From contig OX359247.1 of the NCBI GenBank assembly GCA_947179485.1, positions 54,471,131-54,535,130 on the forward strand: a stretch of DNA of 64,000 bases. The letters run 5' to 3'. Below the pieces are notes generated by a model. It saw nothing but the letters and a program-made list of their open reading frames with translations, was not told the origin of the DNA and did no database searches. The translations under genes and the position numbers were made by a program. Shown here piece after piece: positions 1 through 64,000 of this stretch. The DNA is from Allacma fusca (taxonomy: Eukaryota; Arthropoda; Collembola; Symphypleona; Sminthuridae). Position 1 is the stretch's first letter; every line of letters starts with the position of its first letter.

Positions 1-3000
1 CCTCGTAAACTGTGGCGGTGTATACCTGTGCGTCCTATTGGTAGGCTGTTATATAACGAGCCTCTCGGTGATTGATAGACGGTAAACCTGTCTTGGGGTC
101 TAAATGCCTGGTAGTAAGTACCTGTGTCAGAATTTCTGATGGTATTTGCAATAGTCAATGACGGATTCTGTTCTCTTAATTGCCTCCCTACTTGCACCAA
201 TGTCCTTAAAGCTGTTTCACTAACGTCGAGTGGCGGTGCTCGCAACGCGTGCACGGGTGGATGTACGTAAATTCGACCTCCCGGTGACTGGTAAACTCGG
301 TGTACCAGTTGTTCGTTATTGTTTGCCTGGGTGGAATCTGTGTTGACGTACAATTTTGTTGATGCTAAATCCCTCTTAACGTTAGCCTGTGATGTACTAC
401 CAATTTGGGTGGTCTCGACCTCCTCGGTTGGTGTCTCCAAGTCGTCTTGGGTGGGTTGTAGTCTAAATTTCAGGTTAGGTTGAGTTGGTCGGTTCCTAGG
501 CGTATTTTCCGTTGAAACCTGTCTATTCTGACCGGCTAGTGAGATGTGTACTGGGTTAATTTGCTGTGTTGTCTCGTGAGAGTTGCTGTGTCGGCTTGAC
601 TGCCCTCTGTCACCTGTTGCGGGTGTTGAGCGACAGGAATTACTGGACCTCGGGGTCACTCTCGGTTGTGCCGTAGAGCTCCCTGTTGGCGTCTGATTAC
701 CTGTCTGGATTGTAGGTGATGTAGTGGGTGCTCTTGGGCTACCCTTCTGTATGGCTGTCTCGCAACGGCTGTTGCTTGGTCTCTCACGTGTCGTAATCCC
801 TTGTGGACTGGTTCTGGGATTTAAGTTGCTGTTTTCCTCAGCACTATTTACCCTGTAATGTCTTCTCGCCGATTTCTGGAAAAGTTGTGACCTAGGTGAT
901 GAGTAATCTACCTGGTTACTGTCCGTCACCTGGTTACTTGGTCTGAGATGGTCACGATCGGAGTTACTCGACTTCCGATTTCGAGGGGTTGTTAAACCTG
1001 CTTGAAGTGTCGCTGAGGCTATTGCTTGGGCTATAGCCTTGTTGATTGAGCTTGAGCTGGTATTCAAGCTTTCCGGTGAAATTCTTCGTGACGTAACGGG
1101 TTGTATTGTGGGCTCGCCTGAGATGGTCCTTAGCGTAGATCTAGATGCTGGTTCTAATAAACCCGTAACCGGATTCCGTGTTACTGGTGGGTTTCTTTGG
1201 TCGTACCTAAGGTACCTGCTTATGATGTCGTCAGCACTGGAGTCGATTGCACTTTGCTGGGTGGTCCCGTTGTTATCTGGCTCTTGTTCTGGACCTGGCC
1301 TACTCTCGTCGCTGACTCGCCTTTCTTGTCGTTGTTGACCAAATTCTAGATTTTCACTAAGTCTTCCGGATTGTATCACGGTTGTGTACCTAGGTGTATC
1401 GTTGAAGAAAATCTGGCTATCCTGGTGTGCCTGATGGCTTCTCAACGACAATACCCGGTGCTCTAAAAGGTTTCGGATGACGTCTGTGGGGATGAAAATG
1501 TTGTCCCTGACGTTCCGACCGTACTCGAAGGCACGTGTACGTAACACTTCCCTTTCTTCCCTATTCGGATCTCTGTTATTGTCCCGTCTGTGGGTGACTT
1601 CAGCTAATCTAAGGAAAAAATGTGTCCACTGGACTGTACCTGTATAAAGATTTTGAGCTAACCTGTGATACACCTCTATCAGCTGTCCTTCCAATCCTCG
1701 AACTACCAGAAAATTTTCCACTGAGTTCCGTTGGAAGCCTGCTGTGGTCACTAGTTGTTGAAATGATCCCGCTGGTACTATCACACCTGTACCTGTCACT
1801 AATTGTACGAAATTTTCTTCCACTCTTTGGATGTTATCTTGCCCTTCTCTGATCGGTGGTAATTGATCCTCGACTGGGCCTTCCTGTTCTGTAGACTCAG
1901 ACACCCGGCTGAGTGTCCTTTGAAAGCCTATATCTCCTCTATTGGAAAATCCTGGAGATGGTCTTGATAGAAACCTATCTCGTACAAGTTGTTGTATGTC
2001 TGGTTGTTGAGAAACTGTAGTATTCGACTGTGAAGCCTTACAGTGGTCGCTGATGCTTAGGTTTGATAACTGCTGATTTAATTGAGTAGTGACCTGGTCA
2101 CGATCACTCCCTATACTGTTATTGGTACGTGGCACTCCTGTTGGTGAGTCACCTTGTTCACTCTGTTCGGTTGACTCGTCCGATTGAGTTATTGCTAAAT
2201 TGTCCCTAAATGATGAGTGTGTACTGAGATTCCCTTGCTGGATAATCTCTGGTGTACTTGTTGCTATAGCTATTGGTCTGTTGGAATCCTCCAAATCATC
2301 CAATTCCGTTGAGCTTTGCTGATTAACCTGTTGTTCTGTTTGTCCAGTAGCTTTGCTGCACATTCTTTGACTTTGTACATCCTGTTGGGATTGTATGCTC
2401 GTGTCTTGAGGAATGTCTCCGTTGCCAACTGGGTTTGTCAGGTTGCTGACAACCACATTGCTGGGTGATTCATTGGTCACATCTTCCATCTCACTTTCTG
2501 GAGTTGCGAATCCTTGCTCGCCCTCCCCTACGCTTGTATGGTTGCTTCCGGGATCCGTGAGAATTTCAAATGATGACATGGCAGCGCTACTAGCTGGTCT
2601 TTCCTCAGGTTGATTAAATTGCGACAGGATTTCCTTGATCGTGGGGTCAGCATCGTGACTGACAAAAACCATGTCTCCTCTAGCATTTAGCATGAATTCG
2701 CCTGTGGCCTCAACCTCCTGGTCTTGTTGGACCTGTTGGCCCTCCAGGTTGGTTACCTCGAGGTCGCGTAATTCTCGTTGCATAGCTAGTCTATGGAGAT
2801 TCTGTCCTTGCACCACCTTTGTTTTTGAAAACTTTGGTGTTTGTGCTGTCGATACTGTTGGTGTTCGTTTCGGACTGGTTGCCGTACCTGTTACAGGTGT
2901 TGACACCGTGTCCAAGAACACATCCATGCTTTCATCATTATTGTCAGGATTATCTCCGTGCCCCGTGGCCTGCGAGCCCGATGGACTTTGTGCAGATAAT

Positions 3001-3260
3001 GCCACGGTTGTACTGCCGGATTCTTCCATGACTGTAGATGTCGAAGCTGAAGATGTTGAAGAGAGGTCTACACCTGCCGTTGCTGTATTAGCTTTGGCTT
3101 TCGCTGCTTTCCTCTCCTCTTTCCTGCGGGCGAGGATTTCCTCCAAGCCTGTTTCATTCTGTGGTACTGGTCCTGCAGATCGCGTAGTCCTTCTAGATGG
3201 TATTGAAGGTGCAGGTGGTGGTTCCCTTCTTGATGGATGTTGGTTCTTTTCGGGTTCCAT
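1..3260 (-). CDS. Large uncharacterised ORF (3' end outside window), possible retroelement first ORF
   Basis: Reading the minus strand from an ATG at 3260 (context AGGTATGG), the frame stays open for 1,086 codons to the window edge. An in-frame TAG lies just upstream at 3305-3303, so 3260 is the first ATG. I checked every triplet of this frame from 3 to about 2360 and translated the rest; no stop was seen. The N-terminal third is rich in Ser, Thr, Pro and Gln, with a basic-acidic helix-like patch near residues 35-55. The last 400 visible residues are rich in Asn, Gln, Thr, Ser and Arg. A denser, hydrophobic, possibly folded segment lies around residues 470-600. By eye the stretch is clearly more GC-rich than the rest of the window. 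I recognise no domain. Its size, composition, lack of introns and long leader suggest a Gag-like first ORF of an LTR or similar element, but no zinc knuckle, protease, polymerase or LTR is visible. A host gene for a disordered protein remains possible. Confidence 0.5.
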   Translation of the reverse strand, partial: MEPEKNQHPSRREPPPAPSIPSRRTTRSAGPVPQNETGLEEILARRKEERKAAKAKANTATAGVDLSSTSSASTSTVMEESGSTTVALSAQSPSGSQATGHGDNPDNNDESMDVFLDTVSTPVTGTATSPKRTPTVSTAQTPKFSKTKVVQGQNLHRLAMQRELRDLEVTNLEGQQVQQDQEVEATGEFMLNARGDMVFVSHDADPTIKEILSQFNQPEERPASSAAMSSFEILTDPGSNHTSVGEGEQGFATPESEMEDVTNESPSNVVVSNLTNPVGNGDIPQDTSIQSQQDVQSQRMCSKATGQTEQQVNQQSSTELDDLEDSNRPIAIATSTPEIIQQGNLSTHSSFRDNLAITQSDESTEQSEQGDSPTGVPRTNNSIGSDRDQVTTQLNQQLSNLSISDHCKASQSNTTVSQQPDIQQLVRDRFLSRPSPGFSNRGDIGFQRTLSRVSESTEQEGPVEDQLPPIREGQDNIQRVEENFVQLVTGTGVIVPAGSFQQLVTTAGFQRNSVENFLVVRGLEGQLIEVYHRLAQNLYTGTVQWTHFFLRLAEVTHRRDNNRDPNREEREVLRTRAFEYGRNVRDNIFIPTDVIRNLLEHRVLSLRSHQAHQDSQIFFNDTPRYTTVIQSGRLSENLEFGQQRQERRVSDESRPGPEQEPDNNGTTQQSAIDSSADDIISRYLRYDQRNPPVTRNPVTGLLEPASRSTLRTISGEPTIQPVTSRRISPESLNTSSSSINKAIAQAIASATLQAGLTTPRNRKSSNSDRDHLRPSNQVTDSNQVDYSSPRSQLFQKSARRHYRVNSAEENSNLNPRTSPQGITTRERPSNSRCETAIQKGSPRAPTTSPTIQTGNQTPTGSSTAQPRVTPRSSNSCRSTPATGDRGQSSRHSNSHETTQQINPVHISLAGQNRQVSTENTPRNRPTQPNLKFRLQPTQDDLETPTEEVETTQIGSTSQANVKRDLASTKLYVNTDSTQANNNEQLVHRVYQSPGGRIYVHPPVHALRAPPLDVSETALRTLVQVGRQLREQNPSLTIANTIRNSDTGTYYQAFRPQDRFTVYQSPRGSLYNSLPIGRTGIHRHSLR

Positions 3261-3529
3261 ACCTGTAAACGTCCTAACTTTTTCTGGATGGACTGAAAAA
3301 TGCTAAGGCGTTTCGTAGAGTTTGGTTTTATGAATTTGTTTTGACGGTTGTGAGAGTTCTTTTGTCAATTTCAATCCTGAAAACCTTCTTAAAACTTATG
3401 CCAAATTTCAACTTAAACCGTTTCCTAAAATTTTGCCTTGTATGTCTATGCTATTTTAATCCTAGTTTTAAAACTTAATTGTGCCAATTGGTGATGATAA
3501 CTTGGAAAAGAAATTTTTTGTGCTTATAA

Positions 3530-3905
3530 CCTAAGTGTTCAAACCCTGAACGTCCCTAACCTTAGCTGTGAATCGTCTTAGACTTAATCTCTGTAATCCT
3601 AACGTTTCCAATGAGTACCTCCTGGTGTTACCACCTGGATTTCCTTAACCTAAACTTTCTAATCTTAATTTCCTTTAGACTTAACCCTTCTTAAAAACTA
3701 ACTGTTTTTAAACTTAATCCTTTTAAACCTAGACTGTCGTAAACTTACTTTCTTTAAACTTAAACTCCTTAAGACCTATTCCCCTTAAAACTTAGTGTCT
3801 TTTGAACTTAACCTTCCCTAAACTTAGTCTCCTTAATCCTATCCTCCTTAAAACTTAAAGCTCTTAGACTTACTCACCTTAAAACTTAACCCTCTTAAAC
3901 TTACT
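3530..3905. repeat. Degenerate tandem repeat, period about 18-20 bp
   Basis: A run of imperfect copies of a unit close to CCTTAAAACTTAAC, with CTTAA and AACTTA recurring every 18-20 bases. It sits directly upstream of the large minus-strand ORF, so it would be transcribed as part of that ORF's leader. Spacing and sequence both drift, which suggests an old minisatellite. Confidence 0.5.
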
Positions 3906-3959
3906 TATTTGCAATGGCTAGTTGCGTCTAACTCCTTAAATTAGCAGTCTTATTGTCAA

Positions 3960-5730
3960 TCAACACTCCTCACATTCGGGCCGGTGTTGCCTAAATTCCC
4001 TAAATACTCCTGTAATGATTCCCAGAATTAATAAGGACTGTATTCCTCGCTACTAATTACCCTTCTGTCCCAAAGGATATGTTTCGCGTCCTAATTCGTA
4101 CCTAAGAACTTCCTTGAACCGATCCTACCATCAGCAAGGCTTGTATCTGTTGTTAGACAGCAAAAACTGAAAGCACCAGAATTTACTGAATTCCTATCCC
4201 TATAACCAACTCTCAAAAGCCATGAGCCTGTGGTTTCTTATGCCAAATCTCTCTACTCTAGCAAAATCCTTCGAGAATGGCTAATCTTATGATGCACTCA
4301 AAACCATGAGTCATCTATGGAAGAAGTAATAAATATGAAAGTCCCTATGTATGGCCATAGCTGGAAACCGCATACATAGATTTTAAAGTGAACCTCCGTG
4401 CTTTGGAATGTCCCCTGTTATCCTATCCACTAAACCATGGACCTCCTTACTAGTAATAGTCATTGCTGTTACCTATCCGCTAGCTCGGGCACATTACAAA
4501 CATATACCTATATCGGTGCGTCAATCATAGCCTCTCCGATTACCTCTAGTAGGTCACAGGCTTATCGGTACTTTTGTCGGCACTCCATCCGAACACCTCC
4601 GTGCTTGGAATGACTCGAACCCTACTAAACCATAAGGTCCCTCCTAATCTTCCTAGCCTCTCGGATTCTACGTATACTAAAACCTATATACAACAATGAT
4701 TCCGCTCACATTTCGGCCCTTGAATCCCTAAAAACTACGTAGATGAGAATTTTCTTATATGTATGCTTATGTACTATGCCAATGTGTCCACGCTCAATGT
4801 ACCTCGGCCCTTTGGACTAAATTTTGTTCAAACCTTAATTAAACTGTCCTAATCACCTCGGTGCTCATGTTCGGCCCTTCCGAGAAAATTTTGTACACCT
4901 TACATACTATAATCTTTAGACGGTCTGATCTACCTATGCTCTCTAACTGAGCTGTATAGGTTTTGATTTGCAAAATGACTAACTGAAATCTGATATGCTC
5001 CGTGCTCACATTCGGCCTTCCGGATTAACTTTAAAGTCCTAATGTTTGCCAAAACCATGACAAATTATGTCCTAATTACCCAGCGCACAAAACGGCATTT
5101 CTGGTAGAACTGGAAAGATGGAAGAAGAAAAGATGTTTGTGAAAAGTTTATGATAGATCCTATTGTTACCCGTGTAAACCTACACTTCAGGTAAAGAAAG
5201 TAATTTTCAGCGAAAGAGTTTTAATTGGGTTTTGCCACCTTGCCATGGGGCTCTTAATTACGTAATTTGGAGGTTATAGATGTTAAGGACATTTGTGCTC
5301 ATAACTCGGCCCTTCAAATGTACTTATACTAGAAGGAGAAAAGATGTAGAGAAAGAAGAGAGTGAAAATTATTTTTGAGTTATTTACTGAAAGATAGATC
5401 ATATTGTTGCTTTAAACTAAGCTTGGAAAGTTAATTTTGAGAGTCTTGTATTAATAAAAAAATGTCCTAATTGATTAAAAGATTTTAATTGTGTTTTGGG
5501 TTCCTATCCCCTAGCCTGGGGTTTCCCAAAACTTTGAAACGTAATTTGAAGAATTTAAAAGAATTTCAACGCTCAAAACGGCCCTTTTGAAATTAGGAAC
5601 TTAAACTTACGAAGAGAAAGATTACTATTATACTGCGCACAAGAACGGCACTTCAGCCGGAATAGTTCCCTTTACAGTACGAACACTGTTTATGCCTACG
5701 CTCAAAACCCGGCCCTTTAGGCGTCTAAAA
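3960..5730 (-). repeat. Leader region with about ten dispersed copies of an AGGGCCG...GAGC motif
   Basis: On the minus strand the core AGGGCCG followed after 4-10 bases by TGAGC recurs near 3970, 4710, 4800, 4870, 5010, 5305, 5580 and 5710. A variant (TGCCGTT...GTGCGC) occurs near 5090 and 5645. Two further stretches (about 4390-4445 and 4590-4640) read TGGTTTAGT, which resembles a tRNA A box, followed by ATTCCAA and GCACGGAGG. No long ORF lies here. The motif is confined to the leader of the large ORF; its function is unknown. Confidence 0.45.
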
Positions 5731-7700
5731 AGATAGAAGAAGACTTATTTTACTGGAAGAAGCTAATTTTGATGAAAATTTGTTATGCACATACACCTAC
5801 TATGTATTCTGAAAACCACAAAATACATATATATGTATGCGCAATTTTCTAATTTGAACATATGATTTGTCTCTAAACTCTGGTTAATTACTCCTGAATA
5901 TTAGCTACGCTTCGTAACTACATTACAAAATTAATATGCTCCTAAACATGAAATTCATGAACCTTAAAGAAAATAGTATTACCTTATTGGACGTCCTCTT
6001 CCCCTAATTTTCCGGTTGGAAAGAGTCCCAATTTCACTAGCACTTAAAATAGTATTCGTGGCCACAAAAATAGTTCTTTTTCTAGTGCCGCACTAGGACT
6101 TCTGAACTGTTATTTGAATCCGCGCGTGATGATAATGGCCAAATTTTCTTTCTTGAGGTAACATTGTTGCATGTTATAACTGCCTTTCACGAGAAGTTTC
6201 GGGTGGCCCTGGAGAGAAATGAGAATATTTCCTCCTTGTTGGGCCCCATACTTCCATCCCATGAATTTTGTTTGACTAACGACCTTACTTGCTACAAAGT
6301 TTGGTCTTATGTCACAGGGTCATCCGCAGGTCCCCGACCTACGGATCCTCCGGGTCCTTACCAAATAAAACCCGAAGGCCTGGCAGAAACATCATGTTAC
6401 GTTGCTATCACCCGGGTATTGATGTTGTGTGGGTAATAGACAATGTAGCCTAGGTTCGGGCGTTCCATTCCCCTGAATTATGGTTTCGATGTTGGTGAAA
6501 CTCATGAATAAATGGAACTTATTGAGTTCTGTGTGTAGTTCTTTTATTTAGCTTTTTGGCCAATTTATTGTTCCTAAACTGATACAATTTACACTGAACA
6601 ATTAACATTTAACACAAATAGAATTTGAAGTCTGAATCTCTTCTTCCTGAAATTCTTCGAATTTCATGTTGCCCCGCTTGCTACCCGTGGAGATCCATCC
6701 CGGAGGGAATGGACTCTAGGTGCGGCTCCTCTTGATGTTGCTTGCTTGACGTCGAGATTAGAACTTGTACTTAATCTACGTGTCTTAATCTAAATCTAAT
6801 CTTACCCTATTCTTAGTTTATTGTTTATTAAATGATCTGAATCATTTCCTTATAATTATGTTATGTCAGCGTTTGGCGTCACGTAGCCTCTGCTTACGAC
6901 CTTCCAAACTATTTGCTGACTTAGATTATGCTTATTCTACTCTATTTATAATATATCCGTAACAATATGAAGAAAATTGTGAGACATATGAAAATTGAAA
7001 CAATGTCAAAACTTGAGGAATCAAATTACATTTATGTAAGCGATTTCAATTATCATAATTAATTCTCAACTGAGAAATCTATCATATTTAGTTATGATAA
7101 AAAACCCATAAAGTGTCACACAAAAAATGACTAACCAAACAAATGACTCTGACATTGGCAAGCTCTAGTAGTACGGAGGGAAATTGCAGGAAATGAGAAT
7201 ATTCCCAATGTATAGCCCCCTGTAGAAATAAGTATTATGTACAAGTGGAAATCTCTTACAGCAAGAGCACAATGAACCACTCCAGTTTTTTGCTACTCAA
7301 TATGTTGCTACATACTTTGAAGCTCTATACCTTAAATAACATGATAAGGATCTTTACTTTGCAATATAAGTCAATGGAGTAATAACTATAGTCATTATAA
7401 AAAACAAAATGAGATAATGTGTTCTCAAGTAATGTGTCCATATGCCATTGTTGTCTAGGTGGGGGGTGCTATAGTAAAATTGTGTTTATATAATGATCCA
7501 TCCACACAAATACTTCCATACATGTAGGTATTTCAAACACAATATGAAGTTACCAGACATTCGAAGACCTTGAATTCAAGGACATGTTAGTCGGTAAAAT
7601 TTAGCACAAAAACTATCGTCTTAAATCCTGTATTGCTCCTGTCATCTTCTGCAAATCCCAGTGTTTCACTTTCAATACAAATGTACACGCGTTCACGACA
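5731..7700. other. Non-coding interval upstream of UGT1; possible end of the left-hand element
   Basis: AT-rich, with no conserved protein. A short frame at 6164-6436 lacks an ATG start and resembles nothing I know. If the large ORF belongs to an LTR element, its 5' LTR should lie in about 5.9-7.0 kb, but with only one end in the window no LTR or primer-binding site can be defined. From about 7,380 rightward the sequence resembles the region upstream of UGT2 (from about 15,770), so the UGT duplication included the promoter. Confidence 0.4.
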
Positions 7701-7710
7701 CTAAGACCAC

Positions 7711-7717
7711 TATAATA
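7711..7717 (+). promoter_or_regulatory. Possible TATA box of UGT1
   Basis: TATAATA lies 57 bases before the UGT1 ATG. The equivalent place in UGT2 has TATAAAA. Both follow a shared CACGACACTAA block, so the proximal promoter is conserved between the tandem copies. Confidence 0.3.
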
Positions 7718-7767
7718 TTAAGTGAACTTTGCTCATTTCCTCACGTTCATTCAGTGCAGCTGCGGAA

Positions 7768-9606
7768 ATGAACGCTAAAATAATTTTGACGGGAGCTTTG
7801 CTTCTAGGCCAATCAATATTTTGGGGCGAAGCGGCAAAAATATTTTTCATGATTCCAGTAACAACGATAAGTGAGAAAAACGTCTACATCCCATTAATTG
7901 ACGCGTTGGCAGAACGGGGTCATGAAGTGGTCGTCGCGTCCATCACAAAATCAAAATACAAATCCAAAAATATTCGGGAGTTTGTGCCGTGTAGGTACGA
8001 CCAATTTGTAGGAGACGGATTTGCTGACCCCATTGAATCCAGAAAACAAGTGGGTCGTTACACATCCCTAGCCTTGACAGAATATGGCTTTATAACAAAT
8101 GCCTGTGAAATAGTGTACAAAAATCCGGAATTTCAGAAAGTTATCACGGAAAAATTTGATTTAGTGATCAAAAATGCTTGGTGTGGGCATTGCTTCAATG
8201 GAGTCCTCTATAAACTTCAAGCTCCTTTCATCAATTTTAATACGATGATTCCCTACAATGAGGTTAACGAACAAACAGGAGCTAGAATTCCCGCCAGTTT
8301 TGTTCCGTTTGCTATGGGACCTGCTCGCTCTATAGGGAAGATGTCATTATTTGCAAGATTGGAAAATGTCCTCTTGGATATTCACTGGACACTATTCAAT
8401 AAATACATTTACTATCCTGCAATGGATCAAATATCCAGGAAATATCTCGGGCCAGATATCCCAAGTAGCGAGGAGATTAACAAAAACCTCAGTTTGGTTT
8501 TATCCAATTCTCACTTTGTCATCAATGCTCCGGTTCCGGTTTTGCCCGATGTGGTTGAGGTTGCAGGGATGCATTGCTTACCACCTAAACCAGTACCGAA
8601 GGTAATTGTTGTCTTAGTATTTTTAATTAAATTATTTTGTTTATACTTAAAGTTTTTAACACTAAGTTATTTTTCCAATTTTTGAAATCAAGGATCTTGA
8701 CGAATTCTTATCCGGAGATAAGGACGGCTTCATTTACTTCAGCATGGGTTCCATGGTCAATTCCAAACTTTTTTCGCCAAGCGTGAAAAAAATGTTCCTT
8801 TCAGTGTTTTCCAAGTTAAAACAACGGGTCCTTTGGAAATTTGAGGCTGACTTAACTGATTTGCCCCCAAATGTAAAAATCGGGAAATGGCTTCCACAAC
8901 AGGATATTTTAGGTGAGAAATTAAATCAAATTGAAGTACGTTTTGAAGTTAAGGAGAATCATTCTGAAAATACAATTTTATTTAGGACATCCGAACATTC
9001 GCCTATTCATAACACATGGAGGAGCCTTGAGCACTCAAGAAGCAATTTACAATGGAGTGCCTCTGGTGGTCATGCCAGTTTTTGCTGATCAGGACAACAA
9101 TGCTCGCCAAGCAGCGGAAAAGGGATTAGCTATAATGCTCGAGGTTACAGAACTCACTGAGGAAATATTGCTTTCAGCTATAAATAAGGTTCTTAATGAC
9201 GCCAGGTAGGGAATTCACATTTTTTATTTGTACATTGTTTATAAAATCTTATTCAAAATACATTTTTATAGAAATGGTTCAAGTTTGAATAACTAAACTA
9301 ATCTTTTTTAGTTATGCAAAAACGGCGAAGGATCTTTCAAGGTATTTTAAGGACCAGCCAATGACGCCTCTAAATAGAGCTGTTTTTTGGACGGAGTACG
9401 TGATTCGCCACAAAGGCACTCGTCATTTGCAGTCTTCTGCACGAGAGCTGAACTTCATTGAATACTATTTGTTGGATGTAATTGCGCTACTGGTTTCATT
9501 AGCGCTGTTACTTTTGTACATATTATACACAGTTTTTCGGCGTGTAATGAACCTTATTGTAGGTCTAAATGGTTCTAATAACGCTTTTGACAAAAAGCGA
9601 TTGTAA
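7768..9606 (+). CDS. UDP-glycosyltransferase 1 (UGT), 4 exons
   Basis: Membrane UDP-glycosyltransferase of the family that conjugates sugars to small lipophilic compounds. Exons 7768-8601, 8693-8912, 8986-9205 and 9312-9606 have GT-AG introns and matching phases, and join to 522 residues, the usual length. The first 20-25 residues form a signal peptide. The C-terminal nucleotide-sugar site is present: WLPQQDILG, then THGG, STQE and FADQDNNAR. It is followed by WTEYVIRHKG, a transmembrane helix near residues 480-505 and a C-terminal KKRL, which fits a KKxx ER-retrieval signal with the catalytic domain in the lumen. The N-terminal His-Asp catalytic dyad of classical UGTs seems absent: the expected SH reads SE in TISEKNVYIPL, and the Asp reads Asn in FDLVIKNAW. 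Acceptor substrate is unknown. Tandem paralogue of UGT2. The ATG at 7768 is chosen because it starts the signal peptide. Confidence 0.93.
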
Positions 9607-9817
9607 ACTGAACCATAAATGTGTATAACAAGTATTAATTCCATTTGATGTTCGAAAAAAATGTCCACTGATTTAAATTTTGACATTCTAACCAAATTGT
9701 ATGTACATTATATTTTTACCGATTTACCCAAATTGAGCACTAATGTATACTTGTTGTAGTCGATAATTTGGCCTTATCCTTTCAACTACAACAAGTTACT
9801 GTTTCCTGTATGCACAT

Positions 9818-10223
9818 TAGTGATGCCAATGGTCTGGTCTGATCTAGATTTTATGAAACTGGTCTGGTCCAAAGCTCAGACCAGACCATTGGTCTGGTCC
9901 AGTTTTTCGGACCAGACCAGACCAAAGACCATAGTCCGGACCATGGTCCAGAAAACCATAGGGTGCAATTTAATATTTACATCTTATCCAGTGAAATGCT
10001 TATTTCATCACCAGAAATAACGTTTTTAATTTGTTTCTAGGGATCTTGTTAACTCATAAATTTTTATTTTGCATGATTTTTGGATCATTGTCTTGTGGTC
10101 GGGTCTGGTCTGGTCCTGAACCTGGACCAATTGTATCTGGTCTGGTCCAAGTGTTGGATCAGACCGGACCAGACCAATAACGGACCAATATAAATGGTCC
10201 GGACCAGACCATTGGCATCCCTA
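9818..10223. mobile_element. hAT-type MITE, 406 bp
   Basis: Inverted ends TAGTGATGCCAATGG and TAGGGATGCCAATGG, flanked by an exact 8-bp target duplication ATGCACAT (9810-9817 and 10224-10231), as in hAT elements. Inside each end are crowded copies of GGTCTGGTC / GACCAGACC. It has no transposase and lies 0.2 kb downstream of UGT1. Confidence 0.88.
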
Positions 10224-10231
10224 ATGCACAT

Positions 10232-10750
10232 CGAAATGAGCAATAAAACGTCTACGTCGGACACAAATTAAAACGTCAACGCTTTTCGATGAGTTGGGGT
10301 TACGTCAGATGTGTGTTATACATATATTCCCTACTACTATAGATGTATTCGTTGAAAAACATCAAAACTCAAGCAAAGGAAGTGTGCAAGCAGAAAAAAC
10401 AGAACCAAGTGCAAAACCACATTCAAACAACCGTGCTAACCCAAAAATAAATGCTGAGTTTAGAAAGATTTTCATAATTTAGACGGCAATATAAAAGAAA
10501 AAAAGGTTTTACAGGTTTTTTGACAAATTAAGGGTTGTTTAAGAATTCCGATAAATTTACCAAATATTTAACACAAGACCTATTATCTCGAACAAAATAC
10601 TGACTCAATTCAAAGATTCAAAAACTTTTTTGTGGGTTGACCTACGATTCCTGAAACTGTGAATAAAAATATTCTACTAGAATGTTTTATGTTTCCTTGC
10701 TACCAAAATTATTTAAATAATTTTTAAACTTACTAAATCCAAAATTTGTA
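10232..10750. other. Unassigned intergenic DNA
   Basis: AT-rich, between two MITEs. I see no gene, repeat or motif in it. Confidence 0.5.
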
Positions 10751-11584
10751 CAGTAAAACCTGTATATAATGGCCGTTCATATAGTGGTTTCCTGTCAATA
10801 GTGGTCAAATTTGGCTTCCCGGTCCCATCTCCTATCCTTTATCATAGGGAATTCCCTCTATATAATGGTTTTCTATATAGTGGTAACCTGTTCATAGTGG
10901 TCTAATGAGCATGCCCCTTCAGTTCAAAATACAGCTTAAAGCACCTGTATATAGTGGTCAACCAGTCAGAACGAAGGGATACAACTCGCGCAAACCCGAA
11001 CCAATGACACAGCTGTTTGAGTTTAGTGCAATTAAAGGCATTTTGGGGCGTTTTTATCTCCAGCCGTTTAATATTGCATGTATTTGTACTAAATCAAACG
11101 ATGGTTTATTGGCTATATTATTAGTCCTTTGAAGTATTTCAATTAATTAGTGGTTACTTTTAATCATTTTAAAAAATTATTATTAGCTTTAAAAGATCTC
11201 AGATGATTTAATCATCCTGAGGTAATTCGAAACGAAACTTCGTCGAATAAATAGATCGACAAATATTTTTACCCAATTTCTGTATGGAAAATGCCTAAAA
11301 GGCAAGGTGCTTTGAAGATCATTGCAGTATTCTTCAAGATTCCCTTGGCAAGGTGAAAATTCGAAGTCTCAATTAGAAGTAAATTAGTGATTATTTTTAA
11401 AAAAGTGTAAAATTGCTGGTTGTCAATAACATATGCAATTCAAACTGCTGGATTCCTGCTCGTATGCCTGTATATGTATGTTTATATAGTGACTTTTGAC
11501 CACTATATACTTATACAGTGGTCCCTGTCTATAGTGGTCAAATTTCGGCGTCCCTAGGAAAACCATTATATACAGGTTTTACTG
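10751..11584. mobile_element. pogo/Tc1-mariner-like MITE, copy 1 (834 bp)
   Basis: Inverted ends CAGTAAAACCTGTATATAAT with flanking TA dinucleotides, as in Tc1/mariner-pogo elements. The element repeats ATAGTGGTCA-type words near both ends. It has no recognisable transposase. A 75-codon frame (10905-11132) is kept in the second copy at 34289-35112 with few changes. The two copies are close to identical over their full length. Confidence 0.82.
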
Positions 11585-11586
11585 TA

Positions 11587-13442
11587 TATATTACCCTTTA
11601 ACTGGGCAGAATCAAACTGAAATTGTTAAAATATTTCAAATCAAATATAATTTTACTTGATATTGCTTCTAGAAGCTATATTTTTGCCAGCAGCTACAAT
11701 AATAATTTTTCTAGGTCACCAGGGGTCATTACACCATGAGTGGTCAAATGTTTTTACGTCACCTTTATACGATGCGACGCTTTGGTGGGTTTGTAATTGG
11801 ATGGTGACAATATTATCATTAATTATTACATAGAAACAAATTTTCAATATTATTAACTACAATTTAAGACAGCTGTTGATGTTCCTTGGCGCATAGGTGG
11901 AAACATATTCACTGTTAAAGATAGAACGTAGAACCACCCATGGGAGAATAAATATAATGTGCCACTGTATGCAAATTTGAATAACGAATGTATGAGTTTA
12001 TGCGACAACTACCGATTAATGGAATAGATAACTCGGTGGCAAGCAGCAAATCTGACTACAGATGGCCCTAGATTTAATTCACAGTTTTCGTATGTGTGTA
12101 CTTACATTTGTTTGTACGTGACCACATCATTTAGTTTTACGAGGTCAAAAGAATGATCGGTTTCGTTCAAAAACAGGCTTCATACTTTTTATCTAATCTG
12201 ACCCTATAGAATTTGTGAGTTGCCTGTTGCTCTTCGTTCAAAATTTATCGTGATGACAAGCAACCACACACCAATACAATCGCAATAGGGACTCTAGCTT
12301 CGCTTCACACCTAAAATATTTTGAATGAATGATCAAACGTGAAATAATAATGGATAGATACTAAAACCTTTCTTAACAATTCTTACGTAAACAATGCAAA
12401 GAATTTAATGATTCACTCAATTTCATAGTTTTAGTGTATAATTAATATGTAATAATTCTGTTTCACTAATTCTAAGTATGTATATATTCCTATATAACTT
12501 TGATCTGATCTCTTAGTCCTAACCTTTTGTATTCTACTAATTACTATATTCACAATTACAGCAAAGGCAGCAGAACTTACTCTTACTATCCAGTCAAAAT
12601 AAACTTTGGCAGACCTAGGATACCAATTATGTGACAAGTAAATTCTGTAAACACCCCTCAGTTCGTTAGAAAGTAGCATTAGAATTATTTATGCTGGCTA
12701 CCATGGAACATTTTTAGAAAAATCCAAAACATCCATTTTTCCAAAAAATCCAAAAATTGTTGAAAGAAAGTACCTGTCTGAGGAAAGGTAAAATTTGTTG
12801 CCTCTACTGAGGATTAATTAAAAGGGGAATAGCTAAGCACGGTAAATTCACTGTCAGTAAGTTCTCACCATTCGTATTTCTGTCTAGGTTCGAGAAATAA
12901 ATTACTTCAAAAGGTTAGAACCTGGTCGAAAGGAATTTGGTGGCGCTTATTCGAGACCTCAAGATGATTACTAGGAGTTCCTACGGTTACGGTACTTAAG
13001 AGCCACTAATAAAATAGTTCATTAATAATTGCTTCCATTGGTATATGGGAGCATTCCCCGGGATTATACGCTGCAGTAAAGGACATTATCCAGAAAAGCA
13101 AATTCTTGCTTCGTGTTTACGTCTTTTCGAACTGGATTCCTTTAGACGTGGTTTCATTTGAAATTGTTAACGACAGAGAAGTTTTCCCACAAAGAACTCT
13201 CGTAAAATGGTAAGTTACTAAAAATAAATATTTCGTAAAACTTGCATTATGCCGGTGTATTTCATTAATATTTGACTAGGGTACTTGGTCATGCTGGGGC
13301 AGTAATGGTTCCGTAAGAAATAATTTAAACCCAGTTTAAGTAAAATACAAACATGTTTGTCTCGTAATTATACATTAGTTACTGCTACTTATGCTAAACT
13401 AGCGAACAATCGAATTTTAAATCACCTGAATCAGCTAAAAGC
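11587..13442. other. Intergenic DNA with a dispersed repeat at about 12,040-12,330
   Basis: Mostly anonymous AT-rich sequence. The part around 12,130-12,320 (ACGAGGTCAAAAGAATGATC, later CTTCGCTTCACACCTAAAAT) resembles blocks inside intron 4 of the two B receptor genes (about 30,630-30,840 and 56,405-56,620), so it looks like a dispersed repeat. A minus-strand frame of 82 codons at 12431-12679 resembles nothing I know. Confidence 0.4.
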
Positions 13443-13925
13443 TTAACAAAAAACTCTCATCTCTCTGTAGCACACCAAATATTCAATTGTGCACCAAGGA
13501 AGTCGAGATAGTCTACAACGCTGAAATGCTCCAGTAATACTGAACAAATGTTCCACCGATCCGGATGAAGCTGGAATCCCCAAGTATATGTTATCAAGCT
13601 GTGTCAAAATCGAAAACGTCGATTCATATCTTTTCCAGAATTCCCAGGGATTACTGTCTCCATCTTCATAAGATATTTCTAGAAAACTGTGGACCTCACT
13701 TCTCAAATGTGTCAAGTCGGAACTCGGTGTGGTTTCCTGTATTTTTTCTACATGTTGAAATTGCGATTTGCGCTTATTTGCTGTCGAAAAGGTTGTTTCC
13801 AGATGTGTGTTAGTTCGAGTAGGAATCCTATATTGTTCTTTCTCGAAACGTTCTTCTGAAGCTGTTATTGCCCCAAGACTAGATGTTCCATTGCTAAGAA
13901 AATCGGCTGCATCTAATCGTAACAA
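13443..13925 (-). pseudogene. hAT transposase C-terminal fragment
   Basis: A 160-residue frame ends in a hAT-family dimerisation domain: NPWEFWKRYES, then LGIPASSGSVEHLFSITG and a CYRE tail. The RNase H-like catalytic part, the BED finger and terminal repeats are not visible nearby. It is therefore a fragment of a dead element, or one 3' exon of a badly degraded one. It lies between the two UGT genes. Confidence 0.75.
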
Positions 13926-16089
13926 AATTACAAATTAATTAATGAGTAATAGTACATTGGAGACAAACGTGGTTGCCTATCCAAATATTAAAAATACACT
14001 TAAAAGGAAATGCCTTCATTAAGCGGAATAAGTAAGACTTTTTTCCTATTCACCTCATCTCTTATGTGTTCCTTTATATATCTTTATGTGATCCTCTCGT
14101 GTGTTCTTAATGTATAAATTGATCTCCAATGACAGCGCAGAGAAATTTTGGACAGAAAAACTTTCATTTCGAAAACAACTCGCTGAGGGATCAGTACTCA
14201 CCCTTGCCCTCATTATAGTGCATTTGTTAGTGTAACTCACTCTCAAGCAAACGAGGGTGAGGTGTAATTACTATAACTCGCACTCATGTATCATATTTTG
14301 TGGGAGAGGGCGAGGAAAGAACTCAACCCTCCTGAGGGTGCCCATCATTACTTCCATGAGTTTTCATATCCGCCGAACAGGAGTTTTTCTTCGCCTTCAG
14401 CTTCAGTTAGTTCAACCTCAGTTTTTAATGGCCCTGGTACAGTCACCACATGAATGCATCAATATGAAATCTAAAACAGCAATTTCACAATAATGATTGC
14501 AATATAACAGTTACTGGACGTTGTTGTGACGTTTCATTGTACAATTTTATTTGCAGTGCATACCTTCTTGACCAATTTTAATTACCAATGTTTTGAATGT
14601 AATATACCCTTCTGTCGTGATTCAACATAAGAATATTAGTAATTTGGAAAAAGACTTACTTTAAAATAAAATTTTTAATACATTGAATAATTATCACTCG
14701 GCATATTCTACAACGTTCATGAACCTCAAAAGTTCCAAACAATATTGGAAATATTGTAAACCATTTTTCCTTCTTACTAGTCTCTTGTCTCTTGAAGTGT
14801 TTCATCTTTCGTGTAAAAATATTGACGACATGTATATATCAATTATGTCTTTTGTATGTAATCCCATGTTGAAGGTATAACACGTTATTTGTCCATGAAC
14901 CATATGCCCTTGGGGATCCATAGCGTTATTAAACTATGGCCCCTTAAATTATTTGTTCGAAATTTATACAGCGAATTTCCTATACAGTGGTTTGGTCTTG
15001 GCTAACGTTCCCTTTATATTGGCATAATTAAATTTTCCCTAGGGTTACATTTACATTATGCTGTATTCAGATCTCTATTATTATTAAAATATCATGTTAG
15101 AAATTTCTCTGAAATTATTAGATACAATACTTCAACAAATTTTAGAGCAACATATCTTATTAATTACGACTATACAATATTTTACAATTTTATTATTCAA
15201 TTCCTCAAACGCAGGACCACAGCAGGAATGCTTTTCGTCTGGCCCTGTATACACGTTTTCACAAATACATTAAACTACTACATCCATCTCAGCTGTTCTT
15301 CAGGCTTAATTTCAATAAATAGTCTCATTTAGTGTTACGTTTACACAACCAATTATTAACATAAAAAATCGTCCAACTGAGCAACTATTCCATGCCACTT
15401 TTCACTTGCTTGTTAGTGCCTGATGATACCATTCTGCTGGATATTGCATGCTTACATATTAATTAGCTTGTTTAAAGTAGTGTAACTAATTGTAAGCATG
15501 CTAAAGATACGGAATCAATTGTAATAACAATTCTTACATTTTCAACGCGTGGCTATTCTGGTTGAAATTTAATTAAGCTCTCAATTAGCTCAAAAGTATC
15601 AGCCGCATGTAGAAAGCATTTATGGTGTAACCTCTTAAATCGAGAGTTCAATCAACAACCCAGTGTTTTGTTACACAGTCGGTTACTGCATATCTGTACT
15701 TTGAAGTTTTACAATGTCAATTCAATGATGATAAAGACCTTGGATGCAGTAACACCCATGACATAATAAGTAAATTCAATAAAAAAGCAAATCATTTAAT
15801 CTATTCTCAAGTAATGACCTTGAGAACGCTGTTGGCAGCCTGTGAGTGCATGTGTGGCCCCGAAATTGTGTTTATGTAATGATCCTTCCTTTTACACACG
15901 TCCATGTACATATCTAACATAGTCTGAAATTTTCAGCCCACTCCAAGACCTTGACTTTAACATTCCAGGGTATGCGATTGGATAATTTTTACCACAACAA
16001 ATTTTATCTTCATTCTTTGCTGCTGTAACCCTTCGCTACCTTCAGTTCTTCACTATAATTAAGAATCTACACACAGACACGACACTAAT
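13926..16089. other. Intergenic DNA upstream of UGT2
   Basis: Two patches rich in CACTC/GAGTG words occur here and downstream of UGT2 (about 14,170-14,350 and 18,330-18,510) and may be remnants of one MITE family, but no paired ends could be fixed. From about 15,770 the sequence is similar to that upstream of UGT1. No gene is supported. Confidence 0.4.
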
Positions 16090-16096
16090 TATAAAA
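16090..16096 (+). promoter_or_regulatory. TATA box of UGT2
   Basis: TATAAAA, 68 bases before the start codon, in a block shared with the UGT1 promoter. Confidence 0.45.
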
Positions 16097-16163
16097 CCGC
16101 TTTAATTTTAAGCGGAACTAGCTAATTCTCTTGTGTGTACTGATACTAAGTGACGCAGTGAGA

Positions 16164-18034
16164 ATGAACGTTAAAATAATTTTTGCGGGTGCCTTGCTTC
16201 TAGCACAATCAATTTTCTTGGGTGAAGCGGCGAAAATATTTTTTATGATACCAATAACATCATTAAGTGAAAAGCAAGTCTACATCCCATTAATTGACGC
16301 GTTGGCAGAACGGGGTCATGAAGTTGTCGTCGCTTCCATCACAAAATCGAAATATAAATCCAAAAATATTAGGGAGTTTGTGCCATGCTCGTACAATGAA
16401 TTTGTAGGAGACGGATTTTCGGACCCCATTGAATCCAGAAAACAAGTGGGTCGTTACACATCCCTAGCCTTGACAGATTATGGCTTTATAACAAATGCCT
16501 GTGAAATAGTGTACAAAAATCCGGAATTCCAGAAAGTTATCACTGAAAAATTTGATTTAGTGATCAAAAATGCTTGGTGTGGGCATTGCTTCAATGGAGT
16601 CCTCTATAAACTTCAAGCTCCTTTCATCAATTTTAATACAATGATTCCCTACAATGAAATTAACGAACAAACAGGAGCTAGAATTCCCGCTAGTTTTGTT
16701 CCGTTTGCATTGGGACCCGCTCGGTCAAAGGGAAAGATGTCATTCTTTGAAAGACTGGAAAATGTCCTCTTGGATATTCACTGGACACTATTCAATAAAT
16801 ACATTTACTATCCTGCAATGGATCAAATATCCAGGAAATATCTAGGGCCAGATATCCCCAGTAGCGAGGAGATTAACAAGAACCTCAGTTTGGTTTTATC
16901 TAATTCTCACTTTGTCGTCAATGCTCCGGTTCCGGTGCTGCCAGATGTGGTTGAGGTTGCAGGAATGCATTGTTTACCACCTAAACCGGTGCCGAAAGTA
17001 ATTTAGTGTTCTTAGTATTTTTAACTAAAATATTGTTTGTTTGACGCTTTAATAGTAAATTATTTTTACATCAAAATTTTCCAATTTTAAAAATCAAGGA
17101 TCTTGACGAATTCTTATCCGGAGCCAAGGAGGGTTTCATTTACTTCAGCATGGGATCAATGGTCAACTCCAAACTTTTTTCGCCAAGCATTCGAAAAATG
17201 TTCCTTTCAGTATTCTCCAAGTTAAAACAACGAGTCCTTTGGAAATTTGAAGCTGACTTAGCTGATTTACCACCAAATGTGAAAATAGGGAAATGGCTTC
17301 CACAACAGGATATTTTAGGTGAGAAATAATTTTCAATAATAATAATTATACAGCATATTTTGAAGACAAAGTGGAACATTCTGAAAATGCAATTTGATTT
17401 AGGACATAAAAACATTCGCCTCTTCATAACACATGGAGGAGGTTTGAGCACTCAAGAAGCCCTTTATAACGGAGTTCCCTTAGTTGTTATGCCGGTGTTT
17501 GCTGATCAGGACAATAATGCTCGACGAGCAGCGGAGAAAGGGTTTGCTGTACCTCTCGAGGTTACAGAACTCACTGAGGAAATATTGCTTTCAGCTATAA
17601 ATAAGATTCTCAATAATCCCAGGTTTGGATTTATGATGATACTGACATACATACACAGATATCCTAGTACTTGTCATTTGAAAAATATTATAATTTTGTA
17701 TAATAACATTATAATTTTCTGTCTAAAATTTAGTTACTCAAAAACGGCGAAGGAGCTTTCAACGTATTTTAGAGACCAGCCAATTACGCCGCTAGATAGA
17801 GCTGTTTATTGGACTGAGTATGTGATTCGCCACAAAGGCACCCGCCAATTACAGTCTTCTGCAAGAGACCTCAACTTCATTGAATACTATTTGTTGGATG
17901 TAATTGCGCTCCTGGTGTCATTGGCGCTGGTACTTTTGTACCTTATCTTCACAGTTGTACGACGTGTAGTGAGACTTGTAGTTCCAAATGGTTCTAATAA
18001 TGACTCTATTAAGCCTTCTAAAAAGCGTTTGTAA
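16164..18034 (+). CDS. UDP-glycosyltransferase 2 (UGT), 4 exons
   Basis: Tandem paralogue of UGT1 with the same exon plan: 16164-16997, 17099-17318, 17403-17622 and 17734-18034. The first three exons are identical in length to those of UGT1 (834, 220, 220 bases); the whole gives 524 residues. Signal peptide, donor-binding block (WLPQQDILG, THGG, STQE, FADQDNNAR), a C-terminal transmembrane helix and the terminal KKRL are all present. Intron 3 happens to be free of stops in frame, so a longer unspliced reading is possible, but conservation with UGT1 supports splicing. As in UGT1, the catalytic His and Asp positions read Glu and Asn (SLSEKQVYIPL; FDLVIKNAW). The N-terminal domains are nearly identical between the copies, so either the duplication is recent or gene conversion has acted. 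Confidence 0.93.
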
Positions 18035-18169
18035 TATACGACGTACAATGAGTTTTACTTTTCATTTGATGACAGGAAAATATATCTTGTTGACTCGTTT
18101 GTGAGTATATATAATTGCATGTATGTTACAAGATATTAGTAACTACTTACAGCTATGCCAAAAATGGAC

Positions 18170-18175
18170 AATAAA
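18170..18175 (+). terminator. Candidate polyadenylation signal of UGT2
   Basis: AATAAA about 135 bases after the UGT2 stop codon. Position fits a short 3' UTR; no other support. Confidence 0.3.
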
Positions 18176-20586
18176 AGCAAGCATATCTCCTGGTTATAGT
18201 CTTCCCATGCATTTTCAGATGTATCTTGGGGTTTGACTTATTTATAAATTTGGAAGGACTGAGCCCACAGATGCCGACACACTCCACGGAATCACTGCTT
18301 GGATGTGAGATGAATTGGTGTTTCAATTCTTTTTGAGAGAAGAACGCATACGTGGGTACACTAGCACTCATGAGTTCATGCTTCGCACTCTGCCTTGCAC
18401 TCAATTCACTCACAATCAGATGAAGTATGAGGTAGAGTGATGATTCAAATTATGCGCAAGAGCAGTATGAGTTTAGTTTTTCGCACTCACCACTGCAGTG
18501 TGTTATAGATCACACATAATCATGCTATTGTTCCCTGAATGTAAATTGCAGCATGGATATCTCATTAAGCGGGGGTAATGCATGTAATAATATCAGACGT
18601 AAGGGAATGTTGTCCTTGTTATTTGGGTTTATAAGAATAATTATTATAGATACATACTTATTTCAGTAATTTGATATAGGCAGGTTCCTGTTATTTTCTT
18701 TTACTAGAACTTATAAGCAGGTGGGATCAAAGTCAGTTTCCATTCTTTCAATAGATTTTAAAAGTTATCAACTCTGATTTAGGGTAACCCATGATGGGAC
18801 AGTCTTTAAAACTAAAGAAAAATTTGAAAACAGGTGGACTGAGAAGGGTACAAGGTTACAGAATTAGGCACGGAAAGGGCAAGTTCAACCATACTAGTAC
18901 ACTGGAACACTGACTTTAGTTATTTTCTTTTAGAGGTCTCCGCGTTCCGACTTCTAAATTTTAATTTCAAAATTACATATTGGAATATTACACTTTTCAA
19001 AAAAATTAAGTACAGTTGCTTTGACTTATTTGTATTCTTATGAAATCCGCAGACCGATCATGAAAGTGACAACATTTTATTTATAATTTCAATTTCTCTG
19101 CACTTTAGGAGGAAATTTAGCACGTGTAGTTAACTTCTCCGACATTACTCCATAAGTTTACTAGTAAGGCCCAGTCCAGTGGATTCAAACAATTTTACTG
19201 CCATTTCTGCTGCCAAAATTTCAAATAATCAGCAAAACTGATTGTGAGACGCTTATATACCGAAAGAAAAATTTTACGGATCTGTTAAACATTTTAAAGG
19301 AAACTATACAGGTTACCCAATGCCAATGCAGCCACTACTATTACATTCCTAACAAAATTTCTAGGCCGAAACTCGTATTTATTATTCTATACTATTTGTA
19401 TAACATTCTCTATTGTTAGTAAATACACTCGCAGTAAATGAAGCACGCAATGTTTATTAATTATGTGTTAAAATAAGCTTCCGTACTAACGTTTTCAACC
19501 GATTCTTGCTGACATGGAGTTCCATTCGAACGTTCTCAAGCATCGCTAATTTTTTGATCATCTGCATTGAGCATCTTATCTCAGCCCACTACGCAGAAGT
19601 TTAGGGAGTACAGGTATCCTTAATGCTTAACTGTGTGTAGTGACCCAGGCAGCTACCCAATGAATCCCGGTTCACTGTGACAAGTGAAGTGAACTCGATA
19701 AGAGATTCTGTCTATGAGACAAAATCAGTAGACTTTATCAAAGGCTGGTACAATCGTCGGAGTCCCGCGTTCAGTTCCTGGCTGGGTCCAAAACTGACCC
19801 AACATTTCAAAAGAGTACACAACTGGGAGGGTCGTCTGGGTACCCGGGTTCAAATCCGAGGTGAGTATTTAATTTCGGGTCTAGGAAAGAGCTTTTTCCC
19901 ACTGGGGCTTGTCCTACTGACCACTCAGGCAGGATCACCAGGAACAATTATGGTCCCAGAGTGCAGGAGTTTTAAGATTTAAGTAGAGAATGCATCCAAT
20001 GAAGTAAAAATATTTTACGACTCACTCACGACACACTTATAAGGTAATAGTCATCAGATTGTAAAAATCATTATTTTTATTTTTTTTAGATGAATAAAGT
20101 TAATAACAATAATTATATTAAACAAAAATGAAAATACTTTTACCCCTGATTACAGAGAACTCAACTTAAAATATATTCTCAATCCAATAATTCTCCAGCT
20201 TACGTGTATTAAACTGTAATTTATAAAATCAGGAATATTATATGAAGAAAAGGGTATGTGCTTTTAAACAAGCGTACAACCATCTGTAACAAAATTTTAT
20301 CAGCCAAAAAATAGCTAGTCTGTTAATACTAATTACTTGTTCGTAATACAAATGTAATTATGGTAAACATTTTTTATTCATTAATATAGCGTGCCTGAAT
20401 GAGTTCGAAATTTTGGAAAGAATCTTTGGAAGGATGTGATTTCATCAAAACAATTCGATAGCTATAACTACAGAAATTTGATTTACAGACTCTACCTGCT
20501 CAAAAAAAAAATCAATCGTTGATGACTAATATTAAATACACACAATATCAGACACCCGCCCATCTTAACAAGAAATGATCAACAGC
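18176..20586. other. Unassigned intergenic DNA
   Basis: AT-rich and without a convincing gene. At 19,850 a GGTTCAAATCC word matches a tRNA B box, but no cloverleaf forms around it. A 101-codon frame at 19677-19982 has no recognisable similarity. Confidence 0.4.
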
Positions 20587-20865
20587 TTAAAATCCACACC
20601 ATGACGGTTTTTTCCCATTGTGACGGCCACTGCATTGACACTGTCCCACTTTCGTCCCGGGTTTCATCTGAGGGCAGGTATTCGGGACTAGGACGCATCG
20701 TCCCCCAGCATACCCTTTACAAATGCAACGCTTCGTGCAGTCCTGCCACAAAATATTGTTTCCTGCTGAGCTCCAGCTGGTGCAACGGCTCCAGTCACTC
20801 CAACAGGATCCCTGGACCATGGCCACAACTGTGAGCGTTGCCATCAAAAATACGATGCTTTTCAT
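20587..20865 (-). CDS. Macin-family antimicrobial peptide precursor (macin1)
   Basis: Single coding exon of 92 residues. Residues 1-19 (ending VAMVQG) are a hydrophobic signal peptide. The mature part begins SCWSDWSRC and carries ten cysteines, with C-x3-C-x-C (CTKRCIC), C-x-C (CQC) and a terminal C-G-F. The opening CWxxWSRCT-W, then LW-x2-C and CxxRCxC, is typical of macins (theromacin, hydramacin), secreted antibacterial peptides best known from leeches, molluscs and Hydra. Ten cysteines is the theromacin-like number. A likely 5'-UTR intron acceptor (TTTTCAG) lies about 30 bases before the ATG, and a TATA box 210-220 bases before it. This is the only one of three macin copies here that is intact. 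Confidence 0.88.
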   Translation of the reverse strand: MKSIVFLMATLTVVAMVQGSCWSDWSRCTSWSSAGNNILWQDCTKRCICKGYAGGRCVLVPNTCPQMKPGTKVGQCQCSGRHNGKKPSWCGF

Positions 20866-21077
20866 TCTGAGTGACCGGTGGATTGGATTTGAACAACCTG
20901 AAAATTTTGTTGAAAATTTTCTATGAAATTATTTTTCAAAATTACTTCAATTCCAAATTTTACTTACGAAAAGATTTTGAACCGTTTCTTCAATAATTAA
21001 AATTTTCACTCCGTTTTCTTCAATGTGCACAGTTGAGGTGTAGCAGCTTTAAATGAAATGTTTAGGGGTTGTCGTCC

Positions 21078-21085
21078 ATTTATAT
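21078..21085 (-). promoter_or_regulatory. TATA box of macin1
   Basis: On the minus strand ATATAAAT lies about 215 bases before the macin1 ATG. An equivalent TATATAAAT stands before macin2 at 33589-33597. The distance leaves room for the inferred 5'-UTR intron. Confidence 0.45.
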
Positions 21086-21402
21086 GCTTCCCAATTTGTT
21101 GTTAAGTTTTGAGGAATTATTACTTATGCAAAGATTAGGTTACATTCCCACTAAATCAAACTTTGCATATAATGTATCATTTTACTGCAATTCCCAGGAA
21201 CGGCCCTTCATTAGTATTCTTTAAACAAATTATGTTAATTCAAGCTCTCTTTCCAAGTTCTAATCGTAATCGCATATTTATTTAGTTGATGAGTCAAATT
21301 ACGGATATTCATTGGACGAATAAATACTTTGTGGAAAAGCTGAATTTTGTAAACAATATTGGCCATCACAAATATAACTATAGTTAAGTTATAATAACTA
21401 TA

Positions 21403-21442
21403 GTAAACTCTTCACATGTATAGATACATGTGAAGAGTTTAC
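21403..21442. repeat. Perfect 19-bp inverted repeat with 2-base spacer
   Basis: Left arm GTAAACTCTTCACATGTAT and its exact reverse complement are separated by AG. It would extrude as a hairpin or cruciform. Two ACTATAGT-containing words flank it on the left. There is no obvious link to a gene; it may be the tip of an inserted element. Confidence 0.6.
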
Positions 21443-23442
21443 ACAATACTTAATAGCCCTTGCGCATCTGGGTTCCGGGGAACTCACAATCAGAGTAGCA
21501 ATTGCCTCATTCTTCGAACCGTAAAACATTTGTGCAGGCAACTTACAGTATCGCATACGATTAGGATGAGTGCCCTAAGTGACCCATGACATTTTTGTGT
21601 AAGTTCACGACCAATTCCTGGAACAACGTTTACATAACGTAAATCACAATTTATGTACAAAACCTCGCATACTGAGGTAAATAAGCTCTAACGAAGGGCA
21701 ATCTGAAACTTACAGGCTGAAGCTCAAACAAGTTTGTATATTGTTTATATAAGTTGCCGTGAGCTCACAGATCCCAAAATAAAATTAAGTTATGGTTCAA
21801 GACCTAATTGAATCCTGCTGTGTCAACTGTATAGAAAAGACATCCCAAACCTTTGAGTTTGAGCTTATAAATATTTATGTAACATGTAAGTTTGGGTTTG
21901 TTAAACGATCTGCCAACTCCCTAAAATAAAGACATGTTTGTTAAGTAAACCTACACGCGGAAGTTATCTACGAATTTCTGTGTATGAAGGAAAAAAGTGC
22001 TCCAAGCCAAATCCATTTTTTATGAAGCAAAGAATGGAAAAATAAAAGCAAAATTAATATCTACAGTAAATAATGTCCCCTTCTTTCCGCCTGTTTAAGC
22101 AATAGTCAGTGCAACCTCCGTTGAAAACCCCACAATGTGAAAGTATTCAATGACATTTCATCTGAATAAGTTCCTGAAACGTAGCTGCACTTGATGTTTT
22201 CAATATTCGTAGTTATTCATTTTAAAGCTAAAAATAGATCAATTTCTGACGTAAATCCTGTAATACAGTAGAAAATCGCTTGGGGAATATAGATAATAAT
22301 TTTAGGAAACAATAAAATCAATGTTCAACTAAAAGTGAAGATAGTTGGATTCATTGCCTCTGAAATCGATACAAAACCTGATACAGTGTGGAATGAAAAT
22401 TTCGTTCATCCTATTTCCATATGTCTATGATTTAAATCAATTTTTAGATAATAGTAATAATCGGACAAATTAAATTTGCCAGTAAAGTCCTTTGCAATAA
22501 AATCCCATTCATTTTGATACTACAAGCTAGCGAAGAATGACCTGCGATTTATTTGGAAAGCCAGCGTCCAATTTCGTCCAAGGGGCTTATGGTTACTTTT
22601 CGTTCTAGTTAATTTCATTTAATTATGTATTTAGTTAAATATTACAACAAATGCAGAGTAAAGTAACATTATTTTTCATGGCTCAAACTACAAAAATTGA
22701 GTGAGCTATTCCAGTTAGATGTTGCTTGTTCGGAAGCAGGAATTCATTCTAATATCTTTAAATCTTTCGAAATCCCAGCTCTCTTCCCGTTTCTGGTCCC
22801 GGGATTTGAAATATTCCATTAGTCAATGAAATTAATATTGTCATACACAGTATGAAACTAGCTATCTAAATGATGTGACAACAATTTGGGGGATATTTTA
22901 ATTGCAGTAATAAAACCGTTATTTCCTTGCTTTTACTGTTTGTTAAAATAGGTAGAATTAATTTTCGTTTGAATATCCATTTACCAGCCCTCCTGGGAAA
23001 GAGAGGCGAAATAATTAGAGCCTCTCTGGAGGCGAGTTGCGTGTAATTACTACGACAGGTCAGGTTAGAATATTCCTAGTTGTTTGATGCATAGCTATAA
23101 TCTATAATGGTAAACTTATCATTACTGCAATGAGTACTCAATCGATCGATCAAGTATAATGGCGCAAATCAAATCATGGTCGAGTTATATTCCTGTCTTG
23201 ATTAAACTGTAGAATACCCTATAAATCCGAAATAGCTTTAGGCAATAATGACTGTGCAAATAAAAGCAAAATAAATTTCCAACCGTTTAAACCAACATGA
23301 TAAGTACTTAATAGAATGGAATATAAATTCTTTCCACTCCAGTTCCAGTGACGTTTGGATTTACAGTAAAAAGTTCGGGCATGATTCCATTCAGCAATTG
23401 TGGCTGGAAAATTGCAGTGTACCATCGAAATTTCTTGCCGAA
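21443..23442. other. Intergenic DNA between macin1 and receptor A1; start of the duplicated unit
   Basis: From about 22,295 this matches the region from 38,086 onward in unit 2. It supplies the empty sites for the hAT element (ATTTAAAT at about 22,430) and for the CACTA-like element (AGTAAAGTAAC at about 22,660). Near 22,985-23,040 a small stem (AGAGAGGC ... GCCTCTCT) is kept, imperfectly, before receptor A2 (47,545-47,600). Confidence 0.55.
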
Positions 23443-25008
23443 ATGTTAACAAAGCATGAACTGCAATTTAATCGTAAAACCTACAAAATCCTGTCGCTCC
23501 TTCATCTAATTCCTTTTGAATGGGATAAAGAAGACCAGTTGATTTATAAAAGGGATTCAAAAGGAAATTATATTTGGAAATATTACTTCCTAATTATGCT
23601 CTTTCATTTAATTTTCCTTTTCTTTCGACTCTTTCAACATTTTACTATTGAAATAACAAACTTGTTTGAGATAGTTGAACAAATCATTTTCACAGCCTAT
23701 TTCTCCGTCACATTTTACGTTTCCGTACAAATTTCTTTGGTCGAGCCATCTCTTGCAACCGCTATTTTGAAACACATTCCTCAAAAAATTAACGAGTGTA
23801 AGTGCAAAGATTTAGACGTTCTTTTGTATTTTTTCTCTCACATGTCAAATCATGTAATTAATTAAGTACACACAAAAAGTGTCCATCAAATCCACTGCTC
23901 TTAAAAAGAATGATGTGAAAACCTTGGAGGCTCTGTTATGTAGTTACAGATTTTTAAATGGTTATTTTTTATATTCTTACAGAACCCCGAATTTTGTCTC
24001 CCTTACTTAGTCCGACATTATTTACTAAAATTTGAGTCAATGAGAGTAGCTTTTAGATTTGGTAGATCATTTTTTCTATACAAAACTACTAAATTATTAT
24101 TGTAATATAAATTGTAGGTTCATCCGATAATGTCTTGTCTCATTGGAAGGCGTACACAATTCAAGAGTTTCTCATCATTGCCCTTCCTTTTTTTATTTAC
24201 TTAGGAATTTACTTTTTCTACCCAGTTCTGTTTTTGATGCATCCCTCAGCAAAGTTTTTCTTGTCTTCTGTTTTCAAACTCAATTCGAATCAGCTTCCTT
24301 TGCTTCTCATATTTTGTCTGACAGAAGTTTGCATTATTTCAATTTTTGTTCCTGTGCCAATCCTCGGAATCTACATACAGCTTCTGTTTTTTGAAAACGT
24401 CACGCACAGTGTGAAAACCGCACTTGGGAATTTGAGGCAAGAAAAACCTTCATTTGGCATTGTATTTTTTGGGGGTGATTTATGAGTAAATACTAATTTG
24501 TGTTTTTTTTAGAAATTCAAAATATACTGATGCATCCGAAGCTGGAATTATTAAAGAAATCAAAACATTACGAGAACTGCAACTGTCAATTCAGAATTTC
24601 AATCAAGTCTTTTCAAACATCATATTGTCATTTAAAATACTTGCACTCACATTTGGTATTCTCTGCATTTTTGTTGCAATTAAAATATTCCGGACGAACC
24701 CGATAATAGCTCTACTTGAGTTGCTAATAGCAGCTGATGTAAATATTGTATTTCTGACCCTCTATGATCGTCCCTTCTTTATTCCATCGAGAATTGAAAG
24801 CCTCAAGAAAGCCGTACTTTTGACGTCAAGCGAATTACATAAAAGAGACCGTTTTTACAGGATGGTGCGTCAAACAGTGAGATCAATTCGACCTTGTGGA
24901 ATTAAAGTGGGTCAGTTCCATCTGTTTGAAAGGACTTCAACGCCAAATTATGTTAATTTTGTGAAACGCACCTTGCAGGGGATGCTAATATCTTTCCCTT
25001 ACGTTTAA
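23443..25008 (+). CDS. Chemoreceptor-like multi-pass membrane protein A1, 3 exons
   Basis: Exons 23443-23797, 24118-24436 and 24513-25008 give 389 residues. Intron 1 is GTAAGT-AG. Intron 2 (76 bases) uses a GC donor, AG|GCAAGA, which is the only donor that keeps the phase. There are six strong hydrophobic segments (about residues 45-60, 75-97, 127-150, 180-212, 250-275, 280-302) and a weaker seventh near the end, with a charged loop (KRDRFYRMVRQTVRSIRPCG) before it. Size, topology and tail (CGIKVGQFHLFERT) resemble the large seven-transmembrane gustatory/odorant-receptor-like families of arthropods, which are ligand-gated channels of sensory neurons. Ligand is unknown. The classical TYxxxxxQF signature is not evident, so the family call is less sure than for B. 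The ATG at 23443 matches the start of A2. Intact. Confidence 0.8.
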
Positions 25009-26201
25009 TGGCATTTGTGTATCTGCTTGCAATCCGGATAATCAAAGAGCTACTCCATTACTGAGCAAAAACTTATAAGGGGACGATTACGAATTGCTGA
25101 TATTTTAAAAGGTTATCACCAAGATAAAAATGCTCAAGTTTATTAAAATAGCCCTCCCGCTCACATTATTGGTCCTTGTGGCCCCAATATTTGACAATAA
25201 TTGTTGATGATACAAAATAAAATAAATTTCAATGAAATCTTGCTACAAACCCAGTACTTTGAATTTTTTTTATCAGGGCTTCAGATGCCAATGATAAAGT
25301 AATAATTTCGGATACCTCACGCAACTTCTCCAAACTTGCTCCCAGCTTCATTAGGACAAATTCACAATTATTTCCAACCTAGCACATAGCTCGTGAGGAC
25401 AAATGTCTAGCAAAAAAACGCCAAAACAATTTCCAACAAAACATTTCTGCGAGAATGAACAAAATTAAGAATCGTCATAGCAATCAATAATAAATTGCTG
25501 TTTGTGCTCCGATACACCTCAAGGACTTTCAACATTTTCTACGCATCCTTATTCTTAGTAGCTTCATATTTTGAAGGATTTTGGCCCGATATCTGCATAT
25601 TGTGCAGTCCATGCCACCCTCGCTTAACTGTTGGGCTAAACACCAGCCTGCCTGGGGTAGGTAAACGCCGTCGTCAGTCTAAAAGCAGATTTTATTTCTC
25701 TTTTCAGAACCTTCTGACCTTCAATTTAATCCAGGTGAATGAAGTAAATGTCCGAAAATTTGGTACTAAACTTGTTACGAACAGGTAAAATCAAATATTT
25801 TATGAGTCACTCCATCATGTGGGCCAGAGTGGGCAAATGATGAGGTTAACCCTTACACAAATTGGGTTCTTGCTCTGATGTTTACCCGTAGGTTTAACAA
25901 AGTTCTTAATCATGTAAACCGTCTTAGCCATTATTATTATTATGCAATAGAGTTTCTTACGATTGACCTGGCCTAATCAGAGTGTAAGTTCTGTTTTTGT
26001 TCCATTTTCCTAATCAAAATAATTACATCCATTATAATTGCTTTATAAACATATCCGTTATGCCGTGGTTTGAATACCGTGGGCAATTTTTAGGGGCGCA
26101 GTAAACGAAAGTTCCTTCAGTGGTAATCCGGATGTCTGATTATCTAAACCAATATCCCTGGAAAACTGTTTACATTGAAACTTGACCTAATCAGTCAGAC
26201 G
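25009..26201. other. Intergenic DNA between A1 and B1
   Basis: Paralogous to 49,565-51,954, and in part to 59,975-60,400. It contains the empty site (CTTAGTAGCTTC, about 25,555) of the Harbinger-like MITE found in unit 2. No gene. Confidence 0.5.
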
Positions 26202-26856
26202 CAGGCATGTGTAACCTCGTGTAGGTTTTCCATTACTGACGTCTAGTGATGAAGACAAAAGTGCCCCTCAGAATATTCCAAAATACTGTGTTTAAGGCAA
26301 ACCCGACGGCAAAAATGTTTGCAAGACCATAGCAGGAACTTAAATAATTTTTTTGAACCTCATTCAAGTAACAGGATACCCGGCTTAGGCTAAAATGGTT
26401 ACATCACGATTACCGCTGTTTGAACCAAACAAAATGTAAATCCACTTATGGCTTATAGTTTGTTGCTTTACTGCTAACATAAATATCCGGCGGGTACTGG
26501 AACGGTTAATACAATTCCCCGATATTCATAAATATTCAAAAATGCAGGACTTTCGTTGCAGCAGTATGTTTTAATCTAATTATATATTTTTTTTCTTTGC
26601 TTGGAACTTTTTAAGTTACCCATTTTACCTGTGCCGGGTATTATAAACCCCGGGGGCACCGCCCGGATGTCATTATTACGAAAATAACCCGACGCCCAGC
26701 AATCATTAAAACTTAGCTACTGGTATGGACTGATGAACACATTTCCACCGTGGGGTTTGCCTTAAACACAGTATTTCGCAAATAGCCTGGGGGACACTTT
26801 CGTCTTCATCACGGGACGTCACTTATGGAAAACCCACACGAAGTTACACATGCCTG
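26202..26856. mobile_element. Old MITE with about 110-bp inverted ends (CAGGCATGTGTAAC), copy 1
   Basis: The ends CAGGCATGTGTAAC are inverted over about 110 bases (AAGTGACGTCCCGTGATGAA within). Flanks GTCAGACG and GTCAGCAG are an imperfect 8-bp duplication, suggesting hAT type. The same element at the same place in unit 2 (51955-53647) shows that it inserted before the unit was duplicated. Confidence 0.65.
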
Positions 26857-28468
26857 GTCAGCAGCCTTGACTGACTCTGCACTTTAGTACTAGTTCCCGG
26901 TGCTTTTTACTTGTAATATAGGAATTAATAGCAGACGATTTCCTACACAAAAATAATTTGCCCCAGTAAACATTTTTTACTTCCTTGACATAAAGTCCTT
27001 TCTCCGTAAGAGGATCTATCTATTATAAGAACATTCTCTTTGTAGAATTAAACATGGTCTGACACGTTTCCATTTGACACACATAAATGTGTCTGCTTGT
27101 TACAGCATGTCATTATGAGAGTCATATTTTGTTCCTTGTAGGAGCGTTTTTATAAAGTGAGTGAACTTTATATGCATGCATAAGCTCAATTCAATTCATA
27201 CATGTCGAAAGTATGCGTATGCATATACACATAATGACATTTTGGTTTCTTCAATACGCCGATATTGATAAAACTAAACGAATTAAACCATTGAAATACC
27301 ATTTTATTACTATTAGCCCCGTAGATAAAAAAAATGTCATGCTAACAATAAGAAGTTACATCTAGGTGAGTTTATTTTTCCATGGCATCGAAGCATTCAT
27401 TAACTTAATGGAAAAAAATAACTCAGTATTCCAAGTTTACACAAGGCATAAAAACTAATGAAAAGAGTATTCTTGGACATGGGCTTGACTTCTACAACAA
27501 CTAGCCTCATCAATGACTGAAAAGATTAAATATTTTAAAACTTTTTGGGGTTCTCTTTTTGGCATTGAAATTATTGCTAGAACCAGCGATGATTCTTATT
27601 ATAGACTTGGGAGCAGCATCGTTTAAAATTAAAACTGGAAATCGTGTCCCTCTGTGGTTTTCATTTGTGCATCATTATTAGGGCGGCTAGAGGTGCACAA
27701 GTTCTATTCAATCAAAATGCTGGAAAAGCAGTCCCGCAGAATGCAAAAGCAAACTAATCAGCTGGATTTAACTGCAAAAATTTTGCAAAAGTATCTTCAT
27801 TTTGGCTATTTGGTGATGTTGGTGCCTTTTAAAGGAAGACATATTCCTTGTGGCCGATTTGAATTTGTTTACCGAGGAGCAACATCCAAAGTAAGGAATT
27901 TCGAATATGTTTAATAATCATGTACAATTTTTGAAAAAAGTCAAATTAAATTTTTGAATAACAATAATTATGCTGGTATTTTTCTTGTGCACAGTTTACG
28001 ATGCTGGCAGTTCAAATTTTGTGCTTCTGCAACCAGGCCTGGTGCTTGGCCTTTTACCACTTGATATTTACAAGACATAATGATATAAATAAAACTATTC
28101 GTGTCACCATCACTCTTCCAACGATTGCTTATAATTCCGTTTTGGTGTTTATTCTTTGGAACAAAAAATCCGACTATGAAGAGCTGTTGAACCGCGTGAG
28201 GAGTATCACTGAAAAATTGAACGCTCTGGGAGCAAGATTGCCTTCCAAAACTTGCGTATATGTTCCTATCATTTATTTTCGCTCATGAGCCTTTGCATAA
28301 ATAATTATGTATATTTGTCCTATGGTTTTGTAGCACGCCATTCAATGGAATAATATATCACGTAATATAATACAATTTCCTCATCTGTAGATTAACGTTG
28401 GAATCTTATTTGTCATCTCTCATACGGTCTTGTCAGTCACTTTGGATGTAATGATTTCCGGGTGGAAT

Positions 28469-29468
28469 CAGAGCTGCGCACAAGTACAAGTAGTACACGA
28501 GTATTTCAAGTCAAGTTCGCGTTCGGGTCGTGGTCAAGTAAATAAATTTAAAACCATGAACGGTTCGGGTCGTGTTCAGGTATTTCATCGACTTGACCAT
28601 GATTTCTTACCTCAAGTCAAGTTCGTGGTCAAGTATAATTATTTTACTTGAACCATAGTACCTGGTCATGTTCAAGTAAATATTAAAAAGTACTTGACCA
28701 CGAACTTGAGTTTTTCGTGTACAAGTTCAAGTAATTTTGTTTGTGCAATTCTTCATGGCTGAGGGAGTTTTCAATTCACTTACGATTCACTGTACTAAAT
28801 GAAACTTAAAACGGCATTTAATACATCACTTTAAGCGGCATTTGTTAATTTGTTCGTGTACACAAATACAAAAGAAAGCTCAACATTCATATGGCTCCGT
28901 GGAAATTGATTTAAAAATGTTAGCACCCATGTTTATAATAGTATGTGACAACAAAACCTAAAAGGAGTTCTGTGTCCCCAAAAATGTCAACTGAGTCACC
29001 AGACCCACCCGGTACACGAAATCAGAGTAGATCTGCAGTGTACAATCGTTCTACATTCATTGAAAGGAACCAAAAATACAACTATTATTTTTAGAGGCGG
29101 TTGCTAGCAAAATGCTGGGTGAAACCTAGTGTGTTAGAAACCCAGGTTCGCTTTCATTAGAAATATAAATTCAATAAAACTTAAGTATTTTGATGTCCAA
29201 TGGATTACTTGAAAGTACTTGAAAGTTCAAGTTCATGGTCAAGTTCGGGTCATGGTCAAGTCAAGTTGAAGTTGGACCCGAAACGCGCGTATAAAATCAT
29301 GGTCAAGTAATATGAGAATTACTTGAAAACCCGAACTTGTTTCATTCAAGTATTACTTGAACTGAAAATGTCAAGTTCGGGTAATCTTGAAATACGTACT
29401 TGAGAAGTCGGGGTCAAGTCAAGTTCGTGGTCGGATCTTTATAAATACTTGACCCGAGCGCAGCACTA
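28469..29468. mobile_element. hAT-type MITE, 1,000 bp, inside exon 3 of B1
   Basis: Flanked by an exact 8-bp duplication GGTGGAAT (28461-28468, 29469-29476). Ends CAGAGCTGCGC and TAGTGCTGCGC are inverted. Both flanks are packed with CAAGTTC, TCAAGTA and TTCGGGTC words, the same architecture as the hAT element at 38207-42444 but with a different word. No transposase. The uninterrupted sequence in B2 is the empty site. Confidence 0.92.
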
Positions 29469-30539
29469 GGTGGAATCAAGCCAAGGCTTTGGATACAAAT
29501 GGAAATACTGGCAATACGTATCCTTACGGTAGCTATACCGAGATTTTAACTCTACTAAATGTGGATTCGTCTTCAGCAGGTTAATTTTTTTAATTCAAAA
29601 TTTATAAATGTTAAAACTGTAATAATTATAACAATAATTGTTTCTTTCATAGTTTCATACTCCATCGCCATTTTGAGCACATGCTTGAAAACGTATGAGC
29701 ATTTAATCACACGATATGCGGATCAGCTATGCTTAACCCTTGTCATTTCGCTATACATGATCACCAGGTGTTTGCTGAATTTTTTGGCGGATTTTGAGAA
29801 ATCCAACCCGAAACATAAGGACGTAAGTTTTATTAACTGTGTAGGGTATAATATGCCACTACACCTCTGAGCTCATTAAAGTAGCATACAAAAAATCATC
29901 TGTGATCAGGACCAAGTGCTAAGACAATAAGGGAGAGACGACACTACTTGATGTAATATCAATATCTGATAATTAACCATATGTTCCCTTATAAATAGAT
30001 ACTCTAAAATGTTTATACATATACCAGTCAGCGTTGGTTATCCTTATTATTAAAGGGCACTTCGTTTATTTACAGTTCCGCGCGTTTATAGTGCAATGGC
30101 CTCACACAATGCCGAAAAGGTGGCATGCCAAGCACTCCTTATTACTAACGAGCACTACCTGTCCATTCATTTAAAGCGCTACTCTTAATATAAGCGCGCA
30201 CGATTTAGGCATACAACAAGTCTCTACGACAGGGCTTGATTCGTAAGCCGTTTGGCTTTTAATTTCTACAATCACACTACCACATCTTCAAGTTTAATCG
30301 TCCCTGTGAAGCACAGGGCGTTTACTAGTAAGTCAGTAAATGTTAGTAGAGAAGCAAGAAGTTAGGCGCATTAAAACATTTTTAGATGAACTCATCTACG
30401 TTACATACAAACACAGGCATCCTTTTGCACTGTTGGTGTTATGTTATGATCTAATGATTTATTAAAATTCCCGCACGTTATCAGTATGGATTTACATTTT
30501 TTGACAAACCGTTAGCACTCATATTCAAATTACACATGT

Positions 30540-30840
30540 GCAAGTTCAATTCATGCAATTATAGATGGCGCAAGCTTAACATCCCGGTTTCCTTACATAT
30601 GTATGGGCATGTGTTGATAGATTACCTCATTTATTTTTATGAGAACAAACGAATGATCTAATCTCCTTCAAAAACAATGGGCTTCTTACATTCGGGTTCA
30701 TTTGTCTCTACAAAAAATTTGAAGTGTCTGGTCTCATTGGTTCGACATTTATCCTGCAGACAACCAGACACGTAGACACACAGACATCCTGGCAATTCCA
30801 GCAGCGTTTTTCAGATTCGCTTCGCCCCTAAAAATTTGGA
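30540..30840. repeat. Dispersed repeat within intron 4 of B1
   Basis: Contains ATGAGAACAAACGAATGATC, a CAGACAACCAGACAC tract and a final GCTTCGCCCCTAAAA. The paralogous intron of B2 carries it too (about 56,310-56,620), and a diverged relative lies at about 12,040-12,330 outside the cassette. SINE-like size, but no promoter boxes seen. Confidence 0.4.
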
Positions 30841-32049
30841 TTCCCACATTTTTAAAATCATTTTTTTAATTCGAAAAATATCGTTCCAAATCAATGAATA
30901 ATTTCAGAGTGGTCAATAGACTAGAGGCAAGGAAAGCCGAGAATGTTTTAGAGAAGCTGTCACTCCAATTTTTTCGGAGTAAAACAAATCGGAAGGTTTT
31001 ACTCATCAGGAAGTTTTTAATGGATCTGTTCCTTTATGAATAAGTTCCTGCTTAAACTGCTCGGGAATGTTTTTTAACACCCTGCACACTAACAATATAT
31101 TCTCACATAATTAAACCAAGATTGAGCTGTAATATTGCTTATTTCAATCATTTAGGTAATTAACGTTATCAACGATATTTTTGACATATCGGACATGATC
31201 GAAGAAATTCATGGGCTCTTGATCTTCTGGTGTTGCTTCAGCTTCCTTCCCTACTACTCTTACATGATCAAAGAAGTGTACCGAAATACACCGGGATCTC
31301 GACCCCAGTTTGCAACTTATATTCTGACGTTTAATTTAGTCATGTGGATTTCGGCTGAAACCAACTCAAAAGTAAATTTCAATAACGACCATACATATTT
31401 AGTGTCTGTAGTTAATAACCGATTTGTGATCCCTTGTAAAACTTCCTCATAATGATTATTAACCTAAATCACCATATACTCCCCTTTTGCATTATGGTTT
31501 TGTTAACTGGAAAATTCTCAAATCCAAAAAATCAAAGGGTTTTTATAAAATGCAAAACGATGATTAAAAACCATGTATTTTATTTTAGGATTCTTTTTTT
31601 AAAACACCTCAGAGCTTAAACGTTACGATTTGTCAAAGTTTTGAGTTTCTGTCACAGGGGAATCACAGATCGTTGGAAACTTTCAAAAATTCTAAAGATT
31701 TAAGTTATACAATTTGATGGGTACATAATATTTGATGAAGATTAACGGCGTCGCAAGTTGGCTTCGGAAAACAAGTGCAACGAGAAATGCTGGACAAATG
31801 GAACTTTGCGACAGAATTTATGAGGACCAGATCAACATTATATTGCATCAAATATCATTTGGTGGTTTCGGTATCAAAGGAAAAGCTTTTACAATTACGT
31901 ACGGACTTGTTGGAAGTGTAAGTTTTTAAATTACTAATTTCACTATTTCCAAAAGCTCTCGAAAGATTGTCTATAGTACGTGTAATGTCTTTTAGCTGGC
32001 GAGTTTGGTCATTACATATGCGGTAATTGTATCTCAAGTATCACAATGA

Positions 32050-33090
32050 ATCATCAGGGAATTCCGATCAAGGATGATCGGCCGGAAGTCCAAAGTATAA
32101 TTGTGGGAACGTCCAAGTACATTGTGCTAACTTTACAGGTCCATGTGCAGTCGGCGCCACTTAGTGCTTATACATGTAGGTGAAGGATTTGTTATCAAGT
32201 AATTCACTTCAATGAGATGTGGATGTATGTAACATCATTGACAAATAGATAGATACTTATGTTGGAAATAATTGCATAATTTTTACTACAGCAAGTGTAT
32301 TCATTTATAATAATCATTCGCAATGCATGAATTTTTTCAGCTTTCGAGAAGGCCCATGCACAAGGATTCATTTGATCATATTATAGTCAAATCATGCTAT
32401 AGGGAATGATTATTACAGCAAATTTGCATGGCAGATAACCCTATTGAATATGGAGCTGGATACTTTGACAATAAATTATTTTTATTATTTTTCGATTTGT
32501 GAAGCCAATTTACTTTTGACAGCCTAAATGTTAAATAAAATCTGCCTAAAATATTTTACAACTGTATCTTATGCCATGCTTCTTGAAAAGCCCTTTAAAT
32601 TCACTCCATATGATGGTGATATTTTAGCTTTAGACATAGAAACTGTGTTTAATTTTTTTTTTCAAATTCGGCTGTTTTCAAAAATCCTGACTTTGCGAGG
32701 TTTTCTTGAAAGCTCTGGGGTTTATGGGATAGTCCGGGATGAAACGCTAGAAATGTATGGAAGAAAATATTCTCAACAGTAAAGGAATGATTTAAATGGG
32801 TAAGGGGGTGGGGCTATTCCGTTTGATTACTATTACAATTTTGTAGTTGATACACACGTTTGGATGTTGAATTCATTGGATGTTACATTTAATGTTGGGA
32901 ACTTAAATTCTATTTTTGGTGAAATAAAACATTGATGAGGAATATTTTAACAAGAATTTTAGATTTAAACCGAATAATCAAAACCCTTTGACTACAGAAA
33001 TTCGATAAAAAGAACTATGGTAAAATACTTAAGTGAAAACTTAAATCCTACATTGGCTGACATAGCGTCCCATGTGAGCTTCGCAAATGC
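32050..33090. other. Intergenic DNA between B1 and macin2
   Basis: Paralogous to 57,881-58,905 after B2. A short frame (32528-32782) is only partly kept in the copy, so it is not taken as a gene. Probably holds the 3' UTRs of the convergent B1 and macin2 genes. Confidence 0.45.
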
Positions 33091-33369
33091 TTACAGTGCG
33101 CACCATCCCGGTTTTGTTCAATTGTAATGACCACGGCATTGACATTATCCCACTTTCGTCTCCTCTGCCAGCAGAGCGCAGGTATTCGGGACGAGGACGC
33201 ATCTTCCCCGAGCATACCCTCGACAAATGCAACGCTTCGTGCAGTCTTGCCACAAAATATTGTTTCCTGCTGAGTTCCAGCTGGTGCAACGGCTCCAGTC
33301 ACTCCAACAGGATCCCTGGACCATGGCCACAACTGTGAGCGTTCCCACCAAAAATAAGATTACTTTCAT
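33091..33369 (-). pseudogene. Macin2, disrupted by two nonsense codons
   Basis: Same length as macin1 (93 codons with stop) and no frameshift. Codon 75 is TAA at the place where macin1 has the Gln of GQCQC, and codon 84 is TGA. Signal peptide and the first seven cysteines are intact, so translation would give a 74-residue product without the last three cysteines. This probably abolishes the macin fold; a truncated functional peptide cannot be excluded. TATA box and upstream region are preserved. Confidence 0.85.
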
Positions 33370-33588
33370 TCTGAGTGAACAACGGACTGGCAAATAGATT
33401 TTACCCACCTAAAAAATAAACTTCTTAAAATATGTCCAAAAATTTTAATTTAAAGATACTAACCAAAATTTGTACTTACTATAATAAATTATTTTTGCTT
33501 CTTTGTGTTGAACCGTTATCCTCTACTTGAGTCTGTACGGGTGAAAGCAACAATTCTGAATGCAATTTGTTAGGGGCGATTTTCTAAA

Positions 33589-33597
33589 ATTTATATA
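33589..33597 (-). promoter_or_regulatory. TATA box upstream of macin2
   Basis: TATATAAAT on the minus strand, about 220 bases before the macin2 ATG, at the same relative place as in macin1. Confidence 0.45.
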
Positions 33598-34288
33598 CGA
33601 TCTAAATCATTAATAATTTATTGCTAGATTTGAAAAAAACAGGAATTAGCTACTTATGTATGTTGAGGAAGTAATTGCGATTCCCAGGAACGGCTTTTTT
33701 ACAATTGGATTTTTAGTAAATCAAGTTCTGGTTTCACGGTTTAAGCATATTTATAGACATTGTAGAGGAGTACAGAAGGAAAAGTGTACAAGTTTATTGA
33801 ACAGAAGAAATTACGGTTGCTTAATTACAGTAGTAGAAACAACCCGCCGGGAGTCATTTATCAGTTAATTTTACATCCAAAAAGGCATGTTCAAATTTTT
33901 ACAATTTATCAATCCATTTTGAATCCAGTGCATGTTTGACCTCATTAGTGTACTCACCTCCCAATACCTTTGGGTTTTCACCCGCGAATGGCCCTTTCTT
34001 AGGAGTAATTTATGGTGAAATAAATGAATTTAAAAAAATGGATTAGGGTCACATTGTGTCCGTATCTAAAATATTTTAGCTGATAATGTCAAAAATTTAC
34101 CCTACGTTGATATAATTACTACGGACTGAGATTAAAAGTAGCCAACGGAAAGTATCAATTAATTACAAGCATCGGCACTATTAGCAGTGTCAGCTCTTAG
34201 GTACTAAGCCTTTTAGTGCGAACTGAGGAAATCAACAGCTACCAATAAATTATAGATGCAGAATCTGCAACTTACTAATTGCTTAATA
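33598..34288. other. Intergenic DNA, end of duplicated unit 1
   Basis: Matches 59,160-59,710 beyond macin3. Its first part also resembles 21,190-21,250 beyond macin1 (TTCCCAGGAACGGC). No gene. Confidence 0.5.
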
Positions 34289-35112
34289 CAGTAAAACCTG
34301 TATATAATGGCCGTTCATATAGTGGTTTCCTGTCAATAGTGGTCAAATTTGGCTTCCCGGTCCCACCTCCTATCCTTTATCATAGGGAATTCCCTCCATA
34401 TAATGGTTTTCTATATAGTGGTAACCTGTTCATAGTGGTCTAATGAGCATGCCCCTTCAGTTCAAAATACAGCTTAAAGTACCTGTATATAGTGGTCAAC
34501 CAGTCAGAACGAAAGGATACAACTCGCGCAAACCCGAACCAATGACACAGCTGCTTGAGTTTAGTGCAATTAAAGGCATTTTGGGGCGTTTTTATCTCCA
34601 GCCGTTTCATACTGCATGTGTTTGTACCAAATCAAACGATGGTTCATTGACTCTATTATTAGTCCTTTGAAGTATTTAAATTAATTAATGGTTACTTTTA
34701 ATCATCTTAAAAAATTGTTGGTAGCTTTAAACGATCTCAGATGATTAAATCCTCCTGAGGTAATTCGACACGAAACTTCGTCGAATAAATATTTTGACCC
34801 AATTTCTCTATGGAGAATGTCTCAAAAGATAAGATGCTCTGAAGATCACTGCAGTATTCTTCAAGATTCCCTTGCAAAGTTGAAAATTCGAAGTCTCAAG
34901 CAGAAGTAAATTAGTGAATATTTTTAAAAAGTAAAATTGCTGGTTGTCAATAACGTATATGCAATTCAAGCTGTCGGATTCCTGCTCGTATGCCTATATT
35001 TGTATGTGTTTATATAGTGACTTTTGACCACTATATACTTATACAGTGGTCCCTGTCTATAGTGGTCAAATTTCGGCGTCCCTCGGAAAACCATTATATA
35101 CAGGTTTTACTG
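34289..35112. mobile_element. pogo/Tc1-mariner-like MITE, copy 2 (824 bp)
   Basis: Ends CAGTAAAACCTGTATATAAT, inverted, between TA dinucleotides. The unit 2 copy of this place (about 59,705, TTAATAATACCAG) lacks it, giving the empty site and a TA target duplication. About 95% like copy 1 by eye. Confidence 0.85.
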
Positions 35113-35114
35113 TA

Positions 35115-37879
35115 ATACCGGATAACAGTAACAAAACCAGAAATGTTACTTGTGTTGACTTTGCTGTGACTTTGCTGTGACTTTGCTGTGAATGATACAT
35201 TAATGAAGGGTGCTTCATCTCCATCTTTTTGTTCTTTCGCCTCTCCAGCGTACAGAAGGGGCACTGGGAAAATATATCAAATTTCACTATTTTAGGTCAA
35301 ATAAAACATCCAACTAGCTTCAGTAGTAATCTTTTAGACATTTTATAATAGAAATACTTCGAACTTTCTATTATTATTACCCGTCAAAAATTTTCCCTGT
35401 GACCTTAGGAGTTGATTTGGGTTAATAATTGAACTTTGAATATATGGAACGCTGTTTGCAAGAATCGTTTTTTTTAAATTGGAGGAGTGTAATGTAAACA
35501 CTTTACTATATAATTATAGTTACATATAAATATAGATATAGTTTGACATATAATTACATGTATGTATAATTATATATATGCCAACAGATAATTATATTTA
35601 TTTGAGCTAGGGAAAAATGAAAATGATGTGACACACTCTATACAGTATACTTTCGCAATAAGGAATTTTGATTAGGAGGGTTTCAAAATATGTGTGTAGA
35701 TGTATGTATGTAATTATTTCCGTTTAAAATTTAAAATGGGAGGAAAAAACAGATTTTAGGACGCAATGAGATTCTCGAAACACCTTGATAACTTTTGACT
35801 GAGGTGCTGCATACCCTTCACTGACACCTCATTTAAAAGCTACTTATATGCTCTACAAGCTCAAATAGTGAAAACTAAAATTTTGAAATCCTAGTTGAAA
35901 TTTTGGAGGGATATTCAAATTCATTAATGTTTTGGCCAAACATTTTGTACTTTTTTCCTGCAAGAAGTAATCATCTGAGACTTGGCCCTCCCCATCAGAA
36001 CAAATTATCAATAAATGAAACTTGCTGAATAAATTTTAAGCCTATCAAAATCATGTTCGTTGGTTTTTAAAATTTCGAAAATCGATTTTGGAAGCGATTG
36101 CGAAATTTAAAAACTTCAATACATTTTAGCTTGGATGTCGCATCTCGGTTAATAATACCTCATTAAAAGCATGCTTAATTACTATAAAACCTAAAATCGT
36201 TTCGATCAAAATTTCGAAATTCTAGTTAAAATTTGGGAGGGATAATCAAATTCATACACTAACAAAATTTCGTCTATTTTGCCGAGAAGTATTCCCACAA
36301 TTTGAGCGGGGTAGAAAGCAAGCCACAGTTGTGCCATTGTGTGACAAGTTGGCTACGAGAAGTTGCTTCAAAGAAAAATAAAGTACATGGAACACGAGAA
36401 AATTCTCGACAGCTTCTCCGTCACAGATATTTAACTAAACAATAACTGTTGATTATTTTAAGATATTTTGAGAACAAGTTTTCAATGGGTTACGGATGTT
36501 GACGCACAATTTTTGAAGTTATTATGATTGACCGATGACACCTGTTTGCATTATTGCACATGATTGTATCTTATTTACAACCATTTCTAACAATACATTA
36601 CAGACACTTTTAATAAATCCTAAAAATTGCATACCCGTACGGCATTGCACATTTAATTCTTGAAAAATCCTAGCAAATTGTCACATATTTGTATTTCTTC
36701 AACAGTTTGGTAAATTATTGTGTAGTTTTATAATAAAAATAGATAATTATTTCAGAAATATATTTCTATAATAGTTGTGTGAATCATTAAAATGGAATAA
36801 AAAATTTTGACTGTCAAGATAAGGAAGATTTAACCCATAAAATTGAATTAACTGCCCTAATTCCTCCAGAGTGTTCTAATCTGACCATTAATCTCATCAA
36901 GTGTAAACGCGCTTCTATACATCATCCACATTAATTAACATAAATTAACTAAACTTGTATGGATTTAGTGAGCTTCGTGTCACACCAATGTATACAAAGT
37001 ATAGTTTTCATTTATCTATAAATGTGTCATTACCTGCAAGAGTCTATAATACAGTTGGCATAATGGGATACAATTATGCACTTGAGGATTGGGTAAGCAA
37101 AAATATACTGTATAACGCCCAGAGGACATTTCACTTGAATATGGTGAAAAATTTTCTTACAAAAATACCTTTCTCACCAGCTTCATTCTTCACACACAGT
37201 TTTTTGAAGTGTGTGCATATGTACATACATACCTACAACTGTAAAACTCTCTAACAAAGACTATTTCGAAATCATATGTGCAGCGAAGAGGATATTTTTT
37301 GCCAGTCTGTCAAAACTAGAAGATGAAGTAAGGAAACGAAAATCGCATGATCTTGCATATATGTACATATGTACATGCATCAAAGCGTTATTCCTGCTGA
37401 CATCTGTATTTCCTATTTTGCACAACTGAGTGAGTCTCATGAGTAATTATATGTAAGTACACTAAAGTCTTTATTTCCTGTATTATCTTATTGGAAGGCG
37501 TCATCCATTTAATGATTGACTTATAAATATGTATATTATTATCTTTTACTCACAACTCACAGCCCCTTTGTCACACGTATGTAACCCCAAGAGAAAAATC
37601 ACCCACCGACTGTGAGACTAATATCAAATATACTAAAACTTTTATATATTCAGTGCACTCTCTCTCTCTCTGTGAATCTAGCTAATGTAGATATTCGTAA
37701 ATACTGCACCTTTATTTGTATAGAAGATAAAAATACCAATATATAAACTAACAAATCATTTATTTAAGTCAATCTGAAATTCATGAGACACTGACTGAGC
37801 ACAATTGTAACTACAATGTTGATCAGCTAAAGTACTTTTTTTCTTTGAAACCTTTCTTATTAAAAAAATATCCCACATT
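35115..37879. other. Spacer between units 1 and 2, with a direct repeat
   Basis: Very AT-rich. Contains an 11-bp repeat TGACTTTGCTG three times (about 35,157-35,192), a diverged direct repeat (about 35,825-35,940 and 36,150-36,285, sharing CTAGTT(G/A)AAATTT and GGAGGGATA), and a CT tract at about 37,660. No gene recognised. Confidence 0.45.
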
Positions 37880-38012
37880 ATGGTAACGGACTCAGAAACT
37901 TCGACCTCTGGCGAGTCTTCGGCTTCAGAAAATAATTCAAATTCGCAGCAACAAAGGACAACAGTTGGGGTGGTGACCACTCCGGAAGTAAATGGTACAT
38001 CTAGTAATCCAG
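37880..38012 (+). CDS. Possible orphan first coding exon (Ser/Gln-rich)
   Basis: From an ATG at 37880 an open frame of 44 codons is rich in Ser, Thr, Asn and Gln (TSTSGESSASEN) and ends at a good donor, CAG|GTAACT. No downstream exon that would continue it was found before the duplicated unit begins at about 38,086. It may be the stranded first exon of a gene broken by the duplication, or chance. Confidence 0.25.
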
Positions 38013-38206
38013 GTAACTTTTAAAACTCACCCTTAAAAATATATTCGTACGAAGAAATGGTTACTAATTTTAAGAAATAATTAATAAAATCAATGTTCAA
38101 ATAAAGTATAGTTAGTTAGGTTCATCTCTGAAATCAGTACAAAGCTTGATACAGTGTGGAATGAAAATTTCTTTCTTAAAAATTTCCATATGTTTATGAT
38201 TTAAAT

Positions 38207-41200
38207 CAGAGCTGCTCTCAGGTATCAAAAAATTAGGATCCGCACCTGAACCCGACCCGTACCTGACATTTCAGGTAAAAAAATTTCTTCGACCCGAACT
38301 TGCTCAGTCGGATCCGAGCAAATACTTTACTTGTCAGGTATTTTACGTCGGGTATAACTAGGATACCCGTACCTGACAAATTACCTGAAGTTCGGGTCCG
38401 ACCCGAACCCGACCCGAACCCGACCCGTACCTGAACCCGAACTTGACTTTCAGGTATTTCAAGTTAATGTTAATCTTATTGATAGCTCTAGAGATTTTTG
38501 AGTAAATGAGTAATTAAGGTTTAATCAAAGTATTTACAATGATTTCACGATTACTATATACTACCGCATCTGCTTTAATTTATTCGAGCATTTCTTAAAA
38601 CGCACAAAAAGAAGTACAAAAGCAGTATAATGTATTAAAGCTAAGCTTCCCCAAGCATTCGCTGCACAATAGCTTCTGCACGAGATCGAAAAAAATCATC
38701 CCGTTTATCAAACTTTAGCCATGCCTTAAGGCACAAGCATATACGAATGGTTTCTGCAAGCATGGAAAGTCGCTTAGGAGTTAACAAATCCGTTCCCATA
38801 CAAAACAGACACTCAATGGGCACTCCAGTAGCTGAGACGCCTAGAAAATCCCTCGCCATCTTAGAAAGATTTGGATACATACCTGAATGATCCTGTGAAG
38901 CACAAAATGATGCACAATTCAAAGATTCAAAAAACCAATACGGCAAGCTATAATGCATAATAATTATTATTAAAACCCTGTGTTATCACTGAGTTATTTT
39001 AAAATATTCGTTAAATTTAATACCTTCCACCAAGACAAGACACCATTAGGCAAATCCGAGGATTTCACTGGTGGCAGGGAAAGATATTTTTCCAGCTCGT
39101 CCTTAGAATCGAATTTGGCTCTTTTCATTTGTCGTTCAAAAATATCCACTGTTGTTTCCTCCTCCAAATTCGTGCCTTCATTTGGTTTATAGAATGTTTG
39201 CCAATGCTTCGTAACAGTCCTAGAATATAACTTAAGTGTATACGAATGTATTAAAATAGTTATAGTTGCACTAGTGATTAAGAATTCAATAGAGAAAATT
39301 ACGCTTTATAACCGGCAACTAAGGATTTAAATCCAACAGACTTGTGCCACTCAAACTTACAACGTGGATCTAGAGCTGACAAAGATGCAATTTTATTATA
39401 CTTACATAAATATAAATACATTATTTTAGTCACACGTCTGGAGAAAGTAAATATTATCTATGGAAATCACTAGAAAACCTGTACCTATTCCAAGCACGTA
39501 AACTAACCCATCTGATTTTGGATAGTATTCGTTAAGTTTGTCGCACGCTAGTTTTGCAGCAGATAATACACATGGATGACAAGATTTTTCCTGTGTACGA
39601 AATTTACGAAATATACAATACACAAATATACGAAATATAGTGTGATTCGTCCCTTGCGTATGACACAACTTACATTAAATGATTCCAGGTGATTGTACAA
39701 GTCAATATAACTGGCCGCTGTCAGCGACATTAGTGGTTCAAATTGCTGGGACATCCTGTCTGTAATTTGGCTGAAGGGCTAAACATTCGATTGTATTTTA
39801 GTATTTGCCTGAATAAATAATTTTTCTAAAAATTCTTTACCTTTAAAAGATCAATCATTGCTTCGACAATTTTCCAGTCAGAGGACGATAAAACGAGAGG
39901 ACGAAGAGTAGAGTCACTCATCATGGTTGCATCCAAGGCCTGGAAATATTTGCAAATCATTACATTCATAAATAACTGCATTAGGTTTATGATTTTTGAA
40001 CCTATGTTTTACTTACCTTCCTTAAATCAATGCAGCGCTGTAGCATTTTTAGCGTTGAATTCCACCTCACCTTCATATCCTGCAGTAGCTGGAGCTTGGG
40101 AATTTTTAGTGTTTCGCAAAAATGTGTCATAGAATCACGAAGGATATTTGACTTGCGAATTTTAGTCACTGCTCGCTTCAACTATAAATTTTGAATCGTA
40201 ACATATTTTGAATCAATCCTTCAATTTTAATGTTATATTTACATTATTATTCCTACACACATTAAATTCCTACATGGAGCATAATCTATTTGAAACAGAA
40301 CTCTTTTTAAAATAGTTTTTACATAATAAATATTTTATCTAATACATTGTAAGTAAAACCAATTATTGGAGATAAATGAGCTATTGCAGATTTTTTAGAA
40401 ATAATTCGAATCATTATATAAGGAAAGGGAGAGAATAAATGATACATAATGTGTATGAGACAAACCCGGTCGTAAATTGATAATTTCTTTGCTGCTTTTA
40501 ATTGGTTTGAATCATCGGAATCCTGGGAATCAGTAGATGATTCGTGTTCGTAATTAACTTCCTTCTGTTCGGTGTTTTTCAAAATTTTTAAGGCTGCTTG
40601 GCAGGCTAGGTTTATAATATGTGCCAGACATCTCACTCTCTGATCGTCACAGTTCCATTCAACTTCCTGTAAATTTTTAAAATTATTTCACAAATATTTT
40701 GCTTAACTAAGTTTGAAAATCAATACTACCCGTCATTTTTACAACTATATTAATATCTCGCTGGCTAAATGCAATAAATAGTAAAGCTACTATACACATT
40801 GTTAAACCAGTTTAAATAATTACATTGAAATAAAAACTATTTTTTACCGGCCGTAGCATTTTGGCGAGTTCCTTTAACATCGTATTCATATTTGAAGCGT
40901 TGTCACTCGTTATGGCGAGGAGCTTAGTAGTAATACCATAGGACACCAGAACGTCGTAGACAGATTTGGCTAAGTTTACCCCTTTGTGGGATCCCTTCAA
41001 TATGTCAAAATCCAGAACTACTTGCTGGTAATTCCAATCCGAATCAATGTAAGTTGCCAAGATGCCATGAAAAGATTTTCCACACCTTGATGACCAGCAG
41101 TCGACCACCAATGAAATAGATCCGGATTGAGACTAGTATCAAAATTAAACGTCACACTATATGTAGCACGCTCTCCAAACCAAATTGATATATAGTTATC

Positions 41201-42444
41201 AGAAATAGTACCTGAAGTTTCCGTTTAATCTCGGCCCGTTTTTCTTCGTACATGGTTTGTATTTTGGCTTTAATTGTTTCACGCTGTGGCGTCTTAACCG
41301 AGGGTTGTTTTCCAAAAGAAACCAACGCCCTAAATGAATCTTCCTCAACTATGCTGAAGGGCTGATTTGTCATAATGATAAACTCGCCAAGTCGGGACAT
41401 AAAATCTTTTTCCGATACTCCCTGCGAAATTATTTAAAAAATAACATGATGAGAAATGAGACAATTTTCATTCAGTTTAATTTTTTTGTATAATATGATA
41501 TTTATTTATTGATATACGATATGATTGACGTTGCATTTACCTTGCTAAATGCAGCTAATATCGGATTCTTGAAATCACTACACTTGTCCTTTTGGAAATC
41601 GCTTAGCTTGTCAGTGTGCTGGCTTTTTAAATGTTTCATTAAATTTCCAGTACTAGATCGTGGTTCTTTTTTGAAACTTTTTCTGTAAGTATTAAATTTA
41701 TGGAAATCTGTTTTTTACAATTATTACCAGTAGTAAATCTACAGTTACATGAGGACATCATAAATATAAGTGAATTAATAGTCTACTGATATACATATAT
41801 TTCCACTTACTTGCAATAGTTACACGTGTATTTATCAGTCTCCCTGCAATAAGTAAAATGGTTGTGTGCTACTGATTTTTTCACCGGCTTATGAGCTTGT
41901 ATTGAGTCATCTGCACTTTCATTTAATTCGTCAATGATTTCGGCTCCTTCTTCACTCATGTTGAAAACTTAGTTTTAATTTATTATTAGAGTTAATCTAA
42001 TTATCAAATAGAAACCCGTTGAACTATACACTCACATCGACAATAACCATGAAAGCCTGGTTGGCGGTTTTCCAAGCTTCAGCATTGCCCGACCTTACCA
42101 TTCTTCCCAAACCACGTGTCCTTCGCATGCAGAATGAAAGGTTTTATTCACGTGAAATTTGAATTTTATTCGCGGAAATAAATACCTGAAAATTACCTGA
42201 AATGTCAAGTTCGGGTTCAGGTATTTCATATACTGCGACCCGAACTTGAACCCGATAAAGTGTTCAGGTATTTTATTTTACCCGAACCTGACGGGTACCT
42301 GACCCGAATTTTCAGGTGCGGATCTTGCAACTACCCGCACTCGACCCGATAATCAGGTACTTAATTTTAGTTAACCCGAACCCGACCCGAACCCGACCCG
42401 ACGGGTATTTTTCAGGTACTACCTGATACTTGCAAGCAGCTCTG
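38207..42444 (-). mobile_element. hAT transposon, 4,238 bp, apparently complete
   Basis: Flanked by an exact 8-bp duplication ATTTAAAT (38199-38206, 42445-42452). The sister unit at about 22,430 shows the empty site. Ends CAGAGCTGCT are inverted. Subterminal arrays (about 38,222-38,460 and 42,180-42,430) repeat ACCCGAACCCGAC and TCAGGTA words, probable transposase-binding sites. The transposase gene runs on the minus strand. Length, duplication and domain set agree with an autonomous hAT. Confidence 0.93.
38641..41959 (-). CDS. hAT transposase, multi-exon
   Basis: Exon 1 (41959-41811) and exon 2 (41682-41541) encode a BED zinc finger (CNYC ... HLKSQH). Next, around 41400-41215, comes the FIIMTNQPFSIVE region. 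Around 41111-40850 is the RNase H-like segment with DCWSSR and AITSDNASNM, then RCLAHIINLACQ near 40630. The final part (to the stop at 38641) is the hAT dimerisation domain (YPNLSKMARDFLGVSATGVP, then LTPKRLSM). The enzyme excises and reinserts the element by a DDE/RNase H mechanism in the nucleus. Central exon borders (40300-39000) were not all resolved, so activity is uncertain. Confidence 0.8.
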
Positions 42445-42698
42445 ATTTAAATCAATTTTCTGATAATAGCAATAATCGGACAAATTAAATTTTGACAGTC
42501 AAGTCCTTTGCGATAAAATCCCATTAATTTTGATACTACGTACACTAGCGAAGAATGACGTGCTATTTATTTGGAAAGCCCTTAAAATCCGGTCGGTCTT
42601 TTGTTTAATTATTCCCGTTTATTTGGATAACGACTTTGATCTATTGGAAAGGTTTTCACCGAAATTCTGTCTAGAATATTGGGGCTGAGTGTATTTCT

Positions 42699-42755
42699 TG
42701 TGGAACTAAATTGGGTCAGTTCCGCGTATTTGAGAGAACTCAGCGTCCAATTTTG
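42699..42755 (+). pseudogene. Relic of a receptor-A 3' end
   Basis: The frame CGTKLGQFRVFERTQRP matches the A1/A2 tail CGIKVGQFHLFERTSTP. Only about 19 codons remain; the rest of the gene is absent. Unit 1 has a gap of about 170 bases at the same place. It indicates that another A-type gene once stood upstream of the present A2. Confidence 0.6.
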
Positions 42756-43242
42756 TCCAAGGGGTTTATGGTTACTTTTCGTTCTAGTTGATTGAATTTA
42801 TATATTTAGTTAAATATTACAACAAATGCAGAGTAAACCCAGTAAACCACGACTTTAAGGATCCATGCTGGGCCAACGTAAATAGCCAATGCTGGCTGAA
42901 TGTACGTCTTGGCCGCAGGGCCTTTGCTGGCCAGACAAAGTTTATGCCAAGCCGGAGCCATCATGTTACCTTCAAAACCCCGCCATTCGTTTATACATGG
43001 TTCAATGATGGGCCATTGTTGGTACCATGGGGATGAACTGCAATCCGCCGTTATTAAAACTTCCTCTTGCATTATGGCTGCCCGGATCAAACCCAATTGT
43101 ATTTGGTATATTGATGCTTGCATTAAAAAAGAAAATTATTGATACTCCAGCAATTATTAAAGGAAACAATTTTATTACGCTGTTATAAATTTACAACATT
43201 ATTACACTATGTGATAGGGACAATGTTAAAAAAATGTTCATT

Positions 43243-45228
43243 TTACAAATTACTATGAATAATGCTCTGATTCAGAGGTACACTTATAAATTTACCAGTA
43301 TTACTAAAGCTAGGAAATAAAACACATTTTTCCTTCAAATCTTTCACAGAAATACTTCTAACTTCAGACAAACCAGAACATAGGTAAATACATAACAATT
43401 TACTATTAATAGGATAATCTGGTACTAACGATAAACAGCTAAAGTGCTTACATACTAATGTTCCTTCACTTATATTGTCTAAAGATATTACTCTAACAAC
43501 TTGCAGAGACCTCGTTAGAAAACACGAATCTGAGTCATTTGTAGATATAAGAGTACCATTGTAAAAAAACTTTTTTTTATTAGAATAGTTAACAAACCCT
43601 TGCTTTTTCATCAGATGTGTCTCCTCATATAAATTTTGCTCAGAAATTCTATTCACAACTTGCTGCAAATAATTTCGTTTAGATTTGATCATTTTTTTAA
43701 AACTTTGCATGTGATTTTCAAAACTAAAACAACTAAAATTATCTAGGCTTGAGAATTTAAGAGCATCATCTGCAAGATGCAACAAACAGTGTACATTGTA
43801 CACCAAAAACTCTGTGCTGTATAGAGGTGCAGCTTGCTTAACAAACTCTACAAGTAAATTTTTAGCAGTAGTATTCACGGGGGGTTCATGAGCACGAGAG
43901 CTAACAAGCATGAAAATCGCAGCTTGAAATAACAGGTAATGTTTGTACAGGTTAGCTGGTAGAACGTCTTTAAGAACAACAATGCCGTAAAAAAGTAAGA
44001 ATGATCTGAATTCCGTAGCCTTAAATCTATCAACTTCACTTAGAGCACGAGGCTTCCTTGCAAATTCATTCGGAACCAGCGCTTGTAGTAATTTTAATCT
44101 CGCAGAAATAATTTCGACGTCTCTAGCCCGCAACCTAACTTTTAGAGAACCCTTTATCCAGCAATTTAACATTTTTCTCATGACGCCTAAACATACTAAA
44201 TGCATATAATCCAATACAAATTGACTGACCATTCCAAGTGAAATATTTATCAATGGAGATATGCCAACATGATGCTCTTCCTGACTCTGCAATCTAAAAC
44301 TACTATCTGATCTTAGTGGAGAATTAAATTCTGGAAATACAACGCGTCGCTCAAACCAGGTACCCTCTTGCTCACACTTGTCACAAGAAAAGTAGGCATT
44401 GTGAGGTTTTACACATTTCAAAAAACTTCTCGCCGGAGCATCCGCTGTAATGAGACTGATTTTAAATGTATACACGGTTCCATTTACTTCTATTCCTGAT
44501 GTTGTCAGAATATTAGTTTCAATAATAAATTTTTCTAAGTAAGCATTCAAATCTTTGGGCTTTGATTTGCCACTGTACAATGCAATTACAAATGGTTTCC
44601 GACACACAGACTGATTCACTACACCCATCAATGGCCAAAGTTGATCTTTACTGCTTTTTGCAATTGGTAGCCCGTCGCAACTAACCGTCATTGTTATTAA
44701 GTTTGATTCACATTCTGAGGAGTAAATTGGTAAATGATTGGGTACAATTCCTGCATTAATTTTGGATCTTAAGCTGGGCTCAATGCCAAAATAGTAAAAA
44801 TCGCCATCTCCTAATTTGTTTATACATATGACTCTTGGCGTTGAAAGAAGTGTTCTCGTACAAAGAGGAAGCGGATCATTTACATGCTTAGTTATAATTT
44901 TCAACAACGAATCGACAGCAATATGAGATACTTGAAAGTTTGTACACCATTGAGCAAGTTTCACATTCAATGGTAAATCTTCTTCGACATCTAAATCCTG
45001 GGTATCTGAATCCGAAGAACTAATTTCTTCAGAAACATGGTCACTATCTGATATTTTATTTACATGGTAGTTGACGTTGAGGTTATCTAAATTTATTACT
45101 TGCTCTGTATCTGGAGTTACCGCAGCACTTATATTTTCAAGCCCGTGTTCTCTAATACTTCCTAATAATTGAACCACTAATTCAGCTGTCTTGCGACGTT
45201 TTGAACGATCACTAATTGTTAGACTCAT
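43243..45228 (-). CDS. Tnp2/CACTA-type transposase-like protein, 661 aa
   Basis: One uninterrupted exon. The N-terminal 80 residues are acidic and Ser-rich. From about residue 155 the protein follows the animal Tnp2-like pattern: SCDGLPIAKSSKDQLWP with an acidic residue in SCDG, SGKSKPKDLNAYLEKF, ITADAPARSFL, a CDKC zinc pair with an upstream Cys, and LDYMHLVCLGVMRK. These are the conserved blocks of EnSpm/CACTA transposases (known family Tnp2); the Asp residues in CDG, ADAP and LDYMH are candidate catalytic residues. No stop or frameshift, so the element may be young. Confidence 0.8.
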   Translation of the reverse strand: MSLTISDRSKRRKTAELVVQLLGSIREHGLENISAAVTPDTEQVINLDNLNVNYHVNKISDSDHVSEEISSSDSDTQDLDVEEDLPLNVKLAQWCTNFQVSHIAVDSLLKIITKHVNDPLPLCTRTLLSTPRVICINKLGDGDFYYFGIEPSLRSKINAGIVPNHLPIYSSECESNLITMTVSCDGLPIAKSSKDQLWPLMGVVNQSVCRKPFVIALYSGKSKPKDLNAYLEKFIIETNILTTSGIEVNGTVYTFKISLITADAPARSFLKCVKPHNAYFSCDKCEQEGTWFERRVVFPEFNSPLRSDSSFRLQSQEEHHVGISPLINISLGMVSQFVLDYMHLVCLGVMRKMLNCWIKGSLKVRLRARDVEIISARLKLLQALVPNEFARKPRALSEVDRFKATEFRSFLLFYGIVVLKDVLPANLYKHYLLFQAAIFMLVSSRAHEPPVNTTAKNLLVEFVKQAAPLYSTEFLVYNVHCLLHLADDALKFSSLDNFSCFSFENHMQSFKKMIKSKRNYLQQVVNRISEQNLYEETHLMKKQGFVNYSNKKKFFYNGTLISTNDSDSCFLTRSLQVVRVISLDNISEGTLVCKHFSCLSLVPDYPINSKLLCIYLCSGLSEVRSISVKDLKEKCVLFPSFSNTGKFISVPLNQSIIHSNL

Positions 45229-45436
45229 TATTGACTAAAATTTAAACCATGTTTTACGCGGAATGAAGTAAAGTTGCTTTATTCTTGCTGCTTTATCTTC
45301 TGTCTTGCTGCGCGGCCTCCATGCCGATCTCCCGAACCTCTGAGCCAAGTTTTGATATAATCCTCGATATCACTCTCAGTAGGCGACGTATCCTCGCAAC
45401 GCTTTCGTACTGCAGCTGGAATTCATTTGAACAGGT

Positions 45437-46971
45437 TCAGCAAGCTAATAATACTTATATTTTACATAATTATTACAAATCTGTTTTTGATCCTGCAATA
45501 ATTACCTATTATACAGTGAACAATTTCATGTCCCTGAAATTTTACTTTTTGCCTAGTTCCAGAAAAGTTCGCAGCATTTGCCAAATCGGCACCAATAATT
45601 CGATTCAGAATGCGCTTGACAAAATTTGCAGTGTCAACTCCGCCAATTCCCTTCAAGTACCGTACCTGTACACGTGAAAGCGTTACGTAAGAACTGAATT
45701 AAACAAGTTATAACTACACTTACATACATAATAATTTAGTAATGTGAGGCTTACAAACTGGGACTTATTCTCTCGGTTCACAAGCCAGTCATTAAGGACG
45801 TAGAATTCCCTGCTTTCATTTACTGGAATTGTAACACCAGGAATTACAAAAGAGTCGCCAACGGAAACATCCGAATTTTGAGAAACTACGCGAATAATTT
45901 GTGACACATCCGATGCGATGTTAACCAGTTGACGAAGCGTAATTTTCTGAAAGTCTGCAAAAATATTGAATTACCAAAAGCATTCAAAGATTAGCAAGTG
46001 TAATAATTACTACACATGTTTTTGACCTATGAATTATTGATATAATTACCTCTAAATTCCTGAGTCAGCAAATCTAGTTTTGAAGAAATATCCGTAAATA
46101 TCGGCGTTTCCGAAACTAAATTAACTGGACAGCCGTTTGTACCGGTATCAGTAAATGGTTGGTTCTCGCCAACGGAATCAAAAGCTGAGTCTTGAATCAC
46201 AACCTCAATTTGACCTAAACAAAAAAAGCATTGCATATGAAACAAATTAAATGACTTTTTGCATTATATCCTTCGAAACAAATCCCAACCTCCTGTATCA
46301 TTATCAAAAATATTGCCGAACTCCGCCACAGTTACTATATCCTGGTTTCCAATGCAAGCAGCTTCAGGTGGGTTTGCCGTGACTGACGGGGGCGAATTAA
46401 CGGTGACGAAATGAAAATCGCCTTTGCTGACTGTCGGTGGATGCTTGCTGCGGGTTGCTCTTTTTCGAAGTTTTCGTCCTGGAGTTTTTTCCTCACAATC
46501 CGTGTCTGTTAGTTCAAACTCGGTGTTGTCCAACGCTTTTTCTAATCCTGATGTAGCTCTATCATAACAATCTAAAAACCAAAACATTTTCAAAATATTA
46601 AATATATTTTTTAAGACAAAATTGTTTAATCGCTGCACTTGTCATTTTATTTTCCCGTTTGTTGTATTGTGATTGAATTGTGAAATAATGTTTTGTACAA
46701 ATTAGATTTAGGTTTAAATATTTAGTTGTAAGTATATTGTCTATTTTTGTTACTTACCTGCTCCATAACGAACTTCACAGTCATATATTTTCCAATTTAT
46801 TTTTGGGCACTCTATTGGATCTACTGCCTTCTGCACTAGTGTTACGATTTTTAAATCTTCAACATTTATTGGCCAGTGTGACTTGGTATTATCATTAAAC
46901 AACCAGTTGGACGGAACCACTTCGACACTATTATCTTCCGGAAAATACAAAACGTAATAAATTGGCTTCAT
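45437..46971 (-). CDS. DUF4806-domain protein carried by the CACTA-like element, 6 exons
   Basis: Exons 46971-46758, 46571-46290, 46214-46050, 45954-45755, 45665-45506 and 45444-45437 join with matching phases into 342 residues. The N-terminus (YYVLYFPEDNSVEVVPSNWL) is the usual opening of arthropod and hydrozoan DUF4806 proteins. A basic stretch (GRKLRKRATRSK) may bind DNA or direct nuclear import. The C-terminal domain has LNDWLVNRENK followed by YLKGIGGVDTANFVKRILNR, the conserved DUF4806 core. Function is unknown. Its place inside the element, on the same strand as the transposase and just upstream of it, suggests an accessory transposition protein. The last 8-base exon is the least certain part. 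Confidence 0.72.
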
Positions 46972-48002
46972 GCTGTAAAAAGTTTGGGACTCGTAAGGAA
47001 AATCTTCAAGAGCAGGAGAATCAATGAAATGGCGATTGTGGCCGTTTCTTTAAACTACATGCAGTTTATATGATTCAATAAGTAACGCATGGCTAGTGAT
47101 AGCTACCGGCGAAAATCCTCCGATGCATTCTATTTGCCCTGAAAGCCTTCGATGGGCCTATGTAGGCATGCCAACATGTTTCCATATAATTTGTTGCCTC
47201 AATTCCCTTCATTATTACGAAAACGGCCCGTCATCGGCAAGCCATCTAATAAACTTTGTTTCTTCTGCCACAATAGCCAACAGTAATCCAACTTATTCCC
47301 GTCTTAATGATTGCTTTTTGTTGCTGGCTTGCCAATGACTTTTCTGCGGATAGTCTCCCCAGCAAAGCCAACTTTAACCCTAAACAACGCCAGCAGTCTT
47401 GGTTTACTGGGAAGTAACAGTATCTAAATGATGTGACAATACTTTGGGAAATATTTTAATTGCAGTAATAAAACTGTTATTTACTTGTTTTTACTTTTAG
47501 CTACAATAGGTAGAATTAATATTGGATTGAATATCAATTTACCAGCCCTCCAGGGAAAGAGGGGCGAAAAAATTAGAGCCTCTCTGGAGGCGCGTTGCAT
47601 GTAATTACTACGACAGGTCAGGTTGGAATATTCCTAGTTGCTTGATGCGTAGCTATAGATTAAATCTATAATGGTAACCGTGTCATTAATATAATGAGGA
47701 CACAATCCAGCGATCAAGTATAATGGCGCAAATCAAATTTTGGTCGAGTTATATTCCTCTCTTGAATAAACTATAGAATACCCTCTAAATCCGGAAATAG
47801 CTTTAAGTAATAATGACTGCGCAAATAAAAGTTAAGTAAATTTCCGGCCGTTTAAATCAACGTGATACTTAATAGAATGGAATATAAATTCTTTCCACTC
47901 TAGTTCCAGTGACTTTTGGAGTTACAGTAGAAAATTCGGACAAAAGACAATCCAGTAATTGTGGCTTGAAAATTGCAGTGTAAATAGAAATATCTTGCCG
48001 AA

Positions 48003-49564
48003 ATGTTAACAAAGCATGAATTGCGATTTAATCGTAAAACCTACAAAATCCTGTCGCTGCTTCATCTAATTCCTTTTGAATGGGATAAAGAAGACCAGTT
48101 GATTTATAAAAGGGATTCAAAAGGAAATTATATTTGGAAATATTACTTCTTAATTATGCTCTCTCATTTATTTTTCCTTTTCTTTCGACTCTCTCAACAT
48201 TTTACTATTGAAATAACTAACTTGTTTGAAATTGTTGAACAAATCATTTTCACAGTCTATTTCTCCGTCACATTTTACATTTCCGTACAAATTTCTCTGG
48301 TCGAGCCATCTCTTGTGACCGTTGTTTTGAAACACATTTCTCAAAAAATTAACGAGTGTAAGCGCAAAGATTTAGACGTTATTTTGTATGTTTTCTCTCG
48401 CACGTCAAATCATGTAATTAATTAAGTGCACACAAAAAGTGTCCATCAATTCCACGGCTCTTAAAAAGGATAAACGTAAAACCTTGGAGGCTCTGATATG
48501 TAGTTACAGATTTTTAAATGGTTAATTTTTGCATCCTTAAAGAACCCCTGAATTTTGTCTCACTTAGTCCGACATTATTGACTAAAATTTGAGTCAATGA
48601 GAGTAGCTTTTAGATTTGGTAGATCATTTTTTCTATACAAAACTACTAAATTATTGTTGTAATATAAATTGTAGGTTCATCCGATAATGTCTTTTCTAAT
48701 TGGAAGGCGTACACAATTCAAGAGTTTCTCATCATTGCCCTTCCTTTCTTCATTTATTTTGGAATTTATTTTTTCTACCCGGTCCTGTTTTTGATGCATC
48801 CCTCAGCAAAGTTTTTCTTGTCTTCTGTGTTCAAACTCAATTCGAATCAGCTTCCTTTGCTTCTCATATTTTGTCTAACAGAAGTCTGCATTATTTCAAT
48901 TTTTGTTCCTGTGCCAATCCTCGGAATCTACATACAGCTTCTGTTTTTTGAAAACGTCTCACACAGTGTTAAAACCGCGCTTGGGAATTTGAGGCAAGAC
49001 AAATCTTCATTTGGTATTGTATTTTTTGGGGGTAATTTCTGAGTAAATACTAATTTGTGTTTTTTTAGAAATTCAAAAGATACTAATGCATCTGAAGCTG
49101 GGATTATCAAAGGAATCAAAACATTGCGAGAACTGCAACTGTCAATTCAGAGTTTCAATCAAGTCTTTTCAAATATCATATTGTCATTGAAAATAGTTGC
49201 ACTCACGTTTGGTATTCTCTGCATTTTCGTTGCAATCAAAATATTCCGGACGAACCCGATAATAGCTCTACTTGAGTTGCTAATAGCAGCTGATGTAAAT
49301 ATTGTATTTCTGACCCTCTATGATCGTCCCTTCTTTATTCCATCGAGAATTGAAAGTCTCAAGAAAGCCGTGCTGGTGACATCAAGTAAATTATATAAAA
49401 GAGACCATTTTTACAGGATGGTTCGCCAAACAGTGAGATCAATTCGACCTTGTGGAATCAAAGTGGGTCAATTCCATCTGTTTGAGAGAACTTCAACACC
49501 AAATTATGTTAATTTTGTGAAACGCACCTTGCAGGGGATGCTAATATCTTTCCGTTATGTTTAA
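48003..49564 (+). CDS. Chemoreceptor-like multi-pass membrane protein A2, 3 exons
   Basis: Exons 48003-48357, 48675-48993 and 49069-49564 have exactly the lengths of A1 (355, 319, 496 bases) and give 389 residues. Intron 1 donor is GTAAGC; intron 2 (75 bases) again uses the GC donor AG|GCAAGA. Hydrophobic segments and the C-terminal tail (CGIKVGQFHLFERT) are as in A1; about nine in ten residues agree. Reading frame and splice sites are intact although the upstream region suffered two large transposon insertions. The nearest (CACTA-like) ends 0.6 kb before the ATG, so the proximal promoter (47,412-48,002, paralogous to unit 1) is retained. Confidence 0.82.
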
Positions 49565-50147
49565 CTGTATTTGTATATCAACTTAAAATCCTGATAAATG
49601 AAGAGCTATTCCATTACTGAGCAAAAATTTATAAAGGGACGATTATGAATTGCTGGTATTTTAAAAGGTTACATGTTACATCAAGATAAAAATGCTCTAG
49701 TTTATTAATAGCCCCCCTCACATTATTGGTCCTTGTGGCCCCAATATTTGAAAGGGGTGATGATACAAAATAAAATAAATCTCAATGAAATTTTGCGACA
49801 AACCCAGTAATTTGATTTTTTTTTATCAGGGCTTCAAATGCCAATGATAAAATAATAATTTCGAGTACTTCTCCGCCTTTTATTCAAGTAAGTTCCTCAC
49901 GTAATATCTCCAAACTTGCTCCCACCTTCTTTCGGACAAATTCACAAGTATTTCCAACGAAGGGACCTAGCACATATGTAGCTCGTTAGGAAACGTGTCT
50001 AACGAAAAAGCGTCAAAACAATTTCCAACAAAATATTTCTGTGAGAATGAGCAAAATTAAGAATCTTCATAGCAATGAATAATAAATTGCTGTTTGTGCT
50101 CCGATAGACCTTAAGGACTTTTAAAATTTTTCCAAGCATCCTTAGTC
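49565..50147. other. Intergenic DNA after A2
   Basis: Paralogous to 25,009-25,555. No gene. Confidence 0.5.
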
Positions 50148-50150
50148 TTA

Positions 50151-51344
50151 CAAGTAAACATTTTTTGGTGCCCCCTCCAGATTTTCGAATTTCCATCAAA
50201 ATTAGTTTGCTCATACCCTGAGTACAACTTTAAGTCATACCTGCCACCTGAAAAATCCTTCGTAGTTTTTAAAAAAAATTGGCGCGAAGTCAATTTGTCT
50301 CGAAATTCAAAACTTCAAAATTTAAATAGCATTTAACATGGGAAATTACAAGTTTCACGTACGAAAAACCGCTCGAACTGGGTAATTTATGGCGATCGCG
50401 ACATTAATTTAACTAAACTGATATCCCTCACATTGAATTGTATTTAATATCTATTCAGAATATCCAACACAAATTAAAATATTATACACATTGAATATTT
50501 AATAAGCAAGTACTACAAAGAAATCACAAATTTTAGAGAATTGGTTTCAAAATGTTTCAATTTGTTATTTTACCTTTAAACATTTTTCTTCGGGTATGTT
50601 TTACAGCCAACCTGGACAGTGGCCAGAGCTTTGTATTTTGAAATTGTAATTCTTATTTGAAATACGGGGTGGGCAAAAGTAACAATATAAATAAATAGAA
50701 AATAACATGACGTTCATGTATTTTCAAAATACGAAATACAAAATACAATATAGATTATGGTCCTAACAAAACACCAAATACAAAATACCTTAAACATTTC
50801 CGGTGACAAAAATACCAAGTACCAAATACGAAATGTATTTCACATTATTTTAAATACAATTTCTCAAAATATTCCACACCTCTGAAAATAATGTATTTCG
50901 AATATTCATTTTCAGCTGAAAATAGAACGAGCGGTTTTTCGGGTCTGGTTACAAATGTACAATGGCCAACTAATTGCAACATTGGTTACTGTTAACCCTA
51001 CAATGGTCAATTCCTAACCTAAATGTCGTTAATATACGCATTTAGCTGATTATATTGTTGGCAAAAGAATATTAAAATACTACGGTACGAAAAACCGTTT
51101 GACAAAAAAAATCAACTTTTTGAAGGTTGGGGTACGTGAAACTTGTAATTTCCCATGTTAAATGCTATTTAAATTTTGAAGTTTTGAATTTCGAGACAAA
51201 TTGACTTCGCGCCAATTTTTTTTAAAAAACTACGAAGGATTTTTCAGGTGGCAGGTATGACTTAAAGTTGTACTCAGGGTATGAGCAAACTAATTTTGAT
51301 GGAAATTCGAAAATCTGGAGGGGGCACCAAAAAATGTTTACTTG
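50151..51344. mobile_element. Harbinger-like MITE, 1,194 bp, with about 212-bp inverted ends
   Basis: Ends CAAGTAAACATTTTTTGGTG form near-perfect inverted repeats (50151-50362 and 51132-51344), flanked by TTA on both sides. Unit 1 has a single TTA at the empty site (about 25,555). TTA duplications fit PIF/Harbinger. The middle (about 50,640-50,890) holds many AAATAC/GTATTT words and could be a second, nested element whose ends start CAGAG. Confidence 0.85.
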
Positions 51345-51954
51345 TTAGTAGCTTCATATTTTGAAGCATTCTGGCAAGATAGCTGCATATTGCTCAGTCC
51401 ATGCCACACTAGCTTAAATGTTCGGCTCACCACCAGCCTGCCTGGGGCAGTCCAAAACCAGATTTAATTTCACTTTTCTGAACCTTGGGACCTCCAATTT
51501 AACCCAGGTGAATGAAGAAAATTTGGTACTAAACTAGTTACGAACAGGCGAAATCAAATATTTTATGAGTCACTCCTTCATGTGGGCCAGAGGGGGCAAA
51601 TGATAAGGTTACCCCGTACCCAAATTGGGTTTTTACTCTGATTCTTACCCGCAGGTCCAACAGAGTTCTTAAGCATGTCAACCGTCTTAGCCATTATTAT
51701 TATTCAATAGAGTTCCTTACGATTGACCTTGTCTAACCTGAGTGCAAGTTTTGTTTTTGATACATTTTCCTAATAAAAATAATGACATCCATTATACTTG
51801 CTGTATAAGCATCCGTTATGCCGTGTTTTGAATGATGTGGACAATTTTTAGGGGCACAGTAAATGAAAGTTCCTTAATGCGGGATTGTATGATTATCTAA
51901 ACCAATTTCCCTGCAAAACTGTTTACATTGAAACTTGACCTAATCAGTCAGAAA

Positions 51955-53647
51955 CAGGCATGTGTTGCTTCGTGTATAGGTCTTCCAGCAGTGACGTCCC
52001 GTGATGAAAAAAAGGTGTTCCCAGGGTTGCACAAATGAAAATGCCTTTGGTTTTATGCCTGCCCTCCTGAAAATGCCCAAAACGCCGATAATGCCCTTAA
52101 AAGGACTTACTCTGAAAATGCCCGGCATTTTGGGCATTTTCGACAGGCATTTTGGGCATATTGGGCGTTTTTATAGAAACTTTTATACACTATGACCATT
52201 ATTGCTCCTTTAGCGAATATAAGGGAGTTTTTCATAGCATAATCAAACCCATCCAGGTATAGAAAATGTTATAGTTGATTTAAAGAAATTAATTCGTCTA
52301 ATTCGTTACTTATGGCCAGTGGTTATTTCAGTAATCCTTAAAAAAAATTAAGCCCCAACGGAGTTACAAACATTCAGCGCTGTACATTATAAAAAACTTT
52401 GGAGCTTCCGTAGAAAATTTTGTGTCGACTTTGAAAATTGCATTTATTCAGCCCTAGTAAAAGTAAAACAGTGTAATAATTCTAGGAGTTCAAAATGTAA
52501 CAATAAATACATTTAGATGATGACGAGTTTTGAAGCTCACAAACAAAGATATTTTTAATCTTTTAACAAGTATTTTATCTTTTTGTGTTGCATCTTTGCC
52601 GGAATATGTTAATTTGTTCTTGAAGTCTAAGTAATTACAGACAGGATGAACAAATGAATTTTTACAACAATACAAGTAAAATAGAATTATTATTATTATT
52701 TCATAAATATGTCTATATCAACTTGCTCCAAGTTTCAACCTTTTTGGAAGCAGTTTGTTTCTATAATTTTGTCACGTAATCCAGTTGAATATTAAAATTA
52801 TTTGCTAAATACTGTTTTGTGACTTATTTTACAAAATTAGCAGGTAGCTAAAGGCACATATTTAAAAAACTGAAGCAAATATGTCGAAAATGCATGCTCT
52901 AGGCTGAATATGCCCAAAATGCCCAAAGTGCCATAGATGCCCGAAATGCCATGAAATGAAAATGCCCAAAATGCCATGAAATGAAAATGCCCAAAATGCC
53001 ATGAAATGAAAATGCCCAAAATGCCCTGGCATTTTCAATTGTGCAACCCTGGGTGTTCCCTCAGGCCATTTTCGAAATAATGTGTTTAAGGCAAACCCAA
53101 CAACGCAAATATGATCAACACCATACCACGAGCTTAAATACATTTTTTGGACCCATTCAGGTAACAGGATACCCGGCTTAGGTTAAAATGGTTACATCAC
53201 GAGTACTGCCGTTTGTGTTGGCCAATTATGACCAAACAAAATGTAAATCCACTTATGGTTTATAGTCTGTTACTTTAATGCAAACACGAATATCCGGCGG
53301 GTACTGGAACGGGTAATACAATATATATTCATAAATATTCAAAAATGCGTGACTTTCGCTTCAGCAATATGTTTTAATTTAATTAAATGTTTTTTATCTT
53401 GGCCTGCAATTTTACAATTTACCCATTTTACCTGTGCCGCGTATTATAAAACCCTGGGGCAATGTCCGGATGTCATTAGCACGAAAATAGTGCGACGCCC
53501 AGCAATCATTAAAACTTAGCTCCTGGAAAACATTTTCGTCGTCGGGTTTGCCTTAAACACAGTATTTCTCAAATAGCCTGGGGGGCACTTTTGTCTTCAT
53601 CACGGGACGTCACTTATGAAAAACCTACACGAAGTTACACATGCCTG
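51955..53647. mobile_element. Old CAGGCATG MITE, copy 2, split by a nested element
   Basis: Same inverted ends and same site as the copy at 26202-26856. Flanks (GTCAGAAA, GTGAGAAG) are remnants of an 8-bp duplication. It contains a younger 1,030-bp hAT MITE. Confidence 0.65.
52022..53051. mobile_element. hAT-type MITE, 1,030 bp, nested
   Basis: Exact 8-bp duplication GGTGTTCC (52014-52021, 53052-53059). Inverted ends CAGGGTTGCACAA. Both ends carry arrays of TGCCCAAAATGCC words. No transposase. Confidence 0.9.
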
Positions 53648-54508
53648 GTGAGAAGGCTGGTCTGGCTCTGCACTTTATTACGAATTCCCGGTGATTTTTA
53701 CTTGTAATATAGGAATTGATAGCAGACGATTTCCTACACAAAAGTAATTTACCCCAGTAAATATTCATTTACTTCCTTGACTTATAAAGTACTTTCTCCA
53801 TCGAAGTATCTATTATAAGAATATTCTCTCTGTAGGATTAAACATGGTCTGACATGTTCCCATTTAACACACATAAATGTGTGTCTGCTTGTTGGAGCAT
53901 GTCATTAATTATGAGAGTCACATTTTGTTCCTTGAATAAACGCTTTTATAAAGTGAGTGAACTTTATATGCGTGCATATGCTCAATTCAGTTCATACGTG
54001 TCGAGACTGTGTATGTATATAAACATAATGACATTATGGCCTCTGTAATACACTGATATTAATAAAACTAAACAAATTAAACTATGGAAATACAATTACT
54101 ATTAGCCCCGCGTAGATAAAAAAAAATGCCATGCTAACAATAAGAAGTTGCATCTAGGTTAGTTTATTTTTCCATGGCATCGAAGCATTCATTAACTTAA
54201 TGGAAAAAAATAACTCAATCTTCCATGTTTACACAAGGCGTAAGAACTTATGAAAAGGGTATACTTGGACATGGACTTGACATCTACAACAACTAAGCTC
54301 ATCAGTATCAGAAAAGATGAAATATTTTAAAACTTTTTGGGGTTGTCTTTTTGGCATTGAAACTATTGCTAGAACCAGCGATGATTCTTTTTATAGACTT
54401 GGGAGCAGCATCGTTTAAAATTAAAACTGGAAATCGTGTTCCTCTGTGGTTCTCATTTGTGCATCATTATTAGGGCAGCTATAAGGCCACAAGTTCTATT
54501 CAATCAAA
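53648..54508. other. Region upstream of B2
   Basis: Paralogous to 26,857-27,716 and, in part, to 60,400-61,104. The last 200 bases are strongly conserved in all three copies and probably include the B promoter and 5' UTR. No separate gene is supported. Confidence 0.5.
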
Positions 54509-57500
54509 ATGCTGGAAAAACAGTCTCGCAGAATGCAAAAGCAAACTAATCAGCTGGATTTAACTGCAAAAATTTTGCAAAAGTATCTTCATTTTGGCTA
54601 TTTGGTGATGTTGGTGCCTTTTAAAGGAAGACATATTCCTTGTGGCCGATTTGAATTTGTTTACCGAGGAGCAACATCCAAAGTAAGGAATTTCGAATAT
54701 GTTTAATAATCATGTACAATTTTTGAAAAAAGTCAAATTAAAATTTTTGAATAGAAATAATTATGATGGTATTTTTCTTGTACGCAGTTTATGATGCTGG
54801 CAGTTCAAATTTTGTGTTTCTGCAACCAGGCCTGGTGCTTGGTCTTCTACCACTTGATATTTACAAGACACGACGATTTAAATAAAACTATTCGTGTCAT
54901 CATTACGCTTCCAACGATTGCTTATAATTCCGTTTTGATATTTATTCTTTGGAACAAAAAGTCCGACTATGAAGAGCTGTTGAACTGTGTGAGGAGTATC
55001 ACCGAAAAATTGTACGCTCTGGGAGCAAGACTGCCTTCCAAAACTTGCGTATATGTTCCTACCACATATTTTCGCTCATAAAAAAATATTTTATAAATAA
55101 TTGCATATGAGCTACGTATGGTTTCGTACGCCATGCAATGGAATATGTAACATGATACAATTTCCTCATCTGTAGATTAACGCTGGAATCCTATTTGTCA
55201 TCTCTCATACGGTCTTGTCAGTCACTTTGGATGGAATGATTTCCGGGTGGAATCAAGCCAAGGCTTTGGATACAAATGGAAATACTGGCGATACGTATCC
55301 TTACGGTAGCTATATCGAGATTTTAACCCTACTAAATGTGGATTCGTCTTCAGCAGGTTAATTTTGTTAATTCAAAATTTATAAATGTAAAACTGTAGTA
55401 ATTAAAACAATTATTGATTCTTCCATAGTTTCATACTCCATCGCCATTTTGAGCACATGCTTGAAAACGTATGAGCATTTAATCACACGATATGCGGATC
55501 AGCTATGCCTAACCCTTGTCATTTCACTATATATGATCACCAGGTGTTTGCTGAATTTTTTGGAGGATTTTGAGAAATCCAATCCGAAACATAAGGACGT
55601 AAGTTTTATTAACTGTACAGGGTTTAAAATACCATTATACCCCTGAGCTTGTTAAAGTAGCATACTCAAAACCATCTGTGATCAGCACCACGTGCTAAGT
55701 CACTAAGGGCGTGGCGGTACTACGTGATGTAACAGCAATAGCTGGTAACTATACGTTCCCTTATGAATATCTTAAATGTGGTGACTGTAAGTCAGTAAAA
55801 TGGTTAGGCGCATTCAAGCATTTTTGGATAAACTCATCTACGTTATATACAAACACATGCATCCTTTTGCACTGTTGTTATCCTTATTACTAAAGAGCAC
55901 TTTCTGTCCATGTATTTAAAGTTCCGCGAGTTCATAGTTCAATGGCCTCCCACAACGCCCAAAATGTGGCATTCCCAAGCAATTCTTATTATTAACGAGC
56001 ACTACCTGTCCATTTATGAAAAGCTCAGCGCGCTACTCTTAAAATAAGCGCAGACGATTTAGGCATACAAGATACAAGTCTCCACGACAGAGCTTGATTC
56101 GTATCTTCGTACGCCGTTTAGATTTTTATTTCTACGCTCATACTACCGCTTCTCCATATAATTGTCCCTGGGGGGCACAGGGCTTTTACTCGTTAGATAT
56201 ATGTTGATCTAATGATTTATTAAAATTCCCGCGTGTAGAAGTTATTAGTATGCATACAATTTTTTTAACAAAACGTTAAACGCTTCTAACAAACTCATAT
56301 TCAAATTACACATGTGCAAGTTCAATTCATACAATTATAGATGGCGCAAGCTTAACATCCCGGTTTCTCTACATACATATGTATTGGCATGCGTTGATAG
56401 GTGACCTCATTTAATTTTATGAGGTCAAACGAATGATCCGATCTCCTTAAAAAATAATATGATTCTTACATTTTAGTTCATTTGTCTCTACAAAAAGTTT
56501 TTAATGTTTGGGGCAATTGGTTCGGCAGTTATCCTGCAGACAACCGTACACGCAGACAAAAGCAGACACCCCTGGAATTCCAACAGCGTTTTTCAATTTC
56601 GCTTCGCCCCTTAAAATTTGAATTCCCCCATTTTTATAACCATTTATTTATTTCGAAAAAAAATCGTTCCAAATCAATGAATAATTTCAGAGTAGCCAAT
56701 AGATTCTAGAGGGAAGTAAAACCGTGAATGTTTTAAGGAAGCTTACACTTTTTTTTGAGCAAAGCAAATCAGAAGGTTTTACTAATCAGGAAGTGTTTAA
56801 TGTATCTGTTCCTGTATGAATAAGTTCCTGCTTGAGCTGGGCGGGAGTGTTTTAACACCTTGTACACATTAACAATTTATTCTCGCATGATTAAACTGAG
56901 ATTAAATTGTAATATTCCTTATTTCGAACGTTCAGGTAATTCACGTTATCAACGATATTTTTGACATATCGGACATGATCGAAAAAATTCATGGGCTCTT
57001 GATCTTCTGGTGTTCCTTCAGCTTCCTTCCCTACTACTCTTACACGATCAAAGAAGTGTACCGAAATATACCGGGATCTCGACCCCAGTTTGCAACTTAT
57101 ATTCTGACGTTTAGTTTAGTCATGTGGATTTCGGCTGAAACCAACTCAAAAGTAAATTTCAATAACGCCCATACATATCTAGTGTATGCAGTTAATGAAC
57201 GATTTGAAATTCCTTGTAAAACTTTCTCATAATGAGTATTAACCTAAATCACCATACCCCCTTTTGCATTATGGTTTTTTTAACACTGAAAAATTCTCAA
57301 ATCCAAAAAATCAAAGGGTTTTTATAAAATGCAAAACTATGATTGAAATCCGTGTATTTTATTTCAGAACATTTTTTTTTAAAACCTCAGAGCTTAAATG
57401 TTACGACTTGTCAAATTTTGAACTTTTATTTATCAAATAAAGGTATTTCGTAAGGATAATTTTAAAGTTTTGCATTTATGTCAAAGGGGAATCGCAGATC

Positions 57501-57880
57501 GTTGGAAACTTTCAAAAATTCTAAAGATTTAAGTTATACAATTTGATGGGTAAATAATATTTGATGAAGATAAACGGCGTGGCAAGTTGGCTTCGGAAAA
57601 CAAGTGCAACGAGAAATGCAGAACACAGGGAACTTTACGACAGAATTGATGGTGACCAGATCAACACTATATTGCATCAAATATCATTTGGAGGTTTCGG
57701 TATCAAAGGAAAAGCTTTCACAATTACTTATGGACTTGTTGGAAGTGTAAGTTTTTAAATTACTAATTTCACTATTTCCAAAATCTCTCGAAAATCATTG
57801 CCTATAGTATGTCTAATGTCTTTCAGCTGGCGAGTTTGATCATTACATATGCGGTAATTGTATCTCAAGTATCACAATGA
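54509..57880 (+). CDS. Gustatory-receptor-like gene B2, 7 exons, intact
   Basis: Exons 54509-54682, 54788-55048, 55176-55356, 55429-55598, 56936-57151, 57570-57746 and 57827-57880, all GT-AG with consistent phases, join to 410 residues, the usual size of arthropod gustatory receptors. A short polar N-terminus (MLEKQSRRMQKQ) is followed by seven hydrophobic segments: exon 2 has two, exon 3 one, exon 4 one, exon 5 two, exons 6-7 the last. The C-terminus is the family hallmark: HQISFGGFGIKGKAF ahead of TM7, then ITYAVIVSQ (TYxxxxxQ). These are ligand-gated cation channels of chemosensory neurons; the ligand is unknown. It belongs to a different subfamily from A1/A2. Only complete B copy in the window. 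The acceptor of exon 6 (TTTGATGAAG) has a poor pyrimidine tract and is chosen because it keeps the phase. Confidence 0.88.
56310..56620. repeat. Dispersed repeat within intron 4 of B2
   Basis: Counterpart of the repeat at 30,540-30,840: ATGAGGTCAAACGAATGATC, a CAGACAACC tract and a terminal GCTTCGCCCCTTAAAA. It arrived before the unit duplication. Confidence 0.4.
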
Positions 57881-58905
57881 ATCATCATGGAATTCCGATA
57901 AAGGATTATCGACCGGAAGTCCAAAGTATAAGTGTGGGAGCGTCCAAGTACAATGTGCAGACTTTGCAGGTCCATGTGCAGTCGGCGCCACTTTGTGCTT
58001 ATACGTACATGTACATAGGTGAAGGATTTGTTATCAAGTAATTCACTTCAATGGGATGCGGATTTTTCATCATCGACAAATAGATAGATACTTATGTTGG
58101 AAATAATTACATAATTTTTACAACAGTTTGGGCATTCACATGTTGTCCGTAATTATGCATGAATTTTTTCAGCTTTCGAGAAGACCCATGCACAAGGATT
58201 TATTTGATCATATTAGAGTCAAATCACGCTATGTGTAAGGAATGACTATTACAGCAAATTTGCATGGCAGATAACCCTATTGAATATGGAGCTGGATACA
58301 TTGACAATAAGTTATTTTTCGATTTGTCAAGCCAATTTAACTTTTGACAGTCTAAGTCTAAATGTTAATTTAAATCTGTCTAAAATAATTTACAAATGTA
58401 TCTTATGCCAACTTCTTGAAAAGCCCTTTAAATTCACTCCACATGATGGTGATATTTTAGCTTTAGAAATAGAAACTGCGTTTATTTTTTTTTTCAAATT
58501 CGGCTGTTTTCAAAAATCATGACTTTGCGATGTGTTCTTGAAAACTCTAAAGTTTATGGGATGGAACGGGATGAAACGTTAGAAAAGTATGGAAGACAAT
58601 TTTCTCAACAGTAAAGGAAACCACAATTTTTTACCATCTGTACTTAAATGGATTTGGGGGTGGGGATATTCCATTTGATTATTACAATATTGTAGTTAAT
58701 ACCTACGTTTGGATGTTTTATTCATTGGATGTTAAATTTAATGTTGGGAAATTAAATTTTATTTTTGATGAAATAAAACATTGATTCGAATAATCCAAAC
58801 CCTTTGACTACAGAAATTCGATAAAAAAACTGTGGTAAAATACTTAAGTGAAAACATAAATACTACATTGGCTGACTTAGTGTCCCATGTGAGGTTTGCA
58901 AATGC
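57881..58905. other. Intergenic DNA between B2 and macin3
   Basis: Paralogous to 32,050-33,090. No gene. Confidence 0.45.
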
Positions 58906-59142
58906 TTACAGTGCGCACCATCCCGGTTTTGTTCCATTGTAATGACCACGGCATTGACATTGTCCCACTTTCGTCTCCTCTGACAGTAAAGCACAGGTAT
59001 TTGGAACGAGGACGCATCTCCCCCCAGCATACCCTTTACAAATGCAACGCTTCGTGCAGTCCTGCCACAAAATATTGTTTCCTGCTGAGCTCCAGCTGGT
59101 GCAACGGCTCCAGTCACTCCAACAGGATCCCTGAACCAGGGC
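58906..59142 (-). pseudogene. Macin3, 5'-truncated
   Basis: Retains codons matching macin residues 15-92, with all ten cysteines and an intact stop (terminal WCAL). The first 14 codons of the signal peptide, the ATG, the 5' UTR and the TATA region are gone. Compared with macin2, about 350 bases are missing and homology resumes at about 59,150. Without a start and a signal peptide it should be dead unless a new upstream exon is used. Its mature part is clean, so the deletion is recent. Confidence 0.82.
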
Positions 59143-59768
59143 TTCCCAGGCCCAGGAATGGTTTTTTTATTATTGTATTAGTGGATCAAGTTCTGGTTTC
59201 ACGGTTTAAGCATATGTATTTGTAGACATTGTAGAGAAGTTCAGAAGCAAAACTATACAAGTTCATTGAACAGAAGAAACTGTGGTTGCTTAATTGCAGT
59301 AGTAGAAACAACCCGGGAGCCATTGTCAGTTGATTTTCCAACCAAGAAGGCATGTTCACATTTTTACAATTATTCAATCCATTTTGAATCCAGTGCATTT
59401 TTGACCTCATTACTGTACCCACCTCCCAATACCTTTGGGTTTTTACCCGTGAATGGCCCTTTCTTGGGACGAGTAATTATGATGAAATAAATGAATTTAA
59501 AAAAATGGATTTGGGTCACATTATGTCCGTATGCTCCTCATCTAAAATATTTTAGCTGATAATGTCAAAAATTCACCCTACGTTGATATAATTATTACGG
59601 ACTGAGATTAAAAGTAGCCAACGGAAAGTATCAATTAATTCTAAATTTTAATTGATAAGAATAATAATTATTATTAAAGCATCTGCAACTTACTAATTCC
59701 TTAATAATACCAGATAACAATAACAAGCGAAGAAGCGAATCTCACAGCGTTTTAATAAGTTATGCGGG
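59143..59768. other. Intergenic DNA, end of unit 2
   Basis: Paralogous to about 33,670-34,288 and 35,113-35,140, with the empty site of the pogo-like MITE at about 59,705. No gene. Confidence 0.5.
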
Positions 59769-59957
59769 GGCCCGCAAGCTGGGTCGGGCCGTGTCAACTG
59801 AAACTCAGCGGGTTGCGGTCTGGCGCGGGACTAAAAAAGTACTGTCGGGTCGGGTCGGGCCGACGTTTTAGAGGTTGACTTTCGGGTCGGGCGGGTTCGG
59901 GTTACGTACTTGTGGGTAAGACTCGGGTTGGGTTGGGAAATGGCCTGCGGGCCACAC
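59769..59957. mobile_element. GC-rich hAT-like MITE or fragment at the unit 2 / unit 3 junction
   Basis: A short, sharply GC-rich insert with repeated GGGTCGGG and GGCCCGC words, like the subterminal arrays of the hAT elements in this window. Roughly inverted ends (GGCCCGCAAGC, GGCCCGCAGGCC). No clean target duplication could be read. Confidence 0.45.
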
Positions 59958-61104
59958 CTTTACCATCTGCCGTCTGCGGCAGGTAATCTTCATTCTAAAA
60001 ACAGATTTTACTTCTCTTTTTTGAACCTTGGGACTTCCAATTTAATCCACGTGAATGAAAAAAGGTCAGAAAATTTGCTACTAAACTTGTTACGAACAGG
60101 GGGAATCAAATATTTAATGAGTCACTCCATTTAATGCAAACGATTCGGTTGCCCAGTACACAAATTGGGTCTTTACTCTGATTCTTACCCGCAGGTCCAA
60201 CGGAGTTGTTTAACATATCAACCGTCTTAGCCATTATTATTACAATAGAGTTCCTTACAATTGACCGGGCCTAATCAGAGTGCAAGTTTTGTTTTTGTTC
60301 CAATTATCCAATCAAAGTATTGACATTCATTATATTTTCTCCATAACCATCAGTTATATCGTCGTTTGAGTGATGCAGACAATTTTTAGTAAAAAACAGT
60401 TCCTTATTGGGACAGTCGTGATGTGAGGCTCTATTAGAAGAACATTCTCTCTGTAGGATTAAGCATGGTCTAAATTTAACAAACGTTCATGTTTGACACT
60501 TCTGCTTGCTAGAGCATGTCATTATGAGAGTCACGCGTTTTGTTCCTTGTAGGAGTGCTTTTATAAAGTGAGTGAACTTTATATGCATGCATATGCTCAA
60601 TTCAGTTCATACATGTCGAGACTATAATGACATTATGGCTTCTTCAATGCTGATATTATTAAAACTAAACAAATTAAACTATGGAAATACAATTTAGCCC
60701 AGTAGATAAAAAATGTTATGCTAACAATAAGAAGTTGCATCTAGGTTAGTTTATTTTTACATGGCCTCAAAGAATTCATTAACTTAATGGAAAAAAATAA
60801 CTCAATCTTCCATGTTTACACAAGGTGTAAAAACGAATGAAAAGGGTATACTTGGACATGGACTTGATTTCTAAAACAACTAGCCTCATCAATATCTGAA
60901 CAGATGAAATATTTTAAAACGTTTTGGAACTGTTTTTTTTTGTTTTCCAATTATTCCTACAATTAGAACCAGCGCTAGTTCCTGGTATAGATTTGGGAGC
61001 AGCACCTTTTAAAATTAAAACTGGAAATCGAGTCCCTCTGTGGTTTTCATTTGTGCATTATTACCAGGGCAGCTAGGGGTGTCCACAAGTTCTATCCAAT
61101 CAAA
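59958..61104. other. Start of unit 3
   Basis: Matches unit 1 from about 25,680 and unit 2 from about 51,455, so unit 3 begins between the positions of genes A and B and never contained A. Further deletions relative to units 1 and 2 are present. Confidence 0.5.
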
Positions 61105-61310
61105 ATGCTGGAAAAGCAGTCCCTCACAATGCAAAAGCAAACTGATCAGCTGGATTTGGCAAAACATTTGCAAAAGTATCTTCATTTTGGTTATTTGGTG
61201 ATGTTGGCGTTTTTCAAAGGAAGAAATAGCCCTTGTGGTCGATTTCCATTTGTTTACCGAGGAGCAACATCCCAAGTAAGGGATTTCGAATATTTTTGAT
61301 AACCATGTAC

Positions 61311-61645
61311 TGTCGAGTCAAGCCAGGCTGATACTTTACCAATTAAGGACAGGTGTGTTACGCACGCCTCTCTTGCCTCCGATAGGCTTATGCTAGTTAC
61401 CATAGAGTGACTGTCAACCATCGTTTACTTGTCAACCATAGATTGACTCTGTATATGTAATGAGTGAGTGAACCATCGAGTTTCAATTTCGTAATCATGT
61501 TGCAAGATATTTACATTGCATATGCATACATTCTTTTATTTCGCGCTGAAACGCATGAAAAATTATCGGCCAATCGCAGGCAAGAGAGGCGTGCGTAACA
61601 CACCTGTCCTTAATTGGTAAAGTATCAGCCTGGCTTGACTCGACA
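61311..61645. mobile_element. MITE with 68-bp perfect inverted ends in intron 1 of B3
   Basis: Ends TGTCGAGTCAAGCCAGGCTG are identical and inverted over 68 bases. Compared with B1 and B2 (CATGTACAATTTT) the target duplication is either GTAC, or TA if the ends are read as CTGTCGAG. The superfamily is therefore undecided (a TA reading suggests Tc1/mariner). No ORF. The perfect ends suggest a recent insertion. Confidence 0.85.
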
Positions 61646-61935
61646 GTACAATTTTTGAAAGGTGTCAAATGTGAATTTTTGAATAGTGATAATTATGATG
61701 GTGCTTTTGATGCACGCAGTTTATGATGCTTACTGTTCAAATTTTGTGTTTCTGCAACCAGGCTTGGTGCTTGGTCTTCTACCACTTGATATTTGCAGCT
61801 TTACAAGGCACAATGATATAAATAAAACTATTCGTGTCACCATTACGCTTCCAACGATTGCTTATAATTCCGTTTTAATATTTATTCTTTGGAACAAAAA
61901 ATCCGACTAGCAAGCCATGCAATGTAATATGTAAC

Positions 61936-62365
61936 CAGGCATGTGTAACATCGTGTAGGTTTCCCATAAGCGACGTCCCGTGATGAGGACAAAAGTGTCC
62001 CCTCGGGCTATTTCTGAAATACTTTGTTTAAGGCCAAACTGACGACGCAAATGTGTTCAAAACCATACCAGGACCTTAAATAATATTTTTTGGGGCCATT
62101 CGGGTAACGGGATACCCGGGTTAGGTTAGCATGGTTAGATCACGAATACTGCCGTTTGTGTTGACCAATTTGGACCGGACAAAATGGAAATCCAGTTAAG
62201 GCTTCTAGCCAGTTGCTCTACTGCTAACACAAATACCCGGCGGGTATGGAAACCGGGTAATACAATACATTTTACATGTGCCGGGTGTTATAAAACCCGG
62301 GTGTAATGCCCGAATGTCATTGGCACGAAAATAGTCTAACCCCCAACAACCATTTAAACATATTT
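61936..62365. mobile_element. Partial CAGGCATG MITE, copy 3
   Basis: Starts CAGGCATGTGTAAC and follows the inside of the copies at 26202 and 51955 but lacks the right end. It lies in the B3 exon 2 to exon 4 gap, so it marks the deletion junction there. Confidence 0.55.
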
Positions 62366-63835
62366 CTGCAGCAAAAGTGACGAATTTCTGAATATTTATG
62401 ATCACCAGGTATTTGTTAAAATTTTGACGGATTTTGATAAATAGTACGTAAGTTTTATTAACTGTACTAGGTATAAACAACGTATAAAAACAAATTCGTC
62501 ATAAATTAATAAAATTATGTCAGAGTTGCCAATAGACTGTAGAGGAAAGGAAAGCCGAGATTTGTTTAGGGAAGCTTTCCCACCAATTGTTTTTGGAGTA
62601 AAACAAATCGAAAGGTTTTACTCATCAGGAAGTTTTTAATATATATGTTCCTGTATGAATAAGTTCCTGCTTGAGCTGCGCGGGAATATGTTTTAGCACC
62701 CTGTACATGCTAACAATTTATTCTCACATAATTAAACCGAGATTGATTGTAGGTGATTCACGGTATCAACGATAATTCTGACATATCGGACATGATCGAA
62801 GAAATTCATGGGCTCTTGATCTTCTGGTGTTGCTTCAGCTTCCTTACCTACTACTCTTCCATAATCAAAGAATTGTATCGAAATACACCGGGATCTCGAC
62901 CCCAGTTTTCAATCTATATTCTGACATTTAATTTAATCATGTGGATTTCGGTTGAAACCAATTCAAAAGTCATTTGAATAACGACCATACATATTTAGCG
63001 TCTTTAGTTAATGAACGATTTTAGATTCCTTCTAAAACTTCCTCATAATGAGTTTTAACCCAAAGAAACTTTTGCCCTATGGTTTTGTTAACACTAGAAA
63101 ATTCTCAAATCCAATAAATCAAAGGGTTTTTATAAAATGCAAAAATTATAATAATTGCAAACCGTTTATTTTAAATGAGAACATTTTTTTAAAACACCTC
63201 AGAGCTTTGTGACATTATTTATAGTGACCAGACCAACACTATATTACATCAAATAACATTGGGAGGTTTTGATATCAAAGGAAAAGCTTTCAAAATTACA
63301 TATGGACTTGTTGGAAGTTTAAGTTTTAAAATTACTAATTGTTTCCAAAATCTCTCAAAAATGATTGTCTGTAGTATGTGTAATGTTTTTTAGCTGGCGA
63401 GTTTGATCATTTCATATGCGGTAATTTTATCTCAAGTCTCACAAAGAATCATCAGAGGATTTCGGTAAAGGATTATCAGCCGGAAGTTCAAACTATAAGT
63501 GTGGGAACGTCCAAGTATGTACATTGTACAGACTTTGCAGATCCATGGTCCATGTGCAGTCGGCTTATATGTAGATGTACATACGTTAAGGATTTTTTAT
63601 CAAGTAATTCACTTCAATGGGATGCGGATGTATCATCATTGACAACTAGATAAATAATCATGTTGGAAATAATTACATAATTTTTGCAACAGCGTGTGGG
63701 TATTCATACCTAATAATCACCCGTAATTATGCATGAATTTATTCTGCTTTCGAGAAGGCCCATGCGCAAGGATTTATTTGATTATATTATAACCAAATCA
63801 CGCTATAAGAAATGACTATTACTATGACAGCAAAT

Positions 63836-64000
63836 TAGAGCTGGGCCCGGAAGTGGGTTTTTGGATTCGGGCTGGCCCAAACCCGGCCCGGCCGGGTTTT
63901 TGGCCGGGTCCGGGCTGTAAATACGAACTTACGTCGGGCTCCGACCGGGTTCGGGCTACACTAAAACAATGAAACCGGGTTAAGATCGGGCTTGGGCCTG
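63836..64000. mobile_element. Left end of another GC-rich hAT-like element (cut by window edge)
   Basis: Begins TAGAGCTGGGCCC, close to the hAT ends CAGAGCTGC seen elsewhere, and continues with GGCCCGG and CCGGGTTT arrays. Units 1 and 2 read straight through this place (AGCAAATTTGCATGG), so it is an insertion. Right end and target duplication lie outside the window. Confidence 0.6.

Follow-up and report, generated by a model that had tools for sequence, protein, structure and literature searches.

The macin passages of PMC5116183, PMC10506718 and PMC11767717 place peptides of the macin family (Pfam PF14865) in annelids, cnidarians, molluscs and nematodes. The same passages describe one millipede and one onychophoran sequence with macin-like cysteine patterns, which nevertheless fall outside the macin grouping. 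The locus described here, in the springtail Allacma fusca, carries macin genes between genes that share several features with the arthropod gustatory receptors (7tm_7, PF08395), and it is organized like the known heterogeneous tandem block duplications. It resembles the latter in its collinear genes and spacers, the agreement between its sister pairs, decaying single members and, probably, gene conversion between copies, and differs from them only in content, since it combines an antimicrobial peptide with receptor-like genes. The event behind the array is of an ordinary kind, and what is unusual is its content.

The array is located on chromosome 3, which measures 66.08 Mb in the assembly qeAllFusc8.1 (total 392.8 Mb, scaffold N50 66,084,411 bp, as given in the assembly description in PMC10427803). 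The window, i.e. the whole stretch of 64,000 nucleotides that was analysed, corresponds to positions 54,471,131-54,535,130 of OX359247.1. The region examined extended from 50 kb before the window to 150 kb past it, and the genome-wide searches covered 392,743,791 bp in 91 contigs, as compared to 392,786,974 bp in 95 scaffolds in the published assembly. The gene order in the window is M1-A1-B1-M2-A2-B2-M3-B3, where M denotes a macin gene and A and B denote multi-pass membrane-protein genes (Table 1). The array continues past the window with M4-A3-B4-M5 within the next 21 kb, and ends at M5 (85.4 kb in window coordinates). All macin genes lie on the minus strand, and all A and B genes on the plus strand. 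A macin-A-B order repeated over 43 kb had been proposed in the first-pass annotation; the order does recur, but the third unit (M3-B3) lacks an A gene and the array is longer than the window.

Table 1. Features of the array, in window coordinates
Feature	Position	Strand	Description	Evidence
M1	20590..20865	-	macin coding exon, 92 aa, intact	Pfam Macin 33.8 bits; hydramacin-1 and theromacin matches; translation
A1	23443..25008	+	intact multi-pass membrane protein of 389 aa; 3 exons, 23443-23797, 24118-24436, 24513-25008	6 hydrophobic spans
B1	27717..32049	+	7-exon receptor-like gene, all exons recognisable, exon 3 interrupted	exon-by-exon tblastn
Insertion in B1 exon 3	28471..29469		999 bp	flanking 9-bp repeat
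M2	33094..33369	-	macin pseudogene, two in-frame stops	
M2-A2 insert	34290..47420		about 13 kb between M2 and A2, mostly outside the repeat unit	
A2	48003..49564	+	389 aa, intact; exons 48003-48357, 48675-48993, 49069-49564	
B2	54509..57880	+	intact, 410 aa, 7 exons: 54509-54682, 54788-55048, 55176-55356, 55429-55598, 56936-57151, 57570-57746, 57827-57880	
M3	58909..59142	-	macin domain, 5' part lost	
B3	61105..63444	+	broken B copy	exon-by-exon tblastn
M4	65,395-65,670	-	beyond window	
A3	69,151-70,887	+	beyond window	
B4	74,983 to about 84,000	+	beyond window, in pieces	
M5	85,096-85,371	-	beyond window	

The identification of the macin genes, already made in the first-pass annotation, was borne out by the score of M1 against the Pfam Macin profile, which lies above the curated cut-off (27 bits), and by matches to the solved structures of hydramacin-1 (2K35; E 5e-9) and theromacin (2LN8; E 6e-5). 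In the stretch aligned with theromacin all nine cysteines are common to the two sequences; M1 has ten in all, the tenth beyond that stretch, which is within the macin pattern of 8-12 cysteines that includes the macin set. With the family M1 further shares the CWSDWSRC...LWQDC core and a hydrophobic N-terminus. The coding part of the macin genes consists of one exon. M1, M4 and M5 are open frames of 92 aa with an N-terminus that is hydrophobic as judged by eye, and M2 carries two in-frame stops. In M3 the first 14 codons are gone, and with them the start codon and the signal peptide; upstream in the same frame there are two stops, without an ATG between them. The intact macins are predicted to be secreted antimicrobial peptides of the CS-alpha-beta type. 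The AlphaFold model of M1 (mean pLDDT 37) was unusable with respect to this fold. The dN/dS ratios (NG86), rough because the sequences are short, were 0.24 for M1-M4, 0.40 for M1-M5 and 0.56 for M4-M5, and those involving the pseudogene M2, equally rough, were 0.89 with M1, 0.39 with M4 and 0.45 with M5.

The macin genes seem to be confined to the array. A genome-wide profile search returned five matches among the 16 candidates scored, all five over the cut-off and all in the array, and a protein search, run to an E-value of 10, pointed to nine places, of which the four outside the array scored 0.04 or worse. The host and the presence of five copies in one array with receptor-like genes set the locus apart from the known members of the family. 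In the literature searched, outside of which most subscription journals fall, no report of a macin or theromacin in springtails or Collembola was found, and the macin passages of PMC5116183, PMC10506718, PMC11767717 and PMC7203481 do not name springtails. A survey of springtail antimicrobial peptides, for which an arthropod peptide database served as the query, lists five families, and the string "macin" is absent from it (PMC10051947). Within this literature a hexapod macin thus appears to be unreported, and its presence broadens the known range of the peptide family. Macins are recorded patchily (in cnidarians, annelids, molluscs and nematodes in the passages of PMC5116183, PMC10506718 and PMC11767717), and this, together with the single locus and the coding part in one exon, could suggest that the gene reached the springtail lineage by horizontal transfer instead of descent. 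We consider this quite improbable, since the array sits between other genes inside a 66-Mb chromosome and the same passages list nematodes, another ecdysozoan phylum, among the owners of macins, so that descent with loss suffices.

The A and B genes had been described as two chemoreceptor types in the first-pass annotation, a description that their layout, C-terminal motif and family size make plausible, but that is not supported by the Pfam and profile tests. The Collembola are described as lacking odorant receptors (PMC6080948). With the gustatory receptors A and B share a size of 390-410 aa, the spacing of the hydrophobic spans, the organization in tandem arrays and, for A, membership of a large and dispersed superfamily. 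The hydropathy profile revealed six spans in A, and five strong ones, or seven at a lower cut, in B, against the seven expected of a gustatory receptor; eight 7tm_7 genes of the genome gave five to eight. The spans of A1 start at residues 49, 81, 137, 180, 261 and 289, and those of L027, a 7tm_7-matching gene of the same genome, at 60, 98, 162, 205, 303 and 335, i.e. with a similar spacing. The last B exon is preceded by a phase-0 intron, as is typical of gustatory receptors, and in B2 this exon contains the C-terminal TYAVIVSQ; A lacks a C-terminal intron. The C-termini (TYAVIVSQV in B and TLQGMLISF in A) read T-x6-Q and T-x6-S-F, respectively, where the rule used for springtail gustatory receptors by Wu et al. 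(PMC5644144) is T/S-x6-Q-F; B thus has the Q without the F, and A the F without the Q.

On the other hand, neither A nor B matched 7tm_7 at E-values up to 10, and they are not among the at least 53 places in the genome that do (111 of 238 candidates scored). When A, B and related sequences were compared with Pfam and the PDB, a profile of A against PDB chains included, no supporting family or structure match emerged; two DUF families that came up in the Pfam search (E 0.002-0.003, in one of 7 members each) were taken as chance. No profile-to-profile alignment was obtained between A, B and the genome's 7tm_7 genes, with profiles of only 4-7 sequences each, and the AlphaFold model of A exon 3 (mean pLDDT 47) was too poor for a fold search. 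These results would fit other multi-pass membrane proteins, in which case the block duplication stands and the chemoreceptor label falls. However, the PDB and profile tests have little power, as the true 7tm_7 genes of the genome themselves produced only one chance match (E 4.8), and together with the span spacing, the C-termini, the intron before the last B exon and the size of the A superfamily this makes such an alternative rather unlikely. A and B would then be divergent chemoreceptors of the insect gustatory type. With the tests against and the layout and C-terminal motif in favour, we refer to them as chemoreceptor-like on the basis of their sequences, and do not assign them to the gustatory receptors.

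The three A genes have identical exon lengths (355, 319 and 496 bp), all of them open, and the second intron is of the GC-AG type in each. Their pairwise dN/dS ratios (0.16, 0.23 and 0.24) show, at the level of sequence comparison, that the copies are under protein-level constraint by purifying selection. Genome-wide, the A exon had at least 154 matches (106 of 1,486 candidates scored) and a distant A relative, used as the query, likewise at least 154 (146 of 1,119 candidates scored). Among the 150 A matches listed by place, nine were in the array and 141 elsewhere, which by this measure makes for a large family scattered over the genome.

Among the B genes, B2 is the only intact copy. B1 and B2 have the same lengths for exons 1, 2, 4, 5, 6 and 7, and the identity of exon lengths noted earlier for A1/A2 and B1/B2 therefore applies fully to A, whereas in B it is broken by the insertion in B1 exon 3. 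The insertion is flanked on both sides by the 9-bp repeat GTGGAATCA (28462-28470 and 29470-29478) and has a second copy of 99.6% identity 66 kb farther on (94711-95714), which suggests that it is probably recent. Read as genomic DNA, B1 exon 3 contains a stop at codon 87; every exon is present and stops are absent from the others, and with exon 3 left out the dN/dS of B1-B2 is 0.26. In B3 exon 2 is shifted and cut short, exon 6 was found only from residue 21, and exons 3 and 4 were not found by exon-by-exon tblastn. The same search did not find exon 2 of B4, a copy that has one stop and frame shifts. B matches were largely restricted to the array (24 of 26), and a further cluster of seven B-like last-but-one exons is found at 62.0 Mb on the same chromosome.

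The co-amplification of the locus was confirmed by the comparison of the window with itself that had been proposed earlier, in the form of collinear DNA blocks that include spacers. The segments 22,863-34,164 and 47,421-59,640 correspond in seven successive collinear pieces with 78-91% DNA identity, and a third partial copy of the block runs from 59,987 to 63,836. As the longest paired pieces measure 2-3 kb each, chance likeness is of no concern. The paralogous blocks span 22,863-63,836 and comprise most of the spacers, although not all intergenic DNA, as had been thought, because most of 34.3-47.4 kb belongs to a separate insert. Genes and spacers are both paralogous and collinear, as in tandem block duplication, which implies that whole blocks were duplicated. 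The youngest pair of blocks consists of A1-B1-M2 and A2-B2-M3, so that the unit copied was A-B-M and not M-A-B, as the first-pass annotation had it. The sister identities, 93.7% for A1-A2, 93.3% for M2-M3, 82.7% for the B-M spacer, and for B1-B2 94.4% (exons 1-2) and 86.9% (exons 5-7), agree across the block, as expected when A-B-M is copied in one piece. M1 resembles the other macin copies over the coding exon only (20,585-20,874), and windows in its near flanks reach just 43-66% against M2 and M4; further from M1, the spacer toward A1 pairs with the M4-A3 spacer at 76%. Assemblies tend to fail at tandem near-repeats, but an artefact or uncollapsed haplotypes are extremely improbable here: the compared segments of the copies differ by 4-25%, and by their insertions, and the assembly is described as built on 80-fold HiFi reads with a QV of 58.7 (PMC10427803).

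A particular likeness was observed between M4 and M5. In the tract 65,364-66,005 only 27 of 641 aligned sites differ, versus 183 of 1,030 around it (about 82% identity in the flanks; Fisher p 6e-18, a generous value as the borders were picked after sliding-window inspection). The differences are distributed over coding (12 of 276 sites) and 5' non-coding DNA (14 of 334 sites); selection on the protein does not account for this, as the excess identity spans both alike. The simplest reading of this tract of about 640 bp over the macin exon, judging from the pattern of identity, would be gene conversion, which suggests that the array kept on recombining.

The first-pass annotation suggested that the linkage could be a meaningful cassette, with shared regulation named as speculation. 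Such a sensory-effector unit, in which receptors responding to microbes or to tainted food stay next to the macins under common regulation and the whole was amplified by selection, would be in line with the repeated M-A-B order, with the purifying selection on the A copies and with the near-confinement of macin and close B copies to the array, which might in principle be the trace of a lasting association. A relaxed NF-kB-like motif, moreover, occurs within 2 kb upstream of M5 (once) and of the pseudogene M2 (twice), where 0.22 are expected per 2 kb. The relaxed motif is, however, absent upstream of M1, M3 and M4, and in the 2 kb before M1, M4 and M5 there is no strict GGGRNWYYCC site, both weak evidence either way. 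At least one of M, A and B is broken or missing in every unit: whether the array is cut as M-A-B or as A-B-M, not a single unit has all three intact, and units have thus not been kept whole by selection, as a functional cassette would require. A has also been amplified at other places, where the macin search found none. A compact shared promoter is absent: M and A point apart with start-to-start distances of 2,578, 14,634 and 3,481 bp, by which a short bidirectional M-A promoter was rejected (2.6-14.6 kb between the starts), and B and M have their 3' ends facing each other about 1-2 kb apart. A cassette of this kind is therefore very unlikely, and we hold it to be highly improbable that microbe-sensing receptors and the springtail macin locus form a lasting, co-regulated association, with a taste-type signal and a peptide effector inherited and multiplied as one module in which conversion keeps the effectors alike and the receptors turn over.

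The best explanation, and a very probable one, is passenger linkage through tandem block duplication, followed by decay of the members. The repeated linkage represents one founding event that was multiplied, and the genes decay independently, which points to linkage without function, i.e. the passenger effect that the first-pass annotation itself had named as the refutation of its proposal. A macin gene, one A-family member and one B-family member would have come into chance company in a founding neighbourhood on chromosome 3. Unequal exchange would then have multiplied it into four partial units in tandem with a macin at the end, an array which point mutations, deletions and insertions would afterwards have eroded. 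At least parts of the array appear to be in use, since three macins and three A genes are open and the A genes are clearly constrained. The array is a clean case of unrelated genes amplified jointly as passengers, with single members decaying and a probable conversion on the peptide gene. Among the titles listed in the literature search, none was on a tandem linkage of gustatory receptors and antimicrobial peptides in springtails; if the linkage or co-expression holds for other springtails, it would constitute a testable sensory-defence module.

Finally, no RNA families or tRNAs were found in the window. The insert between M2 and A2 contains a remnant of a hAT transposase (38641-38979, minus strand) and a 663-codon ORF (43243-45234, minus strand) that is probably transposon-derived, as we infer. 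Parts of the 35.1-38.0 kb stretch have matching counterparts behind M5.

The macin gene M4, which lies beyond the window, is covered by a tract (65364-66005 in window coordinates, L012) that, compared with the copy at the macin gene M5 (L014), is probably the product of gene conversion. The M2-A2 insert, between the second macin gene and the second copy of the receptor-like gene A, carries at its edge one copy of a 0.86-kb repeat, which is 92% identical to the other copy in the window.

Features mapped in and around the window
Feature	Position	Strand	Remark
0.86-kb repeat, copy 1	10727-11586
0.86-kb repeat, copy 2	34269-35114
Very long open frames	1-3302, extending upstream beyond the window	-	three, consecutive
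UDP-glucuronosyl/glucosyltransferase gene 1	7726-9606	+	Pfam UDPGT
UDP-glucuronosyl/glucosyltransferase gene 2	16122-18034	+	Pfam UDPGT
Intron 2 of A1	24437-24512	+	GC-AG
Intron 2 of A2	48994-49068	+	GC-AG
Intron 2 of A3	outside window	+	GC-AG

The very long open frames at the window edge comprise 2,204, 2,419 and 2,202 codons (~20 kb together); a 1,100-aa segment taken from the final one had no match in Pfam. The two UDPGT genes form a tandem pair with a DNA identity of ~80%. Beyond the window, ~49 kb upstream of gene 1, there is another open frame with a similar start.

Intron 2 is of the GC-AG type in all three copies of the three-exon gene A. A distant relative of this gene yielded six matches with equal score at G000:C10:46099421-46117718, evenly spaced at ~3,571 bp; a receptor-like gene probably forms a tandem array of recent origin there. 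With one of the cluster's own exons as the search query, seven clustered exons that resemble the last-but-one exon of the seven-exon receptor-like gene B were located, on both strands, at G000:C10:61976641-62021509.
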